Shown here: positions 1-64,000 of the stretch, piece after piece
Numbering within the stretch: position 1 is the first letter of the stretch
Layout of the letters: the number at the start of each line of letters is the position of its first letter
Source: Ornithinimicrobium ciconiae
GTDB taxonomy: Bacteria; Actinomycetota; Actinomycetes; Actinomycetales; Dermatophilaceae
Length of the DNA: 64,000 bases
Reading direction: 5' to 3'
Assembly (NCBI RefSeq): GCF_007197575.1
Contig: NZ_CP041616.1
Coordinates: forward strand, 558,001 to 622,000
Translations under genes and position numbers: made by a program
Notes under the pieces: generated by a model
Databases searched by the model: none
What the model was told of the DNA's origin: nothing
The model's input: the letters and a program-made list of their open reading frames with translations, nothing else

Positions 1-2
1 TG

Positions 3-1061
3 CGGGACCTCGGGTGGGATCCCGAGGTGAGCGAGGTCGCGCCCGGACGGCCCAATGTGGTGGCGGTCATCGCTGGCGGCGGCGGTCCCGGCCCCACCCT
101 CATGCTCGAGGGACACACCGACGTGGTGACCGAGGGCGACCTCGCGGCGTGGAGCTTCGACCCCTACGCCGGTGACATCGTGGACGGTCAGCTCCGGGGG
201 CGCGGCAGCGCCGACATGAAGGCCGGTGTGGCCGCGATGATCTATGCCGCCAAGGCGCTGGTCGACGCCGGGCCCTTCCCCGGGCGGCTCGTGCTCGCTG
301 CCCTGGTCGACGAGGAGGGCCTGATGCTCGGCGCCAAGGCGTTCGCCCGCACACCGTTGGCCGCGCAGATCGACGGCGCGATCTGCTGCGAGCCGGAGGC
401 GGGCGAGATCTGCGCCGTCTCCAAGGGCGCGGTGCGGCTGCTCATCCGGTTCGAGGGGGCGATGGCACACGGCGCGATGCCACAGCACGCCCGCAACCCC
501 GTGCCGGTCGCGGCCGAGTTCATCCGCCGGGTCGCTGACGTCGAGGCCCAGCTGCTGACTCGGCACGGGGTCCACGAACACCTCGGGCAGGTCTTCATCA
601 CCCCCACGGTCGTGCAGGCCGGGGACACCGACCAGATCAACGTGATCCCGGCGGTGGCCCTCGTCTGCCTGGACATCCGCACCATTCCCGGCGTCGACCA
701 CGTCGCCCTCGACGGTGAGCTCACCGAGCTGGCCGGACGCTGCGGCGAGGGCGCCGGGGTCACCGCCACCGTCGAGGTCATCGACGACCGTCCCCCGGTG
801 GACACCCCCGTCGACCACCCCATGATCGTCGCGCTCGCGGCCGCCCACGAGGCGGTCACCGGCGAGCCGGCGGTCTATGGCGGGGTGCCCGGGGCGACCG
901 ACGGCACGATCCTGACCCGGGACGCCGGCATCCCGACCGTCGTCTACGGCCCCGGTGGCAAGTGGATCGCCCACCAGGCCGATGAGTATGTCGAGGTGTC
1001 GGAAATCATCCAGGCCACCTCGGTCTATGCCGAGGCGGCGCGACGGTTCCTCCACGGGTGA
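3..1061 (+). CDS. M20-family peptidase/deacylase (5' end missing)
   Basis: This is the C-terminal part of a zinc metallohydrolase of the M20 family (ArgE/DapE/CPG2 group), which removes acyl groups or N-terminal residues from amides. The reading frame is open to the left edge, so the true start lies outside the window. Visible metal-ligand motifs are LEGHTDVV (His), RGRGSADMKAG (Asp) and DEEG (catalytic Glu pair), followed by the dimerisation domain and a late YGGVPGATDGTIL stretch; the usual final metal-binding His lies in the GKWIAHQADEYV segment. The substrate cannot be told from sequence: acetylornithine, succinyl-diaminopimelate and dipeptides are all possible. The next gene starts 50 bases downstream on the same strand. 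Confidence 0.88.
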   Translation, partial: RDLGWDPEVSEVAPGRPNVVAVIAGGGGPGPTLMLEGHTDVVTEGDLAAWSFDPYAGDIVDGQLRGRGSADMKAGVAAMIYAAKALVDAGPFPGRLVLAALVDEEGLMLGAKAFARTPLAAQIDGAICCEPEAGEICAVSKGAVRLLIRFEGAMAHGAMPQHARNPVPVAAEFIRRVADVEAQLLTRHGVHEHLGQVFITPTVVQAGDTDQINVIPAVALVCLDIRTIPGVDHVALDGELTELAGRCGEGAGVTATVEVIDDRPPVDTPVDHPMIVALAAAHEAVTGEPAVYGGVPGATDGTILTRDAGIPTVVYGPGGKWIAHQADEYVEVSEIIQATSVYAEAARRFLHG

Positions 1062-1110
1062 TGCGGACCCGCGGGACGTGTCGGCATACCGGCCTGGCTA
1101 GGGTGGCGGG

Positions 1111-2094
1111 GTGAGCACACCGTCGGGGCAGGGGCCGCGCGGCGACGACCAGTCCAGCGCCCCGATCGCCCCCATCCCGCAGCAGTCCGGTCAGCACAAG
1201 AGCAACACCGCCAGCATCATGTGGGCGATCGCGACGATCGTGGTCGCGCTGGTCGGAGGCTTCCTGATCTACACGGCGATCACGCAGGACGACGAGCCCG
1301 CAGAGGCCGGCCCCGGCTCGTCAGCGGACTCCACCGCAGACTCGGAGACCGACGCCTCCCAGGAACTGACCGAGGCTGACCCGACCGAGGCTGACCCGGC
1401 TGGTGAGACTCCCGAGCCGGGCACCGGTGCCGGGACCGCACAGGCCGCCCCGGAGTCCGCGGCGGCGCCGACGGCCGCCCCCGAGGAGCCAGCGACCGAG
1501 CGGCCCACGCTGTCCGACGAGCAGCGCCAGTTCCTGCTCGACCTGCCCCGACGTGAGGCCGATGACCCGCTGGCCAAGGGTGACGTGGACGCGCCGGTCG
1601 TGATCATCGAGTATGCCGACTACCGCTGCCCGTTCTGCGCCTCCTGGGGTCGGGACGTCCAGCCCGCCCTGCAGGACCTCATCGACGACGGCACCGTCCG
1701 CTTCGAGTTCCGCGACCGGGTCCTGTTCGGGGAGGACTCCGAGGCCACCGCCCTCGCCGCGCGGGCGGCCGGGGAGCAGGGAATGTACTGGGAATACCAC
1801 GACGCGGTCTTCGCCGCGGCGCCCGACAGTGGCCACCCGGACATGCCGCGGGAGAAGCTGCTCGGCCTCGCCGAGGACATCGGCATCCCCGACCTGGCCA
1901 GCTTCGAGGCCGACCTGGACTCCGACGAGCTGCGCGAGGCGATGGAGGCCGACAACGCCGAGGCCGACTCGCTGGGGGTGCGGTCCACACCGACCTTCCT
2001 GGTCAACACCACCGCCTTGGTGGGGGCGCAGCCCGAGCAGGTCTTCCGCCAGGCGATCGAGCAGGAACTGACTGCCGTGCAGGACGGTCGCTGA
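1111..2094 (+). CDS. Membrane-anchored DsbA-family thiol oxidoreductase
   Basis: A 327-residue extracytoplasmic disulfide oxidoreductase. A short cytoplasmic N-terminus is followed by a transmembrane helix (about residues 35-55), then a low-complexity Glu/Ala/Pro/Thr linker to about residue 135, then a thioredoxin-like DsbA domain. The active site is CPFC at Cys173-Cys176 in the context EYADYRCPFCASWG, and the cis-Pro loop is STPTFLV near residue 293. The family catalyses formation or isomerisation of disulfides in secreted proteins. Start is the GTG at 1111; no ATG gives a better N-terminus. It is followed by a P1 peptidase 32 bases later, probably co-transcribed. No DsbB or VKOR partner is present in the window. 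Confidence 0.88.
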   Translation: MSTPSGQGPRGDDQSSAPIAPIPQQSGQHKSNTASIMWAIATIVVALVGGFLIYTAITQDDEPAEAGPGSSADSTADSETDASQELTEADPTEADPAGETPEPGTGAGTAQAAPESAAAPTAAPEEPATERPTLSDEQRQFLLDLPRREADDPLAKGDVDAPVVIIEYADYRCPFCASWGRDVQPALQDLIDDGTVRFEFRDRVLFGEDSEATALAARAAGEQGMYWEYHDAVFAAAPDSGHPDMPREKLLGLAEDIGIPDLASFEADLDSDELREAMEADNAEADSLGVRSTPTFLVNTTALVGAQPEQVFRQAIEQELTAVQDGR

Positions 2095-2126
2095 CCAGGC
2101 CCGGGACGCCACGGCATACTCACCCC

Positions 2127-3257
2127 ATGACGACGCAGGATGACACCAGCACCGGGCCGGACCCGATGTGGGCCCTGGACCCGCAGGTGCGACCGGGTCC
2201 GACCAACTCGCTCGTCGACGTGGCCGGCCTGCGGGTCGGACAGCACGACCGGCGTGGCGATGGCTGGCTGACCGGCACGACCGTGGTGCTCGCGCCGCCG
2301 GAGGGGGCGGTGGCCGGGGTCGATGTCCGCGGCGGCGGACCGGGGACGCGGGAGACCGACCTGCTCGACCCGCTCAACCAGGTCGACCGGGTCCACGCCA
2401 TCGTCCTGACCGGGGGCAGTGCCTTCGGGCTCGCTGCCGCCGACGGCGTCATGCAACAGCTGTATGCCGAGGGTGTCGGCTTCCCCGCCGGGCCGGAACC
2501 CGGCCAGGTGGTCCCCATCGTCCCGGCCGCAGTGGTCTTCGACCTGGGCCGTGGCGGCGACTTCGGCGCCACCCCTGACGCGTCGTTCGGGACCGCCGCC
2601 TGCGCCGCAGCCACCACTGCCGCCCCGGCCCTCGGCTCGGTCGGGGCCGGCACCGGTGCCGAGTGCGGCGGGCTCAAGGGCGGGGTGGGCTCGGCCAGCG
2701 CGGTCCTGCCGGACGGCACGACCGTGGCGGCGCTGGTGGTGGCCAACCCCGGCGGGCACGTGCTGGACCTGCGCACCGGAGGGCTGCTCGGTGCCTCGGC
2801 CCTGCTGGAGGGTGACCTGGATGTCCTGGGCGAGCGCGCGGCATACGGTCTGCGCCGTCCCGACCCCGGGGAGCTCCAGGAGGCGCGGGAGCGGGCCGGT
2901 GCCCGGTCGGGCGGGCTGATGCCCAAGGTGCTGGCCACCACCATCGGAGTGATCGCGACCGACGCGACGCTCACCAAGGCGCAGGCAGCCAAGGTCGCCG
3001 GCATCGGACACGACGGCATGGCCCGGGCGATCGACCCGGTGCACACGATGTTTGACGGCGACACCCTGTTCACGATCGCCACGGGCGCCCGGCCGGCGCC
3101 GGACCCGGTGGCCTTCCACGGGTTGCTGACCGTGGCCGCGCGCACCGTGACCCGGGCGATCGTGCGGGCCGTGCTCGCCGCGGAGGGGTGCCAGACCCCG
3201 GCGGGGACCGTGCGGTCCTACTGCGAGGCCTTCCCCAGCGCGGTCACCACCTCCTGA
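2127..3257 (+). CDS. P1-family (DmpA-like) aminopeptidase/D-esterase
   Basis: A 376-residue Ntn-type hydrolase of family S58 (P1/DmpA), which self-cleaves into two chains and hydrolyses N-terminal residues of small peptides or beta-peptides. Family landmarks are NSLVDVAGLRVGQ near the N-terminus, the LTGGSAFGLAAADGV block, and GGLKGGVGSASAVLPDG, which contains the expected nucleophilic Ser at the self-cleavage site, followed by AALVVANPGG. Length is typical. It is in tandem with the DsbA-like gene. Its physiological substrate is unknown. It is next to the RiPP cluster but separated by about 200 bases and a putative promoter, so a role in leader trimming is only a guess. Confidence 0.87.
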   Translation: MTTQDDTSTGPDPMWALDPQVRPGPTNSLVDVAGLRVGQHDRRGDGWLTGTTVVLAPPEGAVAGVDVRGGGPGTRETDLLDPLNQVDRVHAIVLTGGSAFGLAAADGVMQQLYAEGVGFPAGPEPGQVVPIVPAAVVFDLGRGGDFGATPDASFGTAACAAATTAAPALGSVGAGTGAECGGLKGGVGSASAVLPDGTTVAALVVANPGGHVLDLRTGGLLGASALLEGDLDVLGERAAYGLRRPDPGELQEARERAGARSGGLMPKVLATTIGVIATDATLTKAQAAKVAGIGHDGMARAIDPVHTMFDGDTLFTIATGARPAPDPVAFHGLLTVAARTVTRAIVRAVLAAEGCQTPAGTVRSYCEAFPSAVTTS

Positions 3258-3310
3258 CGGCGGCAGCACCCAGCGCCCGCGCCGTCATCACCTCCTGACG
3301 GCGGCAGCGC
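3243..3310 (+). repeat. Imperfect tandem duplication at 3' end of P1 peptidase gene
   Basis: The block gtcaccacctcctgacggcg, which contains the stop codon of the peptidase gene, recurs 41 bases later as gtcatcacctcctgacggcg. The second copy is entirely after the stop. It looks like a local slip duplication of the gene end; there is no T-run, so it is not a clear terminator. Confidence 0.7.
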
Positions 3311-3378
3311 CGAGCACCCACCCAGGCTCAGGCTCCTGTCCCAACGGTGCCACGGCACGTTGTGGACCTCAGATTTCA

Positions 3379-3408
3379 TTGCCTGCCCCGCGTCGGCCTT
3401 CCTACTGT
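3379..3408 (+). promoter_or_regulatory. Putative promoter of the RiPP operon
   Basis: TTGCCT (3379-3384), an 18-base spacer and TACTGT (3403-3408) form a plausible -35/-10 pair about 60 bases before the first operon start at 3470. Just upstream, GGAC at 3364 and ATTTC at 3373 resemble elements in front of the small secreted peptide gene at 19820. No experiment supports it. Confidence 0.4.
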
Positions 3409-3469
3409 CGAATCCACGAGCACAGCCAACAGCTGCGCTTCACCGGATCGGCTTCTGGGGAAGGACGCC

Positions 3470-5614
3470 ATGTCGACGCACACGACACAGACCACGCGAG
3501 ACGAGGACACTGCAGGAGCGTTGGACGCCGTCCGGCCGCTGCTGCGCCGAGACGTGCTGTATGCCGACACCGGGCAGGGTGTCTTCATCCGGCACGCTGA
3601 CGATGCGTTCGTCATGCGGGGCAGCAGCATCTATCGGTGGCTGTCTGTTCTGGCGCCGCACCTGGACGGTTCGCTCACCGTCGGGGACCTGCGCAGCTCC
3701 CTGCCGGAGGCGCAGCAGCAGATGCTGACCTCCCTCGTCACGGTCCTCCTGGAGCGCAACTTCGCCCGCGACAGCGTCCCCGAGGAGCTCGGCGAGGCCG
3801 TGCTGGACCACCCGTTCGCCGGTCAGATCGAGTTCATCCGGCACTACGTCGACGCCCCGGTCCAGCGCTTCGAGCGGTTCCGCGCGGCCCGGGTCCAGAT
3901 CCTGGGATCCGGCACCCTCGCAGAGTCCACCGCCCGGATCCTGCGGGACAACGGGCTGGAGAGCGCCACGGTCACCGACCAGGTGCCGACGCGGCCGGGC
4001 GACCTCGCTGCCGACGTGGTGATCGCCCTCGGCGACGAGATCGGCCTGGACGGGGTGCGCGCCCTGGCACGGGTGGCGGCCGACGCCGGCGTGCCACTCA
4101 TCCCCGCCGTGACGGTCGGCGGCAGGACTTTCGTGGGTCCCTTGCTGGATGCGGCGAGCACCACGGGAGTCGACTCCTTGATCGCCCGGCTGGGCGCCGG
4201 GCTGGACAGCGACGAAGGCGCCGACTTCTGGCGCCGTCTGGCAGGCCAGCCGTCCGCTGCTCGTCCGGCCGTGGTCGACCAGCACGCCTCGATGCTCGGC
4301 ACCCTGATCGGCTTTGAGGCGTTCCGTTTGCTGACCGGGTGCCTGGATCCCGAGACCCGCGAGGCGGTGGTCGTCCAGAACCTGGAGACCCTTGACATCG
4401 TCAAGGAGCCGTTGTTGGGACACCCGGCTGACCCACGGGCCACCGACCGTGTCGCCGAGACGCCGGCCGACGAACTGCGGGCCGCGGTGGATGTCCTCCT
4501 CGACCCCGAGGCGGAGGTGGAGTCCCGGGCACTGCACGAGCAGGCCGACGGTTACCTCGACCTGGTGCGCCACCACACTGGCGTCTTCCGGCAGTTCACC
4601 GATCTGGAGATCGACCAGTCCCCGCTGAAGGTGGGCCGGGTGGAGGTCGGTGGACTCGTCGGTCGCGACGGGTCGGCCGCCGCCCGCCGCACCATCACCG
4701 GCTTTCACACCCGCACCCCGCTCCAGGCGCGCTTCCGCGCCCTGTGCGAGGCCTCCTTGCAGTATGTCGACACCTGGGGCCCAGAGGCAGCTCGCCAGGT
4801 CCTGGAGCAGGTGGACGTCCCGGTCACCACGCTGGACGTGTGGAGTGGGCTGGCCCCGCAGGCCGACGGCACCGGGGTCTGGGCGACCAGTCTGGTGACC
4901 GGTGACCGGCGTCGTGTCCCGACTGCTGCGGCCTACCCCTTCTCCTCCGCCAATGCTGGCCAGCAGGTGCTGACCAGCACGGTTGGCGCCGGCGCAGCGG
5001 CCACGGCGGCGGACGCCGCGATCGCGGGCTTCTACTCGGCCGTGACCTTCCGTGCCGTGATGACGGCGGTGCGCCGCGGTGCGCCGCTGGACACGGTCGA
5101 GGTGCAGGGCGGCGAGCTGGGAACCGTCCTGCGTTTCCTCACCGACACCTGCCGCACCCTCGACCTGTCGCCGGTGCTCGTCGATGTGTCCCTGCCGGGC
5201 TGCGGCGGCACGGTGATCGCCTACGTCGAGCGTGACGGTGAGCCCGTGGTCGCCCTGGCGACCGGGGCATCCGTCGAGCTGGCCGTGGTTGACGCCCTGG
5301 TGTCCTTGGTCGGGCGCATCCAGACGGATGGTCCGGCGACCACCGAGGTGGGACCGCTCGCCGACCTTGACCCGCGCGGTCTGCCGCTGTCCGGCCTGAG
5401 CCGCCCGGCCGCAACCGAGCGCCTGTCGGTCACCGCGATGACTGCCGCGCTCGGCCCCGACACCGATGTCCTCGTGGTGGACACCGGCCTTCCCGATCTT
5501 GCTCAGGGCGGCATCCGGACCGCTCGGGTCCTCTTGACCACAGCCTCCGGACCCTCTGGTGAGGACGCTCCTCTGGCGTCTGACGACGGACCGACCCACC
5601 CCGAGAGGAGGTGA
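3470..5614 (+). CDS. RiPP leader-binding F protein with degenerate YcaO-like C-terminus
   Basis: A 714-residue protein of the azoline-RiPP 'Ocin-ThiF-like'/cyclodehydratase-partner type. Residues about 20-110 look like a RiPP recognition element (winged-helix; LLRRDVLYADTG, RGSSIYRWLSVL, LLERNFARD), which binds the precursor leader. Residues about 140-300 have an E1-like Rossmann fold (VQILGSGTLAESTARIL) lacking the full GxGGxG nucleotide loop, so it probably does not adenylate. From about 385 to 660 the order of segments follows YcaO proteins (ARFRALCEASLQYVDTWG; YPFSSANAGQQVLTSTVGAG) without clear ATP-binding Glu residues, so it is read as a dead YcaO domain. The ATG at 3470, after GGGGAAGGA, is preferred over the GTG at 3347. 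It overlaps the precursor gene's ribosome site. Role inferred: delivering precursors to the YcaO enzyme at 6433. Confidence 0.75.
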   Translation: MSTHTTQTTRDEDTAGALDAVRPLLRRDVLYADTGQGVFIRHADDAFVMRGSSIYRWLSVLAPHLDGSLTVGDLRSSLPEAQQQMLTSLVTVLLERNFARDSVPEELGEAVLDHPFAGQIEFIRHYVDAPVQRFERFRAARVQILGSGTLAESTARILRDNGLESATVTDQVPTRPGDLAADVVIALGDEIGLDGVRALARVAADAGVPLIPAVTVGGRTFVGPLLDAASTTGVDSLIARLGAGLDSDEGADFWRRLAGQPSAARPAVVDQHASMLGTLIGFEAFRLLTGCLDPETREAVVVQNLETLDIVKEPLLGHPADPRATDRVAETPADELRAAVDVLLDPEAEVESRALHEQADGYLDLVRHHTGVFRQFTDLEIDQSPLKVGRVEVGGLVGRDGSAAARRTITGFHTRTPLQARFRALCEASLQYVDTWGPEAARQVLEQVDVPVTTLDVWSGLAPQADGTGVWATSLVTGDRRRVPTAAAYPFSSANAGQQVLTSTVGAGAAATAADAAIAGFYSAVTFRAVMTAVRRGAPLDTVEVQGGELGTVLRFLTDTCRTLDLSPVLVDVSLPGCGGTVIAYVERDGEPVVALATGASVELAVVDALVSLVGRIQTDGPATTEVGPLADLDPRGLPLSGLSRPAATERLSVTAMTAALGPDTDVLVVDTGLPDLAQGGIRTARVLLTTASGPSGEDAPLASDDGPTHPERR

Positions 5615-5622
5615 AGAAGACC

Positions 5623-5820
5623 ATGGACCCCTTTCTGACTACTGAGATCGCGTCGTTGGAGGCCGAGACCTTTGAGGTGCTCGAGCTCACGGAGGTTGCT
5701 GAGGACATGGCGGCCTGGAGCTCGTGCTCCACGTCAAGTTGCTGCTCGACGTCGAGCTCCAGCTGTGGCAGCACGTCCAGCTGCTCCTGCAGTTGTGCCT
5801 CGACCAGCAGTTGTGCCTGA
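5623..5820 (+). CDS. RiPP precursor peptide 1 (Cys/Ser/Thr-rich)
   Basis: A 65-residue precursor. The leader carries the motif LEAETFEVLEL and ends near EVAEDMAAW. The 33-residue core that follows contains 8 Cys, 18 Ser, 4 Thr, 1 Gly and 2 Ala, so 30 of 33 residues are possible sites of azole formation or dehydration. The ATG at 5623 is chosen because the AGGAGG at 5606-5611 overlaps the in-frame GTG at 5611. It follows the F protein directly. The leader/core boundary is inferred from comparison with the two sister precursors. The family is the thiazolyl-peptide type of bacteriocin precursor. Confidence 0.85.
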   Translation: MDPFLTTEIASLEAETFEVLELTEVAEDMAAWSSCSTSSCCSTSSSSCGSTSSCSCSCASTSSCA

Positions 5821-5850
5821 CCTGTCCGCACCACAGAGAACGGAGAAAGC

Positions 5851-6036
5851 ATGACGACGCGATTCCCACACGAGGAGCTTGTGCAGTTGGAGGTCGAGAC
5901 CTTTGAGGTCCTCGAGCTCGCCGAGGTTGCCGAGGACATGGCGGCGTGGTGTTCGTGCTCCACGTCCAGCTGCTGCTCCACGTCGAGCTCGAGCTGTAGC
6001 AGCACCTGCTCCTGCAGTTGCGCGAGCTGTGCCTGA
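5851..6036 (+). CDS. RiPP precursor peptide 2 (Cys/Ser/Thr-rich)
   Basis: A 61-residue precursor, a clear paralogue of precursor 1. The leader has LEVETFEVLELAEVAEDMAAW, differing from precursor 1 at few positions. The core is 28 residues with 9 Cys, 14 Ser, 3 Thr and 2 Ala. Its first half is nearly identical to core 1 and the tail is shorter, with more Cys. A GGAG ribosome site lies 6 bases before the ATG. The gene is 30 bases after precursor 1. Being so similar, precursors 1 and 2 probably give related products from the same enzymes. Confidence 0.86.
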   Translation: MTTRFPHEELVQLEVETFEVLELAEVAEDMAAWCSCSTSSCCSTSSSSCSSTCSCSCASCA

Positions 6037-6059
6037 GATCACCGATCTGGGTCTGCGAC

Positions 6060-6086
6060 CCGGGTCAGTTCTGAGATTGACCCCGG
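6060..6086 (+). promoter_or_regulatory. Weak hairpin between precursor genes 2 and 3
   Basis: CCGGGTCA (6060-6067) can pair with TGACCCCGG (6078-6086) with one bulged base. It sits in the 89-base gap between precursors 2 and 3, where it could stabilise or partly attenuate the transcript. There is no T-run. Confidence 0.35.
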
Positions 6087-6125
6087 TGTCACCACGCCGG
6101 GACACCCATGTGAAGGAGATCAGAT

Positions 6126-6335
6126 ATGTCCATCAACAGCCTGGGGCGTGAGCTCAAGGAGCTCGAGGTCGAGACCTTCGAGGTCATCGACATCGCTGAC
6201 GCCTCGCAGGACATGGACGGTGCCACGAGCACCTCCTCCTGTGCCTGCTCCACGACGTCCTGCTGCAGCTGTTCCACGTCGAGCTGCTGCGGCTGCACCA
6301 GTTGTTCGTGCGGCTCCACCAGCAGTTGCGCCTGA
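6126..6335 (+). CDS. RiPP precursor peptide 3 (Cys/Ser/Thr-rich, divergent)
   Basis: A 69-residue precursor, more diverged than the other two. The leader keeps LEVETFEVIDIADASQDMD, so the recognition motif ETFEV with flanking acidic and aliphatic residues is common to all three. The core of about 36 residues holds 11 Cys with several Cys-Cys and Cys-X-Cys pairs, and the rest is mainly Ser and Thr with two Gly and two Ala. AAGGAG lies 7 bases before the ATG. It sits 89 bases after precursor 2 and is followed by a strong hairpin. Its different core suggests a second product type or a partner of a two-component activity; that is inference. Confidence 0.85.
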   Translation: MSINSLGRELKELEVETFEVIDIADASQDMDGATSTSSCACSTTSCCSCSTSSCCGCTSCSCGSTSSCA

Positions 6336-6353
6336 GGCAACACCGGCTGATCG

Positions 6354-6387
6354 CTCCCCGGCGGTGTCCGGGAACACCGCCGGGGAG
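6354..6387 (+). terminator. Perfect 14-bp hairpin between precursors and modification enzymes
   Basis: CTCCCCGGCGGTGT (6354-6367) pairs perfectly with ACACCGCCGGGGAG (6374-6387) around a 6-base loop. No T-run follows. The position suggests partial termination or a 3' stabiliser, so that precursor mRNA exceeds enzyme mRNA. Confidence 0.7.
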
Positions 6388-6432
6388 TCCGGCACCACCT
6401 CACGACCCACCAGAGCATTGAAAGGGAGTCAC

Positions 6433-8349
6433 ATGTTCGCCATCGCCACCTCTGAGGCTGTGCCCACGGAGACGACCGCCGCCGAGATCGGCGGGCGCCG
6501 CATCAGCTACGACACGCTGGGCACGGTCAACGTGCTGCCACCCGAGGTGGGACGCTTGCGTGCCGCGCGGCTCGCGGCCGAGAACCCGGACGTGGTGGCC
6601 CTCACCCGCGGTAGCTCGGTGCTCCTGGTCCCCTTCACCGCGCCGGTGCCCGGCACGGGAGGGTGCTTCCACTGCCTGGAACGCCGCTGGCAACTGCTGC
6701 GTGGCGAGGACGAGCGCAACGCCCTGGAACTGGGCGCGTCGATGGAGGCGGCCGCCACGGCCCCCTTCCTGACCGGCTTCGGACGATCCCTGGTGGAGTC
6801 GACTCTCGAGAGCCTCGCGGACACCGACTGGCCCACCACCGAGGCCGGGCTGACCCAGGTCTTCCACGTGCGCCTCGATGCGGGGGCGATGACGCGTTAC
6901 CCGCTCACCGCCGACGCCGACTGCCCGCTGTGCGACCTGCGCGAGGACGACAGCGCAGAGGCCGCGGCGCTGGTCCTGACCCCGCAGCTGAAGCCGACGC
7001 CCGACGCGACCCGGGTGCGCAGCATCCACGACTACCCCCTCGACCCGGACACCTACGCCAACCCGATCTGCGGGATGCTCGGCACGGTCGCCGGCCGGGC
7101 CTACGACTCGACGACCACCGCCCCGGTGACCGGCTACACGCGTATCCGCGGCGACTACCACCTGCACGAGTTCTTCTGGAGCGGTCACGCGGACAACTTC
7201 GCCGACAGCCAGATCCTGGGAATCCTCGAGGGGCTGGAGCGACACTCCGGGCTGCGTGAGCGTCGGATCCGCCCGGCCGTCGTGGACACCTTCGAGAACG
7301 TGCGGGAGCACGCCCTGGACCCGCGGTCCGTCGGGCTCTACCCGGACATCTTCTACGAGCTGATCGGATCGCGCTTCACGACCTTCCGCGATGACCTACC
7401 CATCCCCTGGGTGTGGGCTCACAGCCTGCGGGACAACCGTCAGGTCCTGGTGCCGCACGCCTTCGTCTACTACCTGATCAACGACCCGGCGACCAACTTC
7501 CTCCAGGAGTGCTCCAACGGGTGCGCGACCGGTGGCAGCCGCGAGGAGGCCACGCTCTACGGGCTCCTGGAGCTGCTGGAGCGGGATGCCTTCCTCAATG
7601 CCTGGTACGGCAAGGCGCCACTGCCAGAGATCGACACCTCGACCTGCCGTTCCCCACAGATCCGCATGATGGTCGACCGCCTCTCCCTCATGGGTTACGA
7701 CGTGCGGATGTTTGACAACCGCATCGACCTGCCAGTGCCCTGCGTCACGGGTGTCGCGGTCCGGCGCGACGGCGGACTGGGCACGCTCTCCTTCGCCGCG
7801 GGGGCCGGGCTCGACCCAGAGGACGCCATCCGCGCGGCGCTGTGCGAGATCGCCTCCTATGTGCCCAGCTTCCCCGAGCGGGTGGCCGAGCACCTGGACC
7901 TCGTCCGGTCGATGCAGGAGGACTACCTCGTGGTCCAGGAGCTCAAGCACCACGCGCTGCTCTACGGCGTCCCGGAGATGGCCCAGCACGCGGACTTCCT
8001 GCTCGCCCAGGACCGGGAGCCCCAGTCCGTGCAGGAGCTGTATGCCGAGTGGGAGCGTGATCGTCCCCGCACCGGTGACCTCACGGACGACCTCAACGCG
8101 GTCGTGCAGGCCATCACGGACCGTGGACTCGATGTCCTGATGGCCGACCAGACCTCGCCCGAGCAGCGTTCGGTCGGCCTGACGACCGTCTCCACCATCG
8201 TGCCGGGCCTCATCCCGATCGACTTCGGGTGGACCATGCAGCGCGCGTTGTCGATGCGCCGGCTGCGGGTCGCTCCGGTGGCCGCGGGCTGGCGGGAGAC
8301 TGAGCTGACGGCCGATGACCTGAACATGCACCCCCACCCGTTCCCGTGA
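6433..8349 (+). CDS. YcaO-type azoline cyclodehydratase
   Basis: A 638-residue YcaO-family enzyme that uses ATP to cyclise Cys, Ser or Thr onto the preceding amide, giving thiazolines or (methyl)oxazolines. The N-terminal ~200 residues are a small cyclodehydratase partner-type domain with two CxxC pairs (C78/C81 in GCFHCLERR and C164/C167 in DCPLCDLR), a likely structural zinc site. The YcaO domain follows, with Glu-rich nucleotide motifs (ILGILEGLERHSG; REEATLYGLLELLERDAF; DAIRAALCEIAS). The last residues, PHPFP, match the PxPxP C-terminus typical of azoline-forming YcaOs. The ATG at 6433 follows AAAGGGAG; the reading frame is open further upstream but runs across the precursor and hairpin. 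It is expected to work with the F protein. Confidence 0.9.
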   Translation: MFAIATSEAVPTETTAAEIGGRRISYDTLGTVNVLPPEVGRLRAARLAAENPDVVALTRGSSVLLVPFTAPVPGTGGCFHCLERRWQLLRGEDERNALELGASMEAAATAPFLTGFGRSLVESTLESLADTDWPTTEAGLTQVFHVRLDAGAMTRYPLTADADCPLCDLREDDSAEAAALVLTPQLKPTPDATRVRSIHDYPLDPDTYANPICGMLGTVAGRAYDSTTTAPVTGYTRIRGDYHLHEFFWSGHADNFADSQILGILEGLERHSGLRERRIRPAVVDTFENVREHALDPRSVGLYPDIFYELIGSRFTTFRDDLPIPWVWAHSLRDNRQVLVPHAFVYYLINDPATNFLQECSNGCATGGSREEATLYGLLELLERDAFLNAWYGKAPLPEIDTSTCRSPQIRMMVDRLSLMGYDVRMFDNRIDLPVPCVTGVAVRRDGGLGTLSFAAGAGLDPEDAIRAALCEIASYVPSFPERVAEHLDLVRSMQEDYLVVQELKHHALLYGVPEMAQHADFLLAQDREPQSVQELYAEWERDRPRTGDLTDDLNAVVQAITDRGLDVLMADQTSPEQRSVGLTTVSTIVPGLIPIDFGWTMQRALSMRRLRVAPVAAGWRETELTADDLNMHPHPFP

Positions 8350-8400
8350 ACACCCGCCCCCCGAGACCACAGAGCACAGCGACGTGAGAAGGAGCCCACG

Positions 8401-10023
8401 ATGACCGCAACTGCTACCGCCACCTACATGCACGACATCCTGCGCCGTGGTCGGGTCCCGATGGCCCCCCTGGAGTACGACGTGCCCTGGGACGACCAAC
8501 CTCGCCGCTACAAGGTCTATCCCGGCACGCAGTCCATCGCCCTGGCGCGGCAGGCTCCCGCGGTGGACCGGCCCCTGGGCTATGCGCTCGGGTGCTCGCG
8601 CCGGGAGCGGCCCGGTGACTTCGACCTGGCCTCGCTGGGCAGCATGCTGTGGCACTCCTACGGTCTGTCGGGTCGGCGTGCTGCGGTGCACCGCAACGAC
8701 GATGTGCCTGCCATGCCGTGGTACGACCGGGCGGTCTGGTCCCGCGGGACCGCCTCCGGAGGAGGTCTCTATCCCATCGAGATCTACCTGGTGACCAACG
8801 GCGAACAGGGACTGGCACCGGGGATCTACAACTGGAACAGTGCCCGGCACTCGCTGAGCAGGCTCGCCGTCGGCAACTATCTCGGCCGCATCCAGGACTC
8901 GCTCGGGCCGCACGCCACGGGGGCGGGCAGCTATCTGGTGTTGTCCATCAAGTTCTGGCAGAACGCCTTCAAGTACAACAGCTTCTGCCCCCACGTGACC
9001 GCCATGGACATCGGCACGGTCTTGGCAACCTGGGAGCTGTGGTGCCGCAACCAGGGCCTGCCGCTGCGAGCCAACCTCTGGTTTGACGAGCGTGACCTCA
9101 ATGACCTCCTGGGTCTCGACGGCTATGCGGAGAGCACGGTGGCTGTTGTGCCGGTGCCCATGGGCGGCGCCGTCGCCCAGGGCGGGCGACACAGCACGCC
9201 CGTCCGACACCGTGAGCACGAGAAGTCCCGGGCGCCGCGCAGTTTTGAGGTCATCGACGACATCCAGTCCGAGATCCTCGCTGCTGCGGGCGGCGACAAC
9301 CCATGGCAGGTGCCTCCGCCGCCGCCCCGGAAGCCACGACACGCGCCGGACGATGCCGCCCCCCACGTGGTGCTGCCCGCGCAGCCCCTCGGTGAGATGC
9401 CGCTACGTGAGGTGCTGCTGCGGCGCAGGAGCAGCTTTGGTCGATTCGCCGCCGATCCACCGATCAGCCAGGGCGACCTGCGCGCCATCCTGGACGCGGT
9501 CAATGCCGCCAATGACGGGTTTGGCATTGCTGGCGAGTTGCCGGATGACCTGGTCAGCACCTGGGTCTGCGCGACCCACGTCACGGATGTCGCCAAGGGA
9601 ATCTATCGCTACGAGGGCTCCACGGGGGAACTCTCCCAGACCCTCGAGGCCGGGCTGGAGCTGTTCTTGCAGGGCAACTACTTCCTGCGCAACTACGACA
9701 TGGCACGGATCGCGGCCGTCATCGTCCTGACCGGCCGACCCGGTCAGATCATCGAGCACTACGGGCCGCGGGGACTGCGGTTGCAGAACGCCGCGATCGG
9801 CGCAGCCACGCAGTACGGCTATCTCGCCGCGACCGCTCGCGGCCTGGGCTGTGGTGCCGCCCTCGGCTTCGACAACACCTCCTACGGGGAGGCCTTCGGA
9901 ACCGCCTCGTTGGAGGCGGATGACACCACGGCAGAGTGGCCGATGCTGATTCTCATGGTCGGCCACGAGGACACCGCAGGTGCCCAGATGCACCTGCGCC
10001 TGGCAGAGGAGAGCACGCGATGA
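8401..10023 (+). CDS. SagB-type azoline dehydrogenase (duplicated nitroreductase fold)
   Basis: A 540-residue FMN-dependent dehydrogenase that oxidises azolines to aromatic azoles in azole-RiPP pathways. It has two nitroreductase-like halves. The first (about residues 60-290) contains SRGTASGGGLYPIEIYLV, and the second (about 330-535) contains LREVLLRRRSSFGRF and IGAATQYGYLAATARGLGCG. A duplicated arrangement is known for SagB-like proteins of actinobacterial thiopeptide-type clusters. A GAGAAGGAG ribosome site precedes the ATG. It overlaps the next gene by ATGA, indicating translational coupling with the dehydratase. Oxidation to azoles rather than azolines is therefore predicted for the product. 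Confidence 0.88.
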   Translation: MTATATATYMHDILRRGRVPMAPLEYDVPWDDQPRRYKVYPGTQSIALARQAPAVDRPLGYALGCSRRERPGDFDLASLGSMLWHSYGLSGRRAAVHRNDDVPAMPWYDRAVWSRGTASGGGLYPIEIYLVTNGEQGLAPGIYNWNSARHSLSRLAVGNYLGRIQDSLGPHATGAGSYLVLSIKFWQNAFKYNSFCPHVTAMDIGTVLATWELWCRNQGLPLRANLWFDERDLNDLLGLDGYAESTVAVVPVPMGGAVAQGGRHSTPVRHREHEKSRAPRSFEVIDDIQSEILAAAGGDNPWQVPPPPPRKPRHAPDDAAPHVVLPAQPLGEMPLREVLLRRRSSFGRFAADPPISQGDLRAILDAVNAANDGFGIAGELPDDLVSTWVCATHVTDVAKGIYRYEGSTGELSQTLEAGLELFLQGNYFLRNYDMARIAAVIVLTGRPGQIIEHYGPRGLRLQNAAIGAATQYGYLAATARGLGCGAALGFDNTSYGEAFGTASLEADDTTAEWPMLILMVGHEDTAGAQMHLRLAEESTR

Positions 10024-12935
10024 CCGAGCTGGATATCCGACCTGAGACCCAGGCCTTCCCGTCCCGAACTGATCAACCCCAAGCTGACCAACCCCGAACT
10101 GATCAACTCCGAGCTGATCAACTCCGAGCTGATCAACCCCGGGCCACCCCGCCCCGGGCCGCGGGCACCGAGTCAGCCGACCAGGCCTGCACCTTCAACC
10201 CGCACTTTGTCTCCCGTTCCGGTGGCCTGCCGTATGACGTGGTGGCCGGGCTGTCGAGCCCACGCGCCGCGGACTGGGCCCGTGAGGTCCTGGCCGGTGA
10301 GGCCCGGCTGGCTGGCGCGGGGGAGCGCATCGGGTTGCTCCTGGAATCGGCCATCGGTGGCAACGCCGACCAGGCCAACCGTCAGGCGCTCCTGAGACTT
10401 CGTCGCGACGTGCACAACCAGCGGCTCCCCCGCGACCCCGAGGCCGCGCTGTCCGCGGTCGCCGGCCACGGCACGGAGCTGCGGGACACCCTGACCCGGT
10501 GGCTCGCGGACTGTCGCGAACTCCAGGACACCGTGTCAGACGGTGAGGAAGCGCTCGCCGAGGACGTCGCTGCCGCACGCCGGCACCTACTGGACCTGGC
10601 GGAGAACGAGGTCTTCCGCCAGGGCCTGACCCTCGCCTCGCCCCTGCTGGATGCCCGCCTGGGTGACTACGCCCAGAGCGTCGAGTCCGGGCGGGAGACC
10701 AAGAAGTCGCGCAAGCAGGCCAGGTCCCTGCTGCACTACGTCTATCGCACCGCCTGCAAGACCAGCCCGTTCAGCACCCTGACGACGGTCGCCCCCGGGC
10801 GACTGTCCGAGGAGACGGACGCCCTGGTCGCCGGTTCCGGTGACCTGAGCCGCGTCGTGGGCAGCACCCGGCTCAACGTCGCAGTGGTCCCGCGCATCGT
10901 CGAGGCCCTGCGCCTCCACCCCGAGCACAGCCTCGACCTGCCGCTGGAGCTGGTGACCGGATGGGAGATCCGCTCGGAGCGATTGCGCTATCTGCGCCGC
11001 CGCCGGGTCACCAACCGCTCGGATGCGGGGGCGATCACCCTCGACTCGATGCAGGAGAACGTCTTCTATCTGGCAGCAGGACAGTTGCTGGCCCAGCTGA
11101 TCGAGGTCCTCACCTCCGCTCCCGGCACCACGCTCGGGCAGGTGGCCGAGGCGATGCACGACCGGCTGGAGACGGCCTCCCGGGAGGACATCGACAGGTT
11201 CCTGGACTCGGTGGTCCGCCTGGACCTGGTCACCACCCCGCAGCTGCAGGTCGACCTGCACTCGGACGACCCGACCCGGGCCTTCACGGCCGGGCTGCGG
11301 GCGATCGGCCAGCCGTGGGCGGAGCAGATCGCGGGGCGGCTCGACCGGGTCAGCGACCTCGTGGACCAGTTCGCCAGTGCCTCAGCCAGCGACCGCCGGG
11401 AACTGCTGCGGGCCACGCGCGGCGAACTGGAGGAGGTGATGACCTCGCTGGACGCACCGGAGGGCTCAGTGCCCCAGACCCTGATCTATGAGGACACCGC
11501 CCCCGACGGCCACGAGGTGCTCGCCTCCCGGACCCGCTGGGAGCAGGACCTGGCTCCGGCCCTCCACCGGGTCGCGAGCATCCTGCCGGTCTTCGACGCC
11601 CTCGCGCCGCAGCGCTACCTGCTGACCGGATTCTTCACGGTGCGCTTCGGACGCGGCGGGGTCTGCTACGACCTGGTGAAGCTGGTGCAGGACTTCCACC
11701 TCGACATCTTTGACGAGTTCCTCAAGACGACGAGCGGGCCGGGACTCACCGACGATGACGGGCTGCCCGCCGCGCCCCCCAACTGGCTGGACCTCGCGGA
11801 GGTTGACGCCCTGCACCAGGGTCGGTTAGCGCTGATCCGGGGCATGCGCCGCGCCTTCGCCACCGTCGACGACGTGCACGACGAACTGGTGCTGCCCGAG
11901 ACGTTCTTCGACGACATCGTCGCCGAGCTGCCCGCCGGGACCGGGGACCCGGACCCGCGCAGCTTCTTCGCACAGTTCATCGGTGGTGACCGACCCGGTG
12001 TGGTGCTCAACAAGTCCTACACCGGTCTGTCCCTGATGTTCTCCCGCTTCCTGCACGCTCTCGCGCAGGACGGTCAACCCGGTGCCGGGCTGGTCGAGGA
12101 CCTGCGGGCGCACCTGCTGGAGCACCAACCGGACGATGCGGTCTTTGCTGAGATCACCGGAGGGGTGGACACCACCAACCTCAACCTGCACCCCTCGGTG
12201 ACGGCCTACGAGATCGTCTGTCCCGGTGAGGTCACCAGCCGCTCTGAGGCGGACCGCATCTATGTGTCGGACCTGGAGGTGCGCCACGACCCGCAGACCG
12301 AGCAGCTGGTGCTCTTCTGCCCTCGGTTGGGCAAGCGGGTCATCCCGGTCTACCTGGGCTTCCTGCTGCCGTTCGCGCTCTCGGACATCCAACGTGTCCT
12401 CCTGCTGTTCTCGCTCAACAAGATGGCCCAGCTCGACCTGTGGAGCGGCACCGATGCCCCGCTCGGTGAGCAGGTCATCAGCTCCCATCCCCGGGTCCGC
12501 TATGGCGACGTCGTCCTGGTCCGGGAGACCTGGAAGGCCAACCCCGACAAGCTCCCGCACCGCCGGGACTTCGACTCGGCGTCGAGGTGGTATCTGGAGT
12601 GGCAGCGATTCCGGGCCACCCACGGCCTGCCCCGCCACGTCTTCGCCACTCTGTCGGCCGGTGGGGGAGAGGAGCTGGAGGACCAGCCGGACCAGACCAG
12701 GCCGGAGACCGACGGCGCGGGGATGAGCGCCAGCCGTGGGAAGCCGCAATACATCGACTTCACCAGCGAGCCCTGTCTGCAGCTCCTCGACGACATGCTG
12801 CGCCAGCAGACCGCCCGCATCGTGTTCAACGAGATGCTCCCGGGCCCGGAGGCCCTGTGGCTGACCGATGACCACGGGTCCTACGTCTCAGAGCAGACCT
12901 TTGAGCTGATCATCACGGAAGGGTCCCCATCATGA
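10020..12935 (+). CDS. LanB-type dehydratase, glutamylation protein
   Basis: A 971-residue protein with the lantibiotic dehydratase N-terminal (glutamylation) architecture. These enzymes transfer glutamate from Glu-tRNA to Ser/Thr side chains of the precursor as the first step of dehydration. The segment TACKTSPFSTLTTVAPG (about 244-260) corresponds to the conserved 'RPTPFGLF' region of the family. The C-terminal part (HRRDFDSASRWYLEWQRF, GLPRHVFATL) is also typical, so the whole domain appears present. The elimination domain is absent and is supplied by the next gene, as in goadsporin and thiopeptide pathways. The start overlaps the upstream stop (ATGA). Residues about 16-40 are a pentapeptide repeat (see the repeat entry), unusual for the family. 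Confidence 0.88.
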   Translation: MTELDIRPETQAFPSRTDQPQADQPRTDQLRADQLRADQPRATPPRAAGTESADQACTFNPHFVSRSGGLPYDVVAGLSSPRAADWAREVLAGEARLAGAGERIGLLLESAIGGNADQANRQALLRLRRDVHNQRLPRDPEAALSAVAGHGTELRDTLTRWLADCRELQDTVSDGEEALAEDVAAARRHLLDLAENEVFRQGLTLASPLLDARLGDYAQSVESGRETKKSRKQARSLLHYVYRTACKTSPFSTLTTVAPGRLSEETDALVAGSGDLSRVVGSTRLNVAVVPRIVEALRLHPEHSLDLPLELVTGWEIRSERLRYLRRRRVTNRSDAGAITLDSMQENVFYLAAGQLLAQLIEVLTSAPGTTLGQVAEAMHDRLETASREDIDRFLDSVVRLDLVTTPQLQVDLHSDDPTRAFTAGLRAIGQPWAEQIAGRLDRVSDLVDQFASASASDRRELLRATRGELEEVMTSLDAPEGSVPQTLIYEDTAPDGHEVLASRTRWEQDLAPALHRVASILPVFDALAPQRYLLTGFFTVRFGRGGVCYDLVKLVQDFHLDIFDEFLKTTSGPGLTDDDGLPAAPPNWLDLAEVDALHQGRLALIRGMRRAFATVDDVHDELVLPETFFDDIVAELPAGTGDPDPRSFFAQFIGGDRPGVVLNKSYTGLSLMFSRFLHALAQDGQPGAGLVEDLRAHLLEHQPDDAVFAEITGGVDTTNLNLHPSVTAYEIVCPGEVTSRSEADRIYVSDLEVRHDPQTEQLVLFCPRLGKRVIPVYLGFLLPFALSDIQRVLLLFSLNKMAQLDLWSGTDAPLGEQVISSHPRVRYGDVVLVRETWKANPDKLPHRRDFDSASRWYLEWQRFRATHGLPRHVFATLSAGGGEELEDQPDQTRPETDGAGMSASRGKPQYIDFTSEPCLQLLDDMLRQQTARIVFNEMLPGPEALWLTDDHGSYVSEQTFELIITEGSPS
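10065..10139 (+). repeat. Five tandem 15-bp repeats in dehydratase gene
   Basis: Five consecutive 15-base units (consensus cgaactgatcaaccc) encode the pentapeptides TDQPQ, ADQPR, TDQLR, ADQLR and ADQPR at residues 16-40. The reading frame is preserved. The segment forms a probably disordered N-terminal extension before the enzyme domain. Repeat number may vary between strains. Confidence 0.9.
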
Positions 12936-14011
12936 CCACGTCCACCGCACCCCGAGCTTTGGCCGCGCTCCAGGAGCCACCCGTGGCCGAGGACTGGATC
13001 GCACTGCACATCTTTTACAGCAGCAACTCCAACCCGCTGCTGGAGGAGTGCGTCCAGCCCCTCGTCGACACCCTGCGCGAGGAGGGCCTGATCGACGGCT
13101 GGTTCTTCATCCGCTACTGGATGGAGGGGCCGCACATCCGGCTCCGGCTGCACCCCACGGACCCTGAGGACCGGGCGGTCGTCCTGGCCCGGACGCGCTA
13201 TGCCGCGGAGACCTTCATCAAGAGCCGCCCCTCCCTCTACAAGAGTGATCCGTCCGTGCTCGGGACCCTCTACAAGGACATGTTCCTCATGGAGTACTCC
13301 GAGGCAGAGTGGGAGGAGAAGTACGGCACCGACGGCAGCATGCCGATGCAGGAGAGCAACACCATCGCCGAGTACCCCTACGAACCGGAGTACGTGAAGT
13401 ACGGCGGCCCCCACGGCGTGCGGCTGGCCGAGCAGCACTTCGAGCACTCCAGCGACACCGTGCTGCGGCTCGTGGCCAGCACCAACCTGCACGTGCGCAA
13501 TGTGATGTTCGGGCTGGCCCTGCAGCTGATGGCGGTCAGCACGCTGACCTTCCTGCCGCGCCCCGAGGACGGAGTTCGCTTCCACGAGGGTTACCAGACG
13601 ATGTGGGAGACCACGATGCTGGCCAAGGACTCTCCCACCCGGGACGGGTTCGAGACCAACTACCAGGAGATGGCCGCCCAGCTGGGTGAGCGCCTCTCGG
13701 CGGTGCGCACCGCGATCGAGACGGGCCGACCGGAGAGCCTGCCGGGGTTCCTCGGTGACTGGGCGGCGCACATGGCGCAGACCCGCGACCGGGTCCTGGC
13801 CGCGACCGACGCCGGTGACCTGGTCTTTCCCGAGCGGATCCTGGAGGGTGACCGCGTGGTGACCACCGACCCTGAGGTGACCCTGCGCACGATGCTGGTG
13901 CCCTTCATCCACATGACCAACAACCGGTTGGGGGTCAGCATCGTGGAGGAGGTCTACCTCTCCCACCTGCTGGCCCGCTACCTCGAGACGCTGCTGGCGG
14001 ACGTGGCCTGA
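12932..14011 (+). CDS. Thiopeptide-type biosynthesis protein (SpaB-C-like, glutamate elimination)
   Basis: A 359-residue protein of the SpaB C-terminal/'thiopeptide-type bacteriocin biosynthesis' family. The opening DWIALHIFYSSNSNPLLEE and the block WFFIRYWMEGPHIRLRLHP are characteristic. In split LanB systems such a protein eliminates glutamate to form dehydroalanine or dehydrobutyrine. A related subfamily forms the pyridine of thiopeptides. Only one such protein is present, and elimination is the parsimonious role because a glutamylation partner lies directly upstream (4-base overlap). It overlaps the next start by one base. Distinguishing elimination from cyclisation needs structural or phylogenetic comparison. 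Confidence 0.85.
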   Translation: MTTSTAPRALAALQEPPVAEDWIALHIFYSSNSNPLLEECVQPLVDTLREEGLIDGWFFIRYWMEGPHIRLRLHPTDPEDRAVVLARTRYAAETFIKSRPSLYKSDPSVLGTLYKDMFLMEYSEAEWEEKYGTDGSMPMQESNTIAEYPYEPEYVKYGGPHGVRLAEQHFEHSSDTVLRLVASTNLHVRNVMFGLALQLMAVSTLTFLPRPEDGVRFHEGYQTMWETTMLAKDSPTRDGFETNYQEMAAQLGERLSAVRTAIETGRPESLPGFLGDWAAHMAQTRDRVLAATDAGDLVFPERILEGDRVVTTDPEVTLRTMLVPFIHMTNNRLGVSIVEEVYLSHLLARYLETLLADVA

Positions 14012-15159
14012 TGGCCTCCACCCTGGCCCCGCACGCCACGCCGGTCCTCGGCGAGGAGGTGACGGTCGGTCCGCCCGTCCGCCGGGTGGGCCAGACCGTG
14101 CACGTCGTGCGTGACCTCCGCTCGGACGGCTACTTCCAGGTCTCGCCCCGGGAGGCCTTCGTGCTCGCCCGGCTGGACGGCACCCAGACCTTCGGGCAGA
14201 TCGAGGAGGACTACGAGGCGGAGTTCGGCAAGGCTCTCGCCGATGCCTCCTGGCACCAGTTGATGGGGCTTCTCTATACCCGCCGGCTCCTCGTGCCACC
14301 GGGGGAGTCCCCGCAGGCCAGCCAGACGGCATACGACCGACTGCGTGAGCAGAACACCGCGGGTCGGGCCACGCCGGCGCGCCTGACCAGGGTGCGCCTG
14401 CCGCTGATCGACCCCGGTGCAGCCATCGGATGGCTGCAGCGCAGGGCGGCGTGGCTGCTGCACCCGGCAACCGCCGCCGTCGCGGGCGTGCTCGTCCTGC
14501 TGATGCTGGCGACCGTCGGGGCGCACCTGCCGGCGCTCTGGGAGGGGTATGCCGACAGCTGGACCAGCGCGCCGCTCTCGGTCGCCGTCGGGGTCGTCGT
14601 GGTCTTGCTGTCGCTGGTGGTGCACGAGTTCACGCACGCGGTGACCTGCGTCCAGTTCGGTGGCCGGTGCCGGGAGATCGGCCTCTCCTGGAGATTTCCC
14701 CTGGTCACGGTCTACACCAAGGTCGAGGACATCTATCTGGTGTCGCACCGGTGGCAGCGGGTCGTGGTGTCCCTGTCCGGGGTCCTGGCTGGGTTGGTTG
14801 TGCTGCTGCCGGTCTTCGTGACGTGGTTGCTGGTGCCAGCGGGGCACCCGGTCGCGGACACCTGCGTGGTGGTGCTCATCCTCGGCGCCATGGCACAGCT
14901 GGTCAACCTGGTGCCGGTCCTCGGGCTGGACGGGCAGAAGGCCCTGAGCCACGCCCTCGGCGTCTGGGACATCGCGGCCGAGAGCCGCTCGTGGTGGAAA
15001 GCAGTCCTGCGTCGCGGTCCGATCCCGGCAGCCTCCGGCGCGGCCCGCTGGGTGGTGCCGGTCTATGGCCTGGTCGTGATGATCCTGCTGAGCGTGGTGA
15101 CGTTGTGGACCCTGTGGGTGGCTGGACACCTGCTCCTCACCGGGGAGGTGCCCTGGTGA
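14011..15159 (+). CDS. PqqD-domain/M50-type membrane zinc protease
   Basis: A 382-residue polytopic membrane protein. The N-terminal ~110 residues resemble a PqqD/RRE winged helix (YFQVSPREAFVLARLDG, TFGQIEEDYEAEFG). The rest has about six hydrophobic segments with HEFTH at 205-209 (a zinc-binding HExxH inside a membrane helix) and NLVPVLGLDG at about 299-308, matching the NPxxxLDG-type third-ligand motif of site-2 (M50) proteases. It overlaps the previous stop by one base and the next gene by four. In the operon it may bind the leader through its RRE and remove it at the membrane, or take part in export or immunity. These roles are inferred. No other leader peptidase is obvious in the cluster. 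Confidence 0.75.
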   Translation: MASTLAPHATPVLGEEVTVGPPVRRVGQTVHVVRDLRSDGYFQVSPREAFVLARLDGTQTFGQIEEDYEAEFGKALADASWHQLMGLLYTRRLLVPPGESPQASQTAYDRLREQNTAGRATPARLTRVRLPLIDPGAAIGWLQRRAAWLLHPATAAVAGVLVLLMLATVGAHLPALWEGYADSWTSAPLSVAVGVVVVLLSLVVHEFTHAVTCVQFGGRCREIGLSWRFPLVTVYTKVEDIYLVSHRWQRVVVSLSGVLAGLVVLLPVFVTWLLVPAGHPVADTCVVVLILGAMAQLVNLVPVLGLDGQKALSHALGVWDIAAESRSWWKAVLRRGPIPAASGAARWVVPVYGLVVMILLSVVTLWTLWVAGHLLLTGEVPW

Positions 15160-16562
15160 GCGCCGTGACCCTGCAAGTAGCACCCCGCCGGACCAGGGTT
15201 GATGACAGTCTCTCGGTCCGCATCGAGGGGTTGACGCCGTATGCCCCGGCAGACCTGGTCGTGACGACGACCGATGGTGCGCTGCGGGTGTGGACCTCGC
15301 GCTCGGCCTTCCGGGCCGACAGTGAGGGGGTGATCGATCTGACGCGGGACGCTCCGCTGACCGGGAGCTCCTATGCGGGTGTCGATCCGACCGGTCCGCT
15401 GTGGTCCGTGGTGGGTGATGGCACCGCGCTGTTCCGCAAGCAGCGCGCGACGCCGCTCCAGTACCGGTTTGCCGTCGAGCTCGGGACGGCCGGTGAGGTG
15501 GCAGTGGTGGACGCGGTGGTGCGCCATTTCGGTCACCGGGTGGTGGAGGAGTCGGTCGCCGAGCCAGGCATCGTCGGGACGGTGCACCGGCCCGGGGACC
15601 GGCAGCCCCGTCCCGCTGTGCTGTTGCTCGGCGGGTCGGACGGCGGGAGCCTGAACCACGCCGCGTCACTGCTGGCGGACGAGGGTTACGTGGTCCTGGC
15701 GCTGGCCTACTTCGGGGTCGAGGACCGACCCCCGACGCTCGCCGGGATCGACCTCGACGACATCGATGGAGCAGTCTCCTGGCTCCTGGCCAGGCCCGAC
15801 GTGACCGGCGCGCAGATCGCAGCGGTCGGCATCTCACGCGGTGCTGAGCTGGCCCTGCAACTGGCCTCCGACAACCCCCGGGTCGGCGCGGTCGTCGCCG
15901 TGGCCCCCTCGGCCCTGCGCCAGCCGGGCCTGACCACCAACTTCTCCGACTTCACCCACGCGGCCTGGGTGCGCGGCGCGGTTCCGCTGCCGTTCAACGG
16001 CTCGAAGCTGGGGATGCGTGACTGGCTGGGGAGCGCGTGGGGGATGCTGCGCAGGCGTCCGATGCGACAGGTCGAGTCCTTCCGTGAGGACCTGCGCCAT
16101 CCCGACCGGGTGCGCCGGGCCGGGATCGCGGTGGAACGGTGCACCGGACCGCTCCTGCTGGTCAGTGGAGAGGACGATCAGCTCTGGCCGTCCGCGGAGT
16201 TCGCTGACCTGATCCTGGCGCGGCTCCACGCCCACGGCCGGGTCGAGCTGGCCGAGGACCTGCGCTATGCCCGGGTCGGGCACTTCGTGGCTTTCCCGAT
16301 GGGCATCCCCGGCATGCCACCGTCGATTGACCTGAGCCCGACCTCCTTCTTCAGCATCGACTTCGGCGGGGAGCGGGCCGAGCACGCCGCCGCTGCCGTG
16401 AACGCCTGGGTGCGGCAGCTGGACTTCCTGGATCGGTGGCGGTCCGGGCTCGATCCGGCTCCTCCAGCACTCGACGGTCTCCCAATGTCCACCGCAATGC
16501 TCGACGACCTGCATCCAGCGCCCGCCGGCGTGTCCGGCGCCGCAGAGAGGAGGACCCGATGA
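15156..16562 (+). CDS. BAAT/acyl-CoA thioesterase-like alpha/beta hydrolase
   Basis: A 468-residue protein with the two-domain layout of acyl-CoA thioesterase/bile-acid-CoA:amino-acid N-acyltransferase (BAAT) proteins. An N-terminal beta-sandwich (RVDDSLSVRIEGLTP...) is followed by a C-terminal alpha/beta hydrolase with GIVGTVHRPGD, PAVLLLGGSDGG and the nucleophile elbow VGISRGAEL (Ser227). LLLVSGEDDQLWPS supplies the usual Asp region and VGHFVAFP the His. The GTG at 15156 overlaps the upstream stop, which fixes the start; the reading frame also runs open through the previous gene, but that part is shadow. In this operon it could acylate or release the peptide, cleave a bond, or act on a thioester. 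Which one is unknown. Confidence 0.72.
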   Translation: MSAVTLQVAPRRTRVDDSLSVRIEGLTPYAPADLVVTTTDGALRVWTSRSAFRADSEGVIDLTRDAPLTGSSYAGVDPTGPLWSVVGDGTALFRKQRATPLQYRFAVELGTAGEVAVVDAVVRHFGHRVVEESVAEPGIVGTVHRPGDRQPRPAVLLLGGSDGGSLNHAASLLADEGYVVLALAYFGVEDRPPTLAGIDLDDIDGAVSWLLARPDVTGAQIAAVGISRGAELALQLASDNPRVGAVVAVAPSALRQPGLTTNFSDFTHAAWVRGAVPLPFNGSKLGMRDWLGSAWGMLRRRPMRQVESFREDLRHPDRVRRAGIAVERCTGPLLLVSGEDDQLWPSAEFADLILARLHAHGRVELAEDLRYARVGHFVAFPMGIPGMPPSIDLSPTSFFSIDFGGERAEHAAAAVNAWVRQLDFLDRWRSGLDPAPPALDGLPMSTAMLDDLHPAPAGVSGAAERRTR

Positions 16563-17500
16563 CTGTCGCGGTCCAGTGCACCCATGTGTCCAAAACCTAC
16601 CCAGGGGGCGTCACGGCGCTCCGTGGCATTGATCTGAGCATCCAGGCCGGTCAGATCTACGGCCTGGTGGGGCGCAATGGCGCCGGCAAGACGACCCTGA
16701 TGCGCATCCTCGTGGGCCTGGTTGCGCCGACCGGGGGCCAAGCCAGCGTGCTGGGCCACCCGGCTGGCGGGTGCTCAACCGGTCAGCTCGTGGGGTCGCT
16801 CATCGAGACACCTGCCTATTATCCGCACCTGAGCGGGCGGGACAACCTGCTCCTCCTGGCCCGCTACCTGGGTGAGTCGGCTCCCGCTGTCGAGCGGGTC
16901 CTGGAGACGGTCGGTCTCAGTGAGCGCGCACGCAGCAGGTTCTCCGGCTACTCGCTGGGCATGAAGCAGCGGCTCGGGATCGCCGGTGCCCTGCTGGGTG
17001 ACCCACCCGTGCTGATCCTGGACGAGCCGGTCAACGGGCTGGACCCGCAGGCCATGGTCTACGTGCGTGACCTCCTCGCGCGGGTCCGGGACGAGGGACG
17101 GACGGTGCTGCTCTCCAGCCACCTGCTGGCCGAGCTCGAGCAGGTCTGTGACCGGGTCGCGATCCTTCACGAGGGCGCCGTCGTCTCCGAGGGGACCCCC
17201 GAGGAGCTGCGCCGGGGGACAGGCAGTGGCATCAGCATCGTGCTGGAGGTGTCCGACACGGCCGAGGCCGTGCGGGTGCTGGAGTCGGCTGAGGGCGTCA
17301 CCGACGTGCGGGCCAGCGGCGGCGCCGTGCACGCCCGCTCCACGGACGGCAGCACCACCCCGGTGGTCCGAGCCCTCGTCGGGGCGGGGATCGAGGTCCG
17401 ATCCGTCACGCAGGGTGAATCCCTGGAATCGGCCTACCTGGCACTGACCGCAGATCCCGATGCGGGAACCGAGCATGTGGTGAGAGGAGCAGTCTCATGA
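16559..17500 (+). CDS. ABC transporter ATP-binding protein (ABC-2/bacteriocin immunity type)
   Basis: A 313-residue ATPase subunit of an ABC-2-type exporter. Walker A GRNGAGKTT, signature YSLGMKQRL and Walker B LILDEPVNGLDP are all intact. The N-terminal half matches the BcrA/immunity-type subunits often linked to antimicrobial peptides. The C-terminal ~80 residues form the usual small accessory domain. The ATG overlaps the previous stop (ATGA), so it belongs to the RiPP operon, and it is coupled to the permease gene by another ATGA. Probable role: exporting the mature peptide or protecting the producer. Confidence 0.9.
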   Translation: MTVAVQCTHVSKTYPGGVTALRGIDLSIQAGQIYGLVGRNGAGKTTLMRILVGLVAPTGGQASVLGHPAGGCSTGQLVGSLIETPAYYPHLSGRDNLLLLARYLGESAPAVERVLETVGLSERARSRFSGYSLGMKQRLGIAGALLGDPPVLILDEPVNGLDPQAMVYVRDLLARVRDEGRTVLLSSHLLAELEQVCDRVAILHEGAVVSEGTPEELRRGTGSGISIVLEVSDTAEAVRVLESAEGVTDVRASGGAVHARSTDGSTTPVVRALVGAGIEVRSVTQGESLESAYLALTADPDAGTEHVVRGAVS

Positions 17501-18384
17501 GCGCAGTGACTGCGCAGCCGGTGATGGTTCGGCGATCGCCTGGCGTCCGATACCTGCGGGCCGAGCTGTCCGCCCTGAGTCGCCGACCGGGCGTGCGCAT
17601 CGCGGTTGGCGTCTGGTTGCTCCAGATCCTGGTGTTCGCCTACGTGGTGCAGTTCACCGTCTACCGCGCCATGGGCGCCGAGCTCGATCCGGAGCAGGCA
17701 GCGAACATGGTCGCCTCGCTCGCCCCCGAACTGGCCGGGACGTATGTCGCGGCCTCCGTTCCGGGATACGGCATCCCGGTCTTCGTCGTGCTGGGGGCGC
17801 TCGTGGCCGCTGGTGACTACCGCTTCGGCACGCTGGGCACCCTCGTCGCCCGCTGTCCACACCGGGTGAGCTTTCTGCTGGCCCGCTATGGCGCCATCCT
17901 GGCCGTCCTCGCGGTCACCGCGGTGCTCACGGTCGTGCTCGGACTGGTGAGCGGTGCAGCACTGACCCTCCTTGAGGGTGGCTCGCTGCGACTCGACCTG
18001 GGCAACCTGGCGGCCGGGGCCGCGGGGGTCTGGATCATGTCCACCGGCTATGCGACGGTCGGCTTCTCCCTCGGCATCCTGCTGCGCAACACGATGACGG
18101 CCTCGGTGGTGGCGATCGCCTGGCTGGTGGCCGTCGAGATGTTGCTCATCGGGGGCCTCGCGGGGGCCCTGCCCGTCGCCGACGCCGCCCGCTCCGTGCT
18201 GCTGACACCCAACGTCGGCTCGCTGGCGGCTGCACTGGACCACGGAGGGGTGACCAGTGGACAGGGGCTGCCCGGAGTCGGAGCAGTGACCGACGGCTGG
18301 GTCGCGGTGCTGATCATCCTGGTGTGGACGGTCGTGGGGCTGGCGCTCGCCGTGCGGGCGTTCCAGCGCCGTGATGTGCTGTGA
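17497..18384 (+). CDS. ABC-2 type permease
   Basis: A 295-residue integral membrane protein with about six hydrophobic segments, for example IAVGVWLLQILVFAYVVQF and VVAIAWLVAVEMLLIGGLAG. It partners with the ATPase encoded just upstream, with a 4-base overlap. The N-terminus has the short cytoplasmic segment common in ABC-2 permeases. Sequence similarity to named permeases is low, so the substrate is inferred only from its place in the RiPP operon. A small DUF1707-like gene follows 25 bases later. Confidence 0.85.
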   Translation: MSAVTAQPVMVRRSPGVRYLRAELSALSRRPGVRIAVGVWLLQILVFAYVVQFTVYRAMGAELDPEQAANMVASLAPELAGTYVAASVPGYGIPVFVVLGALVAAGDYRFGTLGTLVARCPHRVSFLLARYGAILAVLAVTAVLTVVLGLVSGAALTLLEGGSLRLDLGNLAAGAAGVWIMSTGYATVGFSLGILLRNTMTASVVAIAWLVAVEMLLIGGLAGALPVADAARSVLLTPNVGSLAAALDHGGVTSGQGLPGVGAVTDGWVAVLIILVWTVVGLALAVRAFQRRDVL

Positions 18385-18409
18385 GTGGGACGACGAAAGG
18401 ATCGGTCTG

Positions 18410-18607
18410 ATGACGGAGTTGCGGATTGGCACGCGCGAGCGCGAGCGGGTCGTGCGGTCGCTGATGCGGCACCAGGGGATGGGGCGGCTCACGGCGCAGG
18501 AATATCAGGAGCGGGTGGCGCGAGCCCGGGCGGCGGTCGTGGCCAGCGATCTCGACGGCTTGCTCGACGACCTCGAGGCACCGGCGGAGCCACGCGAGCA
18601 CGAGTGA
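18410..18607 (+). CDS. Small DUF1707-like protein
   Basis: A 65-residue protein whose pattern (IGTRERERVVRSLMRHQGMG, RLTAQEYQERVARARAA, ASDLDGLLDDL) matches the DUF1707/SHOCT-like helical domain common at the N-terminus of actinobacterial membrane proteins. Here it stands alone with no membrane segment. The ATG at 18410 is preferred over the upstream GTG at 18371 because CGAAAGG lies about 9 bases before it. It is the last plus-strand gene of the operon, meeting the regulator gene tail to tail after 8 bases. Function is unknown. Confidence 0.7.
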   Translation: MTELRIGTRERERVVRSLMRHQGMGRLTAQEYQERVARARAAVVASDLDGLLDDLEAPAEPREHE

Positions 18608-18615
18608 CGACCTCG

Positions 18616-19713
18616 TCAGTCCGGGTCGTGGGCAGTCCGGGTGGGATGGAGGCTGATCCAGCCCATCTCGGCCGCGCGAGCGCCGAGCTCGAAGCGGCTG
18701 GAGACGCCCAGGCGTTCGCTCAGTTGCGTCACGGTGCGACGGACCGTGCGGACCGAGACGTCCATGCGGCGTGCGATGGCGGCGTCCTTGCGACCCTGCG
18801 CGAAGTGGCGGAGCAACTCGAGCTCGACGGCGGAGGGGCCGTCGCTCGGAGGTGTGGGTGCACCCAGGGGCTCAGCCTGCTGCCACCGGAACTCGAAGAG
18901 CCAGGTCAGGGCCATGACCAGGCCGGGGCTGCGCACCACCACGGCCCCGGCAGACCGGTCCTCGGGGTCACGGACGACGAGGGCGGTGCGGTTGTCGAAG
19001 ACCAGGGTGCGGACCGGGACGACAGGTGCCAGAGCCACCTGTGCCCCGTGCTCCTCCAGCCAGCGCAGGTAGGCCATCAGCTCGGGCTGGCTGCGGGCTG
19101 AGCTGAGATAGATGCTGCGGACCCGGACGCCCTTGTCGAGGAGGGCGAGGTCCTGGTCGCGGGACTGCCGCAGCGCGGCGGGGCCTGGGTTGTGGTCCAC
19201 CAGGGCCAGCACCTCCGAGGTGCACTCGGCGTTCATCTGGTGCAGGAAGGTGACGACCTCGCTGGCGCTGTCCAGGGTCTGGGACTCCGGCTCCTCGGTG
19301 CTCAGGCTCTGGACCTGGCGGAGCAGTCGCGCAGCCTCCGAGGAGGATGCGCGCATGCGTGAGACACGGTCGATCGAGGTGGCGGCGCTGGCTTCAGCTG
19401 CGGCGACGATCCGGTTGATCGGGGCGTCGAGGGAGACGGCGACGAGCAACTCCTCGCGCACATGGTCACAGCGCACCAGGCCGAGCTCGATGAGCCGCGA
19501 AGTCACGGGCGCCAACGCGTCGGCGTTGGTGCCCAGCGTGGCCGCGATCGCCTCGGACTCCAGCGGCCCTTGCGTGAGGAGCACGGCATACACCCCGGCG
19601 CCAGCGGGGTCCTCGCCCGCGTCGGAGAGCACCTCGGACAACACCTTGGTCAGCTCCGAACACTCCGTGTCCACGTGCCCTCCACATCCCGTGGAACGTG
19701 GCCTGATGCGCAA
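18616..19713 (-). CDS. LuxR-type transcriptional regulator
   Basis: A 365-residue regulator. The N-terminal region looks like a TrmB-type winged helix (YAVLLTQGPLESEAIAATLG). A middle ligand or effector-like part follows (VRSIYLSSARSQPELMAYL). The C-terminal LuxR helix-turn-helix contains ELELLRHFAQGRKDAAIARR, DVSVRTVRRTVTQLSERLGV and WISLHP. Similar regulators control antimicrobial clusters in actinobacteria. The start is uncertain: the ATG at 19713 or the GTG at 19674, which has a GGAGGG very close to it. It lies between the RiPP operon and a divergent small secreted peptide gene, so it probably controls both. Confidence 0.82.
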   Translation of the reverse strand: MRIRPRSTGCGGHVDTECSELTKVLSEVLSDAGEDPAGAGVYAVLLTQGPLESEAIAATLGTNADALAPVTSRLIELGLVRCDHVREELLVAVSLDAPINRIVAAAEASAATSIDRVSRMRASSSEAARLLRQVQSLSTEEPESQTLDSASEVVTFLHQMNAECTSEVLALVDHNPGPAALRQSRDQDLALLDKGVRVRSIYLSSARSQPELMAYLRWLEEHGAQVALAPVVPVRTLVFDNRTALVVRDPEDRSAGAVVVRSPGLVMALTWLFEFRWQQAEPLGAPTPPSDGPSAVELELLRHFAQGRKDAAIARRMDVSVRTVRRTVTQLSERLGVSSRFELGARAAEMGWISLHPTRTAHDPD

Positions 19714-19733
19714 TTGCTGTCATGGCCCGTTCC

Positions 19734-19777
19734 GGACAACTCGAATTTCCCCACGAGGTTCGCGGCGCCGCTAGCGT
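19734..19777 (+). promoter_or_regulatory. Putative promoter of the small secreted peptide gene
   Basis: A TANNNT -10 element, TAGCGT (19772-19777), lies 43 bases before the ATG at 19820. Upstream, GGAC (38 bases before the -10) and ATTTC recur in front of the RiPP operon, where GGAC is 39 bases before the -10. The ATTTC spacing differs (27 and 30), so the shared motif is tentative. Confidence 0.35.
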
Positions 19778-19819
19778 GCGAACTACGACCACTCTAGCGA
19801 CGAACGATGGAGCACTCCC

Positions 19820-19957
19820 ATGAAGGTTCTCATGTCCCTGAAGGTTTTCACCGCGACGGCGATTGCCGCCCTCGCCCTCCTGGCCCCCACTGCGGCCAGC
19901 GCAGCGGAGACAGAGGTTGACCCCGCGTGCATCACGTGTTGGGATCACACCGAGTGA
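19820..19957 (+). CDS. Small secreted peptide (45 aa) divergent from LuxR regulator
   Basis: A 45-residue reading frame with a clear Sec signal: basic start MKVLMSLKVF, hydrophobic core TATAIAALALLAPT, then AASA-A as a signal peptidase I site. About 16 residues remain, ending PACITCWDHTE with a CxxC pair. GGAG lies 7 bases before the ATG and a plausible -10 is 43 bases upstream. It is divergent from the LuxR-type regulator of the RiPP cluster. It could be an exported signal, an immunity factor or an unrelated peptide. No family is recognised. Confidence 0.65.
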   Translation: MKVLMSLKVFTATAIAALALLAPTAASAAETEVDPACITCWDHTE

Positions 19958-20313
19958 CGGCCCGTGCGGTCCTCCCACGAGAGCGTCCGCCCCACCACAC
20001 GATCACCGAAGAATCCCTGGGCGCAACACCGCTCGCCGAACGGTGGAACTGTCTGGACGTGAGTGAACGACGCGCCCCTCTTTATCCAGCGACGCCGTTA
20101 AATCGATTCCTGAATAGTGACCGGAATGTTATAAAAATTTGGGAATCCCCCGGGTGTCATTGGTACGTTTGAGCGCGCGGCGCCTCCTCCTGGGGTCATC
20201 CGGCTCCGGCCGCTCGGCGTGCTGTGACGCATGCGCTGACACTGCAGGGACGTTGAGGTGCTGTCCGAGATGTCAGCGTACGGTTGATGTCAAGACCTGA
20301 GGAGCTCATCACG
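19958..20313. other. Gene-free region before the osmoprotectant operon
   Basis: No convincing gene. The part around 20095-20150 is unusually AT-rich for this chromosome (ttaaatcg, gttataaaaatttggg) and probably holds promoter or regulatory DNA for the proV-like gene. No clear operator was identified. Confidence 0.5.
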
Positions 20314-21570
20314 GTGTCAGTGATCAGGGCGGAGCATGCCTACAAAGTGTTCGGTCGCCGCCCAGAGCGGGCGGTGGAGCGGCTGCGGGCCGGGGCGGAC
20401 CGCGAGGAGTTGCACCGCGAGGGCGTGACTGCCGCAGTCATCGACGCCTCCTTCGAGGTCAATGCTGGAGAGATCTTCGTCGTGATGGGACTGTCCGGAT
20501 CGGGCAAGTCGACCCTCATCCGGATGGTCAACGGTCTGTTGACCCCGACGGCTGGCCAGGTCGAGGTCGCTGGTCACAACGTCAAGGACCTGGACGACAA
20601 GGGACTGCGCACGTTGCGCCGCGAAAAGATCAGCATGGTCTTCCAGCACTTCGCACTCCTGCCGCACCGCACGGTCGGTGAGAACGCTGCCTACGGCCTG
20701 ACCCTGCAGGGCATCAACCGGGCCGACCGGCAGGCCCAGGCCGAGCGGGCCCTGGAGATGGTCGGCCTCGGCGGGTGGGGCGGCTCGCTGCCCGGCGAGC
20801 TCTCCGGTGGCATGCGCCAGCGCGTCGGACTGGCCCGGGCTCTGGCCGCCGGCACCGACGTGCTGCTGATGGACGAGGCGTTCAGCGCGCTCGACCCGCT
20901 CATCCGCCGCGAGATGCAGGATCAGCTCATCGAGCTGCAGCAGCGGCTGGACAAGACGATCCTGTTCATCACCCACGACCTCAACGAGGCGATGCGTCTC
21001 GGCGACCGGATCGCGATGATGCGCGACGGCCGGATCGTGCAGATCGGGACCGCCGAGCAGATCCTCAACGACCCCGCCAACGACTATGTCGCCCAGTTCG
21101 TCCAGGACGTCGACCGCACTAGGGTGCTGACTGCATCCTCGGTCATGGAGCCTCCCGTGGCGGTGCTCGGCTCCGAGCAGGGCCCGCGCACGGCGCACCG
21201 CCTGATGCGCGAGCACCAGCTCTCGCACCTGATGGTCGTCGACCGCCGCTATTCGCTCCTGGGTGTGGTGCGTGAGGACGACGTGGCCCGTGCGGTGGAG
21301 CTGCAGCAGGACGACCTGACCGGCCTCGTCGAGCCCGTCGTCACGGTGGCGCCCGACGTGGCGCTGGCCGACCTGTTCGCCGCCTCGGCGGTGAGCCCGG
21401 ACGCGCTGGCGGTCATGGACGGCACCCGGCTGGTGGGTGTCATCCCGAGGGTGACCATGCTCAGCGCCCTGGCCAGCGTGGGCGGGCAGGACGTTGCTGA
21501 GGCTGACATCCATGCCGTGGGCGGGAGCCAGGCTTTTGCCGAGGCTGGCGCGGCAGGAGGAGAACTCTGA
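20314..21570 (+). CDS. proV: Glycine betaine/proline ABC transporter ATPase (ProV-like)
   Basis: A 418-residue ATPase energising uptake of compatible solutes. It has Walker A GLSGSGKST, signature LSGGMRQRVGLARAL, Walker B VLLMDEAFSALDP and an extended N-terminus (AYKVFGRRPERAVE) typical of ProV/OpuAA. The C-terminal ~130 residues carry two CBS motifs (AHRLMREHQLSHLMVVDRR; LVGVIPRVTMLSAL), which in this family can sense ionic strength. The start is set at GTG 20314, about 9 bases after TGAGGAG. TTG/ATG codons at 20284-20287 are alternatives. The gene overlaps the permease start by one base and is the first of a three-gene operon. Confidence 0.9.
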   Translation: MSVIRAEHAYKVFGRRPERAVERLRAGADREELHREGVTAAVIDASFEVNAGEIFVVMGLSGSGKSTLIRMVNGLLTPTAGQVEVAGHNVKDLDDKGLRTLRREKISMVFQHFALLPHRTVGENAAYGLTLQGINRADRQAQAERALEMVGLGGWGGSLPGELSGGMRQRVGLARALAAGTDVLLMDEAFSALDPLIRREMQDQLIELQQRLDKTILFITHDLNEAMRLGDRIAMMRDGRIVQIGTAEQILNDPANDYVAQFVQDVDRTRVLTASSVMEPPVAVLGSEQGPRTAHRLMREHQLSHLMVVDRRYSLLGVVREDDVARAVELQQDDLTGLVEPVVTVAPDVALADLFAASAVSPDALAVMDGTRLVGVIPRVTMLSALASVGGQDVAEADIHAVGGSQAFAEAGAAGGEL

Positions 21571-22523
21571 TGATGCTGCCCACGATGGACACCGTCGAGT
21601 CGGGGATCCCGCGGATCCCCGTCGGCGAGTGGATCGACACCGGTTTCGACTGGGTCAAGACCAACTTCCGCGAGTTCTTCAACCTCCTCGCGGACGGCAT
21701 CGAGAACGCGGTGGACGGCCTGGCCGACCTCCTTGCGTGGCCACCGGCGATCGCCGTGGTGATCGCGTTGTCGCTGCTTGCCTGGCTCGCCCGCGACTGG
21801 AAGCTGGGGCTGGGATCGTTGCTCAGCCTCGGTGCCGTCATCGGCATGGACCAGTGGGAGAACTCCATGGTCACGCTGGCGCTGGTCGTCGTGGCCACGG
21901 TCGTGGCGCTGGTGATTGCGATCCCGCTGGGCATTGCGGCCGCCCGCTGGGACGGACTCAGCGCGGCCATCCGACCCGTCATGGACCTGATGCAGACCAT
22001 GCCAGCCTTTGTGTGGCTGGTCCCGGTCGTCACCCTCTTCAGCATCGGCGTGCCCGGCGCGCTGATTGCCACCGTCATCTTTGCGCTGCCTCCGGGGGTG
22101 CGGCTGACAGAGCTCGGCATCCGACAGGTCGATGCCGAGGTCGTCGAGGCGGGTCAGGCCTTTGGCGGCACACCGCGACAGATCCTGAGCGGCATCCAGT
22201 TCCCCCTGGCGATGCCCACCATCATGGCCGGGGTCAACCAGGTCATCATGCTGGCGCTGTCGATGGCCGTGATCGCCGGGCTGGTCGGCGCCGGCGGCCT
22301 GGGCGGTGCGGTGGTCTCGGCGATCATGACGCTCAACATCGGGCTGGGCTTCGAGGCCGGGCTGTCGGTGGTCGTGCTCGCGATCTATCTGGACCGGGTC
22401 ACCGCCTCGGTGGGTGGTGGTGGCTTCTCACTGTTGCGCCGACGTGGGCGCAGTTCCGGCGTCGTGCCAGTGCAGGCAGTGGATGAGGACGCTGATCTCG
22501 AGGGACGAAAGGCGATGGTCTGA
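21570..22523 (+). CDS. proW: Glycine betaine/proline ABC transporter permease (ProW-like)
   Basis: A 317-residue inner-membrane permease of the ProW/OpuAB family. It begins with the amphipathic segment WIDTGFDWVKTNFREFFN seen in this family, then has about six membrane helices and the coupling-loop region VVEAGQAFGGTPRQILSGIQ, which contacts the ATPase. MMDLMQTMPAFVWLVPVVTLF-like segments are typical. It starts at the stop of proV and is followed by an 83-base gap with a small hairpin before the binding-protein gene. Confidence 0.9.
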   Translation: MMLPTMDTVESGIPRIPVGEWIDTGFDWVKTNFREFFNLLADGIENAVDGLADLLAWPPAIAVVIALSLLAWLARDWKLGLGSLLSLGAVIGMDQWENSMVTLALVVVATVVALVIAIPLGIAAARWDGLSAAIRPVMDLMQTMPAFVWLVPVVTLFSIGVPGALIATVIFALPPGVRLTELGIRQVDAEVVEAGQAFGGTPRQILSGIQFPLAMPTIMAGVNQVIMLALSMAVIAGLVGAGGLGGAVVSAIMTLNIGLGFEAGLSVVVLAIYLDRVTASVGGGGFSLLRRRGRSSGVVPVQAVDEDADLEGRKAMV

Positions 22524-22540
22524 GCTGGGCTGATGCGACG

Positions 22541-22556
22541 GCGGACCTGAGTCCGC
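22541..22556 (+). promoter_or_regulatory. Intercistronic hairpin between proW and proX
   Basis: GCGGAC, a 4-base loop and GTCCGC lie between the permease and binding-protein genes. It may stabilise the downstream mRNA so that binding protein is made in excess. It is short, so this is tentative. Confidence 0.35.
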
Positions 22557-22606
22557 AGCACCTGCGGCCGCGAGGCCGACAAACTCCCCCAAGGAGGAAC
22601 AACTTC

Positions 22607-23566
22607 ATGAAACACACTTCGATGATCATGCGCACCGGAGCCATCACCGGCCTGCTCGCGCTGACCCTGACCGCCTGCGGCTCCGACGGGGGTGACAGCG
22701 AGGACGACGCCAACGCTGGCGACAACGCAGCCGAGGGCACCGACGAGGGTGGCGAGGACGCTGCTGGCGGCGGTGAGGGCGGCACCATCACGCTGGGCAT
22801 CATCCCGTCGTGGACGGACGGTCTCAGCACGGCATACCTCTGGAAGAACGTCCTCGAGGGCGAGGGCTACGAGGTCGAGATCACCGAGATCGCCGATGCC
22901 GGCCTGCTCTACACCGGCGTCGCCAACGGCGATATCGACATCTATCCCTCGGCCTGGCCCGAGGTGACGCACGCCTCCTACATGGAGGAGTACGGCGACC
23001 AACTCGAGGACCTCGGCGCCTACTACGAAAACGCGAAACTCACCTTCGCCGTGCCGGAGTACACCGAGATCAACTCGATCGCTGAACTGCCGGACAACGT
23101 CGACATGTTCGGCGGCGAGATCATCGGGATCGAGCCCGGCGCCGGCCTGACCAAGGCGACCAAGGAGTCGGTCATGCCGACCTACGGCCTTGATGACTAC
23201 ACCCTGGTCGAGTCGTCCACGACGGCGATGCTCACCGAGCTGGGGACCGCGATCGACAACGAGGAGGACATCGTCGTCACGCTGTGGCGGCCGTTCTGGG
23301 CCAACAGCGAGTTCCCGGTCAAGGACCTGGAGGACCCGGAGGGTGCCCTCGGCGAGGCGGAGACGCTGAACGCGATCGCCACGGCGGGCTTCAGCGATGA
23401 GTTCCCCGAGGTTGCTGAGATGTTTGCCAACTTCAAGCTCGACGACGACGCCTACGGCTCGTTGGAGGACACGGTTGTCAATGAGTTTGGTGGCGGTCAG
23501 GAAGCCGAGGCCATCGAGGCCTGGCTCGAGGCCAACCCTGACTTCGTCGGGACCCTGACGGGCTGA
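22607..23566 (+). CDS. proX: Glycine betaine/proline-binding lipoprotein (ProX-like)
   Basis: A 319-residue substrate-binding lipoprotein. A signal peptide ends in the lipobox LTAC (LLALTLTACGSDGGD), followed by an acidic linker and then the OpuAC-like fold starting ITLGIIPSWTDGLSTAYLW. Aromatic residues in YPSAWPEVTHASYM and VTLWRPFWANSEFPVKDLED are where the quaternary ammonium cage of this family is formed. AAGGAGG precedes the ATG. It completes a ProVWX-type importer and is followed directly by a strong terminator. Confidence 0.9.
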   Translation: MKHTSMIMRTGAITGLLALTLTACGSDGGDSEDDANAGDNAAEGTDEGGEDAAGGGEGGTITLGIIPSWTDGLSTAYLWKNVLEGEGYEVEITEIADAGLLYTGVANGDIDIYPSAWPEVTHASYMEEYGDQLEDLGAYYENAKLTFAVPEYTEINSIAELPDNVDMFGGEIIGIEPGAGLTKATKESVMPTYGLDDYTLVESSTTAMLTELGTAIDNEEDIVVTLWRPFWANSEFPVKDLEDPEGALGEAETLNAIATAGFSDEFPEVAEMFANFKLDDDAYGSLEDTVVNEFGGGQEAEAIEAWLEANPDFVGTLTG

Positions 23567-23587
23567 TCGCAGGCAGCGCAGATCAGC

Positions 23588-23625
23588 ACGGCCCGTTCCG
23601 GAGTTTTCACTCCGGGGCGGGCCGT
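23588..23625 (+). terminator. Terminator after proVWX
   Basis: ACGGCCCG..CCGGAG pairs with CTCCGG..CGGGCCGT around a ttttca loop, giving a stem of about 14 bp with a two-base internal mismatch. It sits 21 bases after the proX stop. Confidence 0.8.
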
Positions 23626-23714
23626 TGCTGTGGGCAGGGGGTCGCTGCCGTGGCCCACGGGTCGGTCCGCTCCACGGACTGTTGCCGTGGGCGCGCGACG
23701 TAGACTCGCGCCCC

Positions 23715-24599
23715 GTGACTGAAGTGCAGCAACCGGGGCTGGAGCCCGGCCGCGAGTTTGTCCTGACCGTGTCCTGCCAGGACCGGCGCGGCGTCGTGCA
23801 CGCCGTGGCCGGCGTCATGATGGAGCAGCAGCTGACGATCCTCGACAGCCAGCAGTTCGGCGACGCCAGCACTGGAGAGTTCCACCTGCGGATGCACCTG
23901 CGACGTGAGGGCGCTCCGCTGGCACCGGAAGAGCTGGAGACGGCGCTCGCTCCGACCGTGCGCGAGTTTGGCATGCAGTGGGGGCTGACGGACCGCTCGG
24001 TGCGGCACCGGATCCTGGTGATGGTCAGCCGGCAGGGTCATGTCCTCAACGACCTGCTCTTTCGCACCCGCACCGGTCTCATGGACGTGGAGATCCCCGT
24101 CATCGTCTCCAACCACGAGGACTTCCGGGCACTGGCCGAGTGGCACGGGATCCCGTTCCATCACGTGCCGGTCACCCCGGACACCAAGGGCCAGGCCGAG
24201 GCGCAACTGCGCGAACTGATCGCCGCGCACCAGGTCGACACGGTCGTGCTGGCCCGCTACATGCAGGTGCTCTCCGAGGGGCTGTGCGCCGAGCTGCCCG
24301 GCCGGATCATCAACATCCACCACTCACTGCTGCCCAGTTTCAAGGGTGCCAAGCCCTACACCCAGGCCCACGACCGTGGAGTGAAGGTGATCGGGGCGAC
24401 AGCGCACTATGTGACCGCGGACCTGGACGAGGGGCCGATCATCGAGCAGGACTTCCGGCGTGTGGACCACCGGATGAGCCCGGCCGAGCTGGCCTCGGTC
24501 GGCCAGGAGCTCGAGGCCATGGCGCTGTCGCGGGCCGTGCGCTGGCACGCCGAGCAACGGGTGGTGCTGCGCGGTCGGCGCACCGTCGTCTTCGACTGA
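23715..24599 (+). CDS. purU: Formyltetrahydrofolate deformylase
   Basis: A 294-residue enzyme that hydrolyses 10-formyl-THF to THF and formate, balancing one-carbon pools. An N-terminal ACT-type domain (FVLTVSCQDRRGVVHAVAGV) precedes the formyl-transferase-like catalytic domain with INIHHSLLPSFKGAKPYTQA (Asn/His catalytic region) and GATAHYVTADLDEGPIIEQD (catalytic Asp). Length and order are typical of PurU. The GTG at 23715 is chosen because upstream codons run into the terminator area. It is a single gene, convergent with the alcohol dehydrogenase gene. Confidence 0.95.
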   Translation: MTEVQQPGLEPGREFVLTVSCQDRRGVVHAVAGVMMEQQLTILDSQQFGDASTGEFHLRMHLRREGAPLAPEELETALAPTVREFGMQWGLTDRSVRHRILVMVSRQGHVLNDLLFRTRTGLMDVEIPVIVSNHEDFRALAEWHGIPFHHVPVTPDTKGQAEAQLRELIAAHQVDTVVLARYMQVLSEGLCAELPGRIINIHHSLLPSFKGAKPYTQAHDRGVKVIGATAHYVTADLDEGPIIEQDFRRVDHRMSPAELASVGQELEAMALSRAVRWHAEQRVVLRGRRTVVFD

Positions 24600-24705
24600 C
24601 TCACCCTCGCGCGCAGCCCGTCCTCGACAGGGCACACGGCGTTGCGTCCCCAGCGGGAACCGGGGCGCGCCGCGTTGCGTTCGAGAGGTGACCGAGCGCG
24701 CCGTG

Positions 24706-25749
24706 TCACGGCTCGATGATCGTCACGCCCGGTGTGGACGCGCTGTCCATCGCCGCCAGGGCTGCCGGCGCCTCCTCAAGGGTGATCGTGCGGCCGAGCA
24801 GCCGCTCCGGGGCCAGCCGTCCTGACGCAATGTCAGCCAGCATCCGTGGGTAGTCCCGTGCCGGCATACCGTGGCTGCCCAGCACCTGCAGCTCCCGGGC
24901 GATCACGGTGTGCATCGGCACGGTGGCCCGGTCGCCGACGACCGCCGGGGGCAGGAGCCCGATCTGCAGGTGTCTCCCACGGATCGCCAGGCTCCGGATC
25001 GCTGCCTCCGCGGTCACGACACTGCCCAGCGCCTCGACTGCCACGTCCGCCCCACCTTCGGTGAGCTCGCGAACCCGCTCCGCCACGTCTCCGTTGCCAG
25101 CATCAAGGACGCTCCCGGCGCCGAGGCTGGTCGCCAGGTCGAGGGCCCCGCGGTCGACGTCGATCGCGATCACCTCAGCACCCCGCGAGTGCGCGATCAT
25201 CACCGCAGCCAGCCCGACACCGCCGCAGCCGAACACGGTGACCGTCTCCCGGGCGCGCACCTGACCCACGTCCACCACAGCCCGATATGCCGTGGCGAAC
25301 CGGCACCCCAACCCTGCCGCGACGGCGAAACTCACCGAGTCCGGGAGCGCGACCACGTTGAAGTCGGCCCAGGGCAGGGCCACGTAGTCCGCGAACGAAC
25401 CGGGCCCGTTGACCCCGGGCTGCCACTGGTCAGGACAGACGTGGGAGGCGCCCGCTCGGCAGACGCGGCACTGCCCGCACCCCAGGGCGAAGGGGAAGGT
25501 GACCCGCTGCCCGGGCACCACGCGCTCGACCCCTGCGCCCACCGCGTGGATGACGCCCGCGAACTCGTGGCCCGGCGTGTGCGGGAGGACGGTGATGTCC
25601 GTGTCGTGGCCCGCCCAGCCGTGCCAGTCCGAGCGGCACAAACCGGTGGCCCGCACCTCGACCACCACGCCGCCGTCCGGTGCGGGTGGCACGGGAACGT
25701 CTGTGACGGAGGGCAGCTCCCCGAAGGCGTTGAACGTCACCGTGCGCAC
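24706..25749 (-). CDS. Zinc-dependent alcohol dehydrogenase (MDR family)
   Basis: A 347-residue medium-chain dehydrogenase. Catalytic zinc ligands lie in GLCRSDWHGW (Cys) and TPGHEFAG (His-Glu). The structural zinc lobe has four Cys in CGQCRVCRAGASHVC. The Rossmann nucleotide motif is VFGCGGVGLAAV, and EVIAIDVDR ends in an Asp that favours NAD over NADP. Similar proteins oxidise a range of alcohols, and the substrate is unresolved. It is transcribed alone, away from the frameshifted reading frame upstream. Confidence 0.9.
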   Translation of the reverse strand: MRTVTFNAFGELPSVTDVPVPPAPDGGVVVEVRATGLCRSDWHGWAGHDTDITVLPHTPGHEFAGVIHAVGAGVERVVPGQRVTFPFALGCGQCRVCRAGASHVCPDQWQPGVNGPGSFADYVALPWADFNVVALPDSVSFAVAAGLGCRFATAYRAVVDVGQVRARETVTVFGCGGVGLAAVMIAHSRGAEVIAIDVDRGALDLATSLGAGSVLDAGNGDVAERVRELTEGGADVAVEALGSVVTAEAAIRSLAIRGRHLQIGLLPPAVVGDRATVPMHTVIARELQVLGSHGMPARDYPRMLADIASGRLAPERLLGRTITLEEAPAALAAMDSASTPGVTIIEP

Positions 25750-25791
25750 TGTGGTCCTTTCTGTGTGATCACCGACCCTGGGTGGGCCTCA

Positions 25792-26226
25792 TCATGACCC
25801 TGTCGCGGTGAGGGCATCGCGGACAGAGCCCGCCAAAGGAGACCCCTTGGGTGGGATAGCGATGATGATAGGACGGTGGGTCTCGATGGTGACCGTCGGA
25901 TTGCCCGCGAGGGACGGGTCTGTTGCTGCGGCCTGTGCGCTGACCTTCCGGATTGCGGAGTACGGCACGACGAGGGATTCCGGACTTCTTGCGGAACAGG
26001 CCGTACTCCCAGGACGCGACCAGTCGGTCCTGGCGGGGCGCCGTGATGGTCATTTGGTTGCGTGCTCCGTCAGGCACGACTGACAGATATGCGTGACTGA
26101 CTCGGTCGCTGGCCGTAGCAGCTGGGTCAGGTGATCCTCGTTGGTGCGGTAGAGCTGGGCGCTATCCTGCCCGAACTCTGCGTCCCCCGCGATCTCCGCG
26201 GAAGTAGTGACCGCGTCGATGCTCAC
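25792..26226 (-). pseudogene. Frameshifted small gene, possibly a PH-like domain protein
   Basis: Read on the minus strand, GTG 26226 opens a frame (SIDAVTTSAEIAGDAEFGQD, ending QLLRPATESVTHIC) that stops after 58 codons. A second frame then looks protein-like (VSHAYLSVVPDGARNQMTIT, LVASWEYGLFRKKSG). From about 25970 the original frame resumes (SLVVPYSAIRKVSAQAAATD, PTVTIETHRPIIIAIPPKGS) to the stop at 25792. The pieces join into one ~145-residue protein if two compensating indels are allowed. The middle and end have the alternating strands and VPYSAI pattern of small PH-like domains. It may be a decayed gene or two sequencing errors. Confidence 0.45.
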
Positions 26227-26313
26227 GATGGGTCGTCATGAGACAAGTCCACATCATCCCGTCGCGGCAATGTCGCGTGACCGACGACGAGCCGATGTCG
26301 ATACCCTCAGCCC

Positions 26314-27090
26314 ATGGATTACAGCACGATGTTCCGGCTCGATGGCAAGCACGCAGTGGTGATCGGGTGCGGAGGCATCGGCGCAGAGATCGTCGAGGGT
26401 ATGGCTGCCCAAGGCGCACGCGTGACCTGCCTGGACGCGCAGGAGGAGGTCGCGGCAGCTGCGGCGACCCGCGCGGCGGAGCACTCGGAGGCCGCGGCAC
26501 GGCGGGCGGACGTGCTGGACCCCGGCAGCCTGGCGGACGTCGCTGCGCAGGTGGCGGACGTGGATGTGCTCGTCCTGACGGCGGCGACCAATGTGCGCAA
26601 ACCGGTGCTCGACTACAGCGCCGCGGAGTTCGACCGCGTCGTGGACCTCAACCTGCGCGGGACCTTCAACGCGGTGCAGGCGTTCGCGCCGGCGATGGCA
26701 GCGCGGGGGAGCGGGTCGATCATCGCGCTGAGCTCGATCCGGGCGCTCGCGGTCGAGCCAGGACAAGGGGTGTATGCCGCCACGAAGGCTGGCATGGTCC
26801 AACTCCTGCGCGCGCTGGCCGCCGAGCTGGGTCCGCGCGGGGTGCGGGTCAACGCGGTGGCCCCCGGCGTGGTCGAGACACCGCTCACCGAGCAGATCCG
26901 TGCCGACGAGGCGTGGGGGCGGGCCTATGCCGAGAAGTCGGCGCTGGGTCGCTGGGCGCGACCCGAGGAGCTCGTCGGTGCGGTCGCCTACCTGGCCAGC
27001 GACGCCGCGAGCTTCGTGACGGGCAGCCAGCTGCTCGTCGACGGCGGGTGGACCGCGATCGACGGGCGATTCACCCCACCCTTCGGCTGA
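26314..27090 (+). CDS. SDR-family oxidoreductase
   Basis: A 258-residue classical short-chain dehydrogenase/reductase. The cofactor loop is VIGCGGIGAEIVEGMA, with CLDAQ after the second strand (Asp suggests NAD preference). NAAT-like TAATNVRKPVLDY, catalytic Ser in IIALSSIRAL, and YAATK (Tyr-x3-Lys) are present. RVNAVAPGVVETPL and FVTGSQLLVDGGW are typical of the FabG-like subgroup. The substrate is unknown. It is divergent from the frameshifted gene upstream and stands alone. Confidence 0.92.
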   Translation: MDYSTMFRLDGKHAVVIGCGGIGAEIVEGMAAQGARVTCLDAQEEVAAAAATRAAEHSEAAARRADVLDPGSLADVAAQVADVDVLVLTAATNVRKPVLDYSAAEFDRVVDLNLRGTFNAVQAFAPAMAARGSGSIIALSSIRALAVEPGQGVYAATKAGMVQLLRALAAELGPRGVRVNAVAPGVVETPLTEQIRADEAWGRAYAEKSALGRWARPEELVGAVAYLASDAASFVTGSQLLVDGGWTAIDGRFTPPFG

Positions 27091-27509
27091 CCGACGCGGA
27101 CGCGTTGATCTAGAAAGCGTCATTTCTCTCGCTGACGCCCTGTGCCGGGGCAGAGGAGAATCCGTGCGGACCACCGGGTGCTTGCCAGAGGGCGCAGCAG
27201 GGGTCGGCACCCAGCGGGGCGCCTGCTCTATCCCTGTCCAAGGTGATCCTCAGAACTCCAGAATGTCGCGACCTCGCCAACGAACTCCCCATGCGGACAG
27301 GCGCTGTTGACCGCCAGCGTTGCAGCTCGCACGACGTGCCCCCAGCCACGCGGACTGTGCGCTTTTCGGCTGCGACGTCGGCATCCATGGCTGTCCGGGT
27401 GGCGACGTTGTACGTGGTGGCGCCAATCCATGCCGGTGCTCTTTCCAGGACTGATTGGCTGCCGGGGCTCTAGCGTGCTCGGCGATGCCGGCAGGCGCCC
27501 GACCAGCGG
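27091..27509. other. Gene-free region
   Basis: About 420 bases between the SDR gene and the GPP34 gene. Short open frames exist on both strands but none has a ribosome site, a recognisable domain or a convincing composition. A weak hairpin (GCGTC...GACGC, about 27117-27136) may end SDR transcription. Confidence 0.4.
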
Positions 27510-28154
27510 CTAATTGAAGATGTTGAGCCCCTGGCCCACCAGGTCGAGGAGGTCGATGGCGTTGAACCAGGACCGCTTCTTCTTCGGTCCACCCTGATAG
27601 TCCTGCATCGGCCGGGACCGGCTGGCCACCTCGGCGGCACGGGGCACGGTGATGCCCGGGTCGTCGTCGGGGAGCACGGCCGGGACGATCTCCAGGTGGT
27701 GGAGCAGCGCGACGAGAGCGGCCTCCTGGTCGTTGGCGCCGCGGCCCTCGGCGAGCACCTCGCGCAGGCGCGCGCGGACCGTGGACTCCGGGTGCGGATC
27801 TCTGGGCAGGTGGATGCCGGGGGACCACACCGCGGCGTCGTGCAGCACGCCGCGGCTGACGAGCCGGGCCAGAGCGGCCTCCAGCACGCCCTCGCCGGCG
27901 AGCTTCTCGACGGCGGCGACCGGGGTCAGGGCGGTCACGCTGTGGGCCGCCACGTCCAGGAGCGGATCGCCCGTTGAGGTGGTGCGCTGCAGGGCGAGCG
28001 TGTCGCCCTCGACGGCGAGCGCACGGCGCAGCGACAACTCGAAGACCAGCGCGAGGGCGACCCCCTGCGAGGCCTCGCGCTCGGGCACCTCGCAGTGCCC
28101 GGTCTCGTCGTCCATGAGCAGCAGCACCAGCTCCTCGGCCAGCAGCATCGACAT
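27510..28154 (-). CDS. GPP34 (GOLPH3/VPS74-like) family protein
   Basis: A 214-residue protein matching the GPP34 domain: LLAEELVLLLMDDETGH at the start, LALVFELSLRRALAVEGDTL, and DPLLDVAAHSV. Eukaryotic relatives bind phosphoinositides at the Golgi. Actinobacterial copies are common and of unknown function, often membrane-associated. The C-terminus is basic (GGPKKKRSWFNAIDLLDLVG). The ATG at 28154 follows GGGAGGA; the frame runs further upstream without a better start. It is divergent from a MarR-type gene. Confidence 0.85.
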   Translation of the reverse strand: MSMLLAEELVLLLMDDETGHCEVPEREASQGVALALVFELSLRRALAVEGDTLALQRTTSTGDPLLDVAAHSVTALTPVAAVEKLAGEGVLEAALARLVSRGVLHDAAVWSPGIHLPRDPHPESTVRARLREVLAEGRGANDQEAALVALLHHLEIVPAVLPDDDPGITVPRAAEVASRSRPMQDYQGGPKKKRSWFNAIDLLDLVGQGLNIFN

Positions 28155-28306
28155 CGCGTTCCTCCCAGAGCAGATCTGTGCGCACCCCTGCGACGGGCCG
28201 TGCTCGGTGACGGTTCCGTCGCCGCACCGGTCCCGCCTGCTGGACGGGTGCAGTGCCCCCACCGTATGTCGGCCGGCCGACTCCGCACCAGGCGTGCCCG
28301 TAACCT

Positions 28307-28906
28307 GTGAGCATGACCACGCAGCGGGATCCCATCGAGGAGGCGCACAGCCAGTGGGTGCGCCACGGGTGGGAGGACGCGGCGGACGGCATGTCGATGG
28401 TCACCTCGCTGGTGCGCGTCAACCAGCTGTTCCAGGAGCGCATTGACGCGGTGCTGCGACCGCTGGGTCTGACCTTCGCGCGCTACGAGATCCTGCGGCT
28501 GCTGGCCTTCGTCTCCAGCGGTGCCATGCCCATGACGCGCGTGGGGTCGCTGCTGCAGGTGCACCCCACGAGCGTCACCAGTGCGGTCGACCGGCTGGTC
28601 CGTCAGGGCCATGTCGAGCGGGTGCGGAGCACGACGGACGGCCGGGTCGTCCTGGCGTCGCTGACCGACTCCGGCCGCGAGGTCGTGGCCGAGGCGACGG
28701 CCGGTCTCAACCAGGCGGTCTTCGAGGCTCCTGGCCTGCACCCGCAGCAGATCGAGCAGCTGACCGACCTGCTCGCTGACCTGCGCGCCGCGGCCGGTGA
28801 CCACGTCGCCCGGGGCTCAGCACGAGCCTCGAGGTCATCCCCGCACGCGCCATCACGCACCGCCGTGAGCAATTGCCAGAAGATAGTTGGATGTCCTAGT
28901 ATTTAA
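28307..28906 (+). CDS. MarR-family transcriptional regulator
   Basis: A 199-residue winged-helix regulator. The core runs from LVRVNQLFQERIDAVLRPLG through RVGSLLQVHPTSVTSAVDRL (recognition helix) and the wing VRSTTDGRVVLASLTDSGRE. MarR proteins usually act as homodimers that respond to small ligands. The start may be GTG 28307 or ATG 28313. The C-terminal 30 residues are low in order and run to 28 bases before the fused mutase gene. That closeness suggests regulation of, or co-transcription with, the acyl-CoA mutase. Confidence 0.88.
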   Translation: MSMTTQRDPIEEAHSQWVRHGWEDAADGMSMVTSLVRVNQLFQERIDAVLRPLGLTFARYEILRLLAFVSSGAMPMTRVGSLLQVHPTSVTSAVDRLVRQGHVERVRSTTDGRVVLASLTDSGREVVAEATAGLNQAVFEAPGLHPQQIEQLTDLLADLRAAAGDHVARGSARASRSSPHAPSRTAVSNCQKIVGCPSI

Positions 28907-28933
28907 CTGACGCCCCAGACCGAAGGACTCTTC

Positions 28934-31900
28934 ATGCCCAAGCCAGCTCTCCAGAACCCGGTCCGCATCGTCACCGCGGCCAGCCTCTTTGACGGCCACG
29001 ACGCGTCAATCAACATCATGCGGCGCATCATGCAGAGCCAGGGTGCCGAGGTGATCCACCTCGGGCACAACCGCTCCGTGCAGGAGGTGGTCGACGCGGT
29101 CCTGGACGAGGACGCCAACGGCGTCGCCGTGTCGTCCTACCAGGGCGGCCACGTGGAGTACTTCGAGTATCTCGTCCAGGAGCTGGCGGCAGCCGGGGCC
29201 GGTCACGTCAAGGTCGTCGGTGGTGGCGGCGGCGTCATCGTCGACGAGGAGATCACCCGGCTGCGCGAGTCGGGCGTGACCATCTTCAGCCCCGAGGACG
29301 GGCAGCGACTGGGCCTGCCGGGGATGATCGCCCAGGTCCTGCAGGACTGCGACTACCCGCTGTGGGAGACCGCCGCCGCCGACGTCGAGGCGGTCCTGGC
29401 CGGCGACCGGGTGGCGCTCTCCCGCGCCATCACCGGCGTCGAGGTCGGCGCCCTCCCTGACACCGACCGTCAGAAGTATGCCGACGCGGCCGCCGCGCGG
29501 ACCGTGCCGGTCCTCGGCATCACCGGCACCGGAGGGTCGGGCAAGTCCTCGCTGACCGACGAGCTGGTGCGCCGGGTGCGGGTTGACCAGGGAGACCGGC
29601 TGCGCATCGCGGTGGTCGCGGTCGACCCGACCCGACGCAAGGGCGGCGGTGCCCTGCTGGGCGACCGCATCCGGATGAACTCCCTGGGGAGCATGACCCG
29701 CGCGGGCGCCACCGAGGAGACCGAGTCCACCGGCGGCAGGACAGAGCTTTCGGGGGGTGCACGGGGGGCGGAGCCCCCCGTGGGTACCTACTTCCGCTCC
29801 ATGGCCACCCGCGGGGACCGGGAGGTGCCTGATGCGCTGCCCGTCACGATCGACATCCTCAAGGCCGCCGGCTTCGACCTGATCGTCGTCGAGACGCCTG
29901 GCATCGGCCAGGGCGACGCGGGCATCGTGCCCCTCTCGGACGTCTCGCTCTATGTCATGACGCCGGAGTTCGGCGCCGCCTCCCAGCTGGAGAAGATCGA
30001 CATGCTCGACTTCGCCGACGTGGTGGCCATCAACAAGTTCGAGCGCCGCGGCGCCATGGACGCCATGCGTGACGTCGGCCGCCAACTGGTGCGCAACCGG
30101 GAGGCGTTCGGCAAGAAGCCGCAGGACATGCCGGTCTTCGGCACCTCCGCGGCGACCTTCAACGACGACGGCGTGACCGCGCTCTATCAGGAGCTGCGCT
30201 CGCAACTGGCCGAGGTGGGCCTGTCCGTCCAGGACGGTGTGCTCCCGGCCGTGGACGTGCGCCACTCCTCCGGCATCCGCCAGGTCGTGCCCGCCACCAG
30301 GGTCCGCTACCTCTCGGAGATCACCGAGACCATCCGCGGCTACCACCAGGACACCGAGAAGTTCGCCCAGGCGGCACGCCGCGTCGAGCGACTGGCCATG
30401 GTGGACGACGAGCTCGCGGCCGCCGGCAAGGTTGACCACGGCGTCGACGAGCTGCTCGAGGGCGCCCGCCGCGAGGTGCCCGTCGAGATCCAGGATCTGA
30501 TCGAGGGCTGGCCGGCCCGGGTGGAGTCCTACTCCGGCGACGAGCAGGTCGTTCGGGTGCGCGACAAGGAGCTGCGCACCGCCCTGACCAAGGAGTCGCT
30601 CTCCGGCAACCGGGTCCCTCGGGTGGCCTTGCCGGCATACGACGAGGCCGGCGCGCTGGTGCGCTTCTGGCGGCGCGAGAACCTGCCCGGCTACTTCCCC
30701 TACACCGCCGGCGTCTTCCCGTTTAAGCGCGACAACGAGGACCCGGCGCGCATGTTTGCCGGCGAGGGTGACCCGTTCCGCACCAACCGCCGCTTCAAGC
30801 TGCTGTCTGAGGGTCAGCCCGCGACTCGGCTGTCGACGGCCTTCGACTCGGTGACCCTCTATGGTCAGGACCCCGCCGAGCGCCCCGACATCTACGGCAA
30901 GGTCGGCACCTCGGGAGTCTCCGTCGCGACGCTGGAGGACATGAAGGCGTTGTATGACGGGTTCGACCTGCTCGCGCCCACCACCTCGGTGTCGATGACC
31001 ATCAACGGGCCGGCGCCGACCGTGCTCGCCTTCTTCCTCAACACCGCGATTGACCAGCAGTTGGACGCCTTCCGGGAGCGGGAGGGTCGCGAGCCCTCGG
31101 GCGCCGAGTCCGAGGAGCTGCGCGCCCACGCGTTGGCCAGCGTCCGCGGCACCGTCCAGGCGGACATCCTCAAGGAGGACCAGGGGCAGAACACGTGCCT
31201 GTTCACCACCGAGTTCTCGCTGCGGATGATGGGCGACATCCAGCAGTGGTTCATCGACCAGGGGGTGCGCAACTTCTACTCGGTGTCCATCTCCGGCTAC
31301 CACATCGCCGAGGCGGGGGCCAACCCGATCAGCCAGCTGGCCTTCACCCTGGCCAACGGCTTCACCTATGTCGAGTCCTACCTCGCGCGCGGGATGGACA
31401 TCAACGACTTCGCGCCCAACCTGTCCTTCTTCTTCTCCAACGGCATGGATGTGGAGTACTCCGTCATCGGTCGGGTGGCGCGGCGCATCTGGGCGATCGC
31501 GATGCGGGAGAAGTATGGCGCCAACGACCGCAGCCAGAAGCTGAAGTACCACGTGCAGACCTCGGGCCGCTCCCTGCACGCCCAGGAGATGGACTTCAAC
31601 GACATCCGCACCACGCTGCAGGCGCTGATCGCGATCTATGACAACGCCCAGAGCCTGCACACCAATGCGTATGACGAGGCCGTCACCACCCCTTCGACAG
31701 AGTCCGTCCGCCGGGCCCTGGCGATCCAGATGATCATCAACCGCGAGTGGGGCCTGGCGATGAACGAGAACCCCAACCAGGGCTCGTTCATCATCGATCA
31801 GCTCACCGACCTGGTGGAGGAGGCCGTGCTGCTGGAGTTCGACCGGATCTCCGACCGTGGCGGCGTGCTGGGCGCGATGGAGACGGGCTACCAGCGCGGC

Positions 31901-32245
31901 AGGATCCAGGACGAGTCGATGCTCTATGAGCACCGCAAGCACGACGGGTCGTTGCCGATCATCGGCGTCAACACCTTCCGGGCCCCCAAGGAGGAGCGCG
32001 AGCCGGTGGTGGTCGAGCTGGCCCGGGCCACGTCCCAGGAGAAGGAGTCCCAGCTCGCGCGCGTGGCCGACTTCCAGAAGCGGCACGAGAGCGAAGCCAC
32101 GGAGGCGCTGGCCCGTCTGAAGGAGGTGGCGATGTCTGGCGACAATGTCTTCGCCGTGCTCATGGACGCCGCCCGGGTGTGCTCCCTGGGGCAGATCACC
32201 GACGCCTTCTTCGAGGTCGGTGGGCAGTACCGGCGCAACGTCTGA
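28934..32245 (+). CDS. icmF: Fused isobutyryl-CoA mutase with G-protein chaperone
   Basis: An 1103-residue adenosylcobalamin enzyme interconverting isobutyryl-CoA and n-butyryl-CoA (or related branched acyl-CoAs). The order of domains is diagnostic for IcmF: B12-binding domain at the N-terminus (FDGHDASINIMRRIM, VVGGGGGVIVDEEI); MeaI-type GTPase chaperone with P-loop GITGTGGSGKSS near residue 195; linker; then the large TIM-barrel mutase from about residue 585 (YFPYTAGVFPFKRDNEDPAR, SISGYHIAEAGANPISQLAF). An in-frame insertion at about residues 253-286 in the GTPase domain is Gly/Glu/Thr-rich and encoded partly by a palindrome. It follows the MarR gene. Confidence 0.94.
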   Translation: MPKPALQNPVRIVTAASLFDGHDASINIMRRIMQSQGAEVIHLGHNRSVQEVVDAVLDEDANGVAVSSYQGGHVEYFEYLVQELAAAGAGHVKVVGGGGGVIVDEEITRLRESGVTIFSPEDGQRLGLPGMIAQVLQDCDYPLWETAAADVEAVLAGDRVALSRAITGVEVGALPDTDRQKYADAAAARTVPVLGITGTGGSGKSSLTDELVRRVRVDQGDRLRIAVVAVDPTRRKGGGALLGDRIRMNSLGSMTRAGATEETESTGGRTELSGGARGAEPPVGTYFRSMATRGDREVPDALPVTIDILKAAGFDLIVVETPGIGQGDAGIVPLSDVSLYVMTPEFGAASQLEKIDMLDFADVVAINKFERRGAMDAMRDVGRQLVRNREAFGKKPQDMPVFGTSAATFNDDGVTALYQELRSQLAEVGLSVQDGVLPAVDVRHSSGIRQVVPATRVRYLSEITETIRGYHQDTEKFAQAARRVERLAMVDDELAAAGKVDHGVDELLEGARREVPVEIQDLIEGWPARVESYSGDEQVVRVRDKELRTALTKESLSGNRVPRVALPAYDEAGALVRFWRRENLPGYFPYTAGVFPFKRDNEDPARMFAGEGDPFRTNRRFKLLSEGQPATRLSTAFDSVTLYGQDPAERPDIYGKVGTSGVSVATLEDMKALYDGFDLLAPTTSVSMTINGPAPTVLAFFLNTAIDQQLDAFREREGREPSGAESEELRAHALASVRGTVQADILKEDQGQNTCLFTTEFSLRMMGDIQQWFIDQGVRNFYSVSISGYHIAEAGANPISQLAFTLANGFTYVESYLARGMDINDFAPNLSFFFSNGMDVEYSVIGRVARRIWAIAMREKYGANDRSQKLKYHVQTSGRSLHAQEMDFNDIRTTLQALIAIYDNAQSLHTNAYDEAVTTPSTESVRRALAIQMIINREWGLAMNENPNQGSFIIDQLTDLVEEAVLLEFDRISDRGGVLGAMETGYQRGRIQDESMLYEHRKHDGSLPIIGVNTFRAPKEEREPVVVELARATSQEKESQLARVADFQKRHESEATEALARLKEVAMSGDNVFAVLMDAARVCSLGQITDAFFEVGGQYRRNV
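29761..29781 (+). repeat. Perfect palindrome inside icmF
   Basis: ACGGGGGGC, loop gga, GCCCCCCGT: a 9-bp perfect stem inside coding sequence, within an insertion relative to the expected family sequence. It resembles the GC-rich small palindromes common in actinobacterial genomes. Confidence 0.8.
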
Positions 32246-32318
32246 GTCCGGTCGAACGCCCTACGGGACCTTCCGACGAGCGTTTGCGCAGCTCGGGCCG
32301 ACCAGGTTGGGTGGTGCT

Positions 32319-33338
32319 GTGATCCGATTCCCACAGCCCCTGCAACCTGGCGACCGCATCGGCGTCACCAGCCCGTCGAGTGGTGTGCCGCAGACACTGT
32401 GGCCCCGCCTGGAGTTCGCCACCGGCTGGCTGGTCGAGCGCGGCTATGACGTCGTGGTCGGGCAGTGCATGGACGGCGACGACTCCCACGTCAGCGCCCC
32501 CGCGGTGGAGCGCGCCGACGAGTTGCAGCGGATGCTGACCGATCCCGCGATCCGCGCCGTCGTGCCACCGTGGGGCGGGGAGACCGCCATCGACCTCGTC
32601 GACCTGCTCGACTGGGACACCATCGCCGCGGCTGAGCCCACCTGGCTGGTCGGGTTCAGCGACCTCTCGACCCTGCTGCTGCCGCTCACGTTGCGCGCCG
32701 GCTGGGCCAGCCTGCACGGTGTCAACCTGATGGACACCCCGTATGCCGCAGCACCCGGCCTCGCGCACTGGACCGAGGTGGCCGCCGCCACCGGTCCCGT
32801 GACCCAGCAGCAGAGCGGCGTCTACCGGAGCGGTGCCTTCGATGACTGGGAAGAGGACCCGAGCCCCACGGCATACGTCCTGGAGGGCACTGGCGCCTGG
32901 GAGGTGGCCGATGATGACGAGATCGAGGTCAGCGGTCGGCTCATCGGTGGCTGCATCGAGACGATCCACCACCTGGCCGGCTCCGCGTTCGGCGACGTCG
33001 CGGCCTTCGGCCAGCAGCATGCCGAGGAGGGGCTGATCGTCTATCTGGAGGCGGGCGAGGCGCCGGCCCTGGAGACCTGCCGGATCCTGCACGGGCTGCG
33101 TCTGGCGGGGTGGTTCGAGCACGCCCGCGCCATCCTCATCGGCCGGACCGCGGCCCCGGACTCAGGAGACTTCACCCAGCGTGACGCCGTGCTCGACGCG
33201 CTGGAGGACCTGGACCTGCCGATCGTCTTCGACGTCGAGTGCGGCCACGTCGCGCCGATGATGCCGCTGGTCAACGGGGCGCTGGCCCACCTGACCGTCA
33301 CCGACAACGAGCGCACGCTCGTGCAGGAGCTGGGTTAG
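32319..33338 (+). CDS. S66-family LD-carboxypeptidase
   Basis: A 339-residue serine peptidase related to LdcA/MccF. The N-terminal LQPGDRIGVTSPSSG, the nucleophile region WLVGFSDLSTLL (GFSD Ser), and the Glu/His half in VYLEAGEAPALETCRILHGL and VFDVECGHVAPMMPLVNG agree with the Ser-Glu-His triad of the family. LdcA cleaves the L-Lys/DAP-D-Ala bond of recycled muropeptides, while MccF-like members detoxify peptidyl nucleotides. Which applies is not resolved. The GTG at 32319 is chosen because the family's conserved N-terminus starts directly after it. It converges with the FGD gene. Confidence 0.88.
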   Translation: MIRFPQPLQPGDRIGVTSPSSGVPQTLWPRLEFATGWLVERGYDVVVGQCMDGDDSHVSAPAVERADELQRMLTDPAIRAVVPPWGGETAIDLVDLLDWDTIAAAEPTWLVGFSDLSTLLLPLTLRAGWASLHGVNLMDTPYAAAPGLAHWTEVAAATGPVTQQQSGVYRSGAFDDWEEDPSPTAYVLEGTGAWEVADDDEIEVSGRLIGGCIETIHHLAGSAFGDVAAFGQQHAEEGLIVYLEAGEAPALETCRILHGLRLAGWFEHARAILIGRTAAPDSGDFTQRDAVLDALEDLDLPIVFDVECGHVAPMMPLVNGALAHLTVTDNERTLVQELG

Positions 33339-33350
33339 CGAAAGGGGAAC

Positions 33351-34367
33351 TTAGCCGCCCAGGGCGCGCAGGCGCGGGGCGAGGTCTTCCTCGAAGTGGG
33401 TCAGGAAGCGCTCCTGGTCATGGCCGGGGCCGTGGAAGACCAGGTGGTTGAAGCCGGCCTCGACATAGGGTCGCACCTGCTCGACGACCTCGTCGGGGTC
33501 CGCAGAGACGATCCACCGCTTGGCGACCTGCTCGATCGGCAGCTCGTCGGCAAACCGCTCCATCTCGATCGGGTCGTCGATGCTGTGCTTCTGCTCGGGA
33601 GTGAGTGACAGCGGTGCCCAGAAGCGGGTGTTCTCCAGCGCGACGTCGGCGTCGCGGTCGTAGGACAGCTTGATCTCGATCATCCGGTCGATGTCCGACA
33701 TCTTGCGCCCGGACTTCTCTAGCCCCTCCTGCACGGCCGGCACCAGCTTGTCGGTGTAGAGCTCCATCCCCTTGCCCGAGGTGCAGATGAAGCCGTCACC
33801 GGAGCGTCCGGCATACCGTGCGACGAGGGGGCCACCGGCGGCGATGTAGACCGGCACGCCACCGTCGGGCACGTCATAGATGCTGGCGCCGGTGGTGCGG
33901 TAGTAGTCGCCCTCGAAGTCGACCCGGTCGCCCGTCCACAGCTCACGCATCAGGCGCACGGCCTCGCGCAGCCGGCCGAAGCGCTCCTTGAACTCTGGCC
34001 ACTCCCCGTCCAGCCCACCGGTCGCGATCTCGTTGAGCGCCTCCCCGGTGCCGACACCGAGCACGACCCGCTCCGGAAACAGGCAACCCATCGTCGCGAA
34101 GGCCTGCGCGATGACCGCCGGGTTGTAGCGGAAGGTCGGTGTCATCACCGAGGTGCCCAGCACGATCCGATCGGTGAGGGCCCCGACCGCACTCATCCAG
34201 GAGATCGCAAACGGCGCGTGCCCACCGTTGTGCCGCCACGGCTGGAAGTGGTCGCTGACAAAGGCCGAGTCCATGCCGTGCGACTCGGCTGCGACCGCGA
34301 GGTCCACCAGCTCGCGGGGGCCGAACTGCTCGGCCGAGGCCTTGTAACCCAGTTTGAGTGTGCTCAC
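33351..34367 (-). CDS. fgd: F420-dependent glucose-6-phosphate dehydrogenase
   Basis: A 338-residue luciferase-like (TIM-barrel) enzyme that oxidises glucose-6-phosphate with reduction of coenzyme F420. Features close to mycobacterial FGD are [53 protein letters not shown] and [20 protein letters not shown]. Length is right for the family. The GTG at 34367 is where homology begins. It implies F420 biosynthesis elsewhere in the genome. It stands alone between the LD-carboxypeptidase and the 5-oxoprolinase island. Confidence 0.93.
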
Positions 34368-34486
34368 GGTTGCACTCTTCCACAGCGCAATCAGCTGGAC
34401 GGCGCCTGGGGGGAGCCGATAGACCTGAACTATGGGGGAACTCGGTCGCCGCGTCAGTGTGCACCTGCGGCGATCCGTGAACGCCC

Positions 34487-35335
34487 TCAGCGCGCGTGGG
34501 TGGTGAAGCGCACCTCCTGCCCGGGACGCAGCTGGGCGCACCGGTCCACGTCGAGGTCGTCGACATACCCGATGACCGGATAGCCACCGGTCACCGGGTG
34601 GTCGGCCAGGAAGAGCACGGGCAGCCCCGACGGGGGCATCTGCAGGGCGCCGCGCAGCATCCCCTCGCTGACCAGCTCACCGTCGCGGAGGCGGGGGAGC
34701 GGCTCTCCCGTCAGACGGACCCCGACCCGGTTGGACTGGCTGTCCACCGCATACACCTGGGAGGTCAGCAGGTCCCACGCCGCGTCGTCAAACCAGTCCC
34801 GACGCGGCCCGGGCGTGATGCGCACGGTCAGTCGCTCCGCGGACGGTTCAGGCACCGGGGCGACGTCCACCCCCGGCACAGGCCGGGGGGTGGTGCCGAT
34901 GGGCAGCACGTCCCCCTGCTGGAGGAGCCCGGGTCCCAGGCCGGACAGTATGTCGGTCGCCCGGCTGCCCAGGACCGGCTCCACGTCGATGCCGCCCCGG
35001 ACTGCGACGTAGGTGCGCAGACCGGCCTGCGGCGGGCCGAGGGTGAGGCGTTCGCCGGCACCGAGCCGGAAGGGTGCCAGGTGCGGCGCTCCCGGGCACC
35101 GAGCCCCGGTCGTGGCCACGACGAGGTCGGACCCGGCCTCCAGGGACAGTCCACCAAAGGTCGCCTCGAGCGTGGCCAGGGTCGGGTGGTTGCCCACGAG
35201 CGCGTTGGCAAGTCGGTGCGCGCCGCGGTCACAGGCGCCGGAGCGGCCGATGCCCAGGGCAGCCTGTCCGGGTCGGCCGAAGTCCTGCACCGTTGTCAGG
35301 GCTCCAGGCTCGAGCACCCGCAGGATCCTGCTCAT
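34487..35335 (-). CDS. pxpC: 5-oxoprolinase subunit C (KipA-like)
   Basis: A 282-residue subunit of the ATP-dependent 5-oxoprolinase PxpABC, which opens L-pyroglutamate to glutamate. Typical stretches are [38 protein letters not shown] and [20 protein letters not shown]. PxpC belongs to the biotin-dependent carboxylase-like family and forms a complex with PxpB. The ATG at 35335 overlaps the pxpB stop by four bases. It is the last gene of the pxp group. Confidence 0.93.
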
Positions 35336-35940
35336 GACGTCGACTCCACGAAGCGGACGGACGCACCCGGGGCGAGCAGCGCCGCCGGGTCGCGGTCCAG
35401 GTCGAAGACGTCGACCAGGGCATGACCGATCAGCTGCCAACCGCCGGGGGACTCACGGGGATAGACGCCGGTGAACTCCCCTGCCAGAGCGAGGGATCCG
35501 GGCGGCACCTTGGTGCGCGGGCTCGATCGGCGCGGGGTGTCCCAGGTGAACTTAGTCCCGGCGAGATAGCCGAAACCGGGCGCGAACCCGCAGAAGGCCA
35601 CGGTCCAGTCCTCCTCGAGGTGGCGGCGCACCAGCTCCTCGGGTGAGCAGCCGAGCAGGTCGGCAGCCTCGGAGAGGTCCTCGCCGTCATAGCGCACCGG
35701 CACCTCGACGGGGGTGCTGTCGTGGCCGATGTGCTCCGCCGGCTCGATGCTCCGCAGCTCTCCCGCCAGCGCCCTGAGATCCGTCTCGCGGTCGCCGATG
35801 ACCAGGATCGTGCGCCCGGCAGGGACCAGGTCCAGGATCGGCAGGTCGGCAGCCTGCAGCGCGGCATAGTTCGCGAGCACGTCTGGCAGGGAGTCGAACT
35901 CGAGCAGCAGGCCGCGCGATCCGCTGGGCAGGACGCGCAC
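35332..35940 (-). CDS. pxpB: 5-oxoprolinase subunit B (KipI-like)
   Basis: A 202-residue PxpB/KipI-family protein. Landmarks are VEVPVRYDGEDLSEAADLLG, WTVAFCGFAPGFGYLAGT and VPPGSLALAGEFTGVYPRES. In Bacillus, KipI was first described as a sporulation-kinase inhibitor; the general role is 5-oxoprolinase with PxpA and PxpC. The GTG at 35940 lies one base after the pxpA stop and is preferred, because the open frame further upstream lies inside pxpA. Coupled on both sides. Confidence 0.92.
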   Translation of the reverse strand: MRVLPSGSRGLLLEFDSLPDVLANYAALQAADLPILDLVPAGRTILVIGDRETDLRALAGELRSIEPAEHIGHDSTPVEVPVRYDGEDLSEAADLLGCSPEELVRRHLEEDWTVAFCGFAPGFGYLAGTKFTWDTPRRSSPRTKVPPGSLALAGEFTGVYPRESPGGWQLIGHALVDVFDLDRDPAALLAPGASVRFVESTS

Positions 35941-35941
35941 G

Positions 35942-36706
35942 TTAGCTCGCCCGGGTGAAGGGAGCCAGCGGCACCCCGGCGGTCTCGAGCGCGACGCGCA
36001 CCTGGCGCGCGATCTCGACGGCGCCGGGAGTGTCTCCGTGCACGCAGATCGAGTCGGGTCGCAAGGTGATCGGGTCGCCGTTGATGTCCTCGATCGGCTC
36101 ACCGGCTGCCATCGCGATGCAGCGGCGGGCAATCTGCTCCGGGTCGTGCAGGACCGAGTCCTTCTCCTTGCGGGAGACCAGGTGACCATTGGGAGTGTAG
36201 GCGCGGTCGGCGAAGGCCTCGTGCGCGATCTCCAGCCCGGCCACCTCGGCCAGCCGCAGCACCTCGGAGCCGGGCAGGCCCATCAGCACCAGGTCGCGGT
36301 CGAACGCCCGCACGGCCGCGACGACCGCCCCAGCCTGCTCCTTGTGGGTCACGATCGCGTTGTAGAGGCCGCCGTGTGGCTTGACGTAGGCGATCGTCCC
36401 GCCGGCCTGGCGGGTGATGGCGTCCAGGGCACCGATCTGATAGGTCACCTCGTCGCGCAGCGTCGGGGCGTCGACGTCGATGAAACGGCGCCCGAAGCCG
36501 GTCAGGTCGCGATAGGCGACGTGTGCCCCGATCGCCACCCCGTTGGCGACCGCCCGGGTCGTCACGTGCCGCATGATCGAGGGGTCCCCGGCGTGGAAGC
36601 CGCAGGCGACGTTGGCGCTGGTGACGATCGAGAGCAGTGCGTCGTCGTCGCCCATGGACCAACTGCCCAGGCCCTCGCCGAGGTCCGAGTTGAGATCAAC
36701 AGACAT
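35942..36706 (-). CDS. pxpA: 5-oxoprolinase subunit A (LamB/YcsF family)
   Basis: A 254-residue LamB/YcsF protein. It starts SVDLNSDLGEGLGSWSMGDD and has NVACGFHAGDPSIMRHVTTR, VKPHGGLYNAIVTHKEQAG and SICVHGDTPGAVEIARQVR, all hallmarks of PxpA. It is thought to act on the carboxylated or phosphorylated intermediate of pyroglutamate made with PxpBC. GAGGACGAC lies before the ATG. It is preceded by the transporter gene 27 bases upstream, so a four-gene minus-strand operon is likely. Confidence 0.94.
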   Translation of the reverse strand: MSVDLNSDLGEGLGSWSMGDDDALLSIVTSANVACGFHAGDPSIMRHVTTRAVANGVAIGAHVAYRDLTGFGRRFIDVDAPTLRDEVTYQIGALDAITRQAGGTIAYVKPHGGLYNAIVTHKEQAGAVVAAVRAFDRDLVLMGLPGSEVLRLAEVAGLEIAHEAFADRAYTPNGHLVSRKEKDSVLHDPEQIARRCIAMAAGEPIEDINGDPITLRPDSICVHGDTPGAVEIARQVRVALETAGVPLAPFTRAS

Positions 36707-36733
36707 GTCGTCCTCCTGTGTCAGCTGGGATGG

Positions 36734-37969
36734 TCAGCCGGTGATCAGGTCGATCGCGGGCTCGATGGAGCGGATTGCCAGATAGACCGTCAGCACCCAT
36801 GCTGCCGTACCCAGCGCGGCCAGCCACTTGGGGTACTCGTAGCCGTGCAGCAGGTCGCGGCGGCGCCAGGCGACCCACATGATCACGCCGATGCCGACCG
36901 GGAGCAGGATCCCGTTGAACGCACCGGCGAAGACCAGGAGCTCCTGCGGGGCGGCGCCGATGGTCAGATAGAGGATGGTCGACAGCGCGATGAAGCCGAC
37001 CACCAGCAGGTTGGTCGTGCGCGGGGAGGTCTTCTCCTGCGAGGTCAGGAAGGTCACGGTCGTGTAGGAGCAACCGATCACGCTGGTCAGGGCGGCCGCG
37101 GCGAAGATCACGCCGAACAGCCGCAGGCCCACGGTGCCGGCAGCCGCCTCGAAAGCGCTGGCCGCCATGTTGTCCGGGTCCAGAGCCGCTCCGGCGTGGA
37201 TGACACCGAGGATGGCCAGGAACAGGATGACGCGCATGATGCCGGTCACGATGATCCCCAGGACGGCGCTCTGGGTGAGCTCGTTGACGCGGCTCGGTCC
37301 GGAGACGCCGGCGTCGAGCAGCCGGTGGGCGCCGGCATAGATGATGTAGCCGCCGATGGTGCCACCGATCAGGGTGGTGATCGCCAAGGCGCTGAAGGTC
37401 TCCGGTGCCACCGTGTTCTTCAGGGCGGACACGACCGGCGGGCCCGAGGTGATGGCGACATAGAGAGTCAGCAGGATCATCAGGGCGCCGAGGAGGACGA
37501 CGATCCGGTCCATCGCCACCCCTGCGCGCTTGGAGAGGAAGACGCCGACGGCGACCAGCACCAGGATGATCGCCCCGAGCTTGACGTTGATGTCGGTCAT
37601 GATGTTCATGCCCAGGCCGGCCCCGGCGACGTTGCCGATGTTGAAGACGAGGCCGCCGATCAGCAGCAGGCCCGCCATGAAGTAGCCGAGCCCGGGAAGG
37701 CTGAGGTTGCCCAGCTCCTGGGCGCGCCGGCCTGAGACGCCGATCACCCGCCACACGTTGGTCTGGACCGCGATGTCGGCGAGGATCGAGACCGCGATCG
37801 CAAACGCGAAGGCCGCACCGAGCTGGACCGTGAAGGTGGTTGTCTGGGTGATGAAGCCGGGCCCGATGGACGAGGTCGCCATGAGGAAGATCGCGCCGAG
37901 CAAGGTGCCCTTGCTGGTCACGGTGGGTGCCTTCGCGTCCGTCGGTGTTGCTGAGAGATTTTCGGCCAT
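36734..37969 (-). CDS. NRAMP-like transporter of the 5-oxoprolinase cluster (YcsG type)
   Basis: A 411-residue protein with about 11 membrane helices, related to NRAMP divalent-metal transporters and to Bacillus YcsG. It begins with GAIFLMATSSIGPGFITQTT, which replaces the metal-binding DPGN motif of true NRAMP proteins, so metal transport is doubtful. It is the first gene of the pxp group. Given the neighbours, import of 5-oxoproline or another organic acid is possible, but this is inference. GGAGGATTGACATG gives a good ribosome site. The promoter region contains the double operator and is divergent from the GntR gene. Confidence 0.87.
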   Translation of the reverse strand: MAENLSATPTDAKAPTVTSKGTLLGAIFLMATSSIGPGFITQTTTFTVQLGAAFAFAIAVSILADIAVQTNVWRVIGVSGRRAQELGNLSLPGLGYFMAGLLLIGGLVFNIGNVAGAGLGMNIMTDINVKLGAIILVLVAVGVFLSKRAGVAMDRIVVLLGALMILLTLYVAITSGPPVVSALKNTVAPETFSALAITTLIGGTIGGYIIYAGAHRLLDAGVSGPSRVNELTQSAVLGIIVTGIMRVILFLAILGVIHAGAALDPDNMAASAFEAAAGTVGLRLFGVIFAAAALTSVIGCSYTTVTFLTSQEKTSPRTTNLLVVGFIALSTILYLTIGAAPQELLVFAGAFNGILLPVGIGVIMWVAWRRRDLLHGYEYPKWLAALGTAAWVLTVYLAIRSIEPAIDLITG

Positions 37970-38025
37970 GTCAATCCTCCGCGTGGGGGGTCCTCCGTTG
38001 GACCCTAGAACTACGAAGGTACATT

Positions 38026-38064
38026 TTGTTGAACAATCTGTCTAGAGTGTTGAACAATCCGTCT
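38026..38064 (+). promoter_or_regulatory. Double GntR-type operator
   Basis: Two direct copies of GTTGAACAATCYGTCT start at 38028 and 38049, 21 bases (two helical turns) apart. Each contains a TTGTTGAACAA-like palindrome (perfect at 38026-38036, one change in the second). It lies between the divergent transporter and GntR genes, overlapping the likely promoters. TTGT-N-ACAA is typical of FCD-type GntR sites. Confidence 0.75.
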
Positions 38065-38083
38065 GGGTGGGTCAGAATGAGGC

Positions 38084-38737
38084 ATGGGCCAAGGTTCGAC
38101 CGCACGGGCGGTCAGTGAGCACGTCAGCGACTGGATCACCGAGGGACGGCTGCTGCCCGGAGCCAAGGTGTCGGACACCGCGGTGGCCACCGAGCTCGAG
38201 GTCTCCCGCAACACCGTGCGTGAGGCCTTCCGCCTACTCGCCCACGACGGTCTCCTGGTTCACGAGTTCAACCGCGGTGTCTTCGTCCCCCTGGTGACCA
38301 GCGCCGATGTGCGGGACGTCTATCGCCTCCGCCGCGTCATCGAGCCGGCCGTCGTGCGGTCACTCAGCGCAGCGGACGTTCACCGCCTGGGCCCTCTGCA
38401 GGCGGCGGTCGGTGCAGCGCGGACCGCCTCGCGCCGGCGTGACTGGCCCGGCGTCGGCACCGCCAACATGCACTTCCACCGCTCACTCGTCGCGCTGGCC
38501 GGCAGTCCCCGCCTGGACGTCATGATGCGGCGGCTCACCGCCGAGCTGCGCCTGCTGTTTGCCGTGATCGACGACCCGCGCTTCCTCTATCAGCCCTTCG
38601 TCAAGCGCAACCGTGAGCTCCTCGCACTGATGGCCAAGGGCCGCTTCGAGGAGGGCGCCGGCTTCCTGGAGGCCTATCTCGTCGACTCCGAGGGGGCCAT
38701 CGTGGCCGCCTTCGAGGAGAAGGAGCAGTCCGCCTGA
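38084..38737 (+). CDS. GntR-family (FCD subfamily) transcriptional regulator
   Basis: A 217-residue regulator. The N-terminal winged helix is [40 protein letters not shown] and [18 protein letters not shown]. The C-terminal FCD helical domain ([42 protein letters not shown]) usually binds a carboxylic acid and a metal. It is divergent from the pxp operon with a two-box operator between, so it probably represses that operon and itself in response to 5-oxoproline or a related acid. Bacillus uses the IclR-type KipR at the same locus. Confidence 0.92.
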
Positions 38738-38784
38738 CACGGGTGCAGACTGAGGAGGCAGGGTCGTCTACCGAGGAGGTCAGG

Positions 38785-39564
38785 ATGACGGTGACGGATA
38801 CGCCCGAGGGTGCGCGCGCGGCATACCGACAGGGTGCAGTGGTGCCCACCAGCGGCCACGCGAGCGGCTTCACCCAGGCCAACCTCGTGATGCTGCCGCG
38901 GGAGTGGGCCTGGGACATGCTGTTGTTCGGCCAGCGCAACCCCCAGCCGGTGCCGCTGCTGGACGTGACCGAGCCGGGGTCTGCGCACACCGAGCTGGCG
39001 CCCGGGGCCGACCTGCGCACCGACCTGCCGCTCTATCGCGTATGGCGGGAGGGCGAGTTGGTCGAGGAGGTGCCGGAGATCTCAGGGCTGTGGCGCGAGG
39101 ATCTCGTCTCGTTCCTGATCGGCTGCTCGTTCAGCTTCGAGCGGGCGCTGCTCGATGCGGGGGTGCCGGTGCGCAACATCGAGCAGGGGCGCAACGTGGC
39201 GATGTTCCGCACGAACCGGCAGTGCCGCCCCGCTGGGCGACTCTCCGGCGAGCTGGTCGTCTCGATGCGGCCGATCCCTGCGGCACTGGTGCCGACGGCG
39301 GTGCAGGTCACTGGGCGGATGCCGGCGGTCCACGGGGCGCCGGTGCACGTCGGAGACCCGACCTCGCTGGGCATCGCGGATCTGGGCGCTCCGGACTTCG
39401 GCGAGCCGATCCAGGCGCAGGGCGGCGATGTGCCGGTCTTCTGGGCCTGCGGTGTCACGCCGCAGGCCGCGCTGATGGCGTCCAAGCCGCCCTTTGCGAT
39501 CACCCACGCGCCCGGGCACATGTTTGTCACGGACGTGCCGGACGCGGTCTATCGGCAACCCTGA
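38785..39564 (+). CDS. DUF1445 putative hydro-lyase (YcsI type)
   Basis: A 259-residue DUF1445 protein. It contains [60 protein letters not shown] and [20 protein letters not shown], all conserved in the family, which is related to mitochondrial D-glutamate cyclase. D-glutamate cyclase turns D-glutamate into 5-oxo-D-proline, which fits a pyroglutamate island. The ATG at 38785 follows GAGGAGG. It lies 47 bases after the GntR gene and is the counterpart of ycsI in the Bacillus ycsFGI-kipIAR locus. Confidence 0.9.
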
Positions 39565-39618
39565 CCTCACCCGTCCCTCAGACTCAGTGAGCAGTTGTCC
39601 TACTCTCCATATTCATTC

Positions 39619-39647
39619 TTGACTTATATAAGACACCGCTGCATTAT
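39619..39647 (+). promoter_or_regulatory. Promoter with overlapping palindrome for ArsR-type gene
   Basis: TTGACT (39619-39624), 17 bases, then CATTAT (39642-39647). The palindrome CTTATATAAG (39623-39632) overlaps the -35 and is a good ArsR-type operator. The GTG start at 39654 falls where transcription should begin, suggesting a leaderless mRNA. Confidence 0.6.
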
Positions 39648-39653
39648 GGACGG

Positions 39654-40001
39654 GTGCACGCCTTCGACATCCTTGGCGATCCGGTGCGACGCCGGATCCT
39701 TGAGCTGCTCGCTGACGGTGAGGCGACAGCCGGGTCGGTGAGCGAGGTGATCCGCGCCGAGTTCGGCATCAGCCAGCCGGCCGTCTCCCAGCACCTGCGG
39801 GTGTTGCGGGAGGCGGGATTCGCGACAGTCCGCCCCGAGGGCACCCGGCGGATCTACGCGGTCCGACCAGAGGCGTTGCAGCAGGTCGACGAGTGGCTCA
39901 CCCCGTTCCGCAGGTTCTGGGGTCCGCGACTGGCCGCCCTCGACACCGAGATCGCCCGCGGCAAGCGGGCGCGACGACAGGCCCAGGAGGATCCGACATG
40001 A
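39654..40001 (+). CDS. ArsR-family transcriptional regulator
   Basis: A 115-residue winged-helix repressor: VHAFDILGDPVRRRILELLA, FGISQPAVSQHLRVLREAGF (recognition helix) and TVRPEGTRRIYAVRP (wing). No Cys-rich metal motif (ELCVCDL type) is present, so it belongs to the non-metal group often paired with an SRPBCC/AHSA1 protein. It overlaps that gene by ATGA. The start is GTG 39654, six bases after the -10 element. An autoregulated two-gene operon is likely. Confidence 0.9.
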   Translation: MHAFDILGDPVRRRILELLADGEATAGSVSEVIRAEFGISQPAVSQHLRVLREAGFATVRPEGTRRIYAVRPEALQQVDEWLTPFRRFWGPRLAALDTEIARGKRARRQAQEDPT

Positions 40002-40660
40002 CTGAGCAGGACACGACCAGCACTCCCGGCGGGGCCGATGCTCACGCCATCACGCGCGAGCTGGTGGCCGGGACGAGAGGCGACGGCGAGACCAAGGTCC
40101 AGACCGTCGCCCAGGTCTACGACACGACGGTGGAGGACCTGTGGGACGCGGTGACCAACGCCGAGCGCCTGCCCCGCTGGTTCGCCCCTGTGAGCGGCGA
40201 CCTGCAGCAGGGTGGCCGTTATCAGGTTGAGGGCAACGCCGGCGGCACGATCGAGGCCTGTGAGCCGCCGCACCGGTTCAGCGCGACGTGGGAGTTCGGG
40301 GGCCAGGTGACCTGGATCGCGGTCCGTGTGGTCCCGGAGGGCGCCGGCGCGCGCCTCGAGCTCGAGCACACTGCCCTGGTGCCCGAGGACACCAGCTTCT
40401 GGGACCAGTACGGTCCTGGCGCCACCGGCGTCGGCTGGGACCTGGCGTTCATGGGGCTGGGCAGGCACCTTGTCACCGGTGCCTCGATCGCCGGCGCCGC
40501 CGCAGAGGGCTGGGAGGCGACCCCGGAGGGGCTGGCCTTCATCACCGAGAGCAGTCGGTTGTGGTCCGAGGCGAGCATCGAGCACGGCACACCCCGCGAG
40601 GATGCCGCCGCGGCGCGGGACCGCACGACCGCGTTCTACACCGGGCAGCCGGCTGGCTGA
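39998..40660 (+). CDS. SRPBCC/AHSA1-domain protein
   Basis: A 220-residue START-like protein. The Activator-of-Hsp90-homologue-type pattern is VAQVYDTTVEDLWDAVTNAE, LPRWFAPVSGDLQQGGRYQV and GGTIEACEPPHRFSATWEFG, then TRLELEHTA-like RLELEHTALVPED. Such proteins bind hydrophobic ligands. They often follow an ArsR regulator, as here (4-base overlap). The ligand is unknown. A strong bidirectional terminator follows. Confidence 0.9.
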   Translation: MTEQDTTSTPGGADAHAITRELVAGTRGDGETKVQTVAQVYDTTVEDLWDAVTNAERLPRWFAPVSGDLQQGGRYQVEGNAGGTIEACEPPHRFSATWEFGGQVTWIAVRVVPEGAGARLELEHTALVPEDTSFWDQYGPGATGVGWDLAFMGLGRHLVTGASIAGAAAEGWEATPEGLAFITESSRLWSEASIEHGTPREDAAAARDRTTAFYTGQPAG

Positions 40661-40708
40661 GACGGAGATGGCGCCCGCCAGCGCTCACCACCGCGGTCTC
40701 GCCTGAGG

Positions 40709-40750
40709 CAGGGGAAAGCCCCGCCGGGGACAGGCCGGGGCTTTCCCCTG
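40709..40750. terminator. Bidirectional terminator
   Basis: CAGGGGAAAGCCCCG (40709-40723) pairs perfectly with CGGGGCTTTCCCCTG (40736-40750) around a 12-base loop, between convergent genes ending at 40660 and 40793. Confidence 0.85.
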
Positions 40751-40792
40751 CGGGCGAGGCGGGCTCGTGGGGTGCCCGTCCTCACGGGGGAA

Positions 40793-41263
40793 TCAGGCGT
40801 TGAAGTCGTCAGGAGAGTTGACCGAGTCAGGGCTGTTGGGCGTCTGCACCGACACCGGCGACTGCACGGACTGGACGGAGACCGGTGACTGGACGGACTG
40901 GGCGGACTGCACCGACTGGGCCGAGACGACCGAGGCCAGGGAGGCGATGGACTGCACGCTGGCCGACTGCACATCCTGGGCGGCGGCAGCCTCGCGGGCC
41001 TTGCTGAACGGGCTGCTCATGGATGGCACGGCCGTGGGGCTCCAGTCGCCGACCTTGCTGGCCAGCGCCGCCCACTGGCCGGTGCTGCCGGGGGCCTTGC
41101 CCTCGGCGATCGGACGCTGCTGGGTCAGTGCGACGGCGGCCGTCTCGGTGGTCGGGGCGCTCGAGCTGGCCCAGGTGGCGGCGGCGCTCGCGCCACCGAT
41201 GGCGGTGATCGCGGTGGCGGCGACCACGACGGACCAGGCGCGGGACTTCGGGGTGGAGTTCAT
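40793..41263 (-). CDS. Secreted or membrane-anchored protein with Ser-Val-Gln repeats
   Basis: A 156-residue protein of no recognised family. Residues about 8-30 (WSVVVAATAITAIGGASAAA) form a signal or anchor helix. The middle is Ala/Ser/Thr-rich. The last ~60 residues are a degenerate repeat of SVQS and SVQSP blocks (SAQSVQSAQSVQSPVSVQSV) ending acidic (DSVNSPDDFNA). The ATG at 41263 follows GAAAGGACAG. The gene stands alone and faces the SRPBCC gene across a terminator. The repeat resembles a flexible cell-surface stalk. Confidence 0.7.
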   Translation of the reverse strand: MNSTPKSRAWSVVVAATAITAIGGASAAATWASSSAPTTETAAVALTQQRPIAEGKAPGSTGQWAALASKVGDWSPTAVPSMSSPFSKAREAAAAQDVQSASVQSIASLASVVSAQSVQSAQSVQSPVSVQSVQSPVSVQTPNSPDSVNSPDDFNA

Positions 41264-41457
41264 GATCTGTCCTTTCGGGACCGTGGTGGCTTTGACCGGG
41301 GCGGCGTGGGCCTGATGACTCAATGTTCGGGCCGCGAGATGAGCAGATTCTTTGACCAGGGTGAGAGAGTTCTCACGCTGGCTGGGACGATGGATGCTGG
41401 CGCACCCCTCCCGGACACGAGAGGCTGGGGCCAGGCGCCCGGAGTGAGGAGTTCGAG

Positions 41458-41865
41458 ATGGCGAACGAGTTGATTGTCGTGGGCATGGACGGATCGGACC
41501 GGGCGCACGACGCGCTGCGCTTCGCCGTCGAGGAGGCGCACCGGCGCGACTGCCCCATCGAGGTGATCACGACCTGGCGCGAGGACAGTCCGGACGACAC
41601 CCGTGAGAAGGCCGAGCAGATCCAGGAGCACGTGCGCACCCAGATCCTTGCCGGCCAGGACGACCTGCCCACGATCGCGTTCGAGGTCGTGGAGGGCCGG
41701 CCCGAGGAGGTCCTGGTCAGTGCGTCGGCCCGGGCGGACATCCTGGTGCTCGGTGCCCACGGCGTCCAGTCGATCCGCCGCGCAGCGCTCGGCTCCATCA
41801 GCGAGTATGTCGCGCGCCTGGCTTCCTGCCCCGTCGTCGTGATCCCGGTGGGTGCCTACAACTGA
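41458..41865 (+). CDS. Universal stress protein (UspA family)
   Basis: A 135-residue single USP domain: LIVVGMDGSDRAHDALRFAV at the start and the ATP-binding signature region LVLGAHGVQSIRRAALGSIS, then CPVVVIP. The nucleotide loop G-2x-G-9x-G(S/T) reads GAHGVQSIRRAALGS, so ATP binding is likely. AGGAG precedes the ATG. It is followed by a PPOX-fold protein, another gene type often found near USPs in dormancy-type regulons. Confidence 0.92.
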   Translation: MANELIVVGMDGSDRAHDALRFAVEEAHRRDCPIEVITTWREDSPDDTREKAEQIQEHVRTQILAGQDDLPTIAFEVVEGRPEEVLVSASARADILVLGAHGVQSIRRAALGSISEYVARLASCPVVVIPVGAYN

Positions 41866-41912
41866 GCACCGAGCCCTTGCCACCGCGACCCCGAGACGTC
41901 AGGCTGGCAGGC

Positions 41913-42344
41913 ATGAACGCTCACCCAGGAACCGAGGAGCTGGACAGCGCCACCTGTCTGGCGCTGCTGCGCGAGGTGCCCTTCGGACGTCTCGCCGTCA
42001 TCGTCAACGGACGACCCGACATCTTTCCCGTCAACCATGCGGTGCACCACGGCTCGGTGGTCTTCCGCACCGCCAGTGGCTCCAAGCTGGAGGGGGCGGT
42101 GGGGCAACCCGTGGCCTATGAGGCCGACGGCGTGGACGAGTCCACCGGCACGGCCTGGAGCGTCGTCGTCTCCGGCACGGCCCACCAGATCCAGCAACTG
42201 CATGAGGTTCTCGAGGCGCTGGAACTGCCGGTCTTCCCCTGGCAGGGAGGCGCCAAGCCCACCTTCGTGCGCATCGACCCTGACTCGATCACCGGGCGAA
42301 GGTTCCCGATCCAGGGCGGTCTGGGCAGCGCGACGGGGCAGTAG
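41913..42344 (+). CDS. Pyridoxamine 5'-phosphate oxidase-fold protein
   Basis: A 143-residue split-beta-barrel protein of the PPOX/flavin-binding superfamily. CLALLREVPFGRLAVIVNGR, IFPVNHAVHHGSVVFRTASG and WSVVVSGTAHQIQQLHEVLE follow the 'cysL...GRla....g.p.i.Pvny' pattern of FMN- or F420-binding members. The start is the ATG at 41913. It lies 48 bases after the USP gene. The cofactor cannot be settled here; F420 is available in the organism. Confidence 0.85.
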   Translation: MNAHPGTEELDSATCLALLREVPFGRLAVIVNGRPDIFPVNHAVHHGSVVFRTASGSKLEGAVGQPVAYEADGVDESTGTAWSVVVSGTAHQIQQLHEVLEALELPVFPWQGGAKPTFVRIDPDSITGRRFPIQGGLGSATGQ

Positions 42345-42410
42345 GGGCGCATCTGGTGACCGACGCGGCATGATGGTCCCTAACCGCTCAGTAACAACCC
42401 AGGAGTGCCC

Positions 42411-43559
42411 GTGCGCCGCACCATCTTCACCGAGGACCATGAGGCCTTCCGGGCCTCCGCCCGCGAGTTCATCGACCGGGTTGCCCGACCGCGGGCCGAG
42501 GAGATGATCCGGGAGCACCGCATCCCGCGCGAGGTGTGGCTCGAGGCGGGCAAGCAGGGGCTGCTCGGGCTGTGCATCCCAGAGGAGTATGGCGGAAGCG
42601 GCGCCGGGGACTACCGGTTCAACGCAGTGCTGGCCGAGGAACAGTCCCGGCTGAGCGCGGCACTGTCATCCTGCATGGGCATCCACTCCGACGTCTGTCC
42701 GCCCTATCTGGTGGCGCACGGCACCGAGGAGCAGAAGCAGCGCTGGCTGCCCGCGATCGCCGCCGGCGAGTCGATCATCGCGATCGGGATGACCGAGCCG
42801 TCCGGGGGATCCGACCTGGCCGCCCTGAAGACCACCGCGGTGCGCGACGGTCAGGGCTGGGTGATCAACGGCTCCAAGACCTTCATCACCAACGGCCACA
42901 GCTGTGACCTGGCGATCGTCGCGGCCCGGACCGATCCGAGCAAGGGTGCCCGGGGGATCACGCTGTTCGTTCTCGAGGCCGGCATGGACGGCTTCACCAA
43001 GGGCGCCCCGCTGGACAAGGTCGGCCAGGACGAGGCGGACACCTGCGAGCTGTTCTTGGACAATGTCCGCGTCACGGACGGTCACCGGCTCGGGGAGGAG
43101 GGGCGCGGGTTCATCTCGATGATGGAGCACCTCACCCAGGAGCGTGTCGGAGCCGCGGTCTCCAACCTCGCGCACGTCGCGCAGATCCTCGACGAGACGT
43201 TGGACTACGTCAAGGAGCGGCACGCCTTCGGCCAGCCGGTCGGTGCCTTCCAGCACAACAAGTTCCTGCTGGCTGAGATGGTCACCAAGATCGACGTCAG
43301 CCAGGCCTTTGTCGACCAGTGCGTCCTGGCCCACACCGAGGGCGCACTCTCGCCCGTCGACGCGGCCAAGGCCAAGTGGTGGTCCGCACAGGTGCAGAGC
43401 GAGGTGCTCGACTCCTGCGTGCAGCTCTACGGTGGCTACGGCTTCATGAACGAGTACCGCGTGGCCCGCGCTTGGCGCGACGCACGTGTCACCCGCATCT
43501 GGGCCGGCTCCAACGAGATCATGAAGGAGATCATCGGCCGAGACCTCGGCCTGGGGTGA
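42411..43559 (+). CDS. Acyl-CoA dehydrogenase
   Basis: A 382-residue FAD-dependent acyl-CoA dehydrogenase. IGMTEPSGGSDLAALKTTAV and GWVINGSKTFITNG are the first family signature. QLYGGYGFMNEYRVARAWRD is the second signature, with the GSNEIMKEIIGRDL tail. The catalytic base sits in the WAGSNEIM-type region for many members. Chain-length preference is unknown. GTG 42411 is preferred to GTG 42405, which is too near the CAGGAG. It converges on a USP gene through a hairpin. Confidence 0.93.
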   Translation: MRRTIFTEDHEAFRASAREFIDRVARPRAEEMIREHRIPREVWLEAGKQGLLGLCIPEEYGGSGAGDYRFNAVLAEEQSRLSAALSSCMGIHSDVCPPYLVAHGTEEQKQRWLPAIAAGESIIAIGMTEPSGGSDLAALKTTAVRDGQGWVINGSKTFITNGHSCDLAIVAARTDPSKGARGITLFVLEAGMDGFTKGAPLDKVGQDEADTCELFLDNVRVTDGHRLGEEGRGFISMMEHLTQERVGAAVSNLAHVAQILDETLDYVKERHAFGQPVGAFQHNKFLLAEMVTKIDVSQAFVDQCVLAHTEGALSPVDAAKAKWWSAQVQSEVLDSCVQLYGGYGFMNEYRVARAWRDARVTRIWAGSNEIMKEIIGRDLGLG

Positions 43560-43586
43560 GCGAGGAGGCCGAGGTCCACCGGGGTG

Positions 43587-43615
43587 CTGGAGGGGTGCGA
43601 ACTGCGCCCCTCCAG
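43587..43615. terminator. Bidirectional terminator hairpin
   Basis: CTGGAGGGG (43587-43595) pairs with CCCCTCCAG (43607-43615) between convergent genes for the acyl-CoA dehydrogenase and a universal stress protein. Confidence 0.7.
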
Positions 43616-43618
43616 GGC

Positions 43619-44047
43619 TCAGGAAGTGGCTGCAGGGATGATGACCACCGGGCACGTCGCATGGTGTGCGACGTTGCTGCTCACGGAGCCCAGCAACATC
43701 CTGCGGAACGGGCCCAGGCCTCGGGCGCTCACCACGAGCATGGCCGCGCCGTCTGCGTGCTCGACCAGAGCACGGGGAGCACTTGCGTCCTCGATCGCGT
43801 GGGTCTCGACGGGGACGGCGTCGATGCCGCCAGCCAGTTCTTTGACCAGCGCCTCGGCCGCACGCCTCGGCGCCAGCAGGAGCTCCTCGGCCTGGATCGC
43901 GATGCTGATGCCGTCATAGATCATCGGCGGCGCATAGACATTCACCAGCTCCAGGGTCGCCTCCCGCAGAAGGGCCTCCTCGACGGCCCAGGCCAGTGCC
44001 ACCTTCGAGCCCTCTGAGCCATCAACTCCGACGACGATCCGGTCCAT
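43619..44047 (-). CDS. Universal stress protein (UspA family)
   Basis: A 142-residue single USP domain: DRIVVGVDGSEGSKVALAWA at the start and VVSARGLGPFRRMLLGSVSS, then CPVVIIP at the end. The G-x2-G-x9-G motif is partly kept (ARGLGPFRRMLLGS), so nucleotide binding is plausible. ATG 44047 sits 6 bases after GGGAG; ATG 44050 is an alternative. A perfect palindrome lies about 55-70 bases upstream. The other USP of the window is at 41458. Confidence 0.92.
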   Translation of the reverse strand: MDRIVVGVDGSEGSKVALAWAVEEALLREATLELVNVYAPPMIYDGISIAIQAEELLLAPRRAAEALVKELAGGIDAVPVETHAIEDASAPRALVEHADGAAMLVVSARGLGPFRRMLLGSVSSNVAHHATCPVVIIPAATS

Positions 44048-44101
44048 CATCTTCTCCCTCTGCGTGCTCACCGAGCGAGTGGCCCGGGAGCCATTGGTTA
44101 A

Positions 44102-44118
44102 TACTACACAGTGTAGTA
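44102..44118. promoter_or_regulatory. Perfect 17-bp palindrome (putative operator)
   Basis: TACTACAC-A-GTGTAGTA lies between a divergent USP gene and an aminotransferase gene. Half sites of the TACA/TGTA kind are used by BlaI/CopY-type repressors, so a regulator site is likely, but its owner is unknown. Confidence 0.6.
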
Positions 44119-44211
44119 CACGTCGGTGTGGGCTCAGCGACGGCCCTATCGCCGGTTCGGACAGCGGAGGTGCCGTAGCCATAGATCCGGACGAGCGGCA
44201 TACTCAGAAGC

Positions 44212-45561
44212 ATGTCGTTGACCACTGACCCCGCCACCCAGACCACCCAGCCCGCCCCCGACCCGGACCGGGTCGCGAGCATCAAGGAGATGAGCCGCAA
44301 TCACGTCTTCACGTCGTGGTCGGCCCAGGGCGGGCTCGACCAGCTGCCCCTCGCCGGCGGTGAGGGTGCCCACTTCTGGGACTTCGAGGGCAACCGCTAT
44401 CTGGACCTGACCTCCCAGCTGGTGAACGTCAACATCGGCTACCAGCACCCCAAGCTGGTCGCGGCGATCCAGCAGGCCGCAGGGGAGCTGGCCACGATCG
44501 CACCGGGCTTTGACAGCCAGTCCCGCGCCGACGCCGCCCGGATGATCTCCGAGCGTGCCCCGGAGGGCATGTCGAAGGTCTTCTTCACCAACTCCGGCGC
44601 CGAGGCGGTGGAGAACGCGATCCGTCTGGCACGGCTGCACACCGGCCGGCACAAGCTGCTGGCGGCCTACCGCAGCTATCACGGCGCGACGCACGGCGCG
44701 ATCTCGCTCACCGGCGAGGCCCGACGTCTGGGGTCCGAGCCCAGCATCCCCGGCGTCGTGCACTTCTGGGGGCCCTACCTCTACCGCTCGTCGTTCCACG
44801 CCACCACCGAGCAGGAGGAGAGTGAGCGGGCGCTGGAGCACCTGCGCCAGACCGTCCAGTTCGAGGGGCCGGACCGCATCGCCGCGATCATCCTGGAGTC
44901 GGTCGTCGGGTCCAACGGCATCCTCGTGCCGCCGCCGGGCTACCTCGAGGGCGTCCGCGCGCTGTGCGACGAGCACGGCATCATGCTGATCGCCGACGAG
45001 GTGATGGCCGGCTTCGCCCGCACGGGCCAGTGGTTCGCGATCCAGAACTGGGACGTGCGTCCCGACCTGATCACCTTCGCCAAGGGCGTCAACTCCGGCT
45101 ACATCCCCCTCGGTGGGGTCGTCATCTCCGACGAGATCGCCGAGACCTTCACCGAGCGACCCTACCCGGGCGGACTGACCTACTCCGGCCACGCCCTCGC
45201 GTGCGCCTCGGCGGTGGCCTCGATGCAGATCATGGAGGACGAGGGCATCCTGGAGCACGTCCGGGACCTGGGCGAGCGCGTCATCGGCCCCGGGCTGCAG
45301 GCGCTCACCGAGCATTCGGTCGTCGGCGACGTCCGGGGCCTGGGGATGTTCTGGGCGCTGGAGCTGGTGTCCGACAAGGAGACACGGGAGCCGTTGGGCG
45401 CTGCGGAGATGGCTAAGATCGGGCGCGCCTGCAAGGACGCGGGCGTCTGGCCGCTCATCATGGCCAACCGGATCCACGTCGTTCCCCCGTGTGTGATCAC
45501 CGAGGATGAGGCCAAGCAGGCCATCGAGGTCATCGGCAACGCGCTCGCGGGACTCACCTAA
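44212..45561 (+). CDS. Class III PLP-dependent aminotransferase
   Basis: A 449-residue aminotransferase. FTNSGAEAVENAIRLARLHT binds the cofactor phosphate. LIADEVMAGFARTG contains the Asp that contacts the pyridine nitrogen. ITFAKGVNSGYIPLGGV contains the Schiff-base Lys291. FWDFEGNRYLDLTSQLVNVN is typical of the subgroup that uses taurine, beta-alanine or other omega-amino donors with pyruvate. The exact substrate is unresolved. It is followed 11 bases after its stop by cutA. Confidence 0.93.
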   Translation: MSLTTDPATQTTQPAPDPDRVASIKEMSRNHVFTSWSAQGGLDQLPLAGGEGAHFWDFEGNRYLDLTSQLVNVNIGYQHPKLVAAIQQAAGELATIAPGFDSQSRADAARMISERAPEGMSKVFFTNSGAEAVENAIRLARLHTGRHKLLAAYRSYHGATHGAISLTGEARRLGSEPSIPGVVHFWGPYLYRSSFHATTEQEESERALEHLRQTVQFEGPDRIAAIILESVVGSNGILVPPPGYLEGVRALCDEHGIMLIADEVMAGFARTGQWFAIQNWDVRPDLITFAKGVNSGYIPLGGVVISDEIAETFTERPYPGGLTYSGHALACASAVASMQIMEDEGILEHVRDLGERVIGPGLQALTEHSVVGDVRGLGMFWALELVSDKETREPLGAAEMAKIGRACKDAGVWPLIMANRIHVVPPCVITEDEAKQAIEVIGNALAGLT

Positions 45562-45572
45562 GATGGACACCT

Positions 45573-45947
45573 ATGAGCGACCTCACGCCAGCCCAGCGAG
45601 TCCCTGGGACCAGCGCGCTCATCGAGATTCACATCAGTGTGCCGGAGGCCGACGCCGCCCACGCGCTGGCTGGTGACATCGTGGGGCGCAAGCTCGCCGC
45701 GTGCGTCCAGTGCCTGGGGCCGATGACGTCCGTCTACACCTGGCGCGGCGAGGTCCACCAGTCGATCGAGTGGCTGTTGCTGGTCAAGACGACCGAGGAG
45801 ATGTTCCAGGAGGTCTCTGACCTGGTGGCGGCCAGGCACCGCTATGACGTGCCCGAGGTCATCGCGGTGCCGGTCACGCACGCCCTCAGTGCGTATGGCG
45901 CGTGGGTGCGCGATGCCATCTTCGCCCCGACCGAGGTCAGTCACTGA
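45573..45947 (+). CDS. cutA: CutA1-type divalent cation tolerance protein
   Basis: A 124-residue protein of the trimeric CutA1 family: EIHISVPEADAAHALAGDIV, KLAACVQCLGPMTSVYTWRG, WLLLVKTTEEMFQEVSDLV and YDVPEVIAVPV. The pattern LAACVQ..G..tS.Y.W.G is strongly conserved. The family was linked to copper tolerance in E. coli, but its general role is unclear. It is close behind the aminotransferase gene and probably co-transcribed. Confidence 0.93.
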   Translation: MSDLTPAQRVPGTSALIEIHISVPEADAAHALAGDIVGRKLAACVQCLGPMTSVYTWRGEVHQSIEWLLLVKTTEEMFQEVSDLVAARHRYDVPEVIAVPVTHALSAYGAWVRDAIFAPTEVSH

Positions 45948-46048
45948 GCAGACGACTCCCGTGGGCGGCTCGGGGTCGGCAGGGAGTCCCGAGGGCGGCG
46001 AGGAAGAAGGTAGAGGCGTGAGTCAGCAGACAGTGAGCCGACCGAGCG

Positions 46049-46122
46049 TGGAGCGGGCGACGAGAATCGAACTCGCGTATTCAGCTTGGGAAGCTGATGT
46101 TCTACCATTGAACTACGCCCGC
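46049..46122 (-). tRNA. tRNA-Gly(CCC)
   Basis: On the minus strand a complete cloverleaf can be drawn. The acceptor stem is GCGGGCG/CGCCCGC, the D-arm lies in TAGTTCAATGGTAGA, the anticodon stem is TCAGC/GCTGA with loop TTCCCAA (anticodon CCC), and the T-arm is CGCGAGTTCGATTCTCG. The discriminator is U and the 3' CCA is encoded. It lies between cutA and dcd. Confidence 0.95.
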
Positions 46123-46295
46123 AGGGTGTGCCCCGAGAGTGTAACTGACGCCTGAGCGAGGCTCCGAAACAGGCCGGTCCCGAGGGTGCGCGCTGATGGG
46201 ATTCCCCAGCTGTCAGCCGTTGGTCCGACAGCCGAATCAGTATCTGGCTCGACGGCCCGAGTGATGCACGAGGTGGCCGCGATAGCCTGTGCGTC

Positions 46296-46871
46296 GTGCT
46301 GCTCTCCGACCGCGATATCTGTGCCCAGATCGACTCCGGCCGCGTCCGGCTCGACCCGTGGGACCCGAGCATGGTCCAACCCTCGAGCGTCGATGTCCGG
46401 CTGGACCGCTACTTCCGCCTGTTCGACAACCACAAGTACCCGGTGATCGACCCTGCCCAGGACCAGCCCGAGCTGACCCGCCTCGTCGAGGTCGAGCCCG
46501 AGGAGTCCTTCGTGCTGCACCCGGGGGAGTTCGTGCTCGGGTCGACCTACGAGGAGGTCAGCCTCCCGGACGACGTCGCGGCGCGCGTGGAGGGCAAGTC
46601 CTCCCTGGGCCGCCTCGGTCTGCTCACGCATGCCACCGCCGGCTTCGTGGATCCCGGGTTCACCGGCCACGTCACGCTCGAGCTCTCTAACGTGGCGACG
46701 CTGCCGATCGTGCTCCACCCGGGGATGAAGATCGGTCAGCTCTGCTTCTTCCAGCTCTCCAGCGCGGCCGAGCACCCCTATGGCTCGTCCGCAAAGGGTT
46801 CGCACTATCAGGGCCAGCGCGGCCCCACTGCCAGCCGCTCGTTCCAGAACTTCCACCGGTCCGGGGTCTGA
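46296..46871 (+). CDS. dcd: dCTP deaminase
   Basis: A 191-residue trimeric deaminase that makes dUTP from dCTP; some actinobacterial members also hydrolyse dUTP to dUMP. Conserved parts are [20 protein letters not shown] at the start, [40 protein letters not shown] and [17 protein letters not shown], with the catalytic Glu in the last block. Length matches the family exactly. The start is GTG 46296. The VanY-like gene begins two bases after its stop. Confidence 0.96.
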
Positions 46872-46872
46872 C

Positions 46873-48528
46873 GTGCTGCGGCGGGGCAGGCGTGTGCCGT
46901 CACGGGCCGGAGCGGTCCTCCTCGCCGGAGTCCTCGGACTGGCCCTGGCCGCGCCCGCTCTGGCCGACCCCGCCATCCCGGACCCGGCCACCGTCGACCC
47001 CGCCCTGACCGGTGAGATCGCGAGCACGACGTCGGCGGCGGCGCCCGTGCTCTCGCTGCCGCTTGACCGGCTCAGCGGTGCTGACCGTTATGAGACGTCC
47101 GCCAGGATCTCCTGGAGTGCCTTCCCGCACGGCGCCGACACCGTCTATCTCGCGCGCGGCGACATCTTCGCCGATGCCATCGCCGCCGGCTCGTTGACCG
47201 ACGGTCCGATCCTGTTGGTCCGCAGCTGTGGTGCCGTCCCAGCTGCCGTCGCCGCAGAGATCAAGCGGGTCGATCCGGATCGGGTCGTGGCGCTCGGCGG
47301 CACCGGCTCGATCTGCCAGGGCACGCTCGAGCAGGCGGCAGCTGGCCGGGACACTGACCGGGTGGCGGGTGGCGACCGCTTCGAGACCGCTGCCCTGATC
47401 GGACAGCGCGCCTTCCCGCAGGGGGCGCAGACCGTCTATCTGGCCGAGCACCGCGACTCGGTCGACGCGGTCGCCGGTGGCACCCTCACCGACGGCCCGA
47501 TCCTGCTGGTGGGCAACGGCTCCACGGCCGTGCCCGAGCACACGCTGGCAGCGATCGAGGCGCTCGACCCTCAGGAGGTGGTGGCTCTCGGCGGGACTGT
47601 TGCGGTCACGGACCAGGCCCTGGGGGTAGCCGGTGAGGGACGGCATACGGACCGCGTCTCCGGCCCGGACCGCTATGCCACCTCCGCGGCGATCGCTGAC
47701 CGAGCCTTCCCTGAGGGCAGCAGCCGCACCTATCTGACCAACGGCGTCTCCGTCGCCGATGCGGTCGTCGGCGGGGCGCTGACCAGGGGACCGATCCTGC
47801 TGGTGCCCGGCGACTGCCGGGTGCTCACCGATCCGGTGTGGCGGCGCATCAGCACCCAGCCGCCGACCGCCAAGCTCGTCGCCCTCGGCGGACCCGGTGC
47901 CGTGTGCACCGAGCAGCTGCACACCGGAGGACGGCTCGGGGTCTTCTCCGCGATGGAGGCAGGGGACACCGCGCGCCTGTATGACCTGCTCACCAAGGCC
48001 CAGCCGGTCAGCCCGTTGCGGTATGTCCCGCAGGACCTGGTCACGTGGCGCAGCACCTCCCACAAGCTGCGCCCCGAGACCGCCCAGATGCTGCAGGCGC
48101 TCTTCGACGGCGCAACCGCCGCGGACCGCGGCGGCCTCTATGTCACCAGCGCGTATCGCTCCTACGCGACACAGCAGGCGACCTACGACTACTGGGTCTC
48201 GGTCTATGGCGAGGAGAAGGCCTCGATGCTCTCGGCGCGGGCAGGGCACAGCGAGCACCAACTGGGCCTGGCGGCCGACATCGCGGGCCCGACGTGCGGG
48301 GGCAACTGCTTCGGCACCAGCCCGGAGGGCAAGTGGGTGGCGGCCAACGCGCACCGCTACGGCTTCATCATCCGCTACCCGCAGGGTGGCACCCCCGTGA
48401 CGGGTTACTACTACGAGCCCTGGCACCTGCGCTATGTCGGACCGCGGGCGGCCTGGATGATGCACGTGCGCGACCGGGACTACTGGGACACGTACCAGCC
48501 GGTCGCCGTCGCGGACGGCCAGTTCTAG
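46873..48528 (+). CDS. Secreted D,D-carboxypeptidase (VanY-like) with cell wall-binding repeats
   Basis: A 551-residue exported protein. The signal peptide is GAVLLAGVLGLALAAPALA, followed by three CWB2 (PF04122-type) repeats, each starting with D-R-x-x-G-x-D-R-Y/F-x-T (RLSGADRYETSARIS; RVAGGDRFETAALIG; RVSGPDRYATSAAIA). The C-terminal M15B domain has SAYRSYATQQATYDYW, the zinc motif SEHQLGLAADI (SxHxxGxAxD) and YYEPWHLRYVG (catalytic Glu and zinc His). It should trim D-Ala from peptidoglycan stem peptides at the wall. The GTG at 46873 directly follows dcd and precedes the signal peptide. Confidence 0.92.
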   Translation: MLRRGRRVPSRAGAVLLAGVLGLALAAPALADPAIPDPATVDPALTGEIASTTSAAAPVLSLPLDRLSGADRYETSARISWSAFPHGADTVYLARGDIFADAIAAGSLTDGPILLVRSCGAVPAAVAAEIKRVDPDRVVALGGTGSICQGTLEQAAAGRDTDRVAGGDRFETAALIGQRAFPQGAQTVYLAEHRDSVDAVAGGTLTDGPILLVGNGSTAVPEHTLAAIEALDPQEVVALGGTVAVTDQALGVAGEGRHTDRVSGPDRYATSAAIADRAFPEGSSRTYLTNGVSVADAVVGGALTRGPILLVPGDCRVLTDPVWRRISTQPPTAKLVALGGPGAVCTEQLHTGGRLGVFSAMEAGDTARLYDLLTKAQPVSPLRYVPQDLVTWRSTSHKLRPETAQMLQALFDGATAADRGGLYVTSAYRSYATQQATYDYWVSVYGEEKASMLSARAGHSEHQLGLAADIAGPTCGGNCFGTSPEGKWVAANAHRYGFIIRYPQGGTPVTGYYYEPWHLRYVGPRAAWMMHVRDRDYWDTYQPVAVADGQF

Positions 48529-48540
48529 ACAATTTTGGTA

Positions 48541-48604
48541 GTGGTCTCGTTGGTCCGCCCCGACTTTTTGCAGTGGTTTCGTTGGTCCGCCCCGGCTTTT
48601 TGCA
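48541..48604 (+). repeat. Tandem 32-bp repeat
   Basis: gtggtctcgttggtccgccc plus cgactttttgca (48541-48572) is followed directly by a second copy with two changes (48573-48604) and the first 10 bases of a third. It lies between the VanY-like gene and the osmoprotectant operon. Each unit carries a TTTTT run. Confidence 0.85.
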
Positions 48605-48682
48605 GTGGTCTCGTCGGTGTGGCGCGCGCCACCGGTCGCATGTCGCCACCCGCAGGTCGGCAGCGCTCGTTAGGGTCACACA

Positions 48683-49795
48683 ATGATCCTGCTCGAGGGC
48701 GTGACCAAACAGTATGGCGACGCGGCACCTGCCGTGGACAACCTCACCCTCGAGGCCCGCACCGGTGAGATCACCGTGCTGGTCGGTCCGTCGGGTTGTG
48801 GCAAGACGACCTCGCTGCGGATGATCAACCGGATGATCGAGCCGACCAGCGGTCGCATCCTCCTCGACGGCAAGGACACCTCCCAGGTGCCCGCGGCGAA
48901 GTTGCGCCGCGACATCGGTTATGTCATCCAGCACGCCGGGCTCTTTCCACACCGCACCGTGCTGCACAACGTGATGACCGTGCCGCGCCTCAACGGCTGG
49001 GGCCGCGCCCGGGCCGAGACCCGGGCCCGGGAGGTCCTGGAGCTCGTGGGGCTGCCGGGAGACTTCGCCGCCCGCTATCCGGCGCAACTCTCCGGCGGGC
49101 AGCAGCAACGGGTCGGGGTGGCCCGGGCGCTGGCCTCCGACCCCTCTGTGATCCTGATGGACGAGCCGTTCAGCGCCGTCGACCCGATCGCCCGCGAGGG
49201 CCTGCAGGACGACCTGCTGCGGCTGCAGTCCGAGCTGGGCACCACGATCGTGCTGGTCACCCACGACATCGACGAGGCGATCAAACTGGGAAACCGGGTG
49301 GCAGTGCTGCGTCAGGGCGGGGTGCTCGCCCAGTTTTCCACCCCCGCAGACCTGTTGGCGCATCCGGCCGACGACTTCGTCGCAGACTTCGTCGGGCGGG
49401 ACCGCGGCTACCGGGCCCTGAGCTTCCAGCACGCCGACGTCCCGCTGCACCCCGAGGAGCCGGTGGCCTTCGGCCAGCCGCTGGGCCACCGTGAGGAGCC
49501 CTGGCTGCTGGCAGTCGACGCTGACTCCCGGCCGCAGGGCTGGATCATCCCGGCCGAGGTCGGCACCGGCTCCATCGGACCTGAGCACCTGCACCGGGCC
49601 GGCACGGTGGCTGCCGAGGGCGGGTCGTTGCGCTCCCTGCTCGATGCCGCACTGTCCTCCCCGTCCGGACGAGGCGTCGTGGTGCGCGACGGAGCCCTGG
49701 TCGGCACCGTCCGGGCCCAGGAGGTGCTCACGGTGATCCAGAACGGCTCCGCCCCCGGGGCCGGTGACCAGCACGCAGACACGGCGGACCGGTGA
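48683..49795 (+). CDS. Osmoprotectant ABC transporter ATPase (OpuCA-like)
   Basis: A 370-residue ATPase: Walker A GPSGCGKTT, RDIGYVIQHAGLFPHRTVLH (family-typical Q-loop region), signature LSGGQQQRVGVARAL and Walker B VILMDEPFSAVDP. The C-terminal ~120 residues (RDRGYRALSFQHADVPLHPE) are a CBS-like region with weak conservation. It is the first gene of a four-gene OpuC-type importer for quaternary amines. It overlaps the permease start by four bases (GTGA). There is sequence divergence from the ProV-like gene at 20314. Confidence 0.92.
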   Translation: MILLEGVTKQYGDAAPAVDNLTLEARTGEITVLVGPSGCGKTTSLRMINRMIEPTSGRILLDGKDTSQVPAAKLRRDIGYVIQHAGLFPHRTVLHNVMTVPRLNGWGRARAETRAREVLELVGLPGDFAARYPAQLSGGQQQRVGVARALASDPSVILMDEPFSAVDPIAREGLQDDLLRLQSELGTTIVLVTHDIDEAIKLGNRVAVLRQGGVLAQFSTPADLLAHPADDFVADFVGRDRGYRALSFQHADVPLHPEEPVAFGQPLGHREEPWLLAVDADSRPQGWIIPAEVGTGSIGPEHLHRAGTVAAEGGSLRSLLDAALSSPSGRGVVVRDGALVGTVRAQEVLTVIQNGSAPGAGDQHADTADR

Positions 49796-50433
49796 GCATC
49801 CTCGGCACGGACCTGACCGAGCTCCTGACGCTCGGGGGCCACCACGCCTGGCTCGCCGGCATACCCCTGCTGCTCGGCCTGCTCATCTCCCTGCCGCTGG
49901 GGTGGCTCGCGGTGCAGCGCCGCTGGCTGTTCCCACCGCTGGTCCTGGGCACCGGCCTGCTCTACACGATCCCCTCCCTGGCGCTGTTCGTGCTGCTGCC
50001 CGGCATCCTCGGCACCCAGATCCTCGACCCGGTAAACGTCATCGTGGCGATGACGATCTATACAGTTGCCCTGCTCACCCGCAGCGTCGCCGACGGACTG
50101 AGCTCGGTGCCGGAGCACGTGCGCCAGGCGGCGACGGCCATGGGCTACGGGCCGCTGCGCCGGTTCCTCTCCGTCGAGCTGCCGATGGCCGTGCCGGTGC
50201 TGTCGGCCGGTCTGCGGGTGGTGGCGGTCAGCAACGTCTCGATGGTCTCGGTGGCCGCGCTGATCGGGGTGTCCCAGCTCGGCATGCTGTTCACTGACGG
50301 CTTCTCCCGCTCCGACATGGGCACGCTCGTGGTCGGGGTGCTCGCTTGCGTGCTCCTGGCGCTGGTCTTTGACCTGATCATCCTGGCGCTGACCAGGGTC
50401 CTCACCCCGTGGCAGCGGGCGGTGCGCGCATGA
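49792..50433 (+). CDS. Osmoprotectant ABC transporter permease 1 (OpuCB-like)
   Basis: A 213-residue permease with about five or six membrane helices, for example HHAWLAGIPLLLGLLISLPL. Its coupling loop is PEHVRQAATAMGYGPLRRFL and the TGLLYTIPSLALFVLLPGIL segment is typical of OpuCB. It starts at a GTG overlapping the ATPase stop and ends overlapping the second permease. The pair of permeases forms the heterodimeric pore. Confidence 0.92.
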   Translation: MSILGTDLTELLTLGGHHAWLAGIPLLLGLLISLPLGWLAVQRRWLFPPLVLGTGLLYTIPSLALFVLLPGILGTQILDPVNVIVAMTIYTVALLTRSVADGLSSVPEHVRQAATAMGYGPLRRFLSVELPMAVPVLSAGLRVVAVSNVSMVSVAALIGVSQLGMLFTDGFSRSDMGTLVVGVLACVLLALVFDLIILALTRVLTPWQRAVRA

Positions 50434-51113
50434 TCGCCACCATCTGGGCGTGGCTGTCCGACCCCGCCAACTGGGCCGGACCCGGCGGGATCACGGCGCA
50501 GACCCTCGAGCACCTGCGACTCTCCTTCATCGCCCTGGTCGTCGCCGCCGCGATCGCGGTCCCCATCGGGCTGTATGTCGGCCACACCGGTCGCGGACGC
50601 GTCGTCCTGGTCAACCTGGTCAGCGCCTTCCGGGCGATCCCCTCGCTGGGGGTGCTGTTCATCGCGGCCCTGCTCCTGCTGCCCCGGCTGCGGGGGGAAC
50701 TGGCCTTCGAGCTGCCGAGCCTGATCGTGCTGGTGCTGCTCGGCATACCGCCGATCCTGTCCGGGGTCTATGCCGGCATCCAGCAGGTCGACCCGGCTGC
50801 CCGCGACGCCGCCACCGGCATGGGGATGACCGGCTGGCAACGGCTCTGGAAGGTCGAGGTGCCGTGCGCGCTGCCCCTGATCTTCTCGGGCCTGCGCTCC
50901 TCGATGCTGCAGATCATCGCGACGGCGACCATCGCGGCCGTGGTTGGCCTGGGCGGTCTGGGCCGCTTCCTGATCGACGGGCAGGCCAACCGTCAGTATG
51001 CCGAGATGGCCGGCGGTGCCGTCCTGGTCGCCGTCCTCGCCCTGCTCGTGGATGCCGTCTTTGCCGTGCTGCAGCGCATGGTGGTCTCACCAGGCCTGAT
51101 CCGTGCCCGGTGA
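50430..51113 (+). CDS. Osmoprotectant ABC transporter permease 2 (OpuCD-like)
   Basis: A 227-residue permease, paralogous to the first. It has TAQTLEHLRLSFIALVVAAA, VNLVSAFRAIPSLGVLFIAA and the coupling loop DPAARDAATGMGMTGWQRLW. The ATG at 50430 overlaps the previous stop (ATGA). Hydrophobic segments again number about six. The binding-protein gene follows 46 bases later. Confidence 0.92.
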   Translation: MIATIWAWLSDPANWAGPGGITAQTLEHLRLSFIALVVAAAIAVPIGLYVGHTGRGRVVLVNLVSAFRAIPSLGVLFIAALLLLPRLRGELAFELPSLIVLVLLGIPPILSGVYAGIQQVDPAARDAATGMGMTGWQRLWKVEVPCALPLIFSGLRSSMLQIIATATIAAVVGLGGLGRFLIDGQANRQYAEMAGGAVLVAVLALLVDAVFAVLQRMVVSPGLIRAR

Positions 51114-51159
51114 TTAGAGTGGTGGACGGCCCAGGTCCCGGACAACGGAAGGCTCCCTC

Positions 51160-52068
51160 ATGAACCGTCGCCATCCCGCACTGCTCGTCTCCGCTCTCGT
51201 GGGGGCCCTGGCCCTGTCCGCGTGCGGCGGGGAAGACCCGCTGGAGGGCGACGAGGAGCAGACCGGCGGCGGAGGTGGGGACGCCGCGCTGGTCATCGGG
51301 TCGGCCAACTTCCCCGAGAACGTGCTCCTGGCGGAGATCTATGCCGCAGCACTGGGCGACGCGGGCGTGGAGGTGACCACCAACCTCAACATCGGCAACC
51401 GGGAGGCCTACATGCTCGGCCTCGAGGACGGGTCGATCGACCTGATCCCGGAGTACACCGGCAACCTGACCCTCTATCTCAACGAGTCCGCCGAGGCCAC
51501 CGAGAGCGAGGCGGTCTATGCCGAGCTGCAGGAATCGCTGCCCGAGGACCTCACTGTGCTGGAGATGGCGGAGGCCGAGGACAAGGACTCGGTGGTGGTC
51601 ACCCAGGAGACGGCAGAGGAGTTCGGGCTGACCAGCATCGCCGACCTGGCCCCGCACGCCCCCAACATGGTGCTCGGTGGGCCGGCCGAGTGGCGCGACC
51701 GGTTCACCGGGGTGCCCGGGCTGAAGGAGGTCTATGGCCTGGAGTTCTCCTCGTTCAAGCCGCTGGACGCCGGCTCCACGCTGACCGTGCAGGCACTGCT
51801 CAACGGGCAGATCGACGCGGGCAACATCTTCAGCACGGACCCGGCGATCGCCGAGAACGACTTTGTGGTCCTCGAGGACCCGGAGGCGCTCTTCGCGGCG
51901 CAGAATGTCGTGCCATTGATCTCCACCGACAAGGTGACCCCCGAGGTCGAGGAGGCGCTCAACGCCGTGTCTGCCGCGCTGACCACCGAGAACCTCACCG
52001 AGATGATGGTCCAGGTGCAGGAAACCGACCCCGCTGACGTCGCACGGGAGTTCGTCGACGGGCTCTGA
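51160..52068 (+). CDS. Osmoprotectant-binding lipoprotein (OpuCC-like)
   Basis: A 302-residue lipoprotein. The lipobox is LSAC in VSALVGALALSACGGEDP. The mature fold starts ALVIGSANFPENVLLAEIYA and contains YMLGLEDGSIDLIPEYTGNL, where the family's aromatic/acidic ligand site lies. FVVLEDPEALFAAQNVVPLI and a closing NLTEMMVQVQETDPADVARE are typical of the OpuCC/OsmX group. It likely captures glycine betaine, choline or carnitine. It is the last gene of the operon and converges on a lipoprotein gene. Confidence 0.92.
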   Translation: MNRRHPALLVSALVGALALSACGGEDPLEGDEEQTGGGGGDAALVIGSANFPENVLLAEIYAAALGDAGVEVTTNLNIGNREAYMLGLEDGSIDLIPEYTGNLTLYLNESAEATESEAVYAELQESLPEDLTVLEMAEAEDKDSVVVTQETAEEFGLTSIADLAPHAPNMVLGGPAEWRDRFTGVPGLKEVYGLEFSSFKPLDAGSTLTVQALLNGQIDAGNIFSTDPAIAENDFVVLEDPEALFAAQNVVPLISTDKVTPEVEEALNAVSAALTTENLTEMMVQVQETDPADVAREFVDGL

Positions 52069-52080
52069 GCCTGCGGTCAG

Positions 52081-52785
52081 TCACGAGGTGCGGGCATACT
52101 CCGCGCTGCCGGAGACGAAGGCGATCCAGCCCTCGTTCGCGGCATCGAACTGGAAGATGTTGCGAGCCGGGATGCCGTCCCAGCGGCAGGGGTCGGTCTG
52201 CGTGTTGATGACGCAGGGCCGGCCCATCCCGTGCTCGCGCCGCCGCAGGGTCTCCTCGTCGGCGGGCAGGGTGGCCCAACCAGTCACCGTGATCTGCACG
52301 GCAGGGCGGTCCTCGCAGCCGAGGTCGTAGTCGGGCAGGTAGTCAGGGCGGTAGGGCTGCTCGAAGTTGTGGGTCTGCGTGCCCTTGAGCTTGTCCCAGT
52401 AGTCCCGCAGCGTCTCCTCCGCGTCGGAGACTCCCTCGGGGCACTGCGGATAGGCCTGCGTCACACCGTCTGCAGCAGTGCGGAAGTCCGGCCCGGTGAT
52501 GCGGTAGGCGTGGACCACCTGCACGGTGCACAGCACGTCATACGGATCGTCGATCTTCCAGTTGTGCTGGCCCGTCACGCAACTGTCCCGCACGGCCGTC
52601 CCCAGCAGTTCGCCGGTCGTGGACAGTGGTTCCAGCGCGGACTCGATCTCGTCCTGGGTCGTGCGTGACTCCGCCTCGTGCTCGTCCTGGACCTCCCGCG
52701 CGGTGGGACCGTCGCCGCACCCGGTGAGCCCGACGGCAAGGAGCGCCGCTGCCAGGGTGCCGACGGCCCGAGAGAGTGTCCCCAT
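52081..52785 (-). CDS. Hypothetical lipoprotein
   Basis: A 234-residue protein with a lipoprotein signal (AALLAVGLTGCGDGPT; lipobox LTGC). The mature part is acidic at first (EVQDEHEAESRTTQDEIESA). It then has a compact domain with six further Cys, for example DSCVTGQHNW, DVLCTVQVVHAYRITGPDF and DLGCEDRPAVQITVTGW, probably in disulfides. No family is recognised. It is a single gene facing the osmoprotectant operon. Confidence 0.75.
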   Translation of the reverse strand: MGTLSRAVGTLAAALLAVGLTGCGDGPTAREVQDEHEAESRTTQDEIESALEPLSTTGELLGTAVRDSCVTGQHNWKIDDPYDVLCTVQVVHAYRITGPDFRTAADGVTQAYPQCPEGVSDAEETLRDYWDKLKGTQTHNFEQPYRPDYLPDYDLGCEDRPAVQITVTGWATLPADEETLRRREHGMGRPCVINTQTDPCRWDGIPARNIFQFDAANEGWIAFVSGSAEYARTS

Positions 52786-52906
52786 CTGCTCAGCGTATGC
52801 CGATCGCCCCCGTTCGAGTCACTCTCCAGCCCGAGGCAGGCACCGACTTGAGGCGTCCGGAGTTCAGCCTTGGGGATGACGCGGCCAGCTGCTGCTGCGT
52901 GGTCGG

Positions 52907-53665
52907 ATGAGCATCATGACTTCCCCGATGACCCCGCCGCACGCAGCGCCGGGACAGCAGACACCCGTGACAGCACCACCCCAGAGCGGAGCCGGCTATG
53001 GACCGCCGGCTCCGCCCTCGGGGGCATCCTTTCAAGGCCAGCCACCGCAGGGCCAGCCACTGCAAGGTCAGCCACTGCAGGGTCAGCCACTGCAGGCTGG
53101 ACCGCCCGCGGCCCCCGGCCAGCACGCCGCGCCCGGCTATGCCCCGTGGCACCAGACGAACCAGGGTTACCCGCAGGGTCAGCCACTGGGGCAGCAGGCT
53201 CCGCCCCCGCACGGCGCCCAGCAGGCGCCCTGGGCCACCTCGTCGGCGCAGCCCCGGGCACTGGACACCAACGCCAAGACCCGTAGGCTGGCCGGGTGGG
53301 CCGTGATCGCCGGAGCCGGCCTCGTGATCCTTGGCTCTGTCCTCCCCTGGGCGAGCGTCGCGTTCGTCGGGTCGGTCCACGGCACGGACGGGGACGGCGT
53401 GATCACCCTGGTCTGCGCCGTGATCGCCGCCCTGCTAGCCCTGCCGGCCGCTCTGGGCAAGAGGCTCAACTGGTTGCTGGGCATCGCGGCCTTCTTCGGT
53501 CTGCTGTCTGCCGGGATCGGGGCCTACGACCTGTCCAACATCTCGGCCCTGGCCTCTGACGAGTCTCTGGTCTCGGTCGGTCCCGGTCTGCCGATCATCA
53601 TCGTCGGCGGGCTCGTCGTGGTCGGTGCCAGCATCTTCGGCCTGATCAAGGGCAAGCGCGGCTGA
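52907..53665 (+). CDS. Membrane protein with Gln/Pro/Gly-rich cytoplasmic tail
   Basis: A 252-residue protein. The first ~125 residues are Pro/Gln/Gly/Ala-rich, with four near-identical 15-base units (GQPPQ, then GQPLQ three times). The rest has four membrane helices (WAVIAGAGLVILGSVLPWAS, GVITLVCAVIAALLALPAAL, WLLGIAAFFGLLSAGIGAYD, IIIVGGLVVVGASIFGLIKG). Such Pro-rich-tail/small-membrane-domain proteins are common in actinobacteria and of unknown function. It is transcribed alone. Confidence 0.78.
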   Translation: MSIMTSPMTPPHAAPGQQTPVTAPPQSGAGYGPPAPPSGASFQGQPPQGQPLQGQPLQGQPLQAGPPAAPGQHAAPGYAPWHQTNQGYPQGQPLGQQAPPPHGAQQAPWATSSAQPRALDTNAKTRRLAGWAVIAGAGLVILGSVLPWASVAFVGSVHGTDGDGVITLVCAVIAALLALPAALGKRLNWLLGIAAFFGLLSAGIGAYDLSNISALASDESLVSVGPGLPIIIVGGLVVVGASIFGLIKGKRG

Positions 53666-53748
53666 TCGAGCGCGGTCCTGACAGCCCGGCCCGATCCGGC
53701 TGACTGCGGGCACGGCGACTGACGGACGCCGCGCGTAGGGTCGACTCC

Positions 53749-54294
53749 ATGACCAGGTTTGTCGCCCTGCTGCGCGGCATCGCGCCGTCGAACCCCAACA
53801 TGACCAACGACAAATTGCGTGGCGTGTTTGTCAGGCTCGGCTTTGAGCAGGTCGGCTCGGTGCTGGCGAGCGGCAACATCGTGTTCCAGAGCGACGAGGA
53901 CGATGTGCCTGCGCTCGAGCAGCGGATCCAGCAGGCACTGTCCGAGCAGCTCGGGATCGCGGGTGGCACGATCATTCGCAGCCTGCCCGAGTTGCGTGCC
54001 CTCCTGGACAGTGACCCCTTCCCGGGGTTGACCCATGGCCGCGGCAGTTACCTGACGGCGACCTTCCTCAAGGAAGGCGCGAGCGGCACGTCGAGTCTGC
54101 CGGAGGACCCGGATCCGCGCACCACGGTCGTGGGATATGACGCGCAGGCCCGGGTCTTCCTCGCCGTCATCGACAACAGCGAGCCCGGCAAGACGCCGGA
54201 CTTCATGGTCTGGCTGGACAAGACGCACGGCAAGGACATCACGACCCGCACCTGGCTGACGGTCCAGCGGATCGTCAAAAAACTCGAGGCGTGA
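53749..54294 (+). CDS. DUF1697 protein
   Basis: A 181-residue DUF1697 protein: FVALLRGIAPSNPNMTNDKL, LGFEQVGSVLASGNIVFQSD and LSEQLGIAGGTIIRSLPELR follow the family pattern 'lLRGInvgg.n.k.Ma.Lr..le.lGf..v.tyiqSGNvvF'. Function is unknown for the whole family. It converges on the lipase-like gene with only 11 bases between stops. Confidence 0.88.
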   Translation: MTRFVALLRGIAPSNPNMTNDKLRGVFVRLGFEQVGSVLASGNIVFQSDEDDVPALEQRIQQALSEQLGIAGGTIIRSLPELRALLDSDPFPGLTHGRGSYLTATFLKEGASGTSSLPEDPDPRTTVVGYDAQARVFLAVIDNSEPGKTPDFMVWLDKTHGKDITTRTWLTVQRIVKKLEA

Positions 54295-54305
54295 ACGGCT
54301 GCGAT

Positions 54306-56267
54306 CTACTCACCGATGAATGGGATGCCGCCCTGGACGAAGCTGATGGTTTCCGGGGAGCCGTCGATCCCTGGAAAGATGCAGTAGGTGATGCCTTCGC
54401 CAAAGAGCATCAATCCGCACGGGCCGCCGACTTCATCTGCCCCTGGAAAGAGGGCACGGGCGTCCGCGGCCGGTGAACCCGGGCCGGCACCGCCGAAGAA
54501 CACCGCCCCGGGTGGCAGATCCGGACTCGAGGTTGACCAGTTCTCGAAGGTCTGGGACCCCTCGGTGAGGCTTGTGATCCGCAGGTCGCCCCAGGCGTAG
54601 TCGCGCATTGGACCGTCGGGAGTCGCATCTGGTGGACCGAAAAGCTCGGTCAGCAGGTCAGCGGCTCGGTCTAACGGCATCCCGAACGTGGCGGGGCCGA
54701 TGCCTTCGGACCCCACGACGATCTCTCTCTCCTCAGAGCTGACGGTGAGGGTGCCGCCCTCCCAAGAGATGAGCCCGGTACCCGAGGCGGTCTCACCGGC
54801 ACCGTGGTCGGCGAACCAGGTGACGCGCAGGCTACCGTCACCGGGCTGTGCGTCGGCGACCGCTGTGTGTCCCCGCCATACATCGTTGTCGAACGCCGTT
54901 GTGAAGACCTCGCCGACACGGTTTCCGCGGTCGTCAAAAAAGAGCAGGGCGCCTGGCCAACTCACGCCTCCGGCCGTGCAGCTCATCTCGACTACACGCA
55001 CCCGCGTCCCCTCCTCCGGGAACCAGAAGTGCACTGCTTCTAGGGCCAGCTGGGTCTCGCCGTTGCCCTCACCGTGATCCAGGTGGCCGTTGACCACCAT
55101 GCGTTCGGGTTGGTCGCAGTAGGCGGGCGCCAGCACCGCCCCAAGATCTGGCCGCGGCCGACTCGTGAGCGCACGCTCGATGGAACTGGTGACGTGTTGT
55201 GCTGTCTCTGGGTGATCCGCGATCCGCGTGTGACTGCAGTCAGAAAGGAGTGCGGTTGCTCCCCACTGTGGGCCGGACAGCGCGTCCAACCGGCCCGCGA
55301 GGATTGAGTCCATGGTCGGGCCATCGGTCAACGTGCGAATCCAGGCGATCACGAAGTGGTCCTCGCCGCTCTGCAAGAGCCTGACTAGGGCGTTCTTCTG
55401 TTCACTGGTCCTGGCGTCACAGGACACTGTCTTGTTGGAGAGCCGGTAACCCGTTGGTGTGGGCTGACCGGCTGATCCTGCGTAGAGCCCGGCGGAGTCC
55501 TCCAGGACGACGCCGTCACCCCGCTGATCGATGCTGTAGAGCCTGATCCCCATGATCTCGCGGTGGAGGGTGTTCGCGCCGTCAATCTGCAGCAGGTTGA
55601 TGCCTGCCGGGAGATACGGTGGCACGTCGCACTCTGCTGCTAGCCCTTCGCCAGCGTCGTGAAGAGCGAGGCACGTATCGGCTGTACCCGCTGGCGGCAT
55701 CGCTCCATGCGACTCAAGGATCTTCCATAACTCCACAAGACTGCTGGACATACCACCACCCCACGGGGAGCCGCGGTGCGGTGTTGCGATGCTGACAACC
55801 TCAGAGACCTGATCCGCGGTGATCGGACGTGCCACGTGATCCGGGCTGCCGGCGAAACGGACTGCCAGTCCGCCCATGGAGTGGGCTACTACCACGGCGG
55901 GGACACCGGCCTGCGCGGATGCTTGGTGCAGATACTCTGCCAGGCAGGAGGCGATGGGTGGCTCGGCTGCCCACCGGACCGAGTCTGACCAGTAGTCGAA
56001 GTATCGAACGGCAATCTCATCCCCGTGGTTCTGTTGGAGGGCGCTGCCCAGCGTCGCCATGTTTTCAGCTTTGCCTGTCCAGCCGTGGACGAGCACCACA
56101 GGTGTGGTCCCGGCAGGGATGGGCTCCATCTGCAGGCGCTGAGGCACGGGGCACCGTGGTCCTGCTGCGCTCGCGGATTCGGTCGGAGCCACCACCGATG
56201 GCGTGAAGAGCAAGGCGATCCCAGTCAGAGCAACGACGACAAGCTGGCGAATCCGGGCCCGAGTCAT
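54306..56267 (-). CDS. Secreted lipase/esterase-like alpha/beta hydrolase with long C-terminus
   Basis: A 653-residue exported protein. The signal peptide is QLVVVALTGIALLFTPSVVA... up to about residue 35. The N-terminal alpha/beta hydrolase has VVLVHGWTGKAENM (oxyanion region) and VVVAHSMGGLAVRFAG (nucleophile Ser in AHSMGG); HRG and DGVVLEDSAG regions follow. The C-terminal half is a separate beta-rich part (TRVRVVEMSCTAGGVSWPGA) and a last segment with ATFGMPLDRAADLLTELFGP and FFGGAGPGSPAADARALFPG. Substrate unknown. ATG 56267 overlaps the stop of the upstream lipoprotein gene, so the two form an operon. Confidence 0.8.
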   Translation of the reverse strand: MTRARIRQLVVVALTGIALLFTPSVVAPTESASAAGPRCPVPQRLQMEPIPAGTTPVVLVHGWTGKAENMATLGSALQQNHGDEIAVRYFDYWSDSVRWAAEPPIASCLAEYLHQASAQAGVPAVVVAHSMGGLAVRFAGSPDHVARPITADQVSEVVSIATPHRGSPWGGGMSSSLVELWKILESHGAMPPAGTADTCLALHDAGEGLAAECDVPPYLPAGINLLQIDGANTLHREIMGIRLYSIDQRGDGVVLEDSAGLYAGSAGQPTPTGYRLSNKTVSCDARTSEQKNALVRLLQSGEDHFVIAWIRTLTDGPTMDSILAGRLDALSGPQWGATALLSDCSHTRIADHPETAQHVTSSIERALTSRPRPDLGAVLAPAYCDQPERMVVNGHLDHGEGNGETQLALEAVHFWFPEEGTRVRVVEMSCTAGGVSWPGALLFFDDRGNRVGEVFTTAFDNDVWRGHTAVADAQPGDGSLRVTWFADHGAGETASGTGLISWEGGTLTVSSEEREIVVGSEGIGPATFGMPLDRAADLLTELFGPPDATPDGPMRDYAWGDLRITSLTEGSQTFENWSTSSPDLPPGAVFFGGAGPGSPAADARALFPGADEVGGPCGLMLFGEGITYCIFPGIDGSPETISFVQGGIPFIGE

Positions 56268-56734
56268 GGTGTCTCCTCGGTCAGCGCAAGCTTCCACTCG
56301 CCATTGTGCAGAACCAGATAGAAAAGCCACGCCCTGCCATCAACGACAGCCGGGATCGTGACGACGCCATCCCCGAACGGTGCGATGCCATCGGGGTCAA
56401 GCTCTGCGCCCACTAATAGTTCAGTGATCTCGGAAAGAGCGGCCGGGTCGATGTCCGCCTCGGCGGGAGCGCCAACCAGGTCCAGGATCAGGTCTCCGTC
56501 TCCCGAGGCAAGGATTTGCTCGATCTCGGCCACCGGGACGTCGGGCACCGTCGGAGTAGCAGGCTCCTCTGGCGCCTTCGCGATTTCAGTAGCTTCGAGG
56601 GTGGGGGTGGATGAGGAAACCTCAGGTGTTGCGCTCGGTCCGTCGTCTCCGGAGCAGGCACCCAGAAGTGCTAGCCCGATGAGGGACATGACCAGGGGGC
56701 CTGAGATCCTGCGGACTATCCGGTCTGGGGCCAT
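56264..56734 (-). CDS. Small lipoprotein of the lipase operon
   Basis: A 156-residue lipoprotein: signal RRISGPLVMSLIGLALLGAC with lipobox LGAC, then a Thr/Pro/Glu linker (SSSTPTLEATEIAKAPEEPA), then a small domain EIEQILASGDGDLILDLVGA and DGRAWLFYLVLHNGEWKLAL. No family is recognised. The start is either ATG 56734 or ATG 56743. It is coupled by ATGA to the lipase-like gene and may serve as its chaperone or anchor, but this is speculation. Confidence 0.72.
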   Translation of the reverse strand: MAPDRIVRRISGPLVMSLIGLALLGACSGDDGPSATPEVSSSTPTLEATEIAKAPEEPATPTVPDVPVAEIEQILASGDGDLILDLVGAPAEADIDPAALSEITELLVGAELDPDGIAPFGDGVVTIPAVVDGRAWLFYLVLHNGEWKLALTEETP

Positions 56735-56743
56735 GTGGCACAT

Positions 56744-57313
56744 ATATCAGAGCAATGTCGCGCGCAACGCGTAGACGTCCTGACGATCGTTGGCCGGGAA
56801 GCTGTGACCGCCGGGGCGCACGATCACCGAGAGGTTGTCCAGCCTGCGTTGCGCGACCTCGGCGTGCACGTCAGCTGCGCCACGGCTCCAGCGGTCGTCC
56901 GCGCCGGTGACACCAGGAAGGAGCACTCGTCCGTGAGATGCACCAGGTCCTTCACCGTCGTGCTGGGCGGCAAAGCCTGGGACTACGGTGACGGCCTGCA
57001 ACCCGGCGTCCCGGGCCGTCGACTCCCCTGATTTCCTGCAGCTCATCGGCGAGCAGGGTGCGGTCCAGCACCAGCCGGGAGGACAGTTCACATCAGCTGA
57101 CATTCTGGTCGCCGGTGTTGGACCAGGTCGAACTGGCCGGCGTGCTGGTGGTGGCAGTAGATCAGGGGTGCTGGTCGGGAACCGGCCCGAGGAGGCCAGT
57201 GAACGTCTCGTGGCCGAGCTCGGTCTTCGACCATATGTCGGGGCGCGGGAACATCTTCGGGACGGCACCTCTCCAACGGGCAGACCACCACCGTCGAGGC
57301 CATGGGAGAGACG
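56744..57313. other. Region without an intact gene
   Basis: About 570 bases between a divergent lipoprotein gene and the DcrB-like gene. Minus-strand segments look protein-like in changing frames (MFPRPDIWSKTELGHETFTG at about 57160-57250; LIYCHHQHAGQFDLVQH at about 57120-57170; DRTLLADELQEIRG near 57040), separated by stops. This may be a decayed gene. No identity can be given. Confidence 0.3.
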
Positions 57314-57793
57314 ATGAGAGCAGTCGCGTCGCAGCTGTCCGTGCCGCTGCCGGAGGGATGGTTCCATAAGGAGTCGATCACGATCTTGGCGCCCGACGGG
57401 CAGGCCAACGTCATCGTCTCCAGCGAGCCGCTGGATCCCACGCTCGACAGCGCAGCCTACGCGCAACTCCAGGGTGAACTGCTGACCCGGGAGTTCCCGT
57501 GGCTCTCCGAGATGAGCTTCGGACCGATCAGTTGGCTCGGCGGCAAGCGCGCCTTCCTGCGCCACTTCACCTGGACCCCGCAGGACGGTGTTCCGGTCAC
57601 TCAGATGCAGGCCTACTACGCCGGGGCAGGGCGCGGCTTCACCGCCACCGCGACCACCCCGCGTCCGAACTTCTCACGGGTCGAGGTCCTGCTGCGTGAT
57701 GTGCTTCTCGGGGTGGTGCTAGCCAGCCCTCAGGGACAGCGCCGGGGATTGCTCGGTGGAATCTCGTCCCGAGCCTCGGGTCAGCGGTCGTGA
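57314..57793 (+). CDS. DcrB-like protein
   Basis: A 159-residue protein of the PsbP/DcrB (DUF1795-like) fold. QLSVPLPEGWFHKESITILA, ANVIVSSEPLDPTLDSAAYA and YYAGAGRGFTATATTPRPNF give the pattern of a small beta-rich domain that in some bacteria acts as an immunity or stress protein. There is no signal peptide. ATG 57314 follows GGGAGAG; ATG 57302 is an alternative. It overlaps the next gene by four bases, so the two act together. Confidence 0.7.
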   Translation: MRAVASQLSVPLPEGWFHKESITILAPDGQANVIVSSEPLDPTLDSAAYAQLQGELLTREFPWLSEMSFGPISWLGGKRAFLRHFTWTPQDGVPVTQMQAYYAGAGRGFTATATTPRPNFSRVEVLLRDVLLGVVLASPQGQRRGLLGGISSRASGQRS

Positions 57794-59355
57794 CCGAGCT
57801 GGCGGGGCGGGTGGCCCAGGGGCCGGCGATCTACGACGTCATCCGTGCCCGACTCGACGCTGCCGGGCATCTTGGGGACAGCAGCCCGGTGCTGCCCGAT
57901 GATCCTGCTGCCGCGTCATCCGGAGACATCCGGTGGGCTGCCGGAGCGCGCGACGGTGTCCTCGGTCATCATGCCGCAAGGGTCTCCCAGGAGGAGAAGG
58001 CAGAGGAGGTCGCGGGTCTCATCGCTGCAGCCGGGCGACACCCGGACCGAGAGAGTCTGACAGCGGTGTATGCAGCAGTGAGCGCTGATGGACCGTTCGC
58101 CTATGTCGGCCCGATGATGCGGCGGCTCGGCCAGCTCAACGCGAGCGTCTCCGACGTCCATGACCTGGGGCGGTGGCTCGCAACCACAGCGCCCGATCGT
58201 GGGGCCGTCAAGATCGGGATGCTGATCCTCGGGGGAACGGTCCTGGACGACGAGGACCTGGTGATCCTGCGCACTCTGGGGGCGCACGAGGAGTTCACGC
58301 TCTACGCGTCGATCGCCATCCGCAACGGGCTGCCGGCACCGGACCGGGAGCTGTGGGCGCTCGCCCAGGTGGTCGACGGGTGGGGCCGGATCCAGAGCGT
58401 GGAGCGTCTGCGGCACACCACGGATCCTGAGATTCGGTCCTGGATCCTCCGCACGGGCTTCCGGAACACGGTCATGCACGAGTACCTCGCGCATATCGCC
58501 GCCACGACGGGGAACCTCGCAGAAGCCTTGCAGCACCGTGACCCCGATCGCGAACTGCTGACCGCTGCGGGGGAGATCCTCGTCGCGCTGGTCGCGGGTG
58601 GGCCAGCGCAAGGTATCGACGACTACACCGAGGCCCCCGCCGCCGTCGAGGCTTTCCTTGGTCACATGGTCGCCCGGGCCGAGACCCTCGGTGACCACCA
58701 AGCGGTCGCAGCAGTCGAGTCCTACCTGGCCGAGCCGGAGGGCTGGGAACGGCGCATCCAGGACGGCTGGTCTGCGGTGCTCCGCGAGCGGCTGCTCCGC
58801 CGGTGCGCCGAGGTGCTCAGCAGGGACCTGTGGAACGAGAGGATGTCCGAGGGGCTCCGGTCGGACGACGGATCGGTCTTCTGGGCGGCGCACCAGGTCG
58901 CCCGGTCACGAGGCATTGACACGTTCGACCTGCTGCTTCGCCGTCTGGCTGTGGATCCCTTCGGGAACTGGTGGTTCCACGCATGGCAGCAGGTTGACGA
59001 GACCCGGGCCCGGCAGGTGGTGGACCTCGCGCGTGAGGTGCTTCCTCTGGCGGAGATGGCCACCGGAGCACGCGACGAACTCGGTCTCGGTGTCGGGTTC
59101 AGCGCGCACCGGGCCCTCGACTGGACCCTCCAGGCTCTGCGGAACTATCCCGGGGTCGGGGGTGATCTGGTGGGCGCCGCGCTGCGTAGCCCCGTGGTGC
59201 GCAACCGCAACATGGCACTCAATGTTCTACAGGCCTGGCCTGGTGCTGCCTGGCCTCGCGACGGGCTGGAACAGGTCCGACACCTCGCCGCCGCCGATCC
59301 GGTTGAAGGCACCCGCCAGCACGCTCAAGAGGTTCTCGACAAGCAGGTCAGTTGA
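57790..59355 (+). CDS. Large helical protein of unknown function
   Basis: A 521-residue soluble protein, mostly predicted helix with HEAT-like spacing: EEVAGLIAAAGRHPDRESLT, DLVILRTLGAHEEFTLYASI and FDLLLRRLAVDPFGNWWFHA, ending in NMALNVLQAWPGAAWPRDGL, which looks like a last HEAT repeat. No catalytic motif is seen and no family is recognised. It begins at a GTG overlapping the DcrB-like gene (GTGA). Its 3' end overlaps the convergent Ca-binding-repeat gene by eight bases. Confidence 0.68.
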   Translation: MTELAGRVAQGPAIYDVIRARLDAAGHLGDSSPVLPDDPAAASSGDIRWAAGARDGVLGHHAARVSQEEKAEEVAGLIAAAGRHPDRESLTAVYAAVSADGPFAYVGPMMRRLGQLNASVSDVHDLGRWLATTAPDRGAVKIGMLILGGTVLDDEDLVILRTLGAHEEFTLYASIAIRNGLPAPDRELWALAQVVDGWGRIQSVERLRHTTDPEIRSWILRTGFRNTVMHEYLAHIAATTGNLAEALQHRDPDRELLTAAGEILVALVAGGPAQGIDDYTEAPAAVEAFLGHMVARAETLGDHQAVAAVESYLAEPEGWERRIQDGWSAVLRERLLRRCAEVLSRDLWNERMSEGLRSDDGSVFWAAHQVARSRGIDTFDLLLRRLAVDPFGNWWFHAWQQVDETRARQVVDLAREVLPLAEMATGARDELGLGVGFSAHRALDWTLQALRNYPGVGGDLVGAALRSPVVRNRNMALNVLQAWPGAAWPRDGLEQVRHLAAADPVEGTRQHAQEVLDKQVS

Positions 59356-59875
59356 TGATGGTGCGCTCCTCGAAGGGGATGCCCAAGGTGATATAGCCCA
59401 TCTTCTGGTAATGGTTGTTCATCAGGTCGTAGACCTGCTGAAGCCCCGGGTTCCAGGTGCTGGTCTCGCCGTGGCCGAGGTCTCCCGTGGCCGGACCTGG
59501 AGCCAGCGTTGAGTAGACTCGGATCCAGGTCCCTGACTCGTAGGGGGCGTAGAGGCTGTCCAGCACGCCGTCCTGGTTGTCGTCGCAGAAGAGCACGTCG
59601 GCGATGCCGTCGCGGTTCTGGTCGTAGTACAGAGTCAGGATCTTGCCGTCCTGCTCGGGGTCGAAGGCCCAGGCCTCGTAGAAGCCATCCTGGTCGAAGT
59701 CGAAGCGGTACTGGTCCGCCCAGCCGTCTCCGGTCGTGTCGTAGCCGATCATGTCCCAGACGCCGTCGAGGTTTGTGTCATTGAACGAGATGTCCACGAC
59801 ACCATCACCGGTGGTGTCCACCAGGGTGCTCTCGGCATAGCCGTCACCGTCACTGTCAACCTGCCACTCACCCAT
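59348..59875 (-). CDS. Protein of Asp-rich calcium-binding repeats
   Basis: A 175-residue protein with about seven tandem units of 18-20 residues, each with a D-x-[DNT]-x-D-G loop: VDSDGDGYAESTLVDTTGDG, NDTNLDGVWDMIGYDTTGDG, RFDFDQDGFYEAWAF, EQDGKILTLYYDQNRDGIAD and DDNQDGVLDSLY. These resemble EF-hand or dockerin-type calcium loops. The C-terminal third is unrelated (NPGLQQVYDLMNNHYQKMGY). There is no signal peptide. GAGGGAGCG precedes the ATG. It is downstream of the Hsp70 group on the same strand. Confidence 0.75.
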   Translation of the reverse strand: MGEWQVDSDGDGYAESTLVDTTGDGVVDISFNDTNLDGVWDMIGYDTTGDGWADQYRFDFDQDGFYEAWAFDPEQDGKILTLYYDQNRDGIADVLFCDDNQDGVLDSLYAPYESGTWIRVYSTLAPGPATGDLGHGETSTWNPGLQQVYDLMNNHYQKMGYITLGIPFEERTIIN

Positions 59876-60009
59876 GATCGCTCCCTCATGCCGGCAACTC
59901 GTCGATGTTCGCCTGTCTTGCCGAGTTGGAGGGTGAGAACGCGTCAATTGTTCCCGATCCAACAGCTCTTGCCGCCGGGCAGCGAGTGCGACCGTGTGGT
60001 TGGCGCAAG

Positions 60010-61236
60010 CTAGGGAACATCGCTGCGATAGACCTCGACCTCGACCGGACGGAGCAGCCCGTCCGCGGTGCGCCATCCCGACCGGACCACGCGCGCCACA
60101 CTCAGGTCAAGGTCTGGGCTCGGCGCGGGCACCACGCCCACCCCGTGGTGCCATGCTGTGTCGAATGGCTGCCCTTCGGTGGCCGTGACGACTTCCACCC
60201 CCGCCCGCCGCAGGCTCCGTTCCACCTGAGCTAAGAGCACCGGGCTGTCCGTGAGGTCTGCCACGGCAATCAGGCCTTGCACCGCAGCCGCTGCCGACTC
60301 GGAGGCGGTCTGATCCTGAAGGGGCACTCCGGCTGAAGGTTGTGCGGAGACCGCCTCGCCGCTCGGAGTCGTGTAGCCATCCGGCCGCGCCACGTCGGGC
60401 GCAGCGTGTTCCCTGCCCTGCGTGGGAGGTCGCCGGCGGGCGAGCGCAACGGCTGTCGCGGCCGCCCCGAGCGCCAGACCGGCGAAGAACACCAGAGTGA
60501 GGAGCCACGACCCCGGCCCATCCTCACCCGCTGGCAGGTCAGGCTGCTCAGAGATGTCCGGAGCGATCAGAGTGGCGGTAGGGCCGTCGATCGCGGTTGA
60601 GGTCGACGTCTCGGGTGGCAGAGACGACGTGGGCCGAGGGCTGGTAGTGGTTGGACTTGCCGTCGCGCTGGATGGGGCAGGGGGCGTGGTGACGACAGGC
60701 GTAGGCGTTGGTCCTGCCTGACCTGTCATCTCGGCGTCTGCCAGCGTCCCGAGGTCAAGGTCTTCCCGTGCGGGCGCCGCTGATATCCAGCCCGATCTGG
60801 ACAGCACAAACACTCCTTGGGCTCCGCCCACAGTGCGGAAGTGAGGCCCGTCTGACACCAGGAAGAGCACGTAGTCCGTCCCTTCTGTGAGCAGGTGCTG
60901 TCCTTCCATGTGCACAGCCCCGTCGGCCGACCCGACGTCCTGCACGACCACTAGCGTCCCGTGCGGCCGCCCGGCCAGGGTGTGGGTGACATTCACCTCA
61001 TGGGCCTCCTGCAGCATGGGGCCTTCTGTCTGCGGGACCGTCGCGGTGACAGTGCCCCTCACGACGAGATCCGCGTCCCGGGCGAGTTCGTTGGCGTCGG
61101 CATAGTGCGGTTGGTTGACATCCACGTAGAGCCGCTCCTCGCTCGCCGATGCAGTCGGGACCATGAGGCTGACGAAAGTGACGATCACGAGCGCCACCAC
61201 GCAGAGTGGTGGACGAGCGGCTAGTCCCAGATTCAT
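60010..61236 (-). CDS. Exported/membrane protein with GrpE-like C-terminal domain
   Basis: A 408-residue protein. A signal peptide (CVVALVIVTFVSLMVPTASA) is followed by an extracellular domain of about 130 residues (DADLVVRGTVTATVPQTEG, GTLVVVQDVGSADGAVHMEG), a Thr/Pro/Ser linker, a transmembrane helix (WLLTLVFFAGLALGAAATAV) and a cytoplasmic tail. The last ~80 residues, VADLTDSPVLLAQVERSLRR, then VVRSGWRTADGLLRPVEVEV, resemble the head of GrpE, the Hsp70 nucleotide-exchange factor. It lies directly downstream of a membrane Hsp70, which supports this. The extracellular domain has no name. Confidence 0.68.
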   Translation of the reverse strand: MNLGLAARPPLCVVALVIVTFVSLMVPTASASEERLYVDVNQPHYADANELARDADLVVRGTVTATVPQTEGPMLQEAHEVNVTHTLAGRPHGTLVVVQDVGSADGAVHMEGQHLLTEGTDYVLFLVSDGPHFRTVGGAQGVFVLSRSGWISAAPAREDLDLGTLADAEMTGQAGPTPTPVVTTPPAPSSATASPTTTSPRPTSSLPPETSTSTAIDGPTATLIAPDISEQPDLPAGEDGPGSWLLTLVFFAGLALGAAATAVALARRRPPTQGREHAAPDVARPDGYTTPSGEAVSAQPSAGVPLQDQTASESAAAAVQGLIAVADLTDSPVLLAQVERSLRRAGVEVVTATEGQPFDTAWHHGVGVVPAPSPDLDLSVARVVRSGWRTADGLLRPVEVEVYRSDVP

Positions 61237-61329
61237 CGTGACCCCTTTCGTGCTGGTTGTTGGACGATGTCCCGAGTTGAGAGTCTTCAGTGGTCGCTCA
61301 TGGGCGTCACGATTCCTGGTTGTTCTGAC

Positions 61330-63141
61330 TTATGGTGAGTAGTCCGGGTAGTCCAGCCAGTGGACGTAGAGGTCGGCTGCGCTGAGGTCGGCTGAGGCGA
61401 GGACGCTGAGCGTCATCGTCGACTCATCGGTCCAGGAAAAGGTCGCTGCGGAGGAACTCTCGTGGCCCTGCGACACGCCGTCTCCCCAGGAGGCGCGCTC
61501 CGAGAGCGGGAGTGCGCCCTGGTCGTCGAAGACCTGGATCTGGGAGTCGAATGCGGCCGCGGTGTCAGCCACTGACGCGAAGCTTGAGAGATGGAGCATC
61601 GCTGGGGAGTCGGTGAGAGGGTCACTGCATTCGAGAACCACGACTTCACCGTCATCCTGAGGCAGATCCGCCAGGTCGACCTCGACGCAGCTGGACCGCA
61701 GGGCAAGCTGGTGATCGGCGATGAGCCGCTCCATGTCTGCGGCCGTCGCGATGACTGCGTCTGAGCGTGGCGCACCTGAGGTCGGGGTATCTCCAGGAGA
61801 GTTCGGTTCCGAATCGTCGGAGCCAAGAGTCAAGAAGGCCGCCACGGTCGCTGCCACCGCGGCGACGACGCCGCCGACAGCCATGACGGTCCTGGTCGTG
61901 TTGCGCCCCGCGCCAGCATGAGCCTCGTGGTTCGGGCCCGTCGGCTGCCCTCCATCTGTCGGTTGGCTGGGGACGGTGTGCTGGGCGGGACCAGAATCCG
62001 TCGAGTGAGGAACGGGCGGAGGCAGAGGTGCAGGCGGGCGCGGGGCGCTCACGGCTGGGACGTGCAGAGCCCCGAGGGCGGTCACCTGTTTGCGGTCTCC
62101 ACGAGTGCCGATCCGACCGGGCAGCACCTCCTCGAGGCGCCGCTGCAGGAGCGGTGTCATGCTGGATCCACCGGTTAGATAAAGCCGGTGGACCTCCGGC
62201 GCGCCGGGTAGGTCACGAAGGAGGTTGAGGACCAGGCCGACGGCGCGGTCGATGTCGACCGCGACCAGTTCCTCGTACTCGTTGCGCGTGACGACACCGA
62301 CCCATTCCTGGGTGCCTGCCATCACGCCGATGGTCTCGGATTGGTTCTCGCTCAGGCTCTCCTTGGCCGCTCGAACGTCCTCTCGCAGGGTCAACCTGGC
62401 ACGGGTCTGGCGGGGGTGCTCAAGCTCGGCCAGCAGGTCCGGCGGGCCGTCCTGACACATCTGGTTCTGCGCCCAGGTCTCGAGACGGGAGTCGAAATCG
62501 TGACCACCGAGCGGGTCGATGCCGTCAGAGTCCACCACCTCGTAGCGGCCGGTGCCCGCCTCGACGACGTAGCGCAGCAGCGCGGCGTCGCTGGTGCCCC
62601 CGCCCAGGTCCAGCACGGCCAAGTAGGCGCCCGCAGGCAAGGGGTCGCCCGCGCTGTAATACCAGGCTGTGGCCAGCGGTTCGGACACCAAGCGCAGCCG
62701 GTCCGCGGGTATGTCGGCCTGCTCGGCGGCAGCACGCAGCAGGCCGATCCGATGGGCGTGCCACGCCTGGGGGTGAGTGAGCACCACCTCGGTCGGCGGC
62801 ACCTGGTCGGCATCGGCGAGGGCGTGCTCGTAGACCTTGCGCAGGATGGCTGCCACCAGTTTCACTGGTTGGATCAGATCACCATCGAGCAGGATCTGCT
62901 CCTCTATGAGGCGACGTTTCGGGGTCGGTTCGTACCCAGCGGGATGGATCGCGGCCCCCCGTGTCGCGGCCGAGCCGGTCCTGATGTCGCCGTCCGTGAC
63001 CAGGACGGCCGACGGCATCAGGTGAGAGCTGGCAGACAATCGCAGCGGGTGCACCTGGCCCATGTGTTCGACTGCTGCGGCGGTATTCGTTGTGCCAAAG
63101 TCGATCGCCAGGCGCCAGCCCGTCCTCGCCTGACCCTCCAC
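61330..63141 (-). CDS. Membrane-tethered Hsp70-family protein
   Basis: A 603-residue protein. Residues 1-360 form an Hsp70/actin-type ATPase: phosphate 1 loop LAIDFGTTNTAAAV, phosphate 2 LAVLDLGGGTSDAALL and adenosine motif LYLTGGSSMTPLLQRRLEEV. The substrate-binding domain of DnaK is missing. Instead there is a Pro/Gln/His linker, a transmembrane helix (VMAVGGVVAAVAATVAAFLT), and an extracytoplasmic domain of about 150 residues (VIATAADMERLIADHQLALR, DQGALPLSERASWGDGVSQG). GTG 63141 follows AAGGAGGAG. The architecture suggests ATP-driven signalling or folding across the membrane with the neighbouring GrpE-like protein. Confidence 0.88.
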   Translation of the reverse strand: MEGQARTGWRLAIDFGTTNTAAAVEHMGQVHPLRLSASSHLMPSAVLVTDGDIRTGSAATRGAAIHPAGYEPTPKRRLIEEQILLDGDLIQPVKLVAAILRKVYEHALADADQVPPTEVVLTHPQAWHAHRIGLLRAAAEQADIPADRLRLVSEPLATAWYYSAGDPLPAGAYLAVLDLGGGTSDAALLRYVVEAGTGRYEVVDSDGIDPLGGHDFDSRLETWAQNQMCQDGPPDLLAELEHPRQTRARLTLREDVRAAKESLSENQSETIGVMAGTQEWVGVVTRNEYEELVAVDIDRAVGLVLNLLRDLPGAPEVHRLYLTGGSSMTPLLQRRLEEVLPGRIGTRGDRKQVTALGALHVPAVSAPRPPAPLPPPVPHSTDSGPAQHTVPSQPTDGGQPTGPNHEAHAGAGRNTTRTVMAVGGVVAAVAATVAAFLTLGSDDSEPNSPGDTPTSGAPRSDAVIATAADMERLIADHQLALRSSCVEVDLADLPQDDGEVVVLECSDPLTDSPAMLHLSSFASVADTAAAFDSQIQVFDDQGALPLSERASWGDGVSQGHESSSAATFSWTDESTMTLSVLASADLSAADLYVHWLDYPDYSP

Positions 63142-63237
63142 GGACTCCTCCTTGACTCCTTGACTCCCGTCGATGACCTGAGCCTTAGAGGCTGGGTGCG
63201 GCTCCGATGTTCCCGCAGACGAGGACCCCGACGGGTC

Positions 63238-64000
63238 TCATCCGTTGTTGGGCCGGCTCATCAGGCGGCCGGCGACCAGCGCCACGGGGATCAGGATCCA
63301 TGGGTGCTGCACCGCCCAGGCGGTGGTCTGCTCAAGGAAGGTGTCATCATCGGTCCCCAGTTCGGACAGGTCCGGATTCCGGATGGAGTCCAGGATCTCC
63401 TCGGTGTCGATGGGGGTGGGCTGCACCAGGTCGCCCAGCTCCTCGGACGTGACCGGTGCGGGCTGCGGCACGCTGTCCGTGGGCTCGACCACCTCCATCG
63501 CATCGTGGGGTGCTGAGCTGGGATCAGCGGTGACGTTGCTGGCGGGTTGTTCGACGAGTATCCAGGAGTGGTCGGAGTCCGCCCAGGCGTTCTCGAAGAG
63601 CCCCAGCGGGTACTCAGCCAGGTTCCCGCCAGGGGTGCCGGGATCGGACAGCAGGACGGTGCCCCGCTCGTGGTCGATGCCGGTGACGACAAGGGCATGG
63701 TCTGCTGCGTGGTCCTCCTGGGCTTCCCCGGTCCACAGTTCACCGCTGTCGACGGCCACGATGATGCTGTAGCCGGCGTCGAGCTGAGCCTCGAGTGAGG
63801 CCAGGTCACCGAAGCCCGACACGGCGGGGACGCCGACCTCGTGGAGGATGGCCACCCCACTGTCCAGGGTCAGGCCCGGGACGCCGTCAGGGCCGACGAC
63901 GAAGGCGCCGAGCTCGTTCGCTATGTCGACGAAGGCCTGCTCGTCGGTGAAGTCCATCCCGGTGTATTCCGAGACGACCTGGGCGATGCTGGCTGGTAGA
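63238..64000 (-). CDS. C39-like peptidase-fold membrane protein (N-terminus outside window)
   Basis: At least 254 residues; the 5' end lies beyond the right edge. It has a papain-like C39_2 fold: PASIAQVVSEYTG is the helix after the expected catalytic Cys, which must sit just outside the window. IIVAVDSGELWTG, DHALVVTGIDHERGTVLLSD (His) and PGTPGGNLAEYPLGLFENAW follow. A Pro/Thr/Glu linker, a short amphipathic segment (EEILDSIRNPDLSELG) and a membrane helix (HPWILIPVALVAGRLM) close it. It is 96 bases upstream of the Hsp70 gene on the same strand. Proteolysis of a secreted partner is likely but not shown. Confidence 0.75.
   Translation of the reverse strand, partial: LPASIAQVVSEYTGMDFTDEQAFVDIANELGAFVVGPDGVPGLTLDSGVAILHEVGVPAVSGFGDLASLEAQLDAGYSIIVAVDSGELWTGEAQEDHAADHALVVTGIDHERGTVLLSDPGTPGGNLAEYPLGLFENAWADSDHSWILVEQPASNVTADPSSAPHDAMEVVEPTDSVPQPAPVTSEELGDLVQPTPIDTEEILDSIRNPDLSELGTDDDTFLEQTTAWAVQHPWILIPVALVAGRLMSRPNNG

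What the first reader, a model, noticed from the sequence alone, without database searches (positions are those of the whole stretch)
3347..19957. RiPP cluster combining azole formation and LanB-type dehydration, with three precursors
The gene set (leader-binding F protein, YcaO, SagB dehydrogenase, split LanB, M50-type protease, BAAT-like hydrolase, ABC exporter, LuxR regulator) predicts peptides carrying both azol(in)es and dehydroamino acids. The genes are joined by 1-4 base overlaps from 10020 to 17500, so they act as one unit. The set recalls goadsporin and thiopeptide pathways, but the triple precursor and the accessory enzymes differ from what I know of those. The cluster may be new.
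Basis: partly seen in the sequence, partly recalled or inferred. Interest (0 to 1): 0.9.

Follow-up and report, generated by a model that had tools for sequence, protein, structure and literature searches.

The report
Actinobacterial azole-dehydro peptide cluster, three precursors
This actinobacterial gene cluster encodes three small peptides whose predicted cores are almost only serine, threonine and cysteine, next to enzymes predicted to turn them into linear chains of azole rings and dehydroamino acids; similar clusters recur in many actinobacteria, and no product of such a cluster was found in the papers searched.

Summary
Window 3470-19957 is one RiPP cluster: three precursors, F scaffold, fused E1-YcaO, SagB, split LanB, M50 protease, BAAT-fold hydrolase, ABC exporter. 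It is not unique: 22 of 393 other sampled genomes of the class carry the F protein (E<=1e-20), and of 18 loci fetched from these, 18 have F, YcaO, SagB and both LanB parts, and 17 have Ser/Thr/Cys cores and an M50. It does not look like a thiopeptide pathway: the genome has one PF14028 protein, with elimination-type residues, and no LanC. The likely product is a set of linear peptides with many azoles and dehydroamino acids, made as in goadsporin. Differences from goadsporin: F is shaped like a LynD/TruD heterocyclase but has lost conserved Glu/Arg residues; leader removal is likely by an RRE-fused site-2 protease; BAAT stands where goadsporin has an acetyltransferase; sets of distinct precursors are shared between species. 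In the genus the whole unit lies between peptidase S58 and purU, a gap of 42 to 5763 bp in the 20 congeners where both flanks were found and F was not. New variant of a known kind.

The parts
3470..5614 (+). F protein, 714 aa: RRE-like, E1-like and degenerate YcaO domains; likely leader-binding scaffold
   Evidence: TIGR03693 77 bits, below its cut-off 561.9; PF02624 26 bits, cut-off 25.7; AlphaFold2 pLDDT 83, Foldseek to heterocyclase 4v1t E 4e-27; most conserved Glu/Arg of YcaO not kept
5623..5820 (+). precursor A1 (class I core), 65 aa
   Evidence: 98% identical stretch in F0845
5851..6036 (+). precursor A2 (class I core), 61 aa
6126..6335 (+). precursor A3 (class II core), 69 aa
   Evidence: TIGR03892 39.4 bits against cut-off 25; identical protein in F0845; 40 database hits including itself
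6433..8349 (+). fused E1-like and YcaO cyclodehydratase, 638 aa, ends in PHPFP
   Evidence: TIGR03604 309 bits and TIGR03882 74 bits, both above cut-off; four Cys, Glu/Arg residues and PHPF invariant in 14 sequences
8401..10023 (+). SagB-family FMN dehydrogenase, two nitroreductase stretches
   Evidence: TIGR03605 128.7 bits, cut-off 78.4; PF00881
10020..12935 (+). LanB glutamylation protein
   Evidence: PF04738; PDB 6ec7 (listed as lantibiotic dehydratase domain protein; recalled as TbtB) 2.4e-28 and goadsporin protein 9jhq 2.5e-10
12932..14011 (+). LanB elimination protein, the only PF14028 match in the genome
   Evidence: PF14028 173 bits; R70, R72 and H327 invariant in 18
14011..15159 (+). 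M50 site-2 protease with an RRE-like N-terminus; likely leader peptidase
   Evidence: PF02163; NF041824 107 bits, below cut-off 300; AlphaFold2 pLDDT 89; Foldseek to 3b4r and RRE 5v1u, weak E-values; H205, E206, H209, D307, G308 invariant in 17
15156..16562 (+). BAAT/acyl-CoA thioesterase-fold hydrolase
   Evidence: PF08840, PF04775; ACOT2 3hlk 1.4e-41; S227, D341, H376 invariant in 3
16559..17500 (+). ABC transporter ATPase
   Evidence: PF00005
17497..18384 (+). ABC-2 permease
   Evidence: PF12679
18410..18607 (+). DUF1707 protein
   Evidence: PF08044; also in F0845
18616..19713 (-). LuxR-type regulator, weak TrmB-like N-terminus
   Evidence: PF00196 above, PF01978 below cut-off; 89% identical in F0845
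19820..19957 (+). 45-aa peptide with signal-like N-terminus and CITCW motif
   Evidence: same place in F0845

Best explanation
The cluster encodes three precursor peptides and an enzyme set that would likely convert them into linear peptides rich in azoles and dehydroamino acids, as in goadsporin. Inferred steps: the leader (LExETFEV motif) is bound by the RRE-like part of F, a pseudo-heterocyclase scaffold; the fused E1-YcaO closes Cys (and perhaps some Ser/Thr) onto the backbone as azolines; SagB oxidises them to azoles; LanBN then glutamylates remaining Ser/Thr from Glu-tRNA and LanBC eliminates glutamate to give Dha/Dhb; the membrane M50 protease, docking the same leader with its own RRE-like part, cuts the leader; the ABC pair exports the peptides; LuxR regulates. 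BAAT, with a Ser-Asp-His set of conserved residues, likely acts as a hydrolase on the peptide in this sub-branch. Shown here: gene content and order, domain and fold assignments, conserved residues, one-unit insertion, recurrence. Not shown: any chemistry, cleavage site or activity.
For: YcaO, SagB and LanBC pass curated cut-offs. YcaO Glu/Arg residues (recalled as ATP/Mg site) and C-terminal PHPF are invariant in 14 sequences. One PF14028 and no LanC in the genome. LanBC keeps the HxRLRL Arg pair, YxPEYxKYGG and HMTNNR, close to MibB's HLRVRF, YDPEYERYGG and HMTCNR. The M50 model resembles both a site-2 protease and RRE proteins, a fusion described for daptides (PMC10036551, passages). Predicted cores are 30 of 33, 26 of 28 and 32 of 37 residues Ser/Thr/Cys. 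In 18 fetched loci of the class sample, F, YcaO, SagB, LanBN and LanBC are in 18, M50 and ABC in 17.
Against: LanBC as a whole scores best against pyridine synthases: NF045556 105.3 bits (cut-off 325) against TIGR03891 104.4 (cut-off 48.45), and PDB TbtD first. TbtD keeps the first Arg of the pair, and its alignment ends before the His, so the His test covers PbtD only. A3 passes the thiazolylpeptide precursor cut-off. Foldseek E-values for the M50 model are only 0.02 to 0.04. TIGR03693 and NF041824 are below their cut-offs. No mass spectrum exists here, and nothing fixes which Ser/Thr become oxazole, Dha or stay free.
Confidence: 0.8

Rival explanations
1. It is a thiopeptide pathway: LanBC, or an unrecognised protein, makes the pyridine ring and the product is macrocyclic.
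For: A3 passes TIGR03892; some database entries of precursor relatives are called thiazolylpeptide-type bacteriocin; LanBC's best whole-length matches are TbtD-like.
Against: Only one PF14028 match in the genome, and only one in F0845 and in Modestobacter; it carries the second Arg that TbtD lacks, and both Arg and the His that PbtD lacks in the printed alignments. If it made the pyridine, nothing recognised would be left for elimination.
Confidence: 0.08
2. It makes a lanthipeptide: Cys residues add to Dha/Dhb, by an unknown cyclase or without one.
For: Many Cys beside Ser/Thr, and a LanB-type dehydratase pair.
Against: No LANC_like match in the genome; a complete YcaO and SagB set expected to consume Cys.
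Confidence: 0.05
3. Mostly azoles: the LanB pair is idle, or dehydrates one or two residues.
For: Goadsporin has only two Dha beside six azoles (PMC5303826, abstract start and passages).
Against: LanBN and LanBC are kept in 18 of 18 fetched loci of the class sample with invariant residues in 18 aligned LanBC.
Confidence: 0.07

Closest known systems
Goadsporin pathway (Streptomyces sp. TP-A0584)
   Same: YcaO, flavin dehydrogenase, split LanB, linear azole plus Dha product, no cycloaddition protein (PMC5303826 and PMC4603692, passages)
   Different: Goadsporin has a 19-residue core, GodB (ABC transporter with peptidase domain) and GodH acetyltransferase; here F pseudo-heterocyclase, RRE-like site-2 protease, BAAT and several Ser/Thr/Cys cores
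Spongiicolazolicins A and B
   Same: Called goadsporin-related, with azoles and dehydroamino acids, 28-29 residues (PMC8838263, PMC10676384 and PMC11583998, passages)
   Different: Pattern described as similar to tripeptide blocks that keep one unmodified residue; no antibacterial activity reported; the original paper was not seen, so its gene cluster could not be compared
Coryneazolisins
   Same: Two YcaO proteins (one discrete, one fused), lanthipeptide-like dehydratases, no cycloaddition protein, product unknown as of 2015 (PMC4603692 section 26)
   Different: Core is ten Cys/Ser/Thr, Ile, then 5-7 more; that section names no protease or BAAT; sequences not compared here
Thiopeptide front end (micrococcin TclI/TclJ/TclN)
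   Same: Ocin-ThiF-like scaffold with RRE, fused E1-YcaO, dehydrogenase (PMC10634744, passages)
   Different: No pyridine synthase beside the elimination protein here; F is 714 aa with a degenerate YcaO part
Daptide protease MpaP (NF041824)
   Same: RRE fused to intramembrane site-2 protease (PMC10036551, passages)
   Different: Below the family cut-off, 107 of 300 bits; precursors differ

Membership tests
Linear azol(in)e peptides with dehydroamino acids (goadsporin type) | Complete YcaO with SagB-type dehydrogenase | tested here: met
Linear azol(in)e peptides with dehydroamino acids (goadsporin type) | Split LanB: glutamylation and elimination proteins | tested here: met
Linear azol(in)e peptides with dehydroamino acids (goadsporin type) | No pyridine synthase | tested here: met
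   One PF14028 match in the genome, elimination-type residues; a pyridine synthase outside PF14028 is not excluded
Goadsporin pathway proper | GNAT acetyltransferase and peptidase-ABC in the cluster | tested here: not met
   No such domain among the cluster proteins scanned
Linear azol(in)e peptides with dehydroamino acids (goadsporin type) | Product with azoles and Dha/Dhb | not testable with these tools
   needs mass spectrometry
Thiopeptide | Pyridine synthase beside an elimination protein | tested here: not met
Thiopeptide | Precursor of thiazolylpeptide type | tested here: inconclusive
   A3 passes TIGR03892, A1 and A2 do not
Class I lanthipeptide | LanC cyclase | tested here: not met
Coryneazolisin | Two YcaO proteins and the Ile-interrupted core | tested here: not met
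   One intact and one degenerate YcaO; core without Ile; coryneazolisin sequences not fetched
Daptide-type protease | RRE fused to site-2 protease with HExxH | tested here: met
   the fold matches being weak by E-value; sequence score below the equivalog cut-off

The most novel reading that the evidence does not exclude
These clusters make fixed cocktails: one enzyme set matures two or more different Ser/Thr/Cys cores that act together, the first multi-component azole-dehydro peptides, in which nearly every residue becomes an azole or a dehydroamino acid. In the sub-branch of the window the pair class I plus class II comes with the BAAT hydrolase, which finishes one of the partners.
Probability: 0.2. 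Interest if true: 0.75.

Novelty: new variant of a known kind. Interest (0 to 1): 0.5.

Why it matters
If the chemistry holds and most residues are modified, cores of 28 to 37 residues with 26 to 32 modifiable Ser/Thr/Cys would give more densely modified linear azole-dehydro peptides than any I recall. They would test how a YcaO and a LanB pair divide adjacent Ser, Thr and Cys, a point of timing and selectivity that the dehydrazole paper calls not yet known for such pathways (PMC10676384, passage). Some database names call the relatives thiazolylpeptides; this evidence says that label may mislead. The shared precursor sets make a multi-component activity testable.

Tried and rejected
A shared operator upstream of F and of the 45-aa peptide: the best 18-base match (13 of 18) was reached by 19 of 60 shuffles, so it is dropped. 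A chance ORF pile-up: rejected. In one search ten loci were searched for precursors in the F-YcaO gap and by a looser rule; none convinced. The precursor of L026 had been seen; those of clusters L008, L012 and L013 turned up further out; those of L009, L017, L021, L022, L025 and L032 remain unlocated. BAAT in Schaalia turicensis could not be tested: no locus was fetched. In the order sample 59 of 396 genomes matched the F profile at 1e-3, but only own plus five score below 1e-30; the rest are partial, weak matches and were dropped. Papers: ten searches showed me no product for such a cluster; I saw listings, abstract starts, passages and a few sections, subscription papers are mostly missing, and the spongiicolazolicin paper itself was not seen.
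Full report
What is there. Genes and scores are in the parts list. The six junctions from SagB to the permease overlap by 4, 4, 1, 4, 4 and 4 bases. Ser/Thr/Cys-rich windows occur nowhere else in the 64 kb.

Are the precursors real? Yes. Between the window and F0845, A3 differs by 12 synonymous codons and no amino acid; A1 by 17 and 1; A2 by 17 and 5. The six enzyme genes compared differ at 9 to 20% of codons by amino acid. A1 (1 of 66) and A3 (0 of 70) are held more tightly than any of these; A2 (5 of 62, one of them Cys to Ser in the core) is about like YcaO.

One unit. In 31 genomes of the genus, own included, I looked for peptidase S58 (left neighbour) and purU (right neighbour) (both gene names are recalled from the sequences); the gaps are my hand reading of the two tables. 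In 22 both lie close together on one contig. In 20 of these, where one search found no F, the gap is 42 to 5763 bp, and in 13 of them below 250 bp; in F0845 it is 17.0 kb and in the window 20.5 kb, the surplus matching the OpuA-type genes at 20284-23566. The nine other genomes show no clear purU orthologue. The block from F to the 45-aa peptide was thus likely gained or lost as a unit, and LuxR, DUF1707 and the peptide go with it. F was found in 3 of 97 genomes, own included: own, F0845 and one distant match at 27% identity.

Azole part. The fused E1-YcaO passes two curated cut-offs; its four Cys, its Glu/Arg residues (E266, E269, R270, E372, E380, E383, R384) and PHPF at the end are invariant in 14 sequences. 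That these Glu/Arg form the ATP/Mg site is recalled. F has an AlphaFold2 model (pLDDT 83) whose best PDB matches are heterocyclases, 4v1t and TruD 4bs9 (E 4e-27 and 2e-22; 4v1t recalled as LynD). A profile comparison aligns F with the YcaO family (probability 99.2). By my reading of that alignment, E266 is kept in the window's F, while E269, R270, E372, E380, E383 and R384 read Leu, Gln, Asp, Ser, Thr and Phe. So F has the shape of a heterocyclase with most of that site lost, and is likely a scaffold, as TclI is in micrococcin (PMC10634744, passages). The scaffold role is inference.

Dehydration part. LanBN resembles 6ec7 and the goadsporin protein 9jhq. LanBC is the only PF14028 match of the genome. 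Its R70, R72 and H327 are invariant in 18 sequences. In the printed alignments MibB (5ehk, listed as lantibiotic dehydratase; name recalled) has a matching Arg pair, YGG motif and HMTCNR; TbtD has the first Arg only and no YGG motif, its alignment ending before the His; PbtD lacks both Arg and the His. That H327 answers to NisB His961, which is essential (PMC4341554, passages), is recalled, not aligned. This speaks for elimination, although total scores slightly favour pyridine synthases. No LanC is found. I searched PF14028 in the genomes of 17 of the 30 loci: five, including F0845 and Modestobacter, have just one match; among the rest, a second one within 10 kb of the cluster copy is seen only in G120, a weak one (25 bits) in a cluster of different gene order.

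Leader removal and export. The M50 model (pLDDT 89) matches a site-2 protease and, over about 90 columns, lasso-peptide RRE proteins bound to leaders, with probability 0.99 to 1.00 but E-values of 0.02 to 0.04. The table gives no ranges; that the RRE match is the N-terminus is inferred from the strands and helices of residues 17-90. HExxH and the later Asp-Gly are invariant in 17 sequences. The same fusion is described for daptides (PMC10036551, passages). It is the natural candidate for leader peptidase.

BAAT. The two PDB matches are acyl-CoA thioesterases 2 and 4. A Ser nucleophile, Asp and His are conserved in three sequences. Human BAAT uses Cys there (recalled), so hydrolysis is likelier than N-acyl transfer. 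In 26 relatives' genomes an in-cluster BAAT is seen in F0845, Modestobacter and Catellatospora only; seven others have weaker matches elsewhere. It is in 0 of 18 loci of the class sample (stretches of 17.5 to 20 kb, E<=1e-4).

The family. A scan of genome contigs gave 30 loci. Of the 26 with LanBC, 19 have a detectable M50. Of the seven without, L026, L029, L030 and L031 have short mixed precursors and L033-L035 another gene order; the stretches end about 1.5 to 8 kb after LanBC, so an M50 further out is not excluded. In the class sample, 22 of 393 other genomes have F at E<=1e-20; I fetched loci from 18 of these 22, leaving out four low-scoring ones. F, YcaO, SagB, LanBN and LanBC are in 18 of 18, M50 and ABC in 17. 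The one without M50, L123, has a short mixed precursor; the other 17 have Ser/Thr/Cys cores. Thus the 27 clusters with Ser/Thr/Cys cores apart from the window (10, 17) all show an M50, and the five with short mixed cores show none at the thresholds and in the stretches used. The more distant loci, also with Ser/Thr/Cys-rich precursors, are not in this count; there an M50 match was seen only in L086, weakly.

Precursor sets. Class I and class II patterns were drawn from the window's precursors and run on 34 loci (L006-L035, L084, L086, L089, L090; some are short). Both occur in F0845, Modestobacter and Catellatospora and neither in the other 31; L111-L128 were not run. So the four clusters with BAAT are the ones with both classes. 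Of 40 database proteins, 4 fit class I, 12 class II and 24 neither. Adjacent locus tags in Schaalia turicensis (P0054, P0022), and three proteins whose longest contig has the same length, 15123 bases (P0029, P0023, P0026), repeat the pair. By eye: Actinomadura loci L011 and L014 share five types and L019 has five precursors of four of these types; three Nocardiopsis-type loci share three types and L125-L128 share three; most other loci where a precursor was found show one. Shared descent alone could explain this; the cocktail reading is a hypothesis.

Known or not. Goadsporin, spongiicolazolicins and coryneazolisins are the closest. I saw passages or sections of papers that describe them, not the original spongiicolazolicin paper; its products were reported without antibacterial activity (PMC8838263, passage), so an antibiotic role should not be assumed. 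I file the cluster as a new variant of linear azole-dehydro peptides.

Noticed in passing
window 19820-19957: A 45-aa peptide with a signal-like start and a CITCW motif is divergent from LuxR and conserved at the same place in F0845; it may be an exported signal. The motif was not seen in the other loci scanned.
   Followed up: partly
window 20284-23566: OpuA-type glycine betaine transporter genes sit between the cluster and purU; F0845 appears to lack them there, and two congeners have gaps of 2.9 and 3.7 kb at the same place that may hold them.
   Followed up: no
L026, L029, L030, L031, L123: Related clusters without detectable M50 have short mixed precursors (such as IASCTTTGSHCHDTIL), perhaps another product type.
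   Followed up: no
L111, L112, L115, L117, L118, L119, L120, L124: The best YcaO match lies about 10 kb from F, near the precursors, so these clusters probably hold two YcaO genes; only the best match was printed.
   Followed up: no
P0022, P0054, P0030: Close precursor relatives occur in Schaalia turicensis and Actinomyces naeslundii.
   Followed up: partly
L084, L086, L087, L089, L090: Distant clusters of the same order have F (L084, L086, L090), two YcaO genes in some, and precursors rich in Ser/Thr/Cys ending in SSTSSCAAL or similar.
   Followed up: no
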